From contig JAPYTK010000026.1 of assembly GCA_029941785.1 (NCBI GenBank), positions 1 to 40,399 on the forward strand: a stretch of DNA of 40,399 nt. Direction: 5' to 3'. A program made the translations under genes and the position numbers. Below are positions 1-40,399 of this stretch, in pieces (the first letter of the stretch is position 1; the number at the start of each line of letters is the position of its first letter). The notes under the pieces are model-generated. The model saw only the letters and a list, made by a program, of their open reading frames with translations. It did no database searches and was not told the origin of the DNA. This DNA comes from Polyangiaceae bacterium (GTDB lineage Bacteria > Myxococcota_A > Polyangia > Polyangiales > Polyangiaceae).

Positions 1-2302
1 CGACTGCGCAACTCGGTGAAGGTGGCGCCAGGGTTTCAGCTGCCGCGATGCAGCGTCCCTCGGAGTTGCACACGGCGTCTTCGGCGCAATCGAAGCTCGT
101 CTTGCATGACGTCACGCAGGTACCGTTATCGCCCAGGCAGCGGTACGGCGCGCAGGTTTCGGCGACGCAGCAGCGACCGTCGGTGCAGAAGCCGCTGCCG
201 CACATCGCCTCGTGGCTGCAGTTTGTGCCGTCTTCTTTTGGCGGAGGCGGCTCGACGCAACGGTCGCCGATGCAGAGTCTTCCCTCGACGCAGTCCGTGT
301 CGCTGCCGCAGGAGTCGGGGCAGGTCGTGCTTGCACCATCGCAGAGGTAGGGAGCGCAGCTCTCCGCATCGGTTTGGGCGGCGAGCGGGGTGCAGCTGCC
401 GATGGCGTCATCGCCATTGCAGCTCTCGCACGGGCCGTCGCAGGTCTTGTCGCAGCACACGTTTTGCTCGCAGTGAAGGCTCATGCACTCGCCGTCGTCC
501 ACGCACGATTCGCCGATGTCCCAGCGCGAGAACACGACGCTGGTGTCGATCCCAGAGTCGCCCACAAGGAGATCGTCGGTTCCACCCACGAGGAGGACGT
601 CGCCTGAGGTCAACACCGTCGCCGTGTGCTCGCGTCGCGCAGCGTCGAAGGTGCCGGCTTCGAGCCACGCGTTGGCTTTGTAATCGAAGATTACCGCATC
701 GTCGCGCACCTCGGTTCCGCTCTGCCCACCGGCAACCAGAAACAAGCCGTCGCCTATCTCGGTCATGGTGTGTTTTACTCGCGAGCCCTCCATGACCGCC
801 AGGGAGCTCCACGCGTCCTCGCCTTTAATCTCGGCTTTCGTTTCGGGCGTCGCGTCGGCTCGGTAAAGCTCGACGCTGCTGCCCGCACCGAGTCCACCCA
901 CCACGAGCATGTTCAGCTCGTCGATGGCTGCGGCGGTGTGGAACGCGCGCGGCGCCATGATGGTGCCCTTTTGGCCGAGCCCGGCGATGGGCGCTCCGGC
1001 TTTTTGGAGCTGAAGCGCGTTGATGTCGTGGATCCGAGGGAAAGGGGCAAAGTCTTCCAGCGCGAACCCTCCGGCGATCAGGATTCGATCGGAGTCGAGC
1101 CGCGTGGCCGTGTGGTGTGCTCTCGGGGTGTCGAGGCAGCTGCTGCAGATCGTGAGGGGGGGGAGTTGTTGTTTGTCGAGACTGAGGATGACGATGTCAT
1201 TACGCACCTTGCCACCGGGCGAACGTCCACCGATGACCAGCAAGTGATCGTCTTTCAACAAGGTGGTGGTGTGAGCGTAACGCGTAAGGTAGTTCGGGGA
1301 GGCGGGAAGCGAGACGGTTTCGACCTCCCACTTGGGCTTCATACTCTGCCCGTAGTACCGCTCGATCTCGGTCACACCGGTGGCGTTGCCGTTGTTGTCG
1401 TTTATCTGGCCACCCACCAGGACGATCGAACCATCTTCCATGGTGGTCGCGGTGTGGCCTCTACGCGCGGAGTTGAGGTCGTTGCCGTTGGCCCAGCTTT
1501 TCAACATGGGGTTGTACAGCTCGCACTGCGTCGAGTTGCTGCCGCCGGCTACGATGACGGTGCCGTCTGGCAACAACGAGGCGGTATGAAAACGTCGCGC
1601 GTGGTTGAGGTCGTTTGTCGTCGTGGTCCAGCTCGGGTCGAGCACCGCCGGGTAGAGAAGCGTCTCCGATCGCCAGCGGAGGTGGAGGGAGCAGTTCCGG
1701 GCGCCGGGAGCGACCACCGGCCGGTCCCACGGGGCCCGCGTGTCGCGATCGACGGTGCAGTTGCGGAGGCTCACCGTGACGGGGTGCCGCGCTCCGAGCG
1801 TGCCGATGACGACCGGGGCGCGCATACGGAGACGAGGCGCGCCGTCGGCGTCGAGCAACTCGAGCGAGTCGCCGAGGAGTCTCAATCCCGCGACGCCGTC
1901 TCCGAGCGCAAGATCGTAGATCACCTCGTCTTGGGAGCGCTCTGGCAGGGTCACGAAGTCTTCGAATCCCGAGGTGGTGAGCCGAACCATCCAGTCTCCG
2001 CCTTGCGCGGTGACAGATTCGAACTGCACTGTGCGGCCGTCGAGGAGGCGTCGCGGGGCCTCGCGTGCATCGCGCAGACGGACGTTGACGCTCAGGCCGG
2101 TGCGGTTGTCGCGGAACACGACCCCCGTGACGGATCGCCCGCCCAGCTCGACCTCCCCGTGGCGAGTCAGCTGCGTGATCCGATCGAGCTGGCCCGCCAT
2201 CGACCCGTGGTCTGGTCGGGTGTCTTCTCCTCCACACCCCAGCAGCGCACCCGTCGTTAGGGCGAGCGTGGCGAGACCGTGAAGAGATTGAATGCGCAGC
2301 AT
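1..2302 (-). CDS. Kelch-repeat lipoprotein with Cys-rich C-terminal region (partial, runs off left edge)
   Basis: Reading from ATG at 2302 the frame stays open for 767 codons to the left edge, so the C-terminus is missing. Residues 1-23 form a lipoprotein signal with lipobox LLGC (Cys23). Residues about 35-230 are an unrecognised domain ending in YPAVLDPSW, a lead-in I associate with myxobacterial kelch proteins. From about residue 235 to 585 there are kelch-type blades (R-HTA...VAGG pattern), which fold as a beta-propeller. The rest is Cys-rich with repeated CxxDxxC-like spacing (for example SDTDCVEGRLCIGDRC). It is probably an outer-surface protein; the ligand is unknown. It lies 29 nt downstream of serC on the same strand and may be read through from it. 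The function is not assignable beyond surface binding. Confidence 0.85.
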   Translation of the reverse strand, partial: MLRIQSLHGLATLALTTGALLGCGGEDTRPDHGSMAGQLDRITQLTRHGEVELGGRSVTGVVFRDNRTGLSVNVRLRDAREAPRRLLDGRTVQFESVTAQGGDWMVRLTTSGFEDFVTLPERSQDEVIYDLALGDGVAGLRLLGDSLELLDADGAPRLRMRAPVVIGTLGARHPVTVSLRNCTVDRDTRAPWDRPVVAPGARNCSLHLRWRSETLLYPAVLDPSWTTTTNDLNHARRFHTASLLPDGTVIVAGGSNSTQCELYNPMLKSWANGNDLNSARRGHTATTMEDGSIVLVGGQINDNNGNATGVTEIERYYGQSMKPKWEVETVSLPASPNYLTRYAHTTTLLKDDHLLVIGGRSPGGKVRNDIVILSLDKQQLPPLTICSSCLDTPRAHHTATRLDSDRILIAGGFALEDFAPFPRIHDINALQLQKAGAPIAGLGQKGTIMAPRAFHTAAAIDELNMLVVGGLGAGSSVELYRADATPETKAEIKGEDAWSSLAVMEGSRVKHTMTEIGDGLFLVAGGQSGTEVRDDAVIFDYKANAWLEAGTFDAARREHTATVLTSGDVLLVGGTDDLLVGDSGIDTSVVFSRWDIGESCVDDGECMSLHCEQNVCCDKTCDGPCESCNGDDAIGSCTPLAAQTDAESCAPYLCDGASTTCPDSCGSDTDCVEGRLCIGDRCVEPPPPKEDGTNCSHEAMCGSGFCTDGRCCVAETCAPYRCLGDNGTCVTSCKTSFDCAEDAVCNSEGRCIAAAETLAPPSPSCAV

Positions 2303-2331
2303 CCTATGGCAGGATATCGCGTTTTATCGAA

Positions 2332-3420
2332 TCAGGCCGTCTTTTTGAAGTCGTCCATGAAGCCGAGCAAGGCCTCGACGCTGCGCCGCTCGACCGCGTT
2401 GTAGATCGATGCGCGGATCCCACCTACGCTACGATGGCCCTTCAGGCCGGTTAGGCCCTTTTCGAGTGCTTTGGCGACAAAGCGCTGCTCAAGATCTTCA
2501 CTAGGTAGGCGGAAGACGACGTTCATCGTGGAGCGGCTCGCCGTGTCGACCGGGCAACGGTAAAAGTCGTCTGAGGTGTCGATGGCATCGTACAAGAGTT
2601 CGGCTTTGCCCTGATTGCGGCGTTCGATCACGTCGAGACCACCCAGTTCGCTGAGGTGTTCGAGGGCGCACATCATCATGTAGATGCCGAAGCTATTGGG
2701 CGTGTTGTAGAGCGAGTTCTTGCTGCTGTGGATGCCGTACTGCAGGATGCTGGGCAAGTCCTTGCGCGCTGTTTCGAGAAGGTCTTTACGGATGATGACG
2801 AGCGCGAGACCTGATGGACCAATGTTCTTTTGGGCTCCGCCGTACACCAGGCCAAAGCGGTTGATGTCGAAGGGGCGCCAGAAGAAGTCTGACGACATGT
2901 CCGCGATGAGCGGCACCGATCCCGTATCGGGAAACTCGTGAAACTGCGTCCCGAAAATCGTGTTGTTGCTCGTGAAGTGCACGTACGCCGCGTCGGGGTC
3001 GAGCTGGAGTTCTTCTTGTTTGGGAACGCGCGAGAAGACATTGTCGACGCCGGTGTCCGCCGCGATCCGCGCACGCCGATGGGCCCGCTGTGCCTCTTGG
3101 TATGCCTTTTCTGACCACGCACCGGTGATGATGTAGTCGGCGCTTCGCCCGTCGTGGACCAAGTTCATCGGCAACATCGCAAATTGCAAGCTCGCGCCGC
3201 CTTGCAAGAGCAGCACCTCGTAGGAATCTCCGACGTCGAGCAGCTCGCGGACGAGCGCGATGGCACGGCGGTGTACTTCGTCGTAGGTACGACCGCGGTG
3301 GCTATGTTCCATGATGCTCATGCCCGATCCTCGGTAATCGAGCATTTCACTCTGTGCGCGTTCGAGTACAGCGAGCGGCAAGGCGGCTGGACCGGCATTG
3401 AAGTTGTGTATACGTGCCAT
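2332..3420 (-). CDS. serC: Phosphoserine aminotransferase
   Basis: 362 residues, normal for SerC (EC 2.6.1.52). This PLP enzyme converts 3-phosphohydroxypyruvate and glutamate to O-phosphoserine in cytosolic serine synthesis, and also acts in pyridoxine synthesis in some bacteria. The N-terminus (NFNAGPAALPLAVLE) and the phosphate-binding stretch GSGMSIMEHSHR (residues 31-42) are family signatures. The PLP Schiff-base lysine is K198 in YGGAQKNIGPSG, and the PLP-pyridine aspartate is in ADMSSDF (D174). The C-terminus has the expected GLKGHRSVGGIRASIYNA. It follows the HAD hydrolase by 70 nt on the same strand and precedes the kelch gene, so an operon is possible. The start at 3420 matches the family N-terminus exactly. 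Confidence 0.97.
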   Translation of the reverse strand: MARIHNFNAGPAALPLAVLERAQSEMLDYRGSGMSIMEHSHRGRTYDEVHRRAIALVRELLDVGDSYEVLLLQGGASLQFAMLPMNLVHDGRSADYIITGAWSEKAYQEAQRAHRRARIAADTGVDNVFSRVPKQEELQLDPDAAYVHFTSNNTIFGTQFHEFPDTGSVPLIADMSSDFFWRPFDINRFGLVYGGAQKNIGPSGLALVIIRKDLLETARKDLPSILQYGIHSSKNSLYNTPNSFGIYMMMCALEHLSELGGLDVIERRNQGKAELLYDAIDTSDDFYRCPVDTASRSTMNVVFRLPSEDLEQRFVAKALEKGLTGLKGHRSVGGIRASIYNAVERRSVEALLGFMDDFKKTA

Positions 3421-3490
3421 GGCGGGCGGGACCGTACCCTAGCGAGCGTAACTTGTCAGCCCAGCTGGCGCAGTTCGTGAGAACGGGGTG

Positions 3491-4204
3491 CTAACGTCGA
3501 AAGTCCTTGAGCCAGAGCGCAGCTTCGTGCGGTCGGTCGGGACGAGGGCTGTGCACCGTGTCGAGAAAGTAGGAGGCCGCATTGGGGAAGGCTGCGTGCA
3601 GCAGATTGCAGTTTGCCGGCTCATTCTCGAAGGCAGCTGCCACCTGTCCGCCGAGGCTCTCGATGGCTCGGATGGCGTCTTGCTTGAATTCCTCGTCGCT
3701 CTGATGAAACGACGGCTTCAGGTGCATGACGGTCCGGCCGCTTCCCCAGGGGAAGTTGTGGCGTACGAGGTTGCGCAGGGTCCCGAGCTCCATGCCCCCG
3801 ATGTGACGGCCGGTAAGGTAATACAATAGTGCGCCCGCGTTCCACAGCTCGTGGCAGTAGCTGACCGCACCGGGAGAGGGCTCATCGAATGCGAGGTACT
3901 CGTCGGTGAAAAAGCGCTGTGCCCAGAACTTCTTCAGTGCAGCGAGGAGCTCGTCGTCGTCAACGCCTGCCTTCTTGAGGGCGCCGGTGACGTTCCAACC
4001 CATGTCGGCCAGGCTCATCGTGTCGACGACGGCGGCGATGTCGGGCTTGTGATGGTTGCTTAGGGCGAACTCCCGCAAGATGCGAAGGTTTCGCGGTGCC
4101 GTATCGAAGAGCGTCGAGTCGAGGTCGAGAACGATGATCGGGAGCGTGCCGGCCTCCGTCATGGATCCGACATTGGCGAGCGCCTGTTCGAGAGGATGTG
4201 TCAT
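3491..4204 (-). CDS. HAD-family hydrolase
   Basis: 237 residues from ATG 4204; the frame is open further upstream, but the domain begins here. Motif I is IVLDLDSTLFDT (D27 nucleophile, D29 acid/base), motif II is LYYLTGR, and a lysine lies in LKPSFHQSDEEFKQDA as motif III. The motif IV position reads FENEPAN rather than the usual DD or GDxxxD, so metal binding would use Glu/Asn. Probably a cytosolic phosphatase, substrate unknown. It sits 70 nt upstream of serC, which invites the idea of phosphoserine phosphatase, but it lacks the SerB GDGxND signature and the cap sequence does not look like SerB. A second ATG 15 codons in (MTEAGTLP) is an alternative start; neither has a clear ribosome-binding site. 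Confidence 0.8.
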   Translation of the reverse strand: MTHPLEQALANVGSMTEAGTLPIIVLDLDSTLFDTAPRNLRILREFALSNHHKPDIAAVVDTMSLADMGWNVTGALKKAGVDDDELLAALKKFWAQRFFTDEYLAFDEPSPGAVSYCHELWNAGALLYYLTGRHIGGMELGTLRNLVRHNFPWGSGRTVMHLKPSFHQSDEEFKQDAIRAIESLGGQVAAAFENEPANCNLLHAAFPNAASYFLDTVHSPRPDRPHEAALWLKDFRR

Positions 4205-4283
4205 GGTAGCCGCGTCTTCGTGTCGGGCCAGGGGTAGCCGACAATGCCGTCGCCTGCAACCGAGCCTTCGGCGGGCGATTCTG

Positions 4284-5816
4284 TTATTTGAGCGGCCGCT
4301 TGGCGCCATCACCATAGGTGGTATCGGTGTTCGTATTACGACCGCCCCAGACGATGACTTCGCTGCCCGTGTACACACCGGTGTGATCGCGGCGCGGGGC
4401 AAGTTCGGGCGTCGACTCGATCGGTGTCCACGTGTTCTGCTTCCAGAGGCCCCCGTTGCCATAGTGCGCCTGACACGTTTGGGTGCCGCAGCCTCCCCAA
4501 ACGAACAAGCCGGCGGCGCCCGTCCACAAGGTCACGTGGTAGGCCCGTCCATCCGGTGGGTTTTCGCCGCCCAGCGCCAGCCACGTACCCGCCGTCCCCT
4601 CGCTCGTCTTGAATTGCCCGCCGTCGCTCTGGTAGTACCCGCCGTCCCATCCGCCCCAAACCAACATGCGGTCGCCGGTCCACGCGGCGCCGCTCACCAT
4701 ACGGAATCCGGGCAACGCGCCGGTCGAGCCCATGGTGAGCCAGGTGTTCGTGATGGGATCGTAGTGGGCGCCGTTGTTGAACCAGTCGAAGAAGTCGAAG
4801 CCGCCCCAGAGCAACATTCGATTCCCGGTCCACACCCCAACGTGGCCCCAGCGCACGCTGGGCTTGCCGGTGCTGCTGACTCCGCTCCAGGAGTCATTCG
4901 TCGGGTTGTAGCGGGCGCCGTTTCCGAGCGCCGGCGGTCCGGCCCGTCGGCCTCCCCATACGATGGCCTCGCTTCCGGTCCAGACCATCGTGTGATCGAT
5001 GCGCTTGCTCGGTGCGCCTGTGGTGGTCATGGCTGACCAGCTGTCCGCTGCGGGGTCGTAGCGGCCCCCTGTCCGTTCGAAGTCTGTCGAGAAGCCCCCC
5101 CAGACGATCATCTCGCTGCCCGTCCATATCGCGGTGTGGCCGTAACGGGCGCTCGGTGCGCCAGCGCTGCTCAGCGTGGTCCAGCTGTTGCTCTGGGGAT
5201 CGAAGCGCCCGCCATCGGTGAGGACGTTACCCGCGGCGTCGCGGCCGCCCCAGACGATCATCTCGCTGCCGGTCCACACCGCCGTATGTCCGGCGCGAGC
5301 GGCAGGTGCGCCCGTCGATGACAGCATCGTCCAGAATTCGGTCAAGATACAAATACCCTGCCCATTGCAGCTGTCGCCGCCTTCGTCATCGCAGGGGGCA
5401 TCGAGAGGCGCGTTCTCCATGCTGCAGGTATTGTCTTCGCAAATTCGGTAGCGGCAGTCGGTGTCCGTGCCTGGGCATTCGCTCGGATCGGAGCACGGTA
5501 TTCCGGGCGCGCCGTTGCCACCATCGCCTCCGCCTCCGCCTCCGCTTCCGCCCGTGCTGGCACCGCTTCCGCTGCTCGGATCGGTAGGGCTTCTCGTCAA
5601 CGGGAATACGCAGGCGTTCAGGTCACGGTCGCAGATACGGTCCAATTTGCAGTCGGTGTCTCGTTTGCAGGGGCGACGAGTGATGTTGTCCCCGCCACAG
5701 CTAGCGATGCCGATCGTCGCCACGCCGATCGCCACGAGACCGAAGACGGTCATGGTGAAGAGCCACGACCGAAGAACGGACGGTTTGGCTCGTCGGCGGC
5801 GGGCGGCCCTGCTCAT
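4284..5816 (-). CDS. Kelch-repeat (seven-blade) lipoprotein
   Basis: 510 residues. An N-terminal Arg-rich stretch and hydrophobic helix end in lipobox GIASC (Cys40), predicting export and lipidation. Next come a Cys-rich segment (47-130, CKRDTDCKLDRICDRDLNAC type) split by a Gly/Ser linker, then seven repeats of about 48 residues, each with HT.VWTGSEMIVWGG and a following RYDP..(D/S)W strand. Seven repeats fit one closed seven-blade beta-propeller. Its ATG overlaps the stop of the upstream gene as ATGA (5816-5813), so the two are translationally coupled and likely made in fixed ratio. The ligand is unknown; a surface adhesin or binding scaffold is plausible. Confidence 0.88.
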   Translation of the reverse strand: MSRAARRRRAKPSVLRSWLFTMTVFGLVAIGVATIGIASCGGDNITRRPCKRDTDCKLDRICDRDLNACVFPLTRSPTDPSSGSGASTGGSGGGGGGDGGNGAPGIPCSDPSECPGTDTDCRYRICEDNTCSMENAPLDAPCDDEGGDSCNGQGICILTEFWTMLSSTGAPAARAGHTAVWTGSEMIVWGGRDAAGNVLTDGGRFDPQSNSWTTLSSAGAPSARYGHTAIWTGSEMIVWGGFSTDFERTGGRYDPAADSWSAMTTTGAPSKRIDHTMVWTGSEAIVWGGRRAGPPALGNGARYNPTNDSWSGVSSTGKPSVRWGHVGVWTGNRMLLWGGFDFFDWFNNGAHYDPITNTWLTMGSTGALPGFRMVSGAAWTGDRMLVWGGWDGGYYQSDGGQFKTSEGTAGTWLALGGENPPDGRAYHVTLWTGAAGLFVWGGCGTQTCQAHYGNGGLWKQNTWTPIESTPELAPRRDHTGVYTGSEVIVWGGRNTNTDTTYGDGAKRPLK

Positions 5817-7294
5817 GGGACACGAAAGGTGATGCTACGTAGATCACCACATTCTTGGGCGCCGTTTTGGTCGCCGAGGAGGAAGACGTCGTTGCCAACA
5901 CTCGCGGGGTTGACCGTGGAGTCTGCGACCTGCGAGCTGTTCGCCTCAATTCCGGAAATCGACAGCGTCCGGCCCTGCATGGTGTTCGATGCGCGAATGG
6001 TCAACTCCGCTTCGCCACTCCAACTGATGGTGGGGGTGCACAGTTCGTCACTGGCGACCGTCAAACACAGCTGCGCCGTGGTCAGGTCGACGTTGTTCGG
6101 TGTTTGGCTGTCCGATGTGAAACGAAAGAAGAGCCGGTTCGCGGCGTCGAAGTAGAGCAGATCGTGGTGCTCGCCGCCGTCCACGTCGTTCGATGCGTAG
6201 CGTGGCGCGAAGACCAACTCGCCGTCGAAGTAGCCGGCTTGCGCGATCACACTGGCGTTGTTCGCGGACAAGATGTCAGCAAATCGGGTTCGTGAGGTGC
6301 TCCCGGTAGGAATGTAACTGGACGGGTACAGCGCGCTTTCGAGCTGGGCACCGTACACGTCGGTCGTCGTGGCTTGGGTGATCGCGGTCGCACCCTTGGG
6401 GACGTCTCGGGTCTCGAGGTTGAGCGGGTCGTTGGTGATGCCGTCGACGGTTCGGTGCGACAGTCGGTAACGGGTCCACGCTGTGGTCTGAATGTCTTGG
6501 TGATATTCGCGCCATCGGAAATGCGCGTAGGGGGGATTCGCGGCGGTGACACCTTTCGCCCAGCTGGATGCGACGCGGGCATCGGCTTGGAAATAATTCG
6601 AGTACCAGCCTGCGGCTGACGCTGGAGAGTCGAAGCGCGTGGCTCCGTTGCCGTTCGCCGGATCGCTTTGGCCCGTCGTGACGGTCATGCCGTTGCTCGG
6701 TTTCCAGTCGCTGTTGCCGACGGTCCAGGAGTCACTCTGTGAGACCTGGTTGGTCCGCTGGCTCTCGATGCTCAGCCCCCAACCGCTTGGGTCCGCTCCC
6801 GTGTTACGCGCACGGGCGACGTTCGCGCCGAAGCCGGTCGCTAAAGTCGTAGCGCTCGTTTGCGATGTCCTGTTAGACGTTGGGCTGCTGAGGCTCAACC
6901 ATGAAGGCAAGGTATAGCTGCCGTCGTTTTGTGGAGCCGTGGCGGACCATGTTTCGATGACGGAACCGGTCATGCCTCCGGTGCTGCTCGACGCGCCCCC
7001 CGTGGCCATGCTGCTGCTTGGCATGCCGCCGCTGCCGCCGCTGCCCCCGCTGGCCATGCTGCTGCGCGACGAACTGGGCATCGTTACGCTGGACGAGCTG
7101 CCGCCCATACCGACCGGTGGATCGAAGCAGGTGCCGGTTCCGATGTCGCAGAGGCGATCGCCCTTGCAGTGTTGGTCGCTGAAGCAGCCGGAGTCCACGA
7201 AGCTGTTGTCACTGCACGCTGCGACGATCAGGAGCAGGGCGCCGGCGACCGACCACTCGGTCGTGCGTGAAGAGCGAGTGAGTCTGAAAACCAT
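5813..7294 (-). CDS. Lipoprotein with a tail-fibre-like beta-sandwich module
   Basis: 493 residues from ATG 7294 (MVFRLTRSSRTTEW...). The frame is open to 7381, but this start gives a proper signal peptide with lipobox IVAAC (Cys27). A short Cys-rich motif (CFSDQHCKGDRLCDIGTGTC) and a Ser/Gly/Met-rich linker (about 60-115) lead to two beta-rich regions. The segment VYGAQLESALYPSSYIPTGSTSRTRFADIL closely resembles a module common in phage tail and head-fibre proteins, where it is thought to be a carbohydrate-binding lectin-like fold (family recall, not searched). Its stop overlaps the start of the kelch lipoprotein (ATGA). No phage genes surround it, so it is a cellular surface protein using that module. 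The ligand is unknown. Confidence 0.8.
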   Translation of the reverse strand: MVFRLTRSSRTTEWSVAGALLLIVAACSDNSFVDSGCFSDQHCKGDRLCDIGTGTCFDPPVGMGGSSSSVTMPSSSRSSMASGGSGGSGGMPSSSMATGGASSSTGGMTGSVIETWSATAPQNDGSYTLPSWLSLSSPTSNRTSQTSATTLATGFGANVARARNTGADPSGWGLSIESQRTNQVSQSDSWTVGNSDWKPSNGMTVTTGQSDPANGNGATRFDSPASAAGWYSNYFQADARVASSWAKGVTAANPPYAHFRWREYHQDIQTTAWTRYRLSHRTVDGITNDPLNLETRDVPKGATAITQATTTDVYGAQLESALYPSSYIPTGSTSRTRFADILSANNASVIAQAGYFDGELVFAPRYASNDVDGGEHHDLLYFDAANRLFFRFTSDSQTPNNVDLTTAQLCLTVASDELCTPTISWSGEAELTIRASNTMQGRTLSISGIEANSSQVADSTVNPASVGNDVFLLGDQNGAQECGDLRSITFRVP

Positions 7295-7379
7295 CGCTCT
7301 TAGCCTACACTTACAACTCATCTCCGACAACTCACCTCGGTCGGTTTCGGTTTCTTCAGGATTATGACAAGCTTGGACC

Positions 7380-7886
7380 ATGCCTCGTTTTCTGCGTAGG
7401 GCTGCCTTGATCTTGGTGGCGCTTGTTCTTAGCGCTTGTCCAAGGAAGCCCGTTCTCGAATTGCACAGCGGTCGGCTGCAGTCTGCCTCTCCTCATGGGA
7501 TAGGCTTCGAGCTGGAAATGCGCGTCAACAATGACAACGCTTTCGATGTCAAAGTTCGCAATGTGCGGGCGAGCGTGGTGATTGCCGGCCGTTACCCTTT
7601 GCCACAACTGCAGTACAACCCCGATCAGTGGCTCGGAGCGGGTCAGACGACGATCGTGCGTGTACCCATGGTTCTTCCGTGGCCTCTCGTGGCGCCGCTG
7701 ATGGCCACGACCTTGGGAAGCGATCGCATCAGCTACAACGTGCGCGGCTTGGTTGACGTGACGGCGGTCCGGATGCTGGGGATTGAGAAGAACGATTACG
7801 CCATCGATGAAGAGGGCAGCGTCTCCCGTGCACAGCTCGTGGTGGCGGCAGCGCGGGGGGTCTTCACCCGACCCGGCGCACGTTGA
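7380..7886 (+). CDS. LEA type 2 (WHy-domain) lipoprotein
   Basis: 168 residues. The signal peptide MPRFLRRAALILVALVLSAC has lipobox VLSAC (Cys20). The remainder matches the LEA-2/WHy pattern: a beta-sandwich with a hydrophobic strand FELEMRVNNDNAFDVKVRNVRASVVIAGR, the conserved Asn-Asn-Asp-Asn turn, and a later strand ending SYNVRGLVDV. Such periplasmic lipoproteins are widespread in proteobacteria and myxobacteria, with stress-related or unknown roles. It diverges from the gene starting at 7294, with 85 bp between, and converges on the methyltransferase. I cannot assign a specific function. Confidence 0.8.
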   Translation: MPRFLRRAALILVALVLSACPRKPVLELHSGRLQSASPHGIGFELEMRVNNDNAFDVKVRNVRASVVIAGRYPLPQLQYNPDQWLGAGQTTIVRVPMVLPWPLVAPLMATTLGSDRISYNVRGLVDVTAVRMLGIEKNDYAIDEEGSVSRAQLVVAAARGVFTRPGAR

Positions 7887-7923
7887 ACATGGCGGGGCGT
7901 GTCGCGGCGAGCGAGAGGCGGGC

Positions 7924-8973
7924 TCAGCTGGGCTTGTTGGCCCGCACGACTTTCGCCACGAAGTGGAGCTCGGTCTCGACCTTTTCAAAGCCATGTTCTT
8001 CGAGGGCATCGCCGATGTCATCTTTGGCGTAATCGTTGTGGAAGGGCTCGTGAAAGTCCTTCGAGAACTGCTGCAGAAAGATTGACATCGTCGAGCTATC
8101 CCCGTTCTGCAGCGAATCTTCGATCACGAGCAAGCCGCCGGGTTTGAGGGTGCGGAGCATCTCGCGGTAGACATTGTGTCGTGCCGGTCGTGGCAGCTCG
8201 TGAAACAAGTGCACGCAGGTGAGTACGTCGAAGGTCTCATCTGCAAAGGGCATGGCTTCGGCGTTGTCGGCGATGAGCGAGAGATCTTCGACCTCCGCGA
8301 GCAGTTGGCGCGCGTGCTGCACGTAATAAGGGCTGAGATCGAGACCTGTGAAACGCAGCTTGGGGTGGGTGTGGGCGAGCTGCAACAAAGTGCGGCCCGT
8401 ACCGCAGGCGACATCGAGCACGCGGTCGGCGTTCGGGTTTGAGCGCAAGTGATCGGTCACGGGCGGGATCACTTGGCGACGCATGATGTCGGCGGTGCCC
8501 AGAAAGAGGAACTCGACCCCTACGTCGTACAGCTGGGCCGAGCTGCGGCTCAGATAGCCATCGGTTTGCCAATGGAAGTTGCGGCGGTAGTAGGGCGGGT
8601 ACCGATCGAGCTTCACATCGCCAGGCAGGTCGCGGTACCGGCCCGCTCGCATACGTCGAACCGTGCGGGGTATGTCGAGGGCCAAGCGTGGGATCTGTTT
8701 GAGGTAGTCGACGACGGGCATTTGAAAGAGCAGCTCGTCGGGGTAGGCACCGATTTCGACGTTTTTTAGGTCGCGGGCGAGCAAGGCCTGATACAAGCGC
8801 GCCACTTCTCGTTGCGCTTGACGGCCCGGTGCGGTTTTTCGACGCAAGACCCTCCGAAGGCCCCGCTGGGCGAAGACGGCCGAGTACATCATCGTCGCTT
8901 GCTGCGCGCGGTAGGCCAAGGCCTGGAGCGACGGGGGCATGTGTTTGGCGACGACCATGGGGAAAGAGGCCAT
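7924..8973 (-). CDS. Class I SAM-dependent methyltransferase
   Basis: 349 residues from ATG 8973; the frame extends upstream only through the tRNA-Ser gene, so the longer version is rejected. The SAM-binding motif I is VLDVACGTG (186-194), with the acidic ribose-binding residue in FTGLDLSP (D212) and motif II/III in FDVLTCVHLFHELP and LKPGGLLVIED. The N-terminal 150 residues are basic and helical with no recognised domain. The substrate is unknown; the HELP-containing fold resembles UbiE/small-molecule or lipid methyltransferases. It begins 28 nt after the 3' end of tRNA-Ser on the same strand and might share its transcript. No signal peptide, so cytosolic. Confidence 0.85.
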   Translation of the reverse strand: MASFPMVVAKHMPPSLQALAYRAQQATMMYSAVFAQRGLRRVLRRKTAPGRQAQREVARLYQALLARDLKNVEIGAYPDELLFQMPVVDYLKQIPRLALDIPRTVRRMRAGRYRDLPGDVKLDRYPPYYRRNFHWQTDGYLSRSSAQLYDVGVEFLFLGTADIMRRQVIPPVTDHLRSNPNADRVLDVACGTGRTLLQLAHTHPKLRFTGLDLSPYYVQHARQLLAEVEDLSLIADNAEAMPFADETFDVLTCVHLFHELPRPARHNVYREMLRTLKPGGLLVIEDSLQNGDSSTMSIFLQQFSKDFHEPFHNDYAKDDIGDALEEHGFEKVETELHFVAKVVRANKPS

Positions 8974-9001
8974 GGTGTCATGATAGCGCACCGTGCGGAT
9001 C

Positions 9002-9089
9002 TGGCGGAGAGAGTGGGATTCGAACCCACGGTACATTGCTGCACACACGATTTCCAGTCGTGCACCTTCGGCCTCTCGGTCACCTCTCC
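9002..9089 (-). tRNA. tRNA-Ser (anticodon GGA)
   Basis: Read on the minus strand, this 88-nt gene folds as a tRNA. The acceptor stem GGAGAGG pairs with TCTCTCC (one G-T pair), the anticodon arm is CACGA-CTGGAAA-TCGTG (anticodon GGA), there is a long class-II variable arm typical of tRNA-Ser, and the T arm is GTGGG-TTCGAAT-CCCAC. The discriminator is G and the CCA end is encoded. It reads UCC and UCU codons. Confidence 0.95.
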
Positions 9090-9208
9090 AGGCCACCTCC
9101 GGTTCGTTTCGGAACCGTCAGTGACTGCCTACATAGGCGACTCGGGCTCATCCTTCAAGATGAACACCGTTCGAGGGCCCTATCGACCTAGCTGGCTGTT
9201 GTATCCCT

Positions 9209-9385
9209 TCAGCTGCGGTCGATCGTGGCCTGCAAGCCCCCGGTCGGATCGTGTCGGACCACGACGCGCCACGGGCGGCAACACACCTCACAATCGATGA
9301 CCATCTCTCCGATGTCGTCGACGGCGAGCCATACCGTGACGGTCTCGCGGCACCACGGGCACTGTAGGGTCAATTCCTCTTGCAC
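9209..9385 (-). CDS. CPXCG-motif small cysteine-rich protein
   Basis: 58 residues from a GTG start at 9385 to TGA at 9211-9209. The protein has CPWC (residues 9-12) followed by CEVCC (32-36) and RPW, with the sequence TLQCPWCRETV...VIDCEVCCRPW. This is the layout of the CPXCG-motif Cys-rich family, although the usual CPxCG reads CPWCR here. The four main Cys probably bind zinc. The family's role is unknown; it is a common cytosolic orphan. No ATG is available in frame and no strong ribosome-binding site precedes the GTG, so the exact start is uncertain. It lies upstream of tRNA-Ser on the same strand. Confidence 0.75.
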   Translation of the reverse strand: MQEELTLQCPWCRETVTVWLAVDDIGEMVIDCEVCCRPWRVVVRHDPTGGLQATIDRS

Positions 9386-9478
9386 CGGGGTGGGCCTGGC
9401 GTTTTATCGAGACGGCGTCAAGATGCCGGCAGGGCGTATTTTCACAATGGATGACAGCCTATTTTTGCCCTGTGGGGT

Positions 9479-10168
9479 ATGCTCCTCGCCCTCATGCCGC
9501 TTCCCCCGCTGCATCGCATCGGCCTGATCGAGGTCGAAGACCTCACGCCGCCGGCTCCTCCTGGTTTTTTGCAGTTGCGCCGTCAGCGGTTGCGGGCTCG
9601 CTACGAGGACGGAACCGAAAGCGAGCCCTTTGCCTTCGATAGCGTCGAGCGAAAAGCGCTCGATGCGGTCGTCGTCGCGCCCTATTTTCGTGATGATGCC
9701 CGCCAGATCGTGATTTATCTGCGGTCCTCATTGCGCCCCGCCTGCGCTCAACGCCCGTTGGCTTCGCGCCCCTTGCCAGAGAAAGATACCCTCGGAACAA
9801 TGTGGGAGCTCCCAGCCGGTCTGCTCGAGCCCGACGAGTGTGCGGCTGCTGGCCTCGCTGCGTGTGCGGCTCGCGAGCTCGAAGAAGAGCTTGGCTTCGA
9901 CATCGCGGCAGAGCACTTCTTGCCACTTGGGCATGCGAGCTTTCCGTCCGGCGGCGTCATCGGCGAACGTCATCATTTTTTTCGTGTCGCGGTGAGCCCC
10001 CACGAGCGAGGCGAGCCGAGCGAAGACGGCTCGGTTTTGGAGCAGCGCGCGCAGATCGCGACGCTCACTCTCCGCGAGGCCCTGGAGCTGTGTCGCTCGG
10101 GAGATATTGAAGACGGCAAGACCGAGATCGCCTTGCGCCGGCTCGCGGAGGTCAGCGATGAGCTCTGA
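9479..10168 (+). CDS. Nudix hydrolase (ADP-ribose pyrophosphatase-like)
   Basis: 229 residues. The Nudix box is visible at 114-139 with G114, E120 and RELEEELG (132-139), but 11 residues separate E120 from the RE pair instead of the canonical seven. That insertion seems to occur in a subset of related proteins. The preceding MWELPAGLLEPDE and the beta-strand layout fit ADP-ribose or nucleotide-sugar pyrophosphatases; this is a metal-dependent cytosolic reaction releasing two phosphorylated products. The substrate is inferred, not shown. The gene overlaps the NAD kinase start by 11 nt, and a link to NAD(H)/ADP-ribose metabolism fits that pairing. MPLPPLH at 9494 is an alternative start. Confidence 0.82.
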   Translation: MLLALMPLPPLHRIGLIEVEDLTPPAPPGFLQLRRQRLRARYEDGTESEPFAFDSVERKALDAVVVAPYFRDDARQIVIYLRSSLRPACAQRPLASRPLPEKDTLGTMWELPAGLLEPDECAAAGLAACAARELEEELGFDIAAEHFLPLGHASFPSGGVIGERHHFFRVAVSPHERGEPSEDGSVLEQRAQIATLTLREALELCRSGDIEDGKTEIALRRLAEVSDEL

Positions 10169-11054
10169 GCGTCGGCCCCGTGTGGCCTTGTACGTGAAAC
10201 GCAGTGCGCTCGATCGCCATCGTGAACAACCCAACGATCGAGTCAAGGAGCTGCTGGCCCGAAACGACCCGACGGTGGCCCACCTCGAGGCCGCTCACCG
10301 CGAGCACACCAGTACGATTGAAGAGGTCAAGACCGCCCTCGCCGAGCTCGATGCCGAGGTGACGAAGCATGGTCGCCGTACACCTTTCGATGACAGCCAG
10401 TTCGATTTCGTGGTGACGGTTGGCGGCGACGGCACCTTGCTTCACGCTTCGCGTCACGTGAGCGATACTCCTGTGCTCGGTATCAATAGCTCGCCGTCGA
10501 CGTCGGTAGGGTTTTTCTGTGGCAGCCGCAGCGGTGAAGTGATGCCCGCTTTGCGCAGCGCCCTGCGGGGCAAGCTCAAGCGTGCGACGCTGGCGCGGAT
10601 GCAGGTCAGTCTGGATGACGAAATTGTCGATGCACGCGTGTTGAACGACGCGCTCTTTTGTCATCGCTCTCCCGCGGCGACCTCCCGTTACATCGTCGAG
10701 AAGGGGGGGGTCGTCGAGGAACACAAGTCGAGTGGCTTTTGGATTGGGCCTGCGGCAGGCTCGACGGCTGCTCAGCGTTCGGCTGGCGGAAAGGTGCTGC
10801 CCCTCGCCTCGCGCAAGCTTCAGTTCGTGGTTCGCGAACCGTACACGCCTCACGGGAAGTCCTACCGACTCGCTCATGCCTTGCTCAGTCCGGACGACAA
10901 GCTGCTGGTTCGCAGCAAGTCTCGAGACATGCGAATGTACCTCGATGGACCCGACAACATGATCAAGGTGGGGCTCGGTCAGGTCGTCGTTTTCGAACTT
11001 TCGCCCCAACCTTTGACGCTGCTCGGTATCTCCTCGCGCCGAAAGTGGGGCTAA
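10158..11054 (+). CDS. nadK: NAD kinase
   Basis: 298 residues from ATG 10158, chosen because a strong GGAGG lies six bases upstream and overlaps the Nudix gene's 3' end. The enzyme phosphorylates NAD+ to NADP+ with ATP (EC 2.7.1.23) in the cytosol. The catalytic GGDGT is at 89-93, the second conserved pair is in VLNDALF (N163, D164), and the glycine-rich GSTAA at 201-205 follows a substrate loop reading SSGFWIGPAAGS, where the family usually has SDGxIxxTPTGSTAY. The Nudix gene overlaps its start, and the 58-residue Cys-pair gene follows after 37 nt, so the three probably form an operon ending at the terminator near 11290. Confidence 0.93.
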   Translation: MSSERRPRVALYVKRSALDRHREQPNDRVKELLARNDPTVAHLEAAHREHTSTIEEVKTALAELDAEVTKHGRRTPFDDSQFDFVVTVGGDGTLLHASRHVSDTPVLGINSSPSTSVGFFCGSRSGEVMPALRSALRGKLKRATLARMQVSLDDEIVDARVLNDALFCHRSPAATSRYIVEKGGVVEEHKSSGFWIGPAAGSTAAQRSAGGKVLPLASRKLQFVVREPYTPHGKSYRLAHALLSPDDKLLVRSKSRDMRMYLDGPDNMIKVGLGQVVVFELSPQPLTLLGISSRRKWG

Positions 11055-11091
11055 GAGACCTGAGCACTATACGAATTGAGGGTGAGGAAAC

Positions 11092-11268
11092 ATGCCAATT
11101 TGTCGGGAATGCGAAGAGGACGTTGAGGAACTGCACTCGGTGAAGATTTGCGGGCGGAGTCGGAAACTGTGCGAGGACTGCGCTGACCGAGCGCGCGAGC
11201 AGGCAGAAATTGCCGAGGAGAGTGAGTCGGTCATGCAGGAAATGATGGGGTACAAGGGCCGGCGCTGA
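11092..11268 (+). CDS. Small CxxC-type zinc-ribbon-like protein
   Basis: 58 residues from ATG 11092 with a purine-rich GGTGAGG ribosome-binding site just upstream. The sequence starts MPICRECEEDVEEL and continues KICGRSRKLCEDCADRAREQAEIAEE, so it has two Cys pairs (C4/C7 and C26/C29, plus C19) that could bind one zinc, followed by an acidic helix ending MMGYKGRR. I recall similar short proteins in myxobacteria but know no function. It lies 37 nt downstream of nadK and directly before a rho-independent terminator, so it is the last gene of that operon. Confidence 0.75.
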   Translation: MPICRECEEDVEELHSVKICGRSRKLCEDCADRAREQAEIAEESESVMQEMMGYKGRR

Positions 11269-11273
11269 CATTG

Positions 11274-11298
11274 GACCATCTCTGTCGATGGTCTTTTT
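11274..11298 (+). terminator. Rho-independent terminator after the nadK operon
   Basis: A 7-bp perfect stem GACCATC/GATGGTC with a 6-nt loop is followed directly by TTTTT. It starts six bases after the stop of the 58-residue Cys-pair gene and separates the operon from the sigma-54 activator gene. Confidence 0.85.
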
Positions 11299-11376
11299 CT
11301 GCGTGCAGCGTTGCGTTTTTTGGGTACCCGTCATGCATTTGCTGCGCCAATGCAGTTCGCGTAGGCTGCGGGTAGC

Positions 11377-12795
11377 ATGAGTTCGCCTTCGAGCCATGGC
11401 GACCACGATGCCGCCACCATCCTCAGCCAACGGTCAGAGCGCCCCTGCGATCGATCGGCGAGCTTCTCTCTGCAGGTCGTTGAGGGACCCGACCAAGGGC
11501 AGGCGTTTACGATCGAGCCGTCGTTGCCCTCGCGCGTGTTGGTCGGGCAAAGTCCGGCGTGTTCCTTGCGCCTCGACGACCGGCAAGTGTCTCGCCGCCA
11601 CTTGGCTTGCGAGCTCGAGGGCGAGCTGCTGCGGGTAAGCGATCTGGAGTCGACCAATGGAACCTGGGTGAATGGGATCCGGGTCAACGATGTTTTCCTT
11701 GGGGGCGGCGAGACGATTCAGCTGGGCACGACGCGCATCGAGGTGACACGTCTCGGCGATGCCACGGCGGTGCCGTTGACGGCGGCAACCAGTTTTGGCC
11801 GTCTCGTCGGGGCGAGCGCCGCCATGCGGAAGCTTTATCCGATGTGCAAGAAGCTCGCTGTAGCGGATGTGCCGGTGGTCATCGAGGGAGAGACGGGCAC
11901 CGGCAAAGAGGTGTTGGCAGAGTCTCTTCACGAAGCGAGCCGGCGCGCGCGGGGCCCTTTCGTGGTCTTCGACTGCACGGCCGTTCCGCCGAACCTCGTG
12001 GAGTCGGCGCTCTTTGGACATGAGCGCGGCGCTTTTACCGGGGCGACCGAGGCCCGCAAGGGAGTGTTCGAAGAGGCGGATGGCGGCACCTTGCTGATCG
12101 ACGAAATTGGTGATCTCGAAATCGGGCTTCAGGCCAAGCTGCTGCGCGCGCTCGAGCGTTCAGAGGTGTGTCGCATCGGCTCGAACAAGTGGATTCGCGT
12201 GGACGTTCGGATCATCGCCGCCACTCGCCGTGATTTGGACAAGGCTGTCCAGGACGAGCGTTTTCGTGACGATCTCTTCTACCGCATCGCGGTGACCCGC
12301 ATCGAACTTCCGCCACTGCGCAAACGTCACGGAGACGTCGCGATGCTTGCGGACTTTTTCTGGAGTCGATTAGCCGATCCTGGCGTGCCCCTTCCCCCTG
12401 ACTTCATGGCTCAGCTCGACGGTTACGATTGGCCGGGCAACGTGCGCGAACTGCAGAACTCCGTTGCCCGTCGCGTGGCCTTGGGCGAATTGGACGATGC
12501 TGGGGGAACCTTGGGTCCTGGCGGGATCCCCGTGATGGGGACGACGAGCGAGGGTGTGGCTAGCTCCGCACCGGGGAGTGGCGACGACGTGCTCGAGCGC
12601 GTATTGGCTATGAACCTTCCCTTGCCCCGCGCCCGTCGAAAACTCGTGGCGGAGTTCGAGACTCGTTACGTCGAGCGCGTTTTAGAGCAGCACGGTGGCA
12701 ATGTGGCGCGCGCGGCGGCGGCGTCGGGGATCGCTCGTCGCTACTTCCGATTGTTGCGCGCTCGAAGCAGGCGCCGGACTGAGGAAGAGGGCTGA
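11377..12795 (+). CDS. FHA-domain sigma-54-dependent transcriptional activator
   Basis: 472 residues. An N-terminal FHA domain (about 30-125; [21 protein letters not shown] and STNGTWVNG) recognises phosphothreonine peptides. The AAA+ domain (about 140-370) has Walker A GETGTGKE (171-178), the sigma-54 contact loop GAFTGA (218-223) and Walker B TLLIDE (238-243). A C-terminal Fis-type helix-turn-helix (about 435-462, [20 protein letters not shown]) binds DNA. Proteins of this type remodel RNA polymerase-sigma-54 at promoters after a Ser/Thr kinase signal. The next gene is such a kinase, translated from a start 17 nt after this stop. The first shared palindrome of the cellulose region lies 2.5 kb downstream, which makes this the best local candidate for its regulator (inference). 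Confidence 0.93.
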
Positions 12796-12811
12796 GCAAG
12801 GCGGAGGTATC

Positions 12812-14356
12812 GTGGTTCCAATTGGTAGCCAGGTGGATACGACTGCGTCTTCGGAGGCTGAGCCGCCGTCGCAGGCGGAAACCGGTCGGCGGATCGGCCG
12901 CTATGAACTCCACGACGAAATCGCTACCGGTGGCATGGCGACGGTTCATCTCGGCAAGCTGCGCGGCGACGGGGGATTTTATCGCATCGTCGCCATCAAA
13001 CGGCTTCACGCGCACTACGCCAAGGATCCGATGTTCGTCCGCATGTTCCAGGACGAGGCGCGGCTCGCCGGTAGGGTGAACCACCCCAACGTGATCGCGA
13101 TTCTCGATGTCGTCGCTGAAAACGACGAGTTGTTTTCCGTGATGGAATACGTGCCGGGCGAGACGCTCGCGCGCTTGGCGCGGACGGAAACGGAGGACAC
13201 GATTCCTACGCGCGTATCGACGGTAAAAGAGGGCGGCCAACCGTCATCATCGGCGCCGTCGTCGATCCAACCGAATCTCTCGATCTCGGTGATCCTCGCC
13301 ATCGCGCACGACGTCTTGTTGGGCCTTCACGCGGCTCACGAGGCCACCGATGAACATGGCGAAGCCCTCGGCCTGGTTCACCGAGACGTGTCACCTCAGA
13401 ACATCCTGGTGGGTGTCGATGGCCGCGCGCGGGTTCTCGACTTCGGCGTCGCCAAGGCTGCGGGCGCGAGCCAAACGACCGAATCGGGGGTCATCAAAGG
13501 CAAGCTGGCATACATGCCGCCTGAACAAGTCTACGGAGAGAAACTCGACCGGCGTGCCGACATTTACGCCATGGGCGTTGTGCTCTGGGAGTTGCTTGCT
13601 GGTCGGCGCTTGTTTGTTGGTCACGACCAAAAGACGGCGATCGGAAAAGTCCTCAATGCGCCTATTTCACCACCCGGCATGCATCGGCCTGCCGTGCCTG
13701 GGGACGTCGACGAGGTCGTGATGCGGGCCCTCGACCGTGATGTGGATGGCCGCTACGCGACGGCGCTCGAGATGGCCGAAGACATCGCCCGACGAGCGGA
13801 TCGGGCGCCGGTCGCCGAGGTCAAAGCGTGGGTCGAGCGCTGTGCCAAACAGAGCTTGTCGGATCGGGGGGGGCTCGTGTCGAGGATCGAGTCGCTCACT
13901 CAACGGGTCAGTGTGCCCGAGGCCACCGGACCGGACAAGGCGATCGCCTCGTCGGATGCGTTGGCTTCCTTCCCACGCATCAGCGGGCGCGCGGCCGTGT
14001 ACATCGTGATGGCGCTGGTGGTGCTGGCTGGCGTGTGGACGCTCCGACCCACGGACCCTTCGCCGACCCCTTCGGTCGCGTCGGCTCCGACGCCGGTCGC
14101 GCCCCCCTCGGTGCCAGCTCGCGCCTCTGCCACCGCCTCTCCCACCGCCACTGCCACTGCTTCTGCTTCGGCATCGCTGGCTGTGACGGGGGCGCCAGCT
14201 GCGTCGAGTTCCCCTCCTCGACGGCCTCTTTCGGGCCCCAAGAGGGTTGTCCCGTCACGGCCGCAACCCGTTAAGCGACCGGCGAGTAACTGCAATCCGC
14301 CTTACATCCTAGATGCCAAGGGGCACAAGCGATATAAGCGCGGCTGCTTGAAGTGA
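12812..14356 (+). CDS. Transmembrane Ser/Thr protein kinase
   Basis: 514 residues from GTG 12812, chosen for the strong GCGGAGGT ribosome-binding site just upstream. A Hanks-type kinase domain covers about 28-330: glycine loop IATGGMATVHLG, catalytic lysine K63 in AIKRL, catalytic loop HRDVSPQN (D192, N197), DFG at 210-212 and APE-like MPPEQ. A single membrane helix (about 394-411) follows, then a Pro/Ala/Ser/Thr-rich periplasmic tail ending in a short basic, Cys-containing motif (NCNPPYILDAKGHKRYKRGCLK). It follows the FHA-sigma-54 activator by 16 nt and overlaps the PEGA-like gene by GTGA. A kinase-FHA activator signalling pair is a known myxobacterial arrangement; the stimulus is unknown. 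Confidence 0.93.
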   Translation: MVPIGSQVDTTASSEAEPPSQAETGRRIGRYELHDEIATGGMATVHLGKLRGDGGFYRIVAIKRLHAHYAKDPMFVRMFQDEARLAGRVNHPNVIAILDVVAENDELFSVMEYVPGETLARLARTETEDTIPTRVSTVKEGGQPSSSAPSSIQPNLSISVILAIAHDVLLGLHAAHEATDEHGEALGLVHRDVSPQNILVGVDGRARVLDFGVAKAAGASQTTESGVIKGKLAYMPPEQVYGEKLDRRADIYAMGVVLWELLAGRRLFVGHDQKTAIGKVLNAPISPPGMHRPAVPGDVDEVVMRALDRDVDGRYATALEMAEDIARRADRAPVAEVKAWVERCAKQSLSDRGGLVSRIESLTQRVSVPEATGPDKAIASSDALASFPRISGRAAVYIVMALVVLAGVWTLRPTDPSPTPSVASAPTPVAPPSVPARASATASPTATATASASASLAVTGAPAASSSPPRRPLSGPKRVVPSRPQPVKRPASNCNPPYILDAKGHKRYKRGCLK

Positions 14357-15228
14357 TTATACGCTCCTACGTTCGTGCGTGTGTAAGGGGTCTGCCGTTG
14401 GGTGTCGGGCTGCTGATCGGCAGCCTCGCGCGAGCGGACGGGGTCGTGGACACGTGCATCGAGAATGCCGAGCGGGGCCAGGAAGAGCGGGATGCGGGCA
14501 AGCTCTTGGGGGCCCGGGATCGGTTTCTCGCTTGCGCCGCCGATGGCTGTCCGGAGGTCATTCGCCTCGACTGCGCCAAGTGGAAGGCCGATGTCGACAA
14601 GCAGCTGCCGTCGATCGTTCCTCGCGTCCGTGATGCGAAGGGGAGAGATCTATTGGACTACGACCTGACGATCGACGGCAAGGCGGTAAGCGAGCACGGC
14701 GCGGGGCGGGCGATACCGGTCGATCCTGGGGAGCACCGCTTGCGCTGGAGCCGCCCAGGCGAGGTGGCTGTGGACCAGAAAATTGTCGTGCGGGTTGGGG
14801 AGAAGAACCGTCTCGTCGACGTCGCTTTTCGCGCTCGTCCCGAGCCGAACGTGGATCCGCCGTCGTCGAAGGAATCGGCTGGTCCGTCGGTGTGGACATG
14901 GCCGTTGGCAGGCGTCGCCGTTGCGGGCTTTACCGGCTTGGCGGTGATGGGGACGATGGCCAAGAATCGGCACGATGAGCTGAGCGCGCCGGTGAGCGCG
15001 GGGGGGTGTGCGCCCCATTGCAGTGAGGACCAGGTGGACGAAGTTCGTGGCTTGATGATCGGGGCCAACGTGTCGCTCGGGGTGGGGATCGTCGCCACGG
15101 GAGGAGCCGTGTGGGTGGCGCTTCGTTCGACGCTCGGGCAGACCGACGAGCCGGCGGTCGCGGCGTCGGGGCTGACGATCACACCGCTCGAGAGCGGCGC
15201 GATCGGTTCGTGGCGTGTGCGCTTTTAG
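14353..15228 (+). CDS. PEGA-like membrane protein of the kinase operon
   Basis: 291 residues from GTG 14353, which overlaps the kinase stop as GTGA. A signal peptide (about 1-28, ending in SLARA) precedes a Cys-containing helical segment with AGKLLGARDRFLACAADGCPEVIRLDC, then a beta-rich PEGA-like domain (about 90-160, TIDGKAVSEHGAGRAIPVDPGEHRLRWSRPG). Two hydrophobic stretches follow (about 178-200 and 235-258). The family typically travels with Ser/Thr kinases in myxobacteria and is presumed to sit in the envelope. Its placement suggests a sensory or accessory role for the kinase (inference). It is the last gene before the first cellulose-regulon palindrome. Confidence 0.8.
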   Translation: MIIRSYVRACVRGLPLGVGLLIGSLARADGVVDTCIENAERGQEERDAGKLLGARDRFLACAADGCPEVIRLDCAKWKADVDKQLPSIVPRVRDAKGRDLLDYDLTIDGKAVSEHGAGRAIPVDPGEHRLRWSRPGEVAVDQKIVVRVGEKNRLVDVAFRARPEPNVDPPSSKESAGPSVWTWPLAGVAVAGFTGLAVMGTMAKNRHDELSAPVSAGGCAPHCSEDQVDEVRGLMIGANVSLGVGIVATGGAVWVALRSTLGQTDEPAVAASGLTITPLESGAIGSWRVRF

Positions 15229-15249
15229 GTCACGAAGTGAGGCGATATC

Positions 15250-15266
15250 CGGATCGATCCGATCCG
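15250..15266. promoter_or_regulatory. Palindromic regulon site A (exact)
   Basis: CGGATC-GATCC-GATCCG, an exact match to CGGATC-N5-GATCCG. Its centre is about 237 bp upstream of the predicted start of transcription for the CXXCH propeller gene. A 20-bp core is identical to site B at 20832. Confidence 0.75.
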
Positions 15267-15279
15267 CGGCGGTGGTTGG

Positions 15280-15296
15280 CGGATCGCTGGGATCAG
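15280..15296. promoter_or_regulatory. Palindromic regulon site A2 (one mismatch)
   Basis: CGGATC-GCTGG-GATCAG, one mismatch from CGGATC-N5-GATCCG, centred 30 bp from site A. It forms the tandem partner upstream of the gene at 15499. Confidence 0.55.
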
Positions 15297-15468
15297 GTGC
15301 CGTTGCGTGTGCTCATCCGACAAGGGGCGAGACCATGCGATGTTTACCGACATCGGTCGGCGAGCGGTTACCTCCCGGCCGGTCAAATGGTCGATATTTT
15401 GTCCAGAAAAGCGCACGAATGAGCCATGATTGCCACGGGCACGTCGCCAAGCGCGCGCAGGGGTGATC

Positions 15469-15484
15469 TGGCATCGTGTTTGCT
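15469..15484 (+). promoter_or_regulatory. Sigma-54-like -24/-12 promoter of the CXXCH propeller gene
   Basis: TGGCATCGTGTTTGCT has an exact GG-N10-GC spacing and TTGCT at -12. Transcription is predicted at 15495, only 4 nt before ATG 15499. Confidence 0.6.
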
Positions 15485-15498
15485 TTGCTCTTTCCCTC

Positions 15499-17511
15499 AT
15501 GAGCGCTTTTCCCCACCACCTCTCCCCGCGATGGACAGCGGCTATCGCCATCGCAACATTGTTTACCGCTTGCATGTCGGGCCAGAGCGCTCAAAAGGGC
15601 GACAGCGGGTCTGGCGCGGGCAGTGGCGGAAAAGGTGATTTCACGACGAGCGCGGGCACCGGCGGATCGGCGGGAAGCCTCCCCAATCCCGATCCTTGCG
15701 CCCAGACCAACAGCTGCCCGGACTTTCCGGCCGAGCCTCTCATGGAAGAAGGCGTGCCGAGCGACGCGGCGAGTTTGTTTGGTCCCTTCGATTCGAACAA
15801 GCTGACGGGGCCGGAGCCCTGTGTGCTCGAGCCGCAACTTTCGGCTGGTGGAAAATCGGGCGCGATGGTGCCGGCGAACTGGACGGCGCCGCGATTCCGT
15901 TTCACCGCGAGCGGGGACCTCTTCGAAATTCGCGTGTCGGCCGATTCGCAGGCCAATGATCTGGTGGCTTACACCACGACGCCCAGCTGGATCATGCCCC
16001 GAGAGATCTGGGAGCCCGCAGCAAAGAACACCGCGGGAAGCGCGATGACGGTGACGATTCGGGCTCTTTCCCAGAGTGAGCCTATGACCCAAAGCGGGAT
16101 CGTGGGTGACATCCTCATCGCGCCGGTCAACGCGGGCGGAAGCATGGTGTTCTGGGCGGTGGTCGATTCCAACGTCGGTCCGGATTCGAGCCGCTTGTAT
16201 GGATTTAGCGTCGGCGACGAGGGGGTGGCCGAGGTGATGCGGCCCAAGACCGTCGCGTTTGACGGCGTGCTCAACGAAGAGGGGGCCCACTTGCGAGGTC
16301 AGTATGGCGGCGGCAAGCCGGGCTTCGAGCCAGGCGAGGTTCAGTGCATCGGTTGTCATACCTCGACGCCCGATGGGGCGGCGGTCGTGTTTACCGACGA
16401 CTGGCCCTGGAACAAGGCTATCGCGTCGGTCGAGGAAGGCTCCGCTGGCGACATTCCCGATTACATCACCCCCGGCGCGAGGGCTTTGCTCAAGATGCCC
16501 TGGCTTGGCACGCAGACGATGACTCCGGCGCGCTTCTCACCCGGTGACCGTCTGCTGGTCGCGAGTTTTGGCGCGCGGACGCAGCCCTTCTGGGGAAGCA
16601 GCGGCCAGAAGGACCGCTTGATTTGGATCGATCTCGAGACGAGCGCCACGATCAGCGACGCGGTCCCGATGGAAAATCCGCAGCAAGCCAAAGACGATCG
16701 CAACGCGGCCATTCTCGCCGCCGAGGGCACCGCCTGGGGCAAGCTTACGATGCAAGGTGAGACGGGGAACGCCACGCTTCCGGATTGGAGTCACGACGGC
16801 GAGCGTATCGTCTACGTGTCGACCGACGACTCGCCCAATGGCCATCCCAGCTATGAGGCGACGACCGCCGATCTGCACATCGTGTCCTTTGGCGAGGGCA
16901 ATGGCGGCGTGGTCGAGCCTGTGCCAGGCGCGTCCAGTCCCGACGTGTACGAGTATTATCCAGCCTTCACTGGCGACGACAGTCTCCTCGCCTTCACGCG
17001 CGCGCCCAAGAAGTACGCCACGCAAGGATGCCCCGGTGGAAGTTGTCCCGATGGGCCCTACTACAACCGTTACGGCGAAATTCACGCCATCCCCGCCACG
17101 GGCGGCAGCTCGGTTCGTCTGGTGGCCAACGACCCGATCGCTTGCGCCGGCGATGATGTGTCCAAGGGCTTGATCAACAGCTGGCCCAAGTGGTCTCCTA
17201 ACTCGGTGTCGGTTGGCGGAAAGACCTATCATTTCCTGATCTTCTCCTCGGCGCGAAGCTACCCGGGGAGCTTTGACATCCCCCATGGGCAGTGGACACC
17301 GCAGACGCTCGATACGCGTTCCTCGCAGCTTTACATGGCTGCCGTGGTGTCCGACGATGAGACAGGCGACATCACAACGTATCCGGCGGTGTACCTTTGG
17401 CATCAAAACCGGGTCGTCAGCGGTCAGACTGCTACCGAGGTCGGCAACAGCAACATCACGCCAGCCTGGGACGACTTCAAGATTCCGGACGTGCCCGACG
17501 TGCCGAAGTAG
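15499..17511 (+). CDS. Lipoprotein with CXXCH motif and WD40-like (PD40) propeller
   Basis: 670 residues from ATG 15499, which gives a lipoprotein signal with lipobox FTAC (Cys25). A Gly/Ser linker follows. The middle (about 120-260) looks Ig- or fibronectin-like. A single CIGCH motif sits at C283-H287, the c-type haem attachment signature, followed by a PD40/TolB-like propeller region (DWSHDGERIVYVSTDD, YYPAFTGDDSLLAFTR, SWPKWSPNSV). It is therefore either a monohaem surface protein or a zinc/structural use of that motif. It has no ribosome-binding site, a sigma-54-like promoter 4 nt upstream, and palindromes A/A2 further up, placing it in the same regulon as the cellulases. Its function is unknown; a redox role in polysaccharide breakdown is conceivable. 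Confidence 0.75.
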   Translation: MSAFPHHLSPRWTAAIAIATLFTACMSGQSAQKGDSGSGAGSGGKGDFTTSAGTGGSAGSLPNPDPCAQTNSCPDFPAEPLMEEGVPSDAASLFGPFDSNKLTGPEPCVLEPQLSAGGKSGAMVPANWTAPRFRFTASGDLFEIRVSADSQANDLVAYTTTPSWIMPREIWEPAAKNTAGSAMTVTIRALSQSEPMTQSGIVGDILIAPVNAGGSMVFWAVVDSNVGPDSSRLYGFSVGDEGVAEVMRPKTVAFDGVLNEEGAHLRGQYGGGKPGFEPGEVQCIGCHTSTPDGAAVVFTDDWPWNKAIASVEEGSAGDIPDYITPGARALLKMPWLGTQTMTPARFSPGDRLLVASFGARTQPFWGSSGQKDRLIWIDLETSATISDAVPMENPQQAKDDRNAAILAAEGTAWGKLTMQGETGNATLPDWSHDGERIVYVSTDDSPNGHPSYEATTADLHIVSFGEGNGGVVEPVPGASSPDVYEYYPAFTGDDSLLAFTRAPKKYATQGCPGGSCPDGPYYNRYGEIHAIPATGGSSVRLVANDPIACAGDDVSKGLINSWPKWSPNSVSVGGKTYHFLIFSSARSYPGSFDIPHGQWTPQTLDTRSSQLYMAAVVSDDETGDITTYPAVYLWHQNRVVSGQTATEVGNSNITPAWDDFKIPDVPDVPK

Positions 17512-17677
17512 CCGGTTCGGGTCGGCCGCCGATTCTCGAGGCGGGTCTACTTGCCGTTCGGCCGCCTCGCCATGCGGCGGGCTTGGCGTGCGGATAGGCG
17601 CAGCGGCGCAGCGGATAAGCGTAGGCGACGGCAGCTCCGGGGAAGCGCCGTCCTCGCTGCTTGTTTTGGGCCGAGGC
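17512..17677. other. Intergenic region between convergent genes
   Basis: 166 bp of high-GC sequence between the stops of two converging genes. It has some loosely repeated GCGGATA/GCGCAGCGG text but no clean stem with a T-run and no credible reading frame. It contains no palindromic regulon site. Confidence 0.5.
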
Positions 17678-19063
17678 TCAGAGCCCGACGGTGTAGCCGA
17701 GATTGAGAGACATGCCGGTGGCCGTCGAGCCCAGCGTCTGCATGATCTTCATCTCGGCAGAGAAGCCCGCCCAGTTGTTGATCTGAAAGCTCGTCCCCAC
17801 GCCGCCTCCGACGAAAGCGCTGCCTGCCTTTCGCCACGCGTGCAGCTTCGTCCGCTGATCATTCACGTAGGCATCATCGCCCTCGTAGACGGTGACGAGC
17901 ACGCGCGTGTCGATCTGGGCCATGCCCCCCGTGAGGAAAACGAAGGGACGAAGGCCGGTCCGCCCGAAGGGCTCGGAGCCAAACCAGTAGCCGACCCGAC
18001 CGGCTGCATGCACGGGCAGAAAGGCTGAGCCATTGGGTACTTCGGGTCCGCCTCCGAACGCGTAGCCGAGACGGACACCGAGGCTGAAGTTCTCGAAGAG
18101 GGAGCGGTCGTAGCCGAGCATCAAGCGGGTTGTGGCGACGCCCACGCCGCCTCCGACCGCGTTGCCCACCTGCGCCTGGTCGCCGGGCTGGGGGATCCCC
18201 TCGTAGTACACGTCCCCTTCGTAGTAGCAGTAATACTGATTGCCACCGGAGCAGACGTTCGCCTCGCTCCCGAAGAACACGAAGTCCTGCTGCGCGCTGA
18301 GGCTCAGCCAGTTCTTCGCCCAGTCGCCGGCCGGCTCGTCGGCTTTTGCGCTGTCGTTGGTTTTGCAGCTCGCGCCATCGCAGCTGTAGCCGTTCTTGCA
18401 ATCGCCATCGCTCTCGCACGGCATCCAGTTCTCGAGGCCCTCTTGCCCGCAGATCGGAAACCCGGGGGGGCATTCCGCTCCACTGTCGCAGCACACGCGT
18501 TCGTCCGCCTCGGCCTTGGGGGCGAGCGGTTTGGCCGTCTCGTTTGTGGCGACCGGCGCGGGGAGCGTCTCGGGTGTCTTGGCCTTGGCGGCTCCGGTCT
18601 CGGGGATCGTCGCGCCCGCCGCTTTGGCCTTGGCTTTGGCTTCATCGAAGGCCGCGCGCATTTTCTTCGTGCTCAGGTCGTCATCCAAGGTCACCGTGGG
18701 GTCGAGCGTCAGGGCTTCGACGAAGGCCGCGCTCCCTCGTTCTTTTTCCTGAAGGCCGGCAAACAGCACCACGCCGTAGGCCGCTTGCACGCGCGCCCTG
18801 GTCGGAGCGGAGCAACTCGAAGCGCAGCTCTTGATGAGCTCTTCGAGCTTGTTCGCTGCCTGCGGGAACTCCATCTCGAGGTAGTTTTCCTGGATGATGG
18901 TCTGGAGGGTGCTGAGCGTCTTGGCGTCGGCCGCTGCGCTGTCGGAGGCCTTCGCCTTTGTCGCTTTCGATTCGGTCGGCGCCGCCGCTTGGCTTGCGGC
19001 TGCCATTCCCAAGGCCCAGGAGTTGAGCAACACGCCCACGGCTACGATTCGTCGTCTCATCAT
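17678..19063 (-). CDS. Outer-membrane beta-barrel protein with Cys-rich insert
   Basis: 461 residues with a strong AGGAGGA ribosome-binding site before ATG 19063. A signal peptide (about 1-27) is followed by a helical, possibly TPR-like segment (45-150), an Ala/Lys/Pro/Glu-rich linker, a Cys-rich patch (RVCCDSGAECPPGFPICG...CESDGDCKNGYSCDGASC, about 190-235), and a C-terminal beta-barrel-like half (about 250-461) with alternating hydrophobic strands ending in SLNLGYTVGL. It lies 30 nt downstream of the porin-like gene and shares its transcript. Role unknown; probably an outer-membrane partner of the porin in glucan uptake or attachment (inference). Confidence 0.75.
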   Translation of the reverse strand: MMRRRIVAVGVLLNSWALGMAAASQAAAPTESKATKAKASDSAAADAKTLSTLQTIIQENYLEMEFPQAANKLEELIKSCASSCSAPTRARVQAAYGVVLFAGLQEKERGSAAFVEALTLDPTVTLDDDLSTKKMRAAFDEAKAKAKAAGATIPETGAAKAKTPETLPAPVATNETAKPLAPKAEADERVCCDSGAECPPGFPICGQEGLENWMPCESDGDCKNGYSCDGASCKTNDSAKADEPAGDWAKNWLSLSAQQDFVFFGSEANVCSGGNQYYCYYEGDVYYEGIPQPGDQAQVGNAVGGGVGVATTRLMLGYDRSLFENFSLGVRLGYAFGGGPEVPNGSAFLPVHAAGRVGYWFGSEPFGRTGLRPFVFLTGGMAQIDTRVLVTVYEGDDAYVNDQRTKLHAWRKAGSAFVGGGVGTSFQINNWAGFSAEMKIMQTLGSTATGMSLNLGYTVGL

Positions 19064-19093
19064 CGGTTTCCTCCTGGTGATCCCGGGCTGCGG

Positions 19094-20728
19094 CTACCAC
19101 CACATGGTGGCGGTGATCGAGAATACGTTGTTGTCGGGCACGACGCTCGGTGCGCCGCGGTTTCCCGCGTCTTGATTCAAGCTCGTCGCACCGAAACCAT
19201 CGGGCAAAGGTGGCGCGCTTGCGGGCTGTACGCACTGCCGGCGGTCGGCGCCCTCCGCGCAGCTACGCTGGTTGTAGAGGTAGCGCGAGTATTGCAGCGA
19301 GATCTGCTCATGACTGACCCACTGCGACCGAACGAAGACGCGAGGGGAGAAGATGGAAAAGGACTGCTGCGGGATGCGCGAGTTGGGCTGCAGTCTGTCG
19401 TATCGCGCCGCGACGCCGAGCCAGGGCAGGGCGCTGTAGGTCAGATCGGTGCCGTACTTGAGGCGATTGACTTTATCCATGTCCGGATCGTCGCTGCCCA
19501 CGGCGTTGTACATGGCGTACAGCTTGAGCACGACGTCCATCCCTTGTCCCCAGAACTCGTCGCCCTTGAGGATCTTGCCGAGGCTGTGCTCGGTCTGCGC
19601 GAGCACGGTGTGGACGGTTCCGTTGCCCCCACTTTGGCGGCTCGGCCCATTGAGGTAGTTGTCGCTGACGCCGAGGTTGAACTCGCCGCCACCCTTGGCG
19701 TGGATCACCTCGATGGCCGGTCCGACGGTCACGGCGTGGACTGCTTTGAGATAGGAATAGCCGAGGTAGTAGTAGCCGAAACGGCCGAGATCGGCCTTGA
19801 TCTCGGGACCGATGACGGTGAGCCGACCATCGGGTTGCTCGTCGCCAGCGGGCAACACCGTGAGATCTTCCCCGTCACGGCTTTCTTCTTGGGACCACGA
19901 CGTGAGGTAGTGCGCTCCGAAGTCGAACATCTTCTTGAAGCGCACCCCGAGGTGTCCATGGTGCAGCAGGGTGAAACGGGAGGTGTTGTACTTGCTTGGA
20001 TCGGGCCGCACGGCGCCCAAGCCATGCTCCATCTTGAAGGTGAAGTCCTTGTAGTCGATCTCGACTTTGCGCAGCTCGCCCATCGAGTGGGTGCGGCCGA
20101 AGAGGTACGTGTCGAACTCGCCGGCGTCGTAGCGTCCCGCCAAACCGTAACGATTGCTGAACGCGCCCGCGCGCCAGCTGAAGCGCAGATTGCGCAGGCC
20201 GAGCGGCGGCCGGACGGTGACGTAGCCTTGGGCGATGCCGAACTGCGCACCGTCTTGATTCCAGGCCGCGTCGGTAAAGTTGAAGCCTTGGATCGATACG
20301 GTGCCGGTGGCCCACGAGTTGCCGTAGTTCCAGTACAGCTCGGCCCAGTCACGACCGCTGTGGTTGCTGTGTTGCCAACTGAGGTACTGATCGTCGGGAA
20401 CGAGGGGGGAGTGGATGGTCGTCTTGCTCTGATCGGCGGTTGGGTTGTCGCGCTTGCCGAAGCCGAGGCGAAGCGGCGCGCGAATGTAGCCGTGGAAGGT
20501 GAGCTTGTAGTCGCCGTGCTCGAGGAGAGCCGGGCCGCCGTGGCCCGTGAGCTGTTCGTCGTGTGCGTTCACGCCGCCCGGATCGGGTGCGGGCGCGAGC
20601 GAGGCGGGCTTGGACTTGCCGGCGACGTTGTCGAGCTTCACGGGCTCCGCGCCGTGGCTCGCGAGAGAGAGAAGCGAGGTCCCGAGCAGCACGCTGACTG
20701 TACAGAGAGTGTTTTGGAGGTAGCTCAT
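19094..20728 (-). CDS. Porin-like outer-membrane protein (probable oligosaccharide channel)
   Basis: 544 residues from ATG 20728, which begins a good signal peptide (MSYLQN...LASHGA). After a short Ala/Pro-rich stretch the rest is a long run of amphipathic beta strands (DYKLTFHGYIRAPLRLGFG, LRNLRFSWRAGAFSNRYGLAGRYD, GYYYLGYSYLKAVHAVTVG) closing with FSITATMWW, a typical barrel C-terminus ending in an aromatic residue. This fits a large outer-membrane porin. The gene sits under palindromes B/B2 with the CBM3 gene on the other side, so a role in letting cello-oligosaccharides cross the outer membrane is likely (inference). No TonB box is seen. It lacks a ribosome-binding site, and a sigma-54-like element predicts a 3-nt leader. 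Confidence 0.78.
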   Translation of the reverse strand: MSYLQNTLCTVSVLLGTSLLSLASHGAEPVKLDNVAGKSKPASLAPAPDPGGVNAHDEQLTGHGGPALLEHGDYKLTFHGYIRAPLRLGFGKRDNPTADQSKTTIHSPLVPDDQYLSWQHSNHSGRDWAELYWNYGNSWATGTVSIQGFNFTDAAWNQDGAQFGIAQGYVTVRPPLGLRNLRFSWRAGAFSNRYGLAGRYDAGEFDTYLFGRTHSMGELRKVEIDYKDFTFKMEHGLGAVRPDPSKYNTSRFTLLHHGHLGVRFKKMFDFGAHYLTSWSQEESRDGEDLTVLPAGDEQPDGRLTVIGPEIKADLGRFGYYYLGYSYLKAVHAVTVGPAIEVIHAKGGGEFNLGVSDNYLNGPSRQSGGNGTVHTVLAQTEHSLGKILKGDEFWGQGMDVVLKLYAMYNAVGSDDPDMDKVNRLKYGTDLTYSALPWLGVAARYDRLQPNSRIPQQSFSIFSPRVFVRSQWVSHEQISLQYSRYLYNQRSCAEGADRRQCVQPASAPPLPDGFGATSLNQDAGNRGAPSVVPDNNVFSITATMWW

Positions 20729-20742
20729 CGGAGCCCTATTGA

Positions 20743-20758
20743 GCATGCATCGTGCCAA
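20743..20758 (-). promoter_or_regulatory. Sigma-54-like promoter of the porin operon
   Basis: On the minus strand TGGCACG-ATGC-ATGC (20757 to 20743) has the exact GG-N10-GC spacing and one mismatch (TTGC to ATGC). The predicted start of transcription is 20731, 3 nt before ATG 20728. Confidence 0.55.
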
Positions 20759-20806
20759 CCCGGCAGAGCGAAAAATGACTGTTATTTTGGGTTGTTCGAG
20801 CCGATC

Positions 20807-20823
20807 AGGATCCTTCGGATCCG
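20807..20823. promoter_or_regulatory. Palindromic regulon site B2 (one mismatch)
   Basis: AGGATC-CTTCG-GATCCG, one mismatch from the consensus, centred 25 bp from site B. It lies between the divergent porin and CBM3 genes. Confidence 0.6.
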
Positions 20824-20831
20824 GTTTGTCT

Positions 20832-20848
20832 CGGATCGATCCGATCCG
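20832..20848. promoter_or_regulatory. Palindromic regulon site B (exact)
   Basis: CGGATC-GATCC-GATCCG, identical to site A including the following CGG. Its centre is about 109 bp upstream of the predicted porin start and about 168 bp upstream of the predicted CBM3 start, both usual distances for a sigma-54 enhancer site. Confidence 0.75.
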
Positions 20849-20981
20849 CGGAATGGTCTGTTCCTCCAGCGCGAGCGAAAATCGCTGGGGAATTTTTCGA
20901 TCGCGCTAACGTAGGGTATTGGCGTAGCCTTTGCATTGGAGTCGTCGATAGACTGCTTGACGGTGCGTTCGTTTCTGGACG

Positions 20982-20997
20982 TGGCACCCACCCACCC
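20982..20997 (+). promoter_or_regulatory. Weak sigma-54-like element before the CBM3 gene
   Basis: The -24 half TGGCAC is perfect, but the -12 dinucleotide is CC instead of GC. If used, transcription would begin at 21008, just before the in-frame ATG run at 21010-21018. Confidence 0.3.
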
Positions 20998-21000
20998 ACC

Positions 21001-21750
21001 ATGACGATGATGATGATGAAAGCGCGAACGATTTCCACGCTGGCCACGCTGGCCTTGGCTGGGCTTTGCGCCTGCGTGCACGGCATCGAGCCGGAAGGGC
21101 CCGGTGGCGAGGGTGGCAGCGCGGCGGTGGGTCCGGGCGGTGGCGGCGATGCCTCGACGGTGGGCGCCGGCGGCAGCGGCCCGGCGACGACCAGCGCCGC
21201 GGCGACGGGTGGCAGCAGCAGCGTGACCGCCGCGAGCAGCACGGCCACGAGCGGCACCGGCGGCAGCGCGACGGTCGCTTCCTCGAGCGCGAGCGGCAGC
21301 CCGGTGATGGGCGTCAGCATCGAGTACAAGGCCGACAACACCCCGAGCAACAACTCGATCAACCCGCATTTTCGCGTGGCGAACTCCGGCTCGAGCGCGG
21401 TGGATCTGACGAACATCACGATCCGTTACTGGTACACCAAGGAGACCGGCTCCATGACGCAGGTCTTTCACTGCGACTGGGCGAAGATCGATTGCGGCAA
21501 TCTCGGCGGCGCTTTCACCGTCGCTTCGGGCATGAACGCCGATCACTACCTCGAGATCACCTTCACCGGCGGCAGCGTGGCGCCAGGCGAAGACAGCGGT
21601 CCCATTCAACTGCGCTTCAACATGTCCGATTATGCGGCGTTCGATGAGACGAACGATTACTCGTACGACTCCAGCAAGACGGCCTTCGCCCCGTGGGACA
21701 AGGTCACGGCCTATTCGGGCGGTCAGCTCATCTGGGGCACCGAGCCCTGA
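21001..21750 (+). CDS. CBM3 cellulose-binding lipoprotein
   Basis: 249 residues from 21001, but ATGs at 21007, 21010, 21013 and 21016 are all in frame. A start at 21010-21016 would fit the predicted promoter better. The signal ends in lipobox LCAC (Cys25). A Gly/Ala/Ser/Thr linker of about 70 residues leads to a family 3 carbohydrate-binding module (about 103-249) with diagnostic YKADNTPSNNSINPHFRVANSGSSAVDLTNITIRYWYT and FNMSDYAAFDETNDYSYD. CBM3 binds crystalline cellulose. With no catalytic domain this is a surface anchor or scaffold for cellulose. It overlaps the lactonase gene by one base (TGATG), so the two are coupled, and it diverges from the porin around palindromes B/B2. Confidence 0.9.
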   Translation: MTMMMMKARTISTLATLALAGLCACVHGIEPEGPGGEGGSAAVGPGGGGDASTVGAGGSGPATTSAAATGGSSSVTAASSTATSGTGGSATVASSSASGSPVMGVSIEYKADNTPSNNSINPHFRVANSGSSAVDLTNITIRYWYTKETGSMTQVFHCDWAKIDCGNLGGAFTVASGMNADHYLEITFTGGSVAPGEDSGPIQLRFNMSDYAAFDETNDYSYDSSKTAFAPWDKVTAYSGGQLIWGTEP

Positions 21751-22844
21751 TGCGGACGGGCAGGGCTTTTCTCGCGCTGGGTTCGCTCTGCGCGTTGGTG
21801 CTGGCGTGCGGGGATGACATCGCGAGCTCGCCTCCGGGAACGACCACTTCCGGCGATCCGGGCGCGACGAGCGGCAGCGGCGGGGGCGCGACGACGGGCG
21901 CGGGCGGAGCGAGCAGCAGCTCCAGCCAGACGAGTGGCAGCGGCGCGAGCGCGGGCGGCTCGGCGCCGGTGGTCTGTCCCCCGGGCATGGAGTACGGCGA
22001 TCCCTTGCCGGCGCAAGCGACGGCGACCGAGGTGGCGGGCGGTTACAAATTCCTCGAGGGGCCGGTGTGGCTCGCGGATGCCGGCGTGCTGTTCTTCTCC
22101 GACATGAACTTCAGCGGCAGCGGGCCCGACGGCGTGCCCCCTTCGACGATCTACCGGCTCACGCCGCCTTCTGCCGTGGACGTGCTGACGACCGAGGTGC
22201 ACTCCAACGGGCTGGCGCTCGACACCGATGGATCCATCGTGGCGTGCACGCACGATCAGCGAAGCGTGTCCCGTGTCGATCCCACCACCGCGGCGCGCAC
22301 GACGCTCGCGGCGACGTACGAGGGCGACAAGTTCAACAGCCCCAACGACGCCATCGTCCGAAGCGACGGCACGATCTTCTTTACCGATCCGACCTGGCAG
22401 CTCGGCAACCGCCGGCAGGAGATCGCCTTCAAGGGCGTGTACCGCATCGACACCGGCGGCAACGTCCACCTCGTGGCGGATGATTTCGGCAGCCCCAACG
22501 GGATCGCGCTCTCGCCGGACGAGAGCACGCTCTATGTGGCGGACGACGCCAACGGTCACGTGCGAAGCTTCGCGGTCGCGGCGGACGGCGCCACGAGCGG
22601 AGGGGCGCTCTTCGTGACGGTTGGTGGGGTCGACGGCATGGCGATCGATTGCGCCGGCAACCTCTACGCGAGCTCCCACCAAGGGATCATGGTCTTCGAT
22701 GACGTGGGCAAGCCGCTCGGCACCATCGCGGTGGGGCAAAAGCCCAGCAACGCGGCCTTCGGCGGAGCCGAGCGCAAGACGCTCTACATCACGACGTCCA
22801 ATGCGCTGTATTCTGTCGCGCTGAACGTCCCTGGACTGCCCTAG
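21750..22844 (+). CDS. SMP-30/gluconolactonase-family lipoprotein
   Basis: 364 residues from ATG 21750. The signal has lipobox LVLAC (Cys20), then a Gly/Ser/Thr linker to about 72, then an SMP-30/gluconolactonase-like six-blade propeller. The usual metal and substrate residues appear to be present: E103 (FLEGPVW), N199 (NSPNDAIV), N250 (SPNGIALS) and D295 (VDGMAID). Family members hydrolyse sugar lactones using a divalent metal. Because it is coupled to a cellulose-binding lipoprotein, a cello-aldonolactone substrate from oxidative cellulose cleavage is a reasonable idea (inference only). It would act at the cell surface or in the periplasm. Confidence 0.85.
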   Translation: MRTGRAFLALGSLCALVLACGDDIASSPPGTTTSGDPGATSGSGGGATTGAGGASSSSSQTSGSGASAGGSAPVVCPPGMEYGDPLPAQATATEVAGGYKFLEGPVWLADAGVLFFSDMNFSGSGPDGVPPSTIYRLTPPSAVDVLTTEVHSNGLALDTDGSIVACTHDQRSVSRVDPTTAARTTLAATYEGDKFNSPNDAIVRSDGTIFFTDPTWQLGNRRQEIAFKGVYRIDTGGNVHLVADDFGSPNGIALSPDESTLYVADDANGHVRSFAVAADGATSGGALFVTVGGVDGMAIDCAGNLYASSHQGIMVFDDVGKPLGTIAVGQKPSNAAFGGAERKTLYITTSNALYSVALNVPGLP

Positions 22845-22873
22845 GCGGTCGCGGACGACAGCACGCCTTCGCT

Positions 22874-23668
22874 ATGACCATCAAGCTCGTAAGCTACAAC
22901 GTCTTGGCTGACAGTTACATTCGACCAGACTGGTATCCGCACACTCCTAAAGAATGGCTCACGCCGGATCTTAGGCACCCCGCGCTGGTCGAAGAGATTG
23001 TCCGCATGAATGCGGACATCGTTGCCCTACAAGAGGTCGAGCGACCCGTGTTCAAGATCCTGGAGAAAAAGCTTGGCCCCCTCGACTACGAGAGTCGCTA
23101 CGAGCCCAAAGGCCGCAACAAGCCTGATGGGTGTGCGATGTTTGTGCGAAGCTCGGTGTGCGCGGTCGAGTCGTGGCAACGACTTGACTACGCTGACTCG
23201 ACCGGCGACAGCCCCGCAAGCGGCCATCTCGCTCAACTCGCCACGCTGAACTGGGACGGCCGAACGCTCGCCGTGGCCAACACCCACCTCAAGTGGGCGC
23301 CGCCAGACACCGCCCGCGGCGAACACCTCGGGGCGCGTCAACTCGACGAGCTGGCCGACCATTGCTCAGCGGCACACCACGACGGCTGGGTGGTTTCCGG
23401 TGACTACAATTGCACGCCCGACAGCGCTGTACTGAAGAAACTTCACAACGCGGGGTTCGTCGATGCGCACAACGGAAGCGATGCGCCCACCTGTAACGCC
23501 AACGGTGAAACGCGCAAGCTCGACCACATCTTCATCGCCGGAGCGCTGGTGGCCTCTCCGACGCCCATCGGTGCCATCCAAGCAGACACTCCTCTTCCTT
23601 CCGCAGAACATCCGTCCGACCACCTCCCTGTAGGGGTGCACTTGAGCTGGATCGCCGAGACGAGCTAA
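22874..23668 (+). CDS. Endonuclease/exonuclease/phosphatase (CCR4-like) family protein
   Basis: 264 residues, no signal peptide. EEP-fold landmarks in order: SYNVLAD (N9), LQEVE (E54), NTHLKW, GDYNCTPDS and the catalytic-type SDHLPVG near the C-terminus. The opening SYNVLADSYI matches the CCR4/nocturnin branch, eukaryotic-like deadenylases or phosphatases, but in bacteria the substrate could be RNA, a nucleotide or a phosphoester. It starts 29 nt after the lactonase gene and may be co-transcribed, though its function has no obvious cellulose link. It converges with the vWA gene. No clear ribosome-binding site. Confidence 0.82.
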   Translation: MTIKLVSYNVLADSYIRPDWYPHTPKEWLTPDLRHPALVEEIVRMNADIVALQEVERPVFKILEKKLGPLDYESRYEPKGRNKPDGCAMFVRSSVCAVESWQRLDYADSTGDSPASGHLAQLATLNWDGRTLAVANTHLKWAPPDTARGEHLGARQLDELADHCSAAHHDGWVVSGDYNCTPDSAVLKKLHNAGFVDAHNGSDAPTCNANGETRKLDHIFIAGALVASPTPIGAIQADTPLPSAEHPSDHLPVGVHLSWIAETS

Positions 23669-23697
23669 ACCGCCGCCGCGCTCGTCGGGCCAACGCG

Positions 23698-24834
23698 CTA
23701 CAGTGGTTTGACGACGTCGCAGGGACAGTCGATGTGGATCGACGCCGAGATGGTCTTCAGATCGTCGCAGGCGGTTCCGATCACCTCGAGCTCCGTCTCG
23801 CTCTTGAGCTTCCAGGAAGTGTTGTGCGGTAGGGATTTTTCGTCGAGCTCGACCGTGCAAAGGTGCCCCAGCTCGATGTCGACCTTGGCCTTGAGCTCGA
23901 ACACGCAATCGCGCACGCCCATGATGATCCCGTGGATGTCCGTCTCGAGCTGGGTCTGATCGGCGGGCTGGTAGTAGGTCGCGTCCCCGCCGCTTGGCGC
24001 GTAGCTGCCGTTCTGGCCGCTGATCCCGCTGTTCTTGCAGGTGTAGATCCAGTTCTGGGTGGGCTCCTCGACCGCTTGCCCGTCGCCGGCGTTTGCAAGA
24101 TCGCTGAGGTGTTTGGCGCCGACCTCGTTGCCGATCCCGATCACGATCGTCCCGATCCCCGCGTCATGGGCCGCTTGGATGGCGGTGATCGACTCGTCCT
24201 GTCCGCACTGCGGATCGGGGTGGCCGCAGGTGTCGGGCTCACCGTCCGTCGCCAACAGAATGTACTTCGGTCCCGGCTCGGCGACCTGCTCGAGGATCTC
24301 TGTCGCACGCAGCAGCGCCGGACCGGTCGGCGTCTCACCCTTGAAGTTCGGCTTGGTGCTGGCCTGGTCGTAGGCGCTCTGAATGGCGCTAAAATTGTCG
24401 AGCTTTGGCGGCACCTCGCTCATGATCGGGCAGGTGTTGTCGCTACCATTGTTGGTGTACGTCGCGAGCCCGAAACGCACCTCTCCGTCGAGCTGTTTCA
24501 CGATCCCCGAGCCCGGATCGACGAGCGCGTCGTACAGCGGTTGCCAGCGGTCTTTGTTCGAGCCGTAGGCATTGTCGAACATGCTGCTCGATCGATCGAT
24601 GAGCAGCATCACCGTCGGGATTTGCTTCTCGAACTCGACCGTGAGCTCGTTGCAGCCGCCACCTTTGCCGCTCGTAAAGTCGTCATTGCCGCCAGAGCTG
24701 ATGGTGCTTGCCTGTCCGCCGCTGCCCGCTTGGTCGCCGAGCTTGATGTCGCTGCCCGTCGAACTGCAGGCGGTGATCCCCGCCGCCCAAGCGAGCACGC
24801 TGCATGTTGCGAATCCGATCCATCTCTTCGTCAT
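23698..24834 (-). CDS. vWA-domain lipoprotein, last gene of the GH9 operon
   Basis: 378 residues, with GAGGAG six bases before ATG 24834. The signal has lipobox GITAC (Cys23) and a Gly/Ser linker to about 60. A von Willebrand A domain (about 70-275) has the MIDAS motif DRSSS at 80-84, a later TPTGPALLRA and ATDGEPDTCG, so it should bind a divalent metal and a protein or glycan ligand. The C-terminal 100 residues contain four Cys. It begins 16 nt after the GH9 cellulase stop, so it belongs to the cellulase operon, which is unexpected and suggests a role in adhesion or in organising surface enzymes (inference). Confidence 0.85.
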   Translation of the reverse strand: MTKRWIGFATCSVLAWAAGITACSSTGSDIKLGDQAGSGGQASTISSGGNDDFTSGKGGGCNELTVEFEKQIPTVMLLIDRSSSMFDNAYGSNKDRWQPLYDALVDPGSGIVKQLDGEVRFGLATYTNNGSDNTCPIMSEVPPKLDNFSAIQSAYDQASTKPNFKGETPTGPALLRATEILEQVAEPGPKYILLATDGEPDTCGHPDPQCGQDESITAIQAAHDAGIGTIVIGIGNEVGAKHLSDLANAGDGQAVEEPTQNWIYTCKNSGISGQNGSYAPSGGDATYYQPADQTQLETDIHGIIMGVRDCVFELKAKVDIELGHLCTVELDEKSLPHNTSWKLKSETELEVIGTACDDLKTISASIHIDCPCDVVKPL

Positions 24835-24850
24835 TCGCGTCTCCTCGCGT

Positions 24851-27223
24851 TCAGTCGTTGCCGCGCTCGTCCAGATAGGCCGCTACCCAAGCAAAGGGCG
24901 CGTTCCAATTGATCGTGACCTCGTTGACCGACCAGGCCTCGATGTGGTCGACGAAACATTGCTGAGGTGCGCAGCCGCCAAGCCCGGACGCCTTGGCCCG
25001 TGGATCCTGGATGTCGGAGTTCGGTCCGCCCGACACGGCGCCCGGAGGGGCTTCGGGGTACTTTTGGTCGAGCTGCTGCGCCCAGAAACGGTGGTGGGGG
25101 TTTCGTAGCGGCCGCGTGCCGTAACCGGTCACGTACGATTGGGCCATTGGGTTTCGCCCGAGCAGGTAATCCATCCCTGCCGCCATGGCTTCGAGGTGCT
25201 TCTTGTTCCGCGAGAAATCGTAGGACAGCCCGAAGATGATCATGTTGTTGAGAACCAGCGAGTTGGATCCCCAGGGGTACTTCTTCGTGGCCGCGGCGGA
25301 GAGCGGTAGGCGGTAGCCTTCCTTTTCGATGATCGCCGCGTAGACATCCGCCGCCTTGCCGATCGCATCTCGGGCGCGCTTGCGCTCTTCGCCCGAGACC
25401 CCGCTCGGCACGACGGCCAGGCTGATCGTGCCCAGCGCGCGGGTGTCCTGCCAGGTCATCGCGCTCTGCGCCCCGCCCGACGCCGGCGACGGCACCGTGA
25501 AGGCGAGCTTCGATCCGAGCACCGCCTCGCGGTACACCTCGTCACCCGTCGTCACGTACAGCTCCGCGGCCGCCCAATAAAACTCGTCCGCGGCGCTCTT
25601 GTCGTCGTAGGGCCCGCCGCCCACGTTGTCCGTCGAGGGAGGCAGCTTGTCCGGGTTTTCCTTGGCGGCCTGCCAGGCTCGCTTGGCGGCCGTCAGGCAA
25701 CGGCTCGCAAAGGCGGGATCGATCTCGCGCCAAATCCTGGCCGCCTGCGCCGCGTTGGCGGCGAGGTTGAGCGTCGCGGTCGTGCTCGGCGCGTGCAGAT
25801 GACGGGGCGTCTTGTCCTCGTGCGCCATGAGCGGCAGCCCGGTCCACTTGTCGCCGTGCACCTTGTGGTGCGCCATGCCCGCGAACGGTTTGCCTTGTGG
25901 CACCTGCATGCGCAAGAAAAGCTCGAGTCCCCAGCGCGCCTCATCGAGCAGATCGGACACGCCGTTGCCGCTCTCCGGGATGTTCAGCGAGCGATCCCCG
26001 AGCGAGTCGAGCGAGCGACCGAGGTGCTGCGTGCGCTCGTGCAGGTTCAGCAGCGTCCACACGCTGATCCCACCGTTGACCACATACTTTCCGTGATCGC
26101 CGGCGTCGTACCAGCCGCCCGACACGTCGAGCGTGTAGTTGCACTTCAGCTCGTCGAGGCAACGCATGCTCTTGTCGGCGAGGTGCCCCGCGGGGCGCGC
26201 CCACTTCTTGTCGCCCGCGAAGGGCATCACGATCTTCAGGCCGCTTCGGTTGTGATAAAAATAGCGGAGCGCGTCGACCTTCATTTGCGCGTAGAGCTTG
26301 TCGCCCACCGCAAAGGCGTCGCTCGTCTCTTCGCCCACCCGCAGGCGGTAGCCCTCGCCTGGCGTCTTGAAAGACGAAAAATCGATCCAGTGCAAATGAT
26401 CCCCCGAGGCGAGATCGTCGCCGAAGACGCTCGTCGTGCCTTCACCCACCACCTGCTTGTCCGCGTCGAGAAGCTGCCAGCCGAGCGGTGACGTCGAGGC
26501 GTGCTCCACGGACGCGAGCTTGCTTCGCCCGGGAAAGTAGCCGACCTGGTTGAGGCGAATGCGCGGCGCCTTCGCGCGGCGGTAGGGCTTGTGTTTGGGG
26601 TCATCGAGCGCCACCTCGTCGATGCACACCTCGGTTGGCTCACCCTCCGTGGCGAGCGGCCCGCCGGCATGAAACGTCAGCTCGGCCGTCTTGTCGTCGC
26701 CACCGCGCATCAAGAAGTGCCCGCTGAAGGTCTTTGGCTCGGGTCCGATCTCGACCTGCGCCGCCCAGTACTCGGTGTACGGCGGTCCCACCATGCCCAC
26801 CTTCGGTCGAAGCTGGGTCTTGCGGTTGGCGCGCGCCGTGAAGCTGACGCGGTACTTGCGGCCTTCGATCAGCGGAAGGTGGCGGTGCCTGAGCTGCGCG
26901 TCGTAGCTGTTGTAGCCGCGCTCATCGATCTGCAGGCACAGGGCGCCGTCCTTCACGGCCGCCGTGCCGCGGGCCGGCGGCATCAGGCTCACCATCCACG
27001 GATCGCGCGAGCCGTCGTCGAACTGCCCATTGGCCAAGAGGTTGCGGTCCCCTTCGATCACCGGCGGCTCGCCGTCGTCGACCGCTGGCGCTTCGCTCGC
27101 CGCGTCAGGCGCTTCCTTGGGTGTGTTGGTGACGGTCGCGCTGCAGGCCGCGAGCAGGATGGTGGCGAGCCCCAGGCTCGAGCGCTGGAGGAAGGGCCGG
27201 GCGTGGATGGCTCGTCTCGTCAC
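24851..27223 (-). CDS. GH9 cellulase lipoprotein (CBM4/9 - Ig - GH9)
   Basis: 790 residues from GTG 27223, chosen because AGAGGA lies six bases upstream and the signal then ends at lipobox LLAAC (Cys27). Domains in order: a CBM4/9-like beta-sandwich (about 60-210, NLLANGQFDDGSRDPWMVS), an N-terminal Ig-like domain of CelD type (about 218-305, RIRLNQVGYFPGRSKLA), and a GH9 catalytic (alpha/alpha)6 barrel (about 312-788). The catalytic Asp pair lies in GGWYDAGDHGKY (D373, D376), and the general acid is E768 in NEVTINWNAP. GH9 enzymes cleave beta-1,4-glucan with inversion. Being lipidated, it should sit on the cell surface. It follows a carbohydrate-binding lipoprotein by 26 nt and precedes the vWA gene by 16 nt. 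Confidence 0.95.
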   Translation of the reverse strand: MTRRAIHARPFLQRSSLGLATILLAACSATVTNTPKEAPDAASEAPAVDDGEPPVIEGDRNLLANGQFDDGSRDPWMVSLMPPARGTAAVKDGALCLQIDERGYNSYDAQLRHRHLPLIEGRKYRVSFTARANRKTQLRPKVGMVGPPYTEYWAAQVEIGPEPKTFSGHFLMRGGDDKTAELTFHAGGPLATEGEPTEVCIDEVALDDPKHKPYRRAKAPRIRLNQVGYFPGRSKLASVEHASTSPLGWQLLDADKQVVGEGTTSVFGDDLASGDHLHWIDFSSFKTPGEGYRLRVGEETSDAFAVGDKLYAQMKVDALRYFYHNRSGLKIVMPFAGDKKWARPAGHLADKSMRCLDELKCNYTLDVSGGWYDAGDHGKYVVNGGISVWTLLNLHERTQHLGRSLDSLGDRSLNIPESGNGVSDLLDEARWGLELFLRMQVPQGKPFAGMAHHKVHGDKWTGLPLMAHEDKTPRHLHAPSTTATLNLAANAAQAARIWREIDPAFASRCLTAAKRAWQAAKENPDKLPPSTDNVGGGPYDDKSAADEFYWAAAELYVTTGDEVYREAVLGSKLAFTVPSPASGGAQSAMTWQDTRALGTISLAVVPSGVSGEERKRARDAIGKAADVYAAIIEKEGYRLPLSAAATKKYPWGSNSLVLNNMIIFGLSYDFSRNKKHLEAMAAGMDYLLGRNPMAQSYVTGYGTRPLRNPHHRFWAQQLDQKYPEAPPGAVSGGPNSDIQDPRAKASGLGGCAPQQCFVDHIEAWSVNEVTINWNAPFAWVAAYLDERGND

Positions 27224-27249
27224 GGTTCGTCCTCTCGTTGCTCGCTCCC

Positions 27250-27957
27250 TCACGGAGCGCATCCGACGAAGCTGACGTCGTCGATCCAGATGTCGTAGGC
27301 AGCGCCTTGTTGGTTGATCTGCCACTGCAGGCCGTAGATCGAGCGGGCGTCCACGGCGGCCGGTCGCGGCGTGCCCCAGCCGGGGAGCTGCTGCATCTTG
27401 GCGAAGGGGATGACGAACTGTTGCCACTGCTCGGTGAGGGCCAAGTCTGTGCCAAAGTCGTTGAAGCACTCGCTGCAGCGCTTGGCCTCCGGGTTCGTGT
27501 TTCCGTCCGGTACCTTCAAGCGTACGTTGCCGGCCGATCCTTGGCTGCGCCGCGCGTAAAACGACACGCCCGAGTGCGCGCTCGCGTCGTACGGTCCTTT
27601 CGGATCGATGAAGTTGATCCCGAATCCCGCGTACACGAGATCGCCCCGCGCGATGGTTCCCTCGAAACGCGCGGCGTAGGCCGATCCGTTCGAGCCGCCC
27701 TCCGCCATCGAGAAGGTACCGCCGCGCTTGCCTGCTGTCGGCGTCACGGTGGTCCCCACGTCGTCGGTGAAGGTGTACATGTAGCCGTTTCGTCCCTTGT
27801 GCCGGATCACTTGATTGTCGTGATCTTCACCGTCCTCGATCACCACCTCACGTGAGCAGATCGGACCGGCCGGGCTGCCGGGCGCTTCGCTGGTCGCGAA
27901 AGCCTGACAGCCGGCCGTTGAGGCCGCACACAACAAGAGGACGAAGCGAGGCAGCAT
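27250..27957 (-). CDS. CBM11/CIA30-like carbohydrate-binding lipoprotein (1)
   Basis: 235 residues. The signal has lipobox TAGC (Cys17). The remainder is one beta-sandwich domain with DGEDHDNQVI...NGYMYTFTDD near the start, GVSFYARRSQGSAGNVRLKVPDGNT in the middle, WQQFVIPFAKMQQLPGWG and DIWIDDVSFVG at the end. This layout fits CBM11/CIA30-type galactose-binding-like folds seen next to glucanases. It has two Cys in RCSECF and no catalytic domain. It is close in design to the protein encoded just upstream (27973-28797), so the two are probably paralogues. It lies 15 nt after that gene and 26 nt before GH9. Likely role: surface glucan binding. Confidence 0.78.
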   Translation of the reverse strand: MLPRFVLLLCAASTAGCQAFATSEAPGSPAGPICSREVVIEDGEDHDNQVIRHKGRNGYMYTFTDDVGTTVTPTAGKRGGTFSMAEGGSNGSAYAARFEGTIARGDLVYAGFGINFIDPKGPYDASAHSGVSFYARRSQGSAGNVRLKVPDGNTNPEAKRCSECFNDFGTDLALTEQWQQFVIPFAKMQQLPGWGTPRPAAVDARSIYGLQWQINQQGAAYDIWIDDVSFVGCAP

Positions 27958-27972
27958 CGCGGGCCAGGATCC

Positions 27973-28797
27973 CTAGTAGAAGCCGATTTGATCGACCTCG
28001 AAATCGAAGTCTGTCGCTTTCGCTACCTGGAACTGGATGCCGACGAGCGCGGTTGCATCAAAATCGGCGGCTGTGCCCCAGCCCTCTTGGTACATGTCCG
28101 CGAAGGGGATGACGAATTGTTTCCAGTCGCTCGACAGTGCGACGACCTTGCCGTGGGCGTCGCTGCACTCCATCTCGCAGGTGCCGCCTTCGGCGGTCGG
28201 CGTGACGCCCGTCGTGAGAAGCTTGAAGCGGACCGGTGTCGTGCCTTTAGCGTAGAAAGCGATGCCCGTGTGCTTGCTGCCGTCGTGCTTTTCCTTGATC
28301 CCGGCGCCGCCCATGCCGTCGCCCATGTTGTTCAAGTCGAAGCCCATGCCCGCTCCCCACTCGACGAAGCCGCTGCCAGCCGTTTGCGCCGAGTAGCTGC
28401 TGCCGCTCGGCCCACCGTCGGTTGGTGCAAACTCTCCGCTCGCGGCCGGCGATTGCACGCCGCCATCCGTCTCATCATTGTAGGTGTACCAGGCGCCGAT
28501 CCGCCCGCCATTGGCGAGGATTGACGAATCGCCGTCCTCGAGGTCGTCGATCATGTCGGCGATGGTCACGCCGCCGCCGCTGCCTCCGCCAGTTCCGGCG
28601 CCGCTTCCGCTGCCGTTTCCGCTGCCGCTTCCGGTGCCGTTTCCGCTGCCGCTTCCGGTGCCGCTGCCGCCGGTGCCCGCGCTGGTGGAGCCGTCGTCTT
28701 CGACTACGTCGGAGCCGGAGCCGGCGTCACAGCCGAGGGCAGCCACGGAGGCTGCGGAAATCAATGCGATGAAGGTGTATCCGTATTTGCTGTTCAT
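27973..28797 (-). CDS. CBM11/CIA30-like carbohydrate-binding lipoprotein (2), first gene of the GH9 operon
   Basis: 274 residues from ATG 28797. The signal has lipobox AALGC (Cys23), followed by a Gly/Ser/Asn/Thr linker (about 36-75) encoded by a DNA tandem repeat. The C-terminal domain (about 78-274) shares the pattern of its neighbour: DDLEDGDSSI...GAWYTYNDETDGG, GIAFYAKGTTPVRFKLLTTGVTP, CEMEC, WKQFVIPFADMYQEGWG and FDFEVDQIGFY. This suggests a carbohydrate-binding beta-sandwich. It heads the four-gene unit ending with GH9 and vWA, with palindromes C/C2 about 150-190 bp upstream. Longer in-frame starts reach 28905, but this ATG gives the clean signal peptide. The ribosome-binding site is poor. 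Confidence 0.8.
   Translation of the reverse strand: MNSKYGYTFIALISAASVAALGCDAGSGSDVVEDDGSTSAGTGGSGTGSGSGNGTGSGSGNGSGSGAGTGGGSGGGVTIADMIDDLEDGDSSILANGGRIGAWYTYNDETDGGVQSPAASGEFAPTDGGPSGSSYSAQTAGSGFVEWGAGMGFDLNNMGDGMGGAGIKEKHDGSKHTGIAFYAKGTTPVRFKLLTTGVTPTAEGGTCEMECSDAHGKVVALSSDWKQFVIPFADMYQEGWGTAADFDATALVGIQFQVAKATDFDFEVDQIGFY
28591..28677. repeat. 24-bp tandem repeat encoding a Gly/Ser linker
   Basis: Two identical 24-bp units (28612-28635 and 28636-28659), with partial copies on both sides, encode an eight-residue Gly/Ser/Thr/Asn repeat in the linker of the first CBM lipoprotein. The repeat number could vary between strains. Confidence 0.75.
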
Positions 28798-28814
28798 CAA
28801 ATCCAAACCTTGTC

Positions 28815-28830
28815 TGTGGGCTTTGTGCCA
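28815..28830 (-). promoter_or_regulatory. Weak sigma-54-like element before the CBM/GH9 operon
   Basis: On the minus strand the -24 half TGGCACA is good, but the -12 dinucleotide is AC instead of GC. The predicted start is 28804, 7 nt before ATG 28797. Confidence 0.35.
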
Positions 28831-28944
28831 TTGCCCGGCCAACGCCGCGCAGGTTGCGTGGGCTCTGTAAAGCATGGGCCGTGCCAGCCGACGCTGGAGC
28901 GTCAAGTGATGGAAATGACGTGTCGCAGGCCCGCCATCTCGATC

Positions 28945-28987
28945 AGGATCGGATCGATCCGTTCCGCTGCGGGATCTGCGCGTTCCG
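28945..28987. promoter_or_regulatory. Palindromic regulon cluster C (three overlapping or adjacent sites)
   Basis: Site C at 28950-28966 (CGGATC-GATCC-GTTCCG) has one mismatch. An overlapping copy at 28945-28961 (AGGATC-GGATC-GATCCG) has one mismatch, and a third at 28971-28987 has two. They lie about 150-180 bp upstream of the predicted start of the CBM/GH9 operon, between it and the end of the GH5 gene. Confidence 0.6.
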
Positions 28988-29004
28988 CCTTTGGGCTCCG
29001 GCCG

Positions 29005-30174
29005 TCACTTGGAGAGAGCGGCCTTGACGACCTGACCCGCGGCGCTCGGCGTACCGGCCCAGTTGTCGATGAGCGCCGGGAACTGGCAACCGCCCGGGAA
29101 CCAGGCCCACCCCGTCCAGGAGACGCCGCGCGCCGCGGCGTAGTCGATGACCTGCTGGTTCCAGCTCCCGGAGCAGTTGGCGGAGCTGCCAAACTCCGTC
29201 ACGATCACCGGATCGGTCGCGGTCAAGAAACCCCAGTCCTGGTCCCACACGCTGGGCTGCTTGTCGCCGTAGTCGTAGACGTGGCTCGCGTAGACGATGT
29301 TGTAGCCTTGGATGCGGTGCGCGGGCACGCCCGACAGATCGTAGGCCCAGCGCAAACCACCGATGATCACGAGGTTGTCAGCGCCTGTCGCGCGAACGGT
29401 GTCATAGAGCTCTTGCATGCCGACGACCTGGAAGCCGTCGCCGCTGTCGCCCCCGTTTTGCCAAACCTCCCAGGGGATATCGCGCGGCTCGTTGTAAAGC
29501 TCATACTGGACGCGACCGTCGTCCTTGTAGCGGGTCGCCACGCTCTGCCAAAAGGTGATCGAATGGGTGTCGGCCATGCGCTGCTGATCGGGCGTGTTGG
29601 CGAAGTTGCCCTTGTCCGTCCAGTGCAGATCCAGGATGACGTCGAGCCCGGCGTCCTCGGCCCACTGCACGTTCTGATCGACCGTGGCCTTGTATCCTGG
29701 CGCGTACACGCTCGAGCCCTCGAGCCAAAATCCCTGGTTCAGGGCGATGCGCACGACGTTGAATCCCCAGCTCGCCATCGCCTGGTAATCCCCTGGCGAC
29801 AGCTGTTCGCCCTTGGGGTTCCACTCGAGCGAGGGTCGCGCCACCCCCCGAAACACATGGGGTGTTCCGCTCTCGTGAAAGATGGTGTTGCCCTGCGTGT
29901 AGTAGCCGTCCGGCGCGGTGGGTCCGGCGGTTCCGCCCGTGCTCGTGCTCCCCGTCGCCCCGTTGCTTGCGGCGTTCGTGGTGCCGTTGCCGGAGTTCTC
30001 TCCGCTCCCCGCGCTCGCCGCGGTGTTGCCCCCTTGGCCATCCGAGGTGCTCCCATCGCCGCCGTTGCCGATCAAGGGGTCGGAGTTCCAGCATGCGCAC
30101 ACTGCGATGAGGCCTAGGGCGAGCCAGGATCGCATCTTCGGATGGGTTGGGATGGCTGGTTTCGCTGCGATCAT
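29005..30174 (-). CDS. GH5 cellulase-like lipoprotein
   Basis: 389 residues from 30174, or 376 from ATG 30135 (MRSWLALGLIAVCAC). Either gives lipobox VCAC. A Gly/Ser/Asn/Thr linker runs to about residue 90. The GH5 (beta/alpha)8 domain (about 95-385) shows FRGVARPSLEW, the conserved R in NVVRIALN, LDLHW, the acid/base E229 in LYNEPRD and the nucleophile E327 in VIVTEFGS. GH5 enzymes retain configuration and include endoglucanases and mannanases; cellulase is inferred from the neighbours. It diverges from the ABC transporter operon, and regulon sites D and E lie between them. The start at 30174 would sit 2 nt after a predicted sigma-54 start. Confidence 0.9.
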   Translation of the reverse strand: MIAAKPAIPTHPKMRSWLALGLIAVCACWNSDPLIGNGGDGSTSDGQGGNTAASAGSGENSGNGTTNAASNGATGSTSTGGTAGPTAPDGYYTQGNTIFHESGTPHVFRGVARPSLEWNPKGEQLSPGDYQAMASWGFNVVRIALNQGFWLEGSSVYAPGYKATVDQNVQWAEDAGLDVILDLHWTDKGNFANTPDQQRMADTHSITFWQSVATRYKDDGRVQYELYNEPRDIPWEVWQNGGDSGDGFQVVGMQELYDTVRATGADNLVIIGGLRWAYDLSGVPAHRIQGYNIVYASHVYDYGDKQPSVWDQDWGFLTATDPVIVTEFGSSANCSGSWNQQVIDYAAARGVSWTGWAWFPGGCQFPALIDNWAGTPSAAGQVVKAALSK

Positions 30175-30186
30175 GGCCCCGTTCTA

Positions 30187-30202
30187 AGCAAGGGCCGTTC
30201 CG
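30187..30202 (-). promoter_or_regulatory. Sigma-54-like promoter of the GH5 gene
   Basis: On the minus strand CGGAACG-GCCC-TTGCT has exact GG-N10-GC spacing and a perfect TTGCT. It overlaps site D by two bases. The predicted start is 30176, 2 nt before ATG 30174. Confidence 0.5.
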
Positions 30203-30217
30203 GATCGATGCGATCCG
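30201..30217. promoter_or_regulatory. Palindromic regulon site D (exact)
   Basis: CGGATC-GATGC-GATCCG, exact. It abuts the GH5 -24 element and is centred about 160 bp upstream of the predicted ABC operon start. Confidence 0.72.
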
Positions 30218-30252
30218 GTTTGCAGGGAGTGGTCACACCTGCTCCGCAAGTT

Positions 30253-30269
30253 CGGATCCGTGTGATCCG
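30253..30269. promoter_or_regulatory. Palindromic regulon site E (exact)
   Basis: CGGATC-CGTGT-GATCCG, exact in both half-sites with a different centre, which shows that the 6-bp arms rather than the centre are conserved. It is about 85 bp from the GH5 start and 108 bp from the ABC operon start. Confidence 0.7.
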
Positions 30270-30342
30270 GAGCCGATGTGGAATCGACGGCGGAATGGCT
30301 GGAAGCGGCAGAAAAGATTGCCCGCGACCCACCGACAAAGTT

Positions 30343-30358
30343 GTGCACGCTTCTTGCA
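30343..30358 (+). promoter_or_regulatory. Sigma-54-like promoter of the ABC transporter operon
   Basis: GTGCACG-CTTC-TTGCA matches the consensus except that the -25/-24 GG reads TG and the T before it reads G; the -12 half TTGCA is perfect. The predicted start is 30369, 6 nt before ATG 30375. Confidence 0.45.
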
Positions 30359-30374
30359 ACCGCCAGGCTCAACG

Positions 30375-32042
30375 ATGATTCGTCGCTTTTTCTTTTCGGT
30401 TGCCTGGGTTGCCTTGCTGCTCAGCATGTGCGCGTGTGGCCAAACGCGTCGCGAGCCGCCGCCGGGGGTGATGACGCTCGTCAAGGAGCAGCAAGCGTCG
30501 TGGGTGCGCAACTTCAATCCCCTGCTCGCTCCCGATCTCGTGCGTTATCCGACCACTGGCGGGATCTACGAGCCGATGTTCATCTACAACGCGATGAGCG
30601 GCGAGTACGTGCCGTGGCTCGCGACGGCCTACCGCTTCAGCGAGGACAAGCTCACGCTGCACTTCGACGTACGGCAAAACGTGCGCTGGTCTGACGGCAA
30701 GGCGATGACCGCCGGCGACGTCAGGTTCACCTTCGAGCTGCTCCGCAAACACAAGGCCCTCGATCTGAACGGGGTGTGGCGCTTCATCCACGAGGTCGAG
30801 GCGACCGATGACCACAGCGTGGTGTTTCGTTTCTCCCGCCCTTACGTGCCGGGCCTGATCTTCCTCGCGCATCAACCGATTGTGCCCGCCCACGTCTGGC
30901 GCGATATCACCGATCCCGTCTCGTTTGCCAACCCCACGCCGGTGGCGACGGGCCCCTTTACCGAGGTGCTGAGCTTCAAGAACCAGATCTACGAGCTCGG
31001 CAAGAACCCGCACTACTGGCAGCCCGGCAAACCGGCCATCAAGGTGCTGCGTTTTCCCGCCTATCCGAGCAACGATCAGGTCAACCTCGCCTTGATGCAT
31101 GGCGAGCTCGACTGGGCCGGCAGCTTCGTGCCCGCGATCGAACGCATCTTCGTGGGGCGCAATCCCAAGCATCACGGCTACTGGTTTCCCCTCGTGGCCG
31201 GTACGGTGATGCTTTACCCGAACTTGACGAAAGCACCGCTGGACGACATTCGCGTGCGCAAGGCGATCAGCATGGCCATTGATCGCGAGCGCATCGTGAA
31301 GGTGGCGATGTATGGCTACACCCGCCCGGCCGACGTGACGGGGCTTCATGATGGCTACAAGCTGTGGCGTGACGAGGCGATCGTGAAAAAATATCGCTGG
31401 ACCACCTACGACCGCCCGCGGGCGGAGGCCTTGCTCGACGAGGCGGGCTTCGTCAAGGGCGCGGACGGTCAGCGTCGGGGTCCGAACGGCAAGGTGCTCG
31501 AGCTGGAGATCGGGACCGTCACCGGTTGGTCCGATTGGGTGCGCGCGGCTCAGATCATCAGCCGCTCCCTCCAGGCGATCGGGATCGACGCGAGCATATC
31601 GACCTACGCTTTTAGTGCCTGGTTCGACCGTCTTCAGCGGGCCGAATTCGATCTCTCGTTGGGATGGACGGTCGAGGGGGCGAGCCCCTACGCGTTTTAT
31701 CGCAACCTGATGGGGAGTGGGACGCGCAAGCCGGCGGGCGAGGCGGCGGCGAGCAATTGGCACCGCTTCTCCAGCGTACGAGCGGACGAACTGCTCGAGA
31801 GCTTCGAGCGCACGACCGACGCGGCCGAGCAGAAGCGCATGGCGAGCGAACTGCAGGCGGTGTTCGCGCGCGAGGTGCCGGCCATCCCGCTGTTCTTGAG
31901 TCCGGCTTGGGGCGAGTACAACACGAAGCGCTTCACCGGCTTTCCTACCAAGGACGATCCCTACGCGAAGCTCTCCCCGAACCAGATCCCGGAGAACCTT
32001 CTCGTGCTCACCCGCCTGCAGCCTAGGAGGTCGACACCATGA
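30375..32042 (+). CDS. ABC transporter substrate-binding lipoprotein, family 5 (probable cello-oligosaccharide binder)
   Basis: 555 residues from ATG 30375. The signal ends in lipobox MCAC (Cys21). The body is an SBP family 5 (Opp/Dpp-type) protein: YPTTGGIYEPMFIYNAMSGEYVPWLATAYRFSEDKLTLHFDVRQNVRWSDGKAMTAGDVRFTFELL, then ATGPFTEVLSFKNQIYELGKNPHYW and DDIRVRKAISMAIDRERIV. This family carries peptides, but members bind cello-oligosaccharides in Thermotoga and Pyrococcus. The operon ends with a GH1 beta-glucosidase, which points to cellobiose or longer oligomers here. It overlaps the first permease by ATGA. No ribosome-binding site is visible, unlike the following genes. Confidence 0.9.
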   Translation: MIRRFFFSVAWVALLLSMCACGQTRREPPPGVMTLVKEQQASWVRNFNPLLAPDLVRYPTTGGIYEPMFIYNAMSGEYVPWLATAYRFSEDKLTLHFDVRQNVRWSDGKAMTAGDVRFTFELLRKHKALDLNGVWRFIHEVEATDDHSVVFRFSRPYVPGLIFLAHQPIVPAHVWRDITDPVSFANPTPVATGPFTEVLSFKNQIYELGKNPHYWQPGKPAIKVLRFPAYPSNDQVNLALMHGELDWAGSFVPAIERIFVGRNPKHHGYWFPLVAGTVMLYPNLTKAPLDDIRVRKAISMAIDRERIVKVAMYGYTRPADVTGLHDGYKLWRDEAIVKKYRWTTYDRPRAEALLDEAGFVKGADGQRRGPNGKVLELEIGTVTGWSDWVRAAQIISRSLQAIGIDASISTYAFSAWFDRLQRAEFDLSLGWTVEGASPYAFYRNLMGSGTRKPAGEAAASNWHRFSSVRADELLESFERTTDAAEQKRMASELQAVFAREVPAIPLFLSPAWGEYNTKRFTGFPTKDDPYAKLSPNQIPENLLVLTRLQPRRSTP

Positions 32043-33034
32043 GCGCCTGGCGATACGCCTTGCGTCGGCTCGGCTTCTACCTCATCGCGGCGTGGGCGGC
32101 GTTGACCCTCAACTTCTTCATCCCCCGCATGATGCCCGGTGATCCAGCGACCTCGATGTTCGCCCGCTTCAAGGGCAAGCTGCAGCCGGAAGCCCTGGAC
32201 GCCTTGCGCGAGGCCTTCGGTTTGGTAGAGGGCCCGCTGTGGGAGCAGTACCTGATGTATCTGAAGCACGTGGCGCAAGGCGAGTTCGGCATCTCGGTGG
32301 CCTACTTCCCGGCGCCGGTCGAGAGCGTCATCTTGACGGGCATGGGGTGGACTTTGCTTCTCGCGGGCATGGCCGTCGTGATCAGCTTTACGCTCGGAAC
32401 CGTGCTCGGCGCGCTCGCGGCCTGGAAACGACGCACGTGGATCGACGGCATCTTGCCGCCAGCTTTCGTCTTGCTCGGCGCCTTCCCCTACTTCTGGTTG
32501 GCGATGGTCGCGCTCTATGTCTTCGGCTTCGTGCTCGGTGTTGCGCCGCTGCGCCACGCCTATGACGACACGCTCGATCCTGGTTTTACCTGGGCCTTCA
32601 TCTCGAGCGTCGTGCAGCACGCGATACTTCCCGCCCTCACGATTGTGGCCGCGACGGTAGGCGGGTGGCTGCTCAGTATGCGCAACACGATGATCGGCGT
32701 GCTGGGCGAGGACTACGTCACGGTGGCGCAGGCGAAGGGCCTGTCACGCGCGCGGGTGTTCTTCCGCTATGCGGTTCGCAACGCGCTGCTTCCCAACGTG
32801 ACCGGATTCGGCATGGCGCTGGGCTTCGTCATCAGCGGCTCCTTGTTGACCGAGATCGTCTTCTCCTATCCCGGACAGGGCTACCTTCTGATCCAGGCCG
32901 TGCGCACCCAGGACTATCCGCTGATGCAGGGCTTGTTCCTGATGATAACCTTGGCGGTTCTCGCGGCGAACTGGTTCGTCGATCTGGCGTACATGTGGCT
33001 CGATCCACGCACTGGAAGCGAGGTGGGCGCATGA
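32039..33034 (+). CDS. ABC transporter permease, DppB/OppB type
   Basis: 331 residues. A strong AGGAGGT precedes ATG 32039, which overlaps the binding-protein stop. There are about six membrane helices: one near residues 10-27, then a block from about 100 onward. The conserved cytoplasmic EAA-type loop reads GEDYVTVAQAKGLSRARVFFRYAVRNALLPNV, followed by GSLLTEIVFSYPGQGYLL. It forms the inner-membrane channel with the next permease. It overlaps that gene by ATGA at 33031-33034. Confidence 0.93.
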   Translation: MSAWRYALRRLGFYLIAAWAALTLNFFIPRMMPGDPATSMFARFKGKLQPEALDALREAFGLVEGPLWEQYLMYLKHVAQGEFGISVAYFPAPVESVILTGMGWTLLLAGMAVVISFTLGTVLGALAAWKRRTWIDGILPPAFVLLGAFPYFWLAMVALYVFGFVLGVAPLRHAYDDTLDPGFTWAFISSVVQHAILPALTIVAATVGGWLLSMRNTMIGVLGEDYVTVAQAKGLSRARVFFRYAVRNALLPNVTGFGMALGFVISGSLLTEIVFSYPGQGYLLIQAVRTQDYPLMQGLFLMITLAVLAANWFVDLAYMWLDPRTGSEVGA

Positions 33035-33933
33035 TGAAGAAGATCTGGCGAGACAAGAAGGCTCGGGTTGGCGTGATCATCCTGGGCGTGTTCGCCTTCT
33101 TGGCGCTCCTCGGTCCGTGGCTCGTCGTGGATCCAAGCGATATGGTTGCCACTCCGCTGCAGCCTCCGCACGTCGCGCATCTCTTTGGGACGACGGGTCA
33201 AGGTCAGGACGTCTTTGCCCAGACCGTGGTCGGGACCCGGACCACCCTGGTGGTCGGTTTCATCGTGGGGATCGTGGTGACCGGATTCGGCGCGCTCGTC
33301 GGGGCGGCCGCGGGTTATTTCGGCGGCTGGATCGACGATCTGTTGAGCCTTCTCATCAACGTGTTTCTCGTCATTCCCGGGTTGCCGCTCGCGGTGGTCA
33401 TCGCCGCGTACTTGCCCGCGGGTCCGACGACCATCGCGCTCGTGCTCATCTTTACGGGCTGGGCTTGGAACGCGAGGGTGTTGCGCGCGCAGACACTCGC
33501 CTTGCGGCAAAAAGACTTCGTCCTGGCGGCCATCATCAGCGGCGAGCGTCACATCACGATCATCTGTCGCGAGATCCTGCCCAACATGTCTTCGCTCATC
33601 GTGTCGTGTTTCATCGGCGCGACCGTGTACGCCATCGGCGCGCAGGTGGGGCTCGAGTTCCTCGGCTTGGGCGACGTGAGCGTCGTCACCTGGGGGACCA
33701 ACCTGTACTGGGCGAGCAACGACGCCGCGCTGCTCACGGGTTCGTGGTGGACTTTCGTGCCTACTGGCTTCTGCGTCGCCATGGTTGGCTTTGCTCTGGT
33801 GATGATCAACAACGCGATCGACGAGATCTCCAATCCGCGTCTCCAGTCCGAGCACACCTGGGCTACGGTCCTGGGCCGGGCCGGTCTCCGCTTCGACCGC
33901 CGCGCGACGGCTGTCATGAGGAGCCATGGTTGA
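33031..33933 (+). CDS. ABC transporter permease, DppC/OppC type
   Basis: 300 residues from ATG 33031 (MMKKIWRDKKARVGV) with GAGGTG upstream. Family features: an N-terminal helix, the stretch HLFGTTGQGQDVFAQTVVGTRTTLVVG typical of DppC (usually HxLGTDxxGRD), and the EAA loop LRAQTLALRQKDFVLAAIISGERHITIICREILPNM. It partners the DppB-type permease. It overlaps the ATPase gene by 8 nt, so the operon is tightly packed. Confidence 0.92.
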   Translation: MMKKIWRDKKARVGVIILGVFAFLALLGPWLVVDPSDMVATPLQPPHVAHLFGTTGQGQDVFAQTVVGTRTTLVVGFIVGIVVTGFGALVGAAAGYFGGWIDDLLSLLINVFLVIPGLPLAVVIAAYLPAGPTTIALVLIFTGWAWNARVLRAQTLALRQKDFVLAAIISGERHITIICREILPNMSSLIVSCFIGATVYAIGAQVGLEFLGLGDVSVVTWGTNLYWASNDAALLTGSWWTFVPTGFCVAMVGFALVMINNAIDEISNPRLQSEHTWATVLGRAGLRFDRRATAVMRSHG

Positions 33934-34909
33934 GCCCCTGTTAGAGGTCGAGAATTTGCGCGTGGAGTTTTTCACGCCGTCCGGGCCCTTGTGCGCGGTC
34001 GATGACGTGTCATTCACCATCGGTCGCGGCGAGATCGTCGGTCTGGCGGGCGAATCGGGCAGCGGCAAGTCGACGATCGCGCAAGCGATCTTGCGCATCC
34101 TGCAGCCCCCCGCGATCATCACGGGCGGGGCGGTGCGTTTCGAGGGCGAGGATCTGCTCGGGATGAGCTCGGCGGAGCTCGATCGCGTGCGCTGGAGCCA
34201 GCTCGCGCTCGTGTTTCAGAGCGCGATGAACGCGCTGAGCCCGGTGATGAGGATCGGTGAGCAAATCGCGGACGTCGTCGTGGCGCATGGCCAAGGCACG
34301 TGGGCCGAGGCGCTCGAGCGGGCCGCCGACATGTTGACCCTGGTCGGCATCGACCGCGACCGTCTGCGCAGTTACCCGCATGAGCTGAGTGGCGGCATGC
34401 GGCAGCGCGTCATGATCGCCGTCGCCCTGGTGCTGAAGCCCAAGTTGCTCATGATGGATGAGCCCACGACGGCCCTCGATGTCGTCGTGCAGAAGGAGAT
34501 CCTCGCCCAGATCCGCGAGCTGAAAGACGAGCTGGGCTTCTCGGTCCTGTTCATCACTCACGATCTCCCGCTCATGCTCGAGCTGACCGACCGCCTCGCC
34601 ATCCTCTACGGAGGTCGCCTCGCCGAGATGGCGCCTACGAGCGAGCTCATCGCCGACGCGCAGCATCCGTACACGCGTGGCCTGCTCGCCTCCTCTCCGG
34701 CGCTCTTTGGTCCTCGCTCCGAGCTGAGCGGCATCGCCGGCTCACCACCGAATTTGGGGTCGCTGCCGAGCGGTTGCCGCTTTCACCCCCGCTGCGGCGA
34801 GGTGATCGACCGTTGTCGTGACGAATCGCCGGAGCTGCTCGCCTTGGGGACCGCGCCCCGCGTGAGTCCGCATCTCGCGGCCTGCCATCTGTTAGGAGCC
34901 GCGTCATGA
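33926..34909 (+). CDS. ABC transporter ATPase, DppD/OppD type
   Basis: 327 residues with GAGGAG just before ATG 33926. Walker A GESGSGKST (42-50), signature LSGGMRQR, Walker B LLMMDEPT and the switch histidine in FITHDLPL are all present. The C-terminal extension has the oligopeptide-transporter Cys set (SGCRFHPRC...DRCRD...AACH), which may hold an iron-sulfur cluster in this family. It energises import together with the next ATPase, whose ATG overlaps its stop. Confidence 0.94.
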   Translation: MVEPLLEVENLRVEFFTPSGPLCAVDDVSFTIGRGEIVGLAGESGSGKSTIAQAILRILQPPAIITGGAVRFEGEDLLGMSSAELDRVRWSQLALVFQSAMNALSPVMRIGEQIADVVVAHGQGTWAEALERAADMLTLVGIDRDRLRSYPHELSGGMRQRVMIAVALVLKPKLLMMDEPTTALDVVVQKEILAQIRELKDELGFSVLFITHDLPLMLELTDRLAILYGGRLAEMAPTSELIADAQHPYTRGLLASSPALFGPRSELSGIAGSPPNLGSLPSGCRFHPRCGEVIDRCRDESPELLALGTAPRVSPHLAACHLLGAAS

Positions 34910-35841
34910 GCGAATCATCGCGTCCGCTGCTCGAGGTGCGAGGCCTGTGCAAGGATTTCTCAGAGGCTGATGGCCTGTTTCGTCGCAGGTCGCGGCGCGT
35001 CTTGCACGACGTGTCTTTTTCGGTGGGGCGTGGCGAGATCGTAGCGCTCGTCGGCGAGTCGGGAAGCGGAAAGAGCACCGTGGCGCGCTTGGTGGCGCGG
35101 CTCATTGCGGCCACCGAGGGCGAGATCGTGTTTGATGGCGTCGACGTACGCAAGAGTGAGCCTCGCCGCGCCAGCTTGGTCTACCGCAAGCGGGTGCAGA
35201 TGATCTTTCAAGATCCCTTCGGCTCGCTCAACCCTGCGCACGACATCGCCTACCACATCGAGCGCCCCTTGCTGCGGCATGGCTTGGCCAAGCGAGGCGC
35301 CGATCTCGAGGCGAAAGTTCACGAGCTGCTCGAGTCCGTGGGCCTCAGCCCCGCCGCCGACGTCTGCTCCAAGCGACCGGATGAGCTGTCCGGTGGGCAG
35401 CGTCAACGGGTCGCCATCGCGCGCGCGCTGGCCGTTCAACCCGAGCTGATGATCGCGGACGAGCCGACGAGCATGCTCGACGTGTCCTTGCGGATCGGCG
35501 TGCTCAACCTCATGCAGAACTTGCGGCGCGATCACGGGGTATCGATGCTGCTCATCACCCATGACCTCGCGAGCGCGCGCTACCTCGCGGATCGGATCAT
35601 GGTGATGAAGGATGGCAAGATCGTCGAGCAAGGGCCGAGCGACGAACTGCTCAACGATCCTCAACATCCTTACACGCAGCGGCTGCTCGCTGCGGTACCT
35701 GGTGGCCGTTCGCCCGGGCCCGAAGCGTCCTCGAGTGAACCGCCGGATGGCGCCACCGTCGCAGGAACTGGGAGCGAGCCTGCGCCACCAGCCCCGACCA
35801 GCCAACCCTCTCATTTGGAGACGTCCACATGCCCGACCTAA
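34906..35841 (+). CDS. ABC transporter ATPase, DppF/OppF type
   Basis: 311 residues with AGGAG upstream of ATG 34906. It has Walker A GESGSGKST (50-58), Q-loop IFQDPFGSLNP, signature LSGGQRQR, Walker B LMIADEPT and switch H in LITHDLAS. The usual C-terminal Cys cluster of the family is replaced by a Pro/Ser/Ala/Thr-rich tail with a single Cys. It overlaps the beta-glucosidase start by 13 nt, coupling transport to hydrolysis. Confidence 0.93.
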   Translation: MSESSRPLLEVRGLCKDFSEADGLFRRRSRRVLHDVSFSVGRGEIVALVGESGSGKSTVARLVARLIAATEGEIVFDGVDVRKSEPRRASLVYRKRVQMIFQDPFGSLNPAHDIAYHIERPLLRHGLAKRGADLEAKVHELLESVGLSPAADVCSKRPDELSGGQRQRVAIARALAVQPELMIADEPTSMLDVSLRIGVLNLMQNLRRDHGVSMLLITHDLASARYLADRIMVMKDGKIVEQGPSDELLNDPQHPYTQRLLAAVPGGRSPGPEASSSEPPDGATVAGTGSEPAPPAPTSQPSHLETSTCPT

Positions 35842-37220
35842 TCTTTCCACCCGGATTTGTATGGGGAGCGGCGACGTCGGCCTACCAGATCGAGGGCGCG
35901 GCCCAAGAAGATGGTCGCGGCGAGTCGATCTGGGATCGCTTTTGCAACACGCCGGGCAAGGTGAAGGACGGAAGCAGCGGCGACGTGGCGTGTGACCACT
36001 ACCATCGCTGGCCTGAAGACATTGCGCTCATGAAGAAGCTCGGTCTGCAGGCCTATCGCTTCAGTGTGGCCTGGCCCCGGATCATCCCGGATGGACGGGG
36101 CGTGGTGAACGAGGCTGGGCTCGACCACTACGATCGCTTCGTGGATGCCCTCCTGGCGGCGGACATTGAGCCTTTCCTTACCCTCTATCATTGGGATCTG
36201 CCCCAGCCGATCGAGGACCGAGGAGGCTGGACCGAGCGATGCACCGCTGAGGCCTTCGTGGAATACGCTGAAGCCGTCAGCCGGCGGCTTGGCGATCGCG
36301 TGGAGAACTGGATCACGCACAACGAGCCCTGGTGCGCATCGATGCTTGGCTACCAGACGGGGCATCACGCACCGGGCATTCGGGACTTTTCCGCGGCGCT
36401 GCGGGCCAGTCACCACCTTCTGTTGTCCCACGGCATGAGCGTCCCGGTGATCCGGGCGAACTCGCGCAATGCCGAGGTTGGAATCACGCTGAACCTCGTG
36501 CCGGCGGTCGCGGCATCGGATAGCGAGGCGGATCGGGATGCCTGCCGGCACTTTGATGGCTACTTCAACCGTTGGTTTCTCGATCCGGTGTTCGGCCGCC
36601 ATTACCCCGCGGATATGGTCCGCGACTACGTCGACGCTGGGCACTTGCCCCCGGAGGGACTGAGTTTCGTCAGGCCGGCCGATCTCGACATGATCGCAAC
36701 CACGACCGATTTCATTGGCATCAACTATTACAACCGGGAAGTCGTGCGCAGCGAGAAGATCCCCGAAGCGGAAAACAAGCCGCGCAAGGTATTCGTCGCC
36801 CCAGAGTCGGAGCACACCGACATTGGATGGGAAGTGCATCCCGACGGTCTTCGGGAGATCCTCATTCGCGTCGATCAGACCTATCAGCCGGGCAAGATCT
36901 ACGTCACGGAAAACGGCGCGAGTTACGGCACCCGGCCCGACTCGACCGGAGAGGTGCACGATGTTCGGCGCATACAGTACCTGCGCGAGCACCTCGCAGC
37001 GGCACATCACGCCATCGATGCAGGCGTCCCGCTCGCGGGCTACTTTGCTTGGTCGCTGCTCGACAACTTCGAGTGGGCATTTGGCTACGCGCAGCGTTTT
37101 GGTATCACTTGGGTCGATTATCAGACCCAGCAACGGATCCCGAAAGACAGTGCGCTGTGGTATCGGGACACGATCTTGCAGAATGGGGTCGAGAGCGAAG
37201 CGCTCAAGGCAACCGCCTAG
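35829..37220 (+). CDS. GH1 beta-glucosidase
   Basis: 463 residues, a normal GH1 length, without a signal peptide, so cytosolic. The N-terminal signature FPPGFVWGAATSAYQIEGA is present, the acid/base is E166 in ITHNEPW and the nucleophile E361 in YVTENGA; the aglycone and glycone residues in LYHWDLPQ and WSLLDNFEWAFGYAQRFG are also present. It retains configuration and releases glucose from cellobiose and short beta-glucans. It ends the ABC transporter operon with a GGAG site before its ATG, and converges with the flagellin gene 18 nt away. Confidence 0.96.
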   Translation: MPDLIFPPGFVWGAATSAYQIEGAAQEDGRGESIWDRFCNTPGKVKDGSSGDVACDHYHRWPEDIALMKKLGLQAYRFSVAWPRIIPDGRGVVNEAGLDHYDRFVDALLAADIEPFLTLYHWDLPQPIEDRGGWTERCTAEAFVEYAEAVSRRLGDRVENWITHNEPWCASMLGYQTGHHAPGIRDFSAALRASHHLLLSHGMSVPVIRANSRNAEVGITLNLVPAVAASDSEADRDACRHFDGYFNRWFLDPVFGRHYPADMVRDYVDAGHLPPEGLSFVRPADLDMIATTTDFIGINYYNREVVRSEKIPEAENKPRKVFVAPESEHTDIGWEVHPDGLREILIRVDQTYQPGKIYVTENGASYGTRPDSTGEVHDVRRIQYLREHLAAAHHAIDAGVPLAGYFAWSLLDNFEWAFGYAQRFGITWVDYQTQQRIPKDSALWYRDTILQNGVESEALKATA

Positions 37221-37238
37221 CGAAGGCGGGACAAAACG

Positions 37239-38669
37239 TCACTTGAGTAGGGCGAGGGCCGCTTCGGTGGTGATCCGGCTCACCTGCGACAGAATACTCG
37301 CTGCGATCCTCTGCAGGACTTGCGCACGAGCAAAGTTCGAGGTGGAGACCGCGAAGTCGGCGTCTTCGATTCGTGACTGAGCAGCCTTCTCGTTGAGATT
37401 CATCGTGGCGTTTCCTTCGTGCATTTGATGCAAGCGGTTGATTTCTGCGCCGTACACGGTTCGAAACTTGGACACTTGGGCTTGGGCACTATCGACCGAG
37501 TCCATGGTGTTGCGCGCATCTGCCTGCGACGTGACCAGGAGGTTCTCGATCTTCAAGCCCGAGGCGGTCGCGTCCACCGACACGCTCGTCTGAAAGCGGT
37601 CGGTGCTCTTGACTCCGACGTGGGCGGTAAACTTCTGGGGCCCTGTGATGAGGCTTTGAGAGATCGCGGTGAGCGCCGCGGGGATCCCGGAGCCTTGGTT
37701 GTTGCCCTTGCTCTGCAAGGTGCCGCCGGTCGTCTGGACGATGGTCGAGAAGAAGCCGAACCTGCTGGATGGCACGATGGCATGAATGACGACATTCTCT
37801 TTGGCCAGTTTGTCTGCGACCTCCTGTTGGGTCATCCCACCTAACAAGTCGAGTTCGCGACCGGTGTCACTGATGTAGACGATGTGCCGAACCTCCTTGG
37901 TTCGCCAACCGAAACGATCCGGATCGTTCTCTCCCGGAAAGTCGTCCGCGCCCGATGCGTTGAGCAGGGCCGACCACGGATCGACCGGCGAGGCATTGGT
38001 GAGCGGTAGGCTCTGAAGCTCGCCTTTGAAGTCGCCTTGGCCGAGGTTGAGAATGCGCCGGACGCCGTCGAGATCATCGCCCCCCGTGTGAATGGGATTG
38101 TTCGTGCGCTTCGCGTCGGCCAGACCGAAGGCCACGTCGAGGCCCGCTGCGGTGAATTGGTCGTAAAAAGCGTCTGCGGCATTGCGAAGCGCTGTGATCT
38201 CGCCCCCCATGGACGCGGAGCTATCGACGATGAAGCCGATGTCCACCGGGGCCGATAAAGGAAAGAGCTTGGCGCCGAAGCGATTGGTGCGGGCAAGGTC
38301 GTTGATCTGATCGACCAGTTGATCGACCTCAAGCTGCACGAGCTTGCGGTCTCCGTTGGTCAGCACCGCGTCAGACGCCTGCATGGCCAGTTCGCGCAAA
38401 CGGATGAGCGTATCGTGGATTTGGTCGAGGCCCGATTCGCCGACTTGCAGGGCACTGATAGCTTTGCTGATGTTCAGCTGGGCGGCGGAGCGGCTGCGTT
38501 GTCGCAACTCGATGCGCGAGGCGATCGCTTGGCCCGAGGCATCGTCCGCTGCTTCGTTGATCCGCTTGCCGGTGCTCAATTCTTCGATCGATTCACGTAG
38601 TTGTGCCGTGTGCTTGCTCAAATGACGCTGCACTTCGGCCTGCGTGCCCGCCGGATTGAGGGTGATCAT
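37239..38669 (-). CDS. Flagellin with a von Willebrand A domain in the variable region
   Basis: 476 residues, AGAGG before ATG 38669. Residues about 1-137 are the conserved flagellin D0/D1 N-terminal half (LSTGKRINEAADDASGQAIASRIELRQRS, ISALQVGESGLDQIHDTLIRLRELAMQASD). Residues about 142-345 form a vWA domain with MIDAS DSSAS (149-153), an aspartate in YISDTG (D268) and central strands HIVYIS and ENVVIHAIVP. Residues about 370-476 are the C-terminal D1/D0 half (RIEDADFAVSTSNFARAQVLQRIAASILSQ). The vWA thus replaces the surface-exposed D2/D3 region. No other flagellar gene lies in this window. Whether it builds a filament or a non-motility structure is unknown; an adhesive filament is a natural guess. 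Confidence 0.93.
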   Translation of the reverse strand: MITLNPAGTQAEVQRHLSKHTAQLRESIEELSTGKRINEAADDASGQAIASRIELRQRSRSAAQLNISKAISALQVGESGLDQIHDTLIRLRELAMQASDAVLTNGDRKLVQLEVDQLVDQINDLARTNRFGAKLFPLSAPVDIGFIVDSSASMGGEITALRNAADAFYDQFTAAGLDVAFGLADAKRTNNPIHTGGDDLDGVRRILNLGQGDFKGELQSLPLTNASPVDPWSALLNASGADDFPGENDPDRFGWRTKEVRHIVYISDTGRELDLLGGMTQQEVADKLAKENVVIHAIVPSSRFGFFSTIVQTTGGTLQSKGNNQGSGIPAALTAISQSLITGPQKFTAHVGVKSTDRFQTSVSVDATASGLKIENLLVTSQADARNTMDSVDSAQAQVSKFRTVYGAEINRLHQMHEGNATMNLNEKAAQSRIEDADFAVSTSNFARAQVLQRIAASILSQVSRITTEAALALLK

Positions 38670-38708
38670 CGATAACCTCTCGGCATCGTCAGGCGCACGT
38701 CACCCGTC

Positions 38709-38725
38709 GGTGCTGCGCCAGCACC
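38709..38725. repeat. Inverted repeat in the flagellin leader
   Basis: Perfect 7-bp arms GGTGCTG/CAGCACC around a 3-nt centre, 40 nt upstream of the flagellin ATG. It could be an RNA hairpin or a protein-binding site; no T-run follows, so it is not a terminator. Confidence 0.5.
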
Positions 38726-38754
38726 TTGACACCACTTCCTTAAGTGCAGCTGAG

Positions 38755-38767
38755 GTAACGACGTTAC
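38755..38767. repeat. 13-bp palindrome GTAACG-A-CGTTAC
   Basis: A perfect palindrome with a one-base centre in the region between msrA and the flagellin gene. Function unknown. Confidence 0.4.
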
Positions 38768-38802
38768 GATGCGTAAATTCCAGGGGTTATTGATCTCGAA
38801 GA

Positions 38803-38816
38803 CCATGTGGACATGG
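38803..38816. repeat. Palindrome CCATGT-N2-ACATGG
   Basis: Six-base arms with a two-base centre, between the predicted sigma-54 start (38823) and the flagellin gene. Function unknown. Confidence 0.4.
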
Positions 38817-38833
38817 AAGCCCAACCCTTGGTG

Positions 38834-38849
38834 CGCAATAAATGTGCCG
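38834..38849 (-). promoter_or_regulatory. Sigma-54-like promoter upstream of the flagellin gene
   Basis: On the minus strand CGGCACA-TTTA-TTGCG matches GGCAC-N5-TTGC with exact GG-N10-GC spacing. It lies just beyond the msrA stop, and the predicted start is 38823, leaving a leader of about 153 nt. Confidence 0.5.
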
Positions 38850-38850
38850 G

Positions 38851-39489
38851 TCAGTCGCCGGGACAGCTCACGCCCGTGCCGCCCAAGCCGCAGTACCCGC
38901 CCGGGTTCTTGGCGAGGTATTGCTGGTGATAGTCTTCGGCGTAATAAAATGTTGGCGCGTCGATGATCTCGGTTGTGATTTCGGCGAATCCACCGGCGCT
39001 GAGTCCGCGCTGGTAACGCTCGCGCGAGAGGTGTGCGAGCTTGGTTTGCTCGGCCGAGCAGCAGTAGATCCCGGAGCGGTATTGAGTGCCGGTGTCGTTG
39101 CCCTGCCCCATGCCTTGGGTGGGATTGTGCGCCTCCCAAAAGATGACGAGCAACGCGTCAAAGGAAACGCGCGATGGATCGAAGATGACGCGAACGACCT
39201 CGTTGTGCCCGGTCTGTCCCGAGCAGACCTCCTCGTAGGTGGGGTTCGGGGTGTGGCCTGCGGCGTAGCCGACCTGCGTCGAGAGCACCCCTTCGCATTC
39301 CCAGAATTTTCGCTCGGCACCCCAGAAACACCCTAGTCCGAACAGGGCGATAGCGAGCCCGTCGTCGAATGGCGGGGCCATAGCGGCGCCGGTGACAAAG
39401 TGTTTCTCCGCCACGGTCAGTGGCGTATCGCGACCTGCGAGGGCGGCTTGTGCGCTCGGAAGCTCGATCTTGGTCGTCTTGAAGAACAT
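38851..39489 (-). CDS. msrA: Peptide methionine sulfoxide reductase A
   Basis: 212 residues. The catalytic GCFWGAE (C54) and [33 protein letters not shown] and [14 protein letters not shown] are characteristic. C54 attacks methionine-S-sulfoxide, and C200/C209 are the recycling cysteines. Its length and long N-terminal extension ([20 protein letters not shown]) match the E. coli-like class. It lies 12 nt downstream of the Cys-rich lipoprotein gene and should be co-transcribed with it. Reduction is normally thioredoxin-linked and cytosolic; no signal peptide is seen. Confidence 0.96.
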
Positions 39490-39501
39490 CGCCGCCCGCG
39501 A

Positions 39502-40170
39502 TCAGCCCCCTTGTGGAAAGCCGCACACTCGGTACCCAGCCGGTAGCAGTGCGCTCGCTTTGCAGACCAGTTTGACCTGTCCTTGGTTGGTGTTCACCGT
39601 CGGACAATCATAGTTGTCGTCGCAAAGTTCGATATCGGGCCAGCCGCATTGTTGTTTGCAGGCCGTCTCGGCGTACCACGTGCCGACTCGCTGGTCGCTC
39701 AGGCGCCAGCCGCAACAAATTTCACCGTTGCTACAGTGACTGGGTAGCTGACATTCGATCCGCGTCTCCACCCCGGCATTGGTGTGCGCGGTCCTGCAAC
39801 TGTCGCCATCGACGGGGCCGCTGACGCATTCGGCTTGGGGTGGGTCGTACCATTCTTGGTTGTCCCAGCAGCAGGCGTTGTCTCCACCCACCTGACAGCT
39901 CGTGTTGCCGCAGGCGAGCATGCCCGCCATCCCGGTGCCTGTGCTGGCAACGCTCGTGACGGAGCCGATCGTCGTGTCGCTACCGCCAGTGCCTACGCTC
40001 GCGCCGATAGTGATCTGCGCGCCCCCCCCATTGCCCGCAATCGTGGCGTCCGAGCCGCCCGCTCCCGCGGATTGGGCAGAAGTAGTGGGCACACCAAAGA
40101 CTGACACGTCCGAGCCGCAGGCCGCTGTGAACAGCATGACGCTGGCTCCAAATAAGATATGGATCCGCAT
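39502..40170 (-). CDS. Cys-rich lipoprotein of unknown function
   Basis: 222 residues, GAGGAG eight bases before ATG 40170. The signal has lipobox FTAAC (Cys18). A Gly/Ala/Ser/Thr linker extends to about 80. The C-terminal 140 residues have sixteen or so Cys (CGNTSCQVGG-NACCW, CQLPSHCSNGEICCGW, CKQQCGW, CDDNYDC), so it is probably a disulfide-rich exported domain. I recognise no family. It precedes msrA by 12 nt; a link between an oxidation-repair enzyme and a disulfide-rich surface protein is possible but unproven. Confidence 0.8.
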   Translation of the reverse strand: MRIHILFGASVMLFTAACGSDVSVFGVPTTSAQSAGAGGSDATIAGNGGGAQITIGASVGTGGSDTTIGSVTSVASTGTGMAGMLACGNTSCQVGGDNACCWDNQEWYDPPQAECVSGPVDGDSCRTAHTNAGVETRIECQLPSHCSNGEICCGWRLSDQRVGTWYAETACKQQCGWPDIELCDDNYDCPTVNTNQGQVKLVCKASALLPAGYRVCGFPQGG

Positions 40171-40242
40171 GAAATTTTCTCCTCAGTCGTGCCGCAGGCA
40201 CGCGCATCCTGAGCCTGGACCAAAACGCGGCGTTGCGCCTTG

Positions 40243-40278
40243 AAAAACGGCCCCGAACGCCCCGACTAGGCCGTTTTT
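40243..40278. terminator. Bidirectional rho-independent terminator
   Basis: A 10-bp perfect stem AAAAACGGCC/GGCCGTTTTT with a 16-nt loop gives a T-run on both strands. It most likely ends a minus-strand gene lying beyond the right edge, since nothing on the plus strand is nearby. Confidence 0.75.
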
Positions 40279-40301
40279 ATTACGATAAGCGAATAAATTT
40301 A

Positions 40302-40399
40302 TCAGCCGACTGAAAGCGGCGCCGTTCGGGCCTCTCTCAAGGGATGGCGGTTTCGGCCGTCCTGGGAGGTGATGGTCAGTTTTCGCGAGGTCCTGGACG
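40302..40399 (-). other. Possible 3' end of a gene entering from the right
   Basis: A minus-strand frame runs from the right edge to TGA at 40304-40302, 24 nt before the terminator. The tail would read ...NRHPLREARTAPLSVG. Another minus-strand frame and a plus-strand frame are also open here, so this is tentative. Confidence 0.2.

Follow-up and report, generated by a model that had tools for sequence, protein, structure and literature searches.

Copies of one palindrome, CGGATC-N5-GATCCG, stand before the cellulose-related units of this contig, which raises the question of what kind of regulatory element the palindrome is and which regulator may act on it. We analyzed the whole stretch of 40,399 nucleotides from a Polyangiaceae bacterium (hereafter the window) together with the rest of its 6.03 Mb genome and with genomes of relatives.

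A palindrome shared by cellulose-related units

The first-pass annotation had listed four exact copies (15250, 20832, 30201 and 30253) and one-mismatch copies at 15280, 20807 and 28950, and had found no others in the window. A motif search recovered all of these at the same positions and added a one-mismatch copy at 28945, which overlaps the one at 28950 and had been missed. All eight copies lie in the four intergenic regions named before, and tandem copies are 25–52 bp apart, in line with the earlier 20–50 bp. That the palindrome precedes all cellulose-related units holds true within this window, which is the range for which it is shown. The copies, read below as putative enhancers (UAS), are the following, each identified as a motif match:

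15250..15266, putative UAS, exact, CGGATCGATCCGATCCG
15280..15296, putative UAS, one mismatch, CGGATCGCTGGGATCAG
20807..20823, putative UAS, one mismatch, AGGATCCTTCGGATCCG
20832..20848, putative UAS, exact, CGGATCGATCCGATCCG
28945..28966, two overlapping one-mismatch putative UAS (28945-28961 and 28950-28966)
30201..30217, putative UAS, exact, CGGATCGATGCGATCCG
30253..30269, putative UAS, exact, CGGATCCGTGTGATCCG

They precede these genes and units:

15574..17511, + strand, secreted CXXCH (haem-motif) beta-propeller-like lipoprotein (weak PD40 and cytochrome matches; CXXCH in the sequence)
19094..20728, − strand, porin-like outer-membrane protein (no Pfam match)
21001..23668, + strand, unit of CBM3 protein, SMP-30-like and endonuclease/phosphatase-like genes (Pfam)
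23698..28797, − strand, unit of CBM11-like, second CBM-like, CBM4_9-CelD_N-GH9 cellulase and VWA protein genes (Pfam)
29005..30174, − strand, GH5 cellulase (Pfam Cellulase)
30375..37220, + strand, unit of SBP_bac_5 binding protein, two permeases, two ATPases and GH1 beta-glucosidase (Pfam support for the binding protein, first permease, ATPases and GH1; the remainder are gene calls)

The genes of the CBM11-GH9 unit share one strand with gaps of 16–27 bp, and 17678-19039 is probably co-transcribed with the porin-like gene, whose family occurs in 36 of 184 genomes of the order, frequently next to CBM11-like genes. A GH5 protein search of the genome contigs found nothing.

GATC is roughly threefold more frequent in this genome than base composition predicts, and each palindrome copy contains two or three GATC. 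Base composition alone yields 0.005 exact copies in 40 kb, and an order-4 Markov model built from the window, which preserves the GATC enrichment, yields 0.025. The earlier estimate of 0.002 was hence too low, while the conclusion drawn from it stands: four exact copies are observed (none of 200 simulations exceeded 1), and allowing one mismatch raises the count to eight versus 0.4 expected (none of the simulations exceeded 4). The rate in the rest of the genome (7 exact copies in 5.99 Mb) predicts 0.047 in the window (Poisson p = 2e-7). The clustering of the palindrome is confirmed as real and non-random.

The whole genome contains 11 exact palindromes and 70 sites at up to one mismatch. A motif that was scattered or coding had been named as the outcome speaking against a regulon; the exact sites showed the opposite, as 9 of the 11 are intergenic versus 8.9% intergenic DNA in the 813 kb examined, with two inside genes (C63, C356). 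The one-mismatch copies outside the window lie mostly within genes and are therefore background; of the 70 one-mismatch sites we inspected 53, and the genome sequence read completely amounts to about 0.81 Mb. Since many loci in this 813 kb sample were chosen for the motif, the excess of the 5-bp gap seen there is biased, and we relied on the whole-genome count instead. Off-window intergenic palindromes occur, among other places, at C239 in the promoter of a second CBM11-like gene and at C117 in that of a fibro-slime gene. The palindromes at C127:1191 and C21:840 extend to longer perfect palindromes.

Predicted sigma-54 promoters downstream of the palindromes

Between the palindromes and the genes downstream we located −24/−12 boxes of the TGGCAC-N5-TTGC type, scored with a matrix that approximates the published sigma-54 consensus (p values from shuffling):

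15469..15484, + strand, predicted sigma-54 promoter TGGCATCGTGTTTGCT before the CXXCH propeller gene (13.7 bits, p 0.0065)
20742..20757, − strand, predicted sigma-54 promoter TGGCACGATGCATGCT before the porin gene (15.4 bits, p 0.0005)
20920..20935, + strand, predicted sigma-54 promoter TGGCGTAGCCTTTGCA before the CBM3 gene (12.1 bits, p 0.006)
28871..28886, − strand, predicted sigma-54 promoter TGGCACGGCCCATGCT before the CBM11-CBM-GH9 unit (15.4 bits, p 0.003)
30187..30202, − strand, weak sigma-54-like box CGGAACGGCCCTTGCT before the GH5 gene (9.9 bits, p 0.013)
30343..30358, + strand, weak sigma-54-like box GTGCACGCTTCTTGCA before the ABC transporter-GH1 unit (8.8 bits, p 0.033)

Boxes are strong for six of eight targets (12.1–16.1 bits), with two very strong ones at the off-window copies before the CBM11-like and fibro-slime genes, and weak for the GH5 gene and the transporter unit. 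The GH5 box overlaps the UAS at 30201 by 2 bp, and the transporter-unit box would leave a leader of only ~6 nt. The search for a box at C21:840 found none, and C127 has a weak one only. The regulon proposed in the first-pass annotation is supported by the strongly intergenic exact sites and by the off-window CBM11-like and fibro-slime promoters.

The box signal is specific in its spacing, with a mean best score of 13.0 bits at the true −24/−12 gap versus 1.6–5.9 bits at nine other gaps. Combining the shuffle tests of nine promoters, a count that includes the weak C127 promoter, gives a Fisher p of about 2e-13. Among 261 upstream regions, the eight UAS-preceded genes rank 2, 4, 5, 6, 8, 11, 20 and 30 by sigma-54 score (Mann-Whitney p = 2.4e-6), and in 813 kb of the genome's own DNA the combination of UAS and box occurs only at the window targets, C117, C239 and, weakly, C127. 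UAS centres cluster at −84 to −109 from the predicted starts, where values near −85 and near −107 differ by about two helical turns; sites lie mostly 84–131 bp and up to 237 bp upstream, the propeller UAS being centred at −207 and −237.

Since the box signal appears only at the sigma-54 spacing, the 6+5+6 palindrome is best read as an NtrC-type enhancer, and its placement upstream of sigma-54 promoters likewise favors activator enhancers, a mechanism that the first-pass annotation had not recognised. A shared putative enhancer upstream of the target promoters is the arrangement of a regulon governed by sigma-54 and an enhancer-binding protein. The genome encodes RpoN (PF04552, E = 2.2e-64, C44) and has 27 strong Sigma54_activat matches. 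Sites, boxes, geometry, these proteins and the linkage of activator and site in a second genus (see below) support this reading at the level of sequence, and we assign a probability of roughly 80% to the palindrome being the UAS of a sigma-54 regulon for cellulose use.

A candidate activator and its adjacent kinase

Two genes upstream of the propeller gene could provide the regulator and its signalling partner:

11377..12795, + strand, FHA - sigma-54 AAA+ - Fis-type HTH activator (bEBP), candidate regulator (Pfam FHA, Sigma54_activat, HTH_8)
12812..14356, + strand, Ser/Thr protein kinase, likely signalling partner of the FHA activator (Pfam Pkinase; HRD and DFG motifs)

The FHA domain (PF00498, E = 7.5e-13, residues 54-117) is N-terminal to the AAA+ domain, and the Pfam matches of the protein include no PRD, EIIA or EIIB domain. 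Its Walker A/B, GAFTGA and HTH motifs are intact, which is consistent with a functional activator. The kinase gene adjoins the homologous activator gene in several relatives, and this adjacency suggests that the activator is probably controlled via phosphorylation by the kinase. We favor the FHA protein, with some reserve, as the activator of this regulon.

Activator and site in relatives

G063, a member of a different genus, encodes its closest counterpart of the window activator (66% identity) 3.3 kb before a UAS array that fronts a CXXCH propeller gene, with the gene order of the window. This propeller promoter has no recognisable sigma-54 box. A further UAS of G063 lies between its SBP gene and its porin gene, accompanied by divergent boxes (13.6 and 11.2 bits); it is the only intergenic site (up to one mismatch) in the relatives' cellulose loci scanned. 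In the tree, the window activator pairs as sister with that of G063 (96/91 support) before the same-genus copy from G001 joins. The two sister proteins alone among 28 homologues carry SGIARRYFR, with arginine at a recognition-helix position occupied by Q, Y, N or H in the others; this covariation with the site rests on two related proteins.

In G011 and G113, an activator homologue is encoded 4–6 kb away from the porin-CBM-GH9 locus. Activator homologues are present in most cellulolytic relatives (Polyangium, Minicystis and others), but neither site nor box was found in the cellulose loci of these genomes. A test for conservation of the site across all cellulolytic Polyangiaceae did not find it; G063 alone shares the site. 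Across 39 relatives the exact palindrome is at background-like frequency except in this genome, and the combined site-plus-box pattern, sought in eight genomes, returned nothing beyond the already known porin promoter and a single unrelated match in this genome. The activator-kinase module is also present in G001, a genome that gave no match to the CBM11-like or porin proteins, so the module may originally have served something other than cellulose use.

Alternative explanations

The same enhancer and sigma-54 architecture might serve another activator, for which the 27 activator-domain matches leave room. The CBM11-like target at C239 lies directly downstream of a GAF-type activator gene, and the intergenic region between the two holds an exact site; an FHA-type activator at C234 has one-mismatch and two-mismatch sites upstream. 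The GAF protein, however, reads GAVAGA for GAFTGA and DN for DE in Walker B, substitutions that make it unlikely to be a sigma-54 activator, and G063, which has the site, encodes no clear orthologue of it (39% identity, no reciprocal match); we rejected it as the regulator. Its closest family relatives adjoin uroporphyrinogen-synthase-like rather than cellulose genes. The evidence at C234 is weak because about 0.16 one-mismatch sites near activator promoters are expected by chance. Taken together, we consider a different activator unlikely, if still a serious competitor.

Since LacI, TetR and GntR regulators are typically associated with inverted repeats upstream of glycosidase and ABC transporter genes, the palindrome could instead be the operator of such a one-component regulator at sigma-70 promoters, with induction by cello-oligosaccharides as for CelR of Thermobifida. 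The copies, however, lie upstream of the promoter boxes rather than over the core promoter, sigma-54 boxes are strongly over-represented downstream of them, and no gene for such a regulator was seen among those of the window. Promoter type and position led us to set this operator aside as quite improbable. Chance clustering or another role such as methylation or a structural repeat, to which the abundant GATC and the longer palindromes at C127 and C21 might point, is contradicted by the Markov control, the intergenic bias, the box spacing and the conserved position in G063, and is the least credible explanation.

A proposed model for enhancer-dependent control of cellulose use

For the sigma-54 regulon, we infer binding, activation, kinase control and an inducing signal as follows. 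A hexameric enhancer-binding protein, most likely the FHA protein with phosphorylation by the adjacent kinase as its probable control, would dock on the paired palindromes and contact, via DNA looping, the RNA polymerase-sigma-54 waiting at the −24/−12 box. This would open the promoters of the propeller, porin, CBM3, CBM11-GH9, GH5 and transporter-GH1 units, and would also reach the CBM11-like and fibro-slime genes elsewhere in the genome. Evenly poised, in our judgment, is the broader proposal that a Ser/Thr kinase and an FHA-type sigma-54 activator were recruited in one Polyangiaceae branch to form a switch dedicated to cellulose. One enhancer would then couple attachment, passage across the outer membrane, hydrolysis and import of oligosaccharides, and the activator's recognition helix would have co-evolved with its site (arginine together with CGGATC-N5-GATCCG in G063 and the window genome; in G113 possibly another GATC palindrome, GTGCGATCCTCGGATCGCAC).

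Cellulase activation in Gram-negative cellulose degraders is poorly known. Here, one short DNA element, taken together with a class of promoter and a candidate activator, allows a compact cellulose regulon to be predicted, through which poorly characterised members (the porin-like family, the CXXCH propeller, the fibro-slime protein and a DUF1552 protein) gain a testable link to cellulose.

Comparison with known regulatory systems

The predicted regulon resembles those of the NtrC/NifA type in its paired palindromic enhancers about 85–240 bp upstream of −24/−12 boxes and in having an AAA+ activator that combines GAFTGA with a Fis-type HTH. The NtrC consensus site, TGCACC-N5-GGTGCA, has the same 6+5+6 geometry but a different sequence. 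In contrast to NtrC/NifA regulons, the targets are cellulases, a porin and sugar import rather than nitrogen genes, and the input domain is FHA rather than receiver or GAF.

The Fibrobacter genome paper left how cellulases are switched on as an unanswered question (PMC3079729), and the literature searched described no sigma-54 enhancer control of cellulase genes in soil myxobacteria. CelR of Bacillus/Clostridium, a PRD-type sigma-54 activator of cellobiose PTS operons (PMC10864463, PMC6615313), likewise places use of a cellulose breakdown product under sigma-54 control, but carries PTS regulation domains and does not act on secreted cellulases; no PTS genes were seen at the present locus. The LacI-family CelR of Thermobifida/Thermomonospora shares the principle of one palindrome common to several cellulase promoters, but is a repressor of vegetative promoters, a mechanism to which nothing points here. 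The candidate activator shares its FHA, sigma-54 AAA+ and HTH domains with enhancer-binding proteins of Myxococcus xanthus (Jelsbak, Givskov and Kaiser 2005, cited in PMC12288465), and a kinase gene is also adjacent here. The Myxococcus proteins are linked to fruiting-body development, whereas the present one is linked to cellulose genes and a named DNA site. FHA-type activators and their kinases may thus have functions beyond development in myxobacteria. Regulons built on sigma-54 enhancers are of a known kind; the cellulose regulon predicted here appears to be new.

Distribution of the palindrome in the window and the genome

The first-pass annotation had proposed that a palindrome, CGGATC-N5-GATCCG (hereafter the site or UAS), precedes all cellulose-related units of the window and thereby defines a regulon. 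A window scan reproduced, position by position, its four exact and three one-mismatch copies and added an overlapping one-mismatch copy at 28945; all eight are intergenic. The window is an entire contig (C26) of a 6.03-Mb assembly in 415 contigs, in which 11 exact copies and 70 with at most one mismatch occur. Only 0.025 exact copies would be expected in the window under a Markov model retaining the GATC excess, and 0.047 from the rest-of-genome rate (p = 2e-7). The genome scan that the annotation had put forward as a check likewise favored its claim, as 9 of the 11 exact copies fall in intergenic DNA, which makes up 8.9% of the DNA read; two lie within genes (C63, C356). One-mismatch copies outside the window are coding in most cases, indicating a background level for such copies.

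Genes downstream of sites (C numbers are other contigs of the genome)
Window: CXXCH propeller-like lipoprotein; site upstream
Window: porin unit and CBM3 unit, divergent; site between
Window: CBM11-CBM-GH9-VWA unit; site upstream
Window: GH5 unit and SBP-permease-ATPase-GH1 unit, divergent; site between
C239: CBM11-like gene; exact intergenic site upstream
C117: fibro-slime gene (TIGR02148); exact intergenic site upstream
C127: DUF1552 gene; two exact intergenic copies upstream
C21: stretch beyond flagellin gene; exact intergenic site without box

The CBM11-like proteins of C239 and the window share 47% identity, and the fibro-slime proteins of Fibrobacter have been linked to cellulose binding (PMC3079729, PMC4668043). 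The C127 copies (L019, 1158-1215) lie 33 bp apart with a weak box, the second within a perfect palindrome with 13-bp arms, CCTCGACCGGATC-GAAAG-GATCCGGTCGAGG; this double site could be a hairpin instead of a UAS. The porin-like family (19094-20728; homologues L165-L193) has no Pfam or NCBIfam match, often adjoins CBM11-like and GH9 genes in Polyangiaceae and is probably a cellulose-associated outer-membrane protein family. The window flagellin (37239-38669, minus strand) is normal in its N- and C-terminal domains and carries between them a large insert resembling, by eye, a VWA domain (DSSASM motif).

Predicted sigma-54 promoter elements between sites and genes

Reading the spacers between sites and genes revealed TGGCAC-N5-WTGC boxes, i.e. 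sigma-54 (-24/-12) promoter elements. A matrix taken from the published consensus, and not trained on promoters of this genome, placed its best intergenic matches of the window exactly between site and gene start on the correct strand:

15469, plus strand, box
20757, minus strand, box
20920, plus strand, box
28886, minus strand, box

Outside the window, boxes were found on C117 (2748, plus strand, 15.5 bits) and C239 (6182, minus strand, 16.1 bits). Of 261 upstream regions scored in this genome, those of the eight target genes ranked 2, 4, 5, 6, 8, 11, 20 and 30 (p = 2.4e-6). When the box halves were shifted relative to each other, the signal was lost: the true spacing scored 13.0 bits, nine other spacings no more than 5.9. 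Shuffling gave a combined p of ~2e-13 for nine promoters, C127 included. The UAS centers cluster at -84 to -109 from the predicted starts, and distances near -85 and near -107 are roughly two helical turns apart, which would fit a requirement for a particular face of the helix. The GH5 and transporter promoters have weak boxes only; their implied distances (-85, -108) are consistent with those of the strong-box promoters. The genome encodes RpoN and has 27 strong activator-domain matches. The NtrC site is likewise laid out as a 6+5+6 palindrome. With boxes between sites and target genes, the proposed regulon is supported and gains a probable mechanism: every defining feature of a sigma-54 enhancer regulon that sequence can test was found, supporting the reading that the palindrome marks such a regulon for cellulose use.

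A candidate activator and its relatives

The window encodes an FHA-sigma-54-HTH activator with intact catalytic and GAFTGA motifs, within a module conserved across Polyangiaceae that also occurs in genomes of this family without the cellulose locus:

11377-15228, plus strand, whole module
11377-12795, FHA activator
Adjoining gene, Ser/Thr kinase
14398-15228, third protein, no Pfam family

The following observations make this activator the best candidate regulator of the site, with somewhat better than even odds of being the one that binds it. Firstly, G063 (MAG JAUILJ01, Polyangia bacterium Co_bin.42; same family, different genus) encodes its best family homologue; there, 3.3 kb past the activator gene comes GGGATCGAGGCGATCCGGAGGATCCG, immediately followed by a CXXCH propeller lipoprotein gene, and AGGATCGCTCAGATCCG lies between SBP and porin genes with boxes towards both. 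The propellers of window and G063 are weakly similar, and the G063 propeller promoter has no recognizable box. Secondly, both activators are sisters in the tree (96/91), ahead of the copy from same-genus G001. Thirdly, of 28 homologues only these 2 have an arginine at the recognition-helix position that follows SGIARRYF. Lastly, two further relatives, G011 and G113, encode an activator homologue at a distance of 4-6 kb from their porin-CBM-GH9 locus.

The G113 porin promoter has a 12.5-bit box and, ~77 bp 5' of it, GTGCGATCCTCGGATCGCAC, a perfect 20-bp palindrome near the FHA activator homologue (L202, ~8400-8515); palindrome and box are possibly a diverged version of the same circuit. Besides G063, the cellulose loci scanned from other relatives yielded no intergenic site with at most one mismatch. 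G001 possesses the activator-kinase module, yet it gave no match to the CBM11-like or porin proteins. Neither site nor box was found at homologous genes of Polyangium, Minicystis and other cellulolytic relatives, suggesting either that only a narrow branch has the circuit or that it has undergone turnover.

Two further activator genes lie near sites. On C239 (L020, 6285-7907, minus strand), the gene directly upstream of a regulon target encodes a sigma-54 activator of the GAF type. Its GAVAGA and Walker B DN motifs are degenerate, and the protein may bind DNA without activating. On C234 (L334), a two-mismatch (3444) and a one-mismatch site (3813), possibly due to chance, lie 5' of another FHA-type activator gene.

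Comparison with known systems

No report of sigma-54 control of myxobacterial cellulase genes was found in the open-access literature, which is weak evidence since subscription papers lay mostly outside the search. According to the Fibrobacter genome paper, a single gene for a sigma-54-like response regulator lies close to a GH9 cellulase, and how cellulases are regulated is an unanswered question (PMC3079729). The nearest known work comprises CelR of Bacillus and Clostridium, which acts on cellobiose PTS operons (PMC10864463, PMC6615313), the FHA-type activators of M. xanthus development (as referenced in PMC12288465) and a survey of sigma-54 across phyla, the main text of which mentions neither cellulose nor cellulase (PMC12316311). 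The kind of regulon is already known, and what appears new is the site, its target set and the FHA/kinase-type candidate activator.
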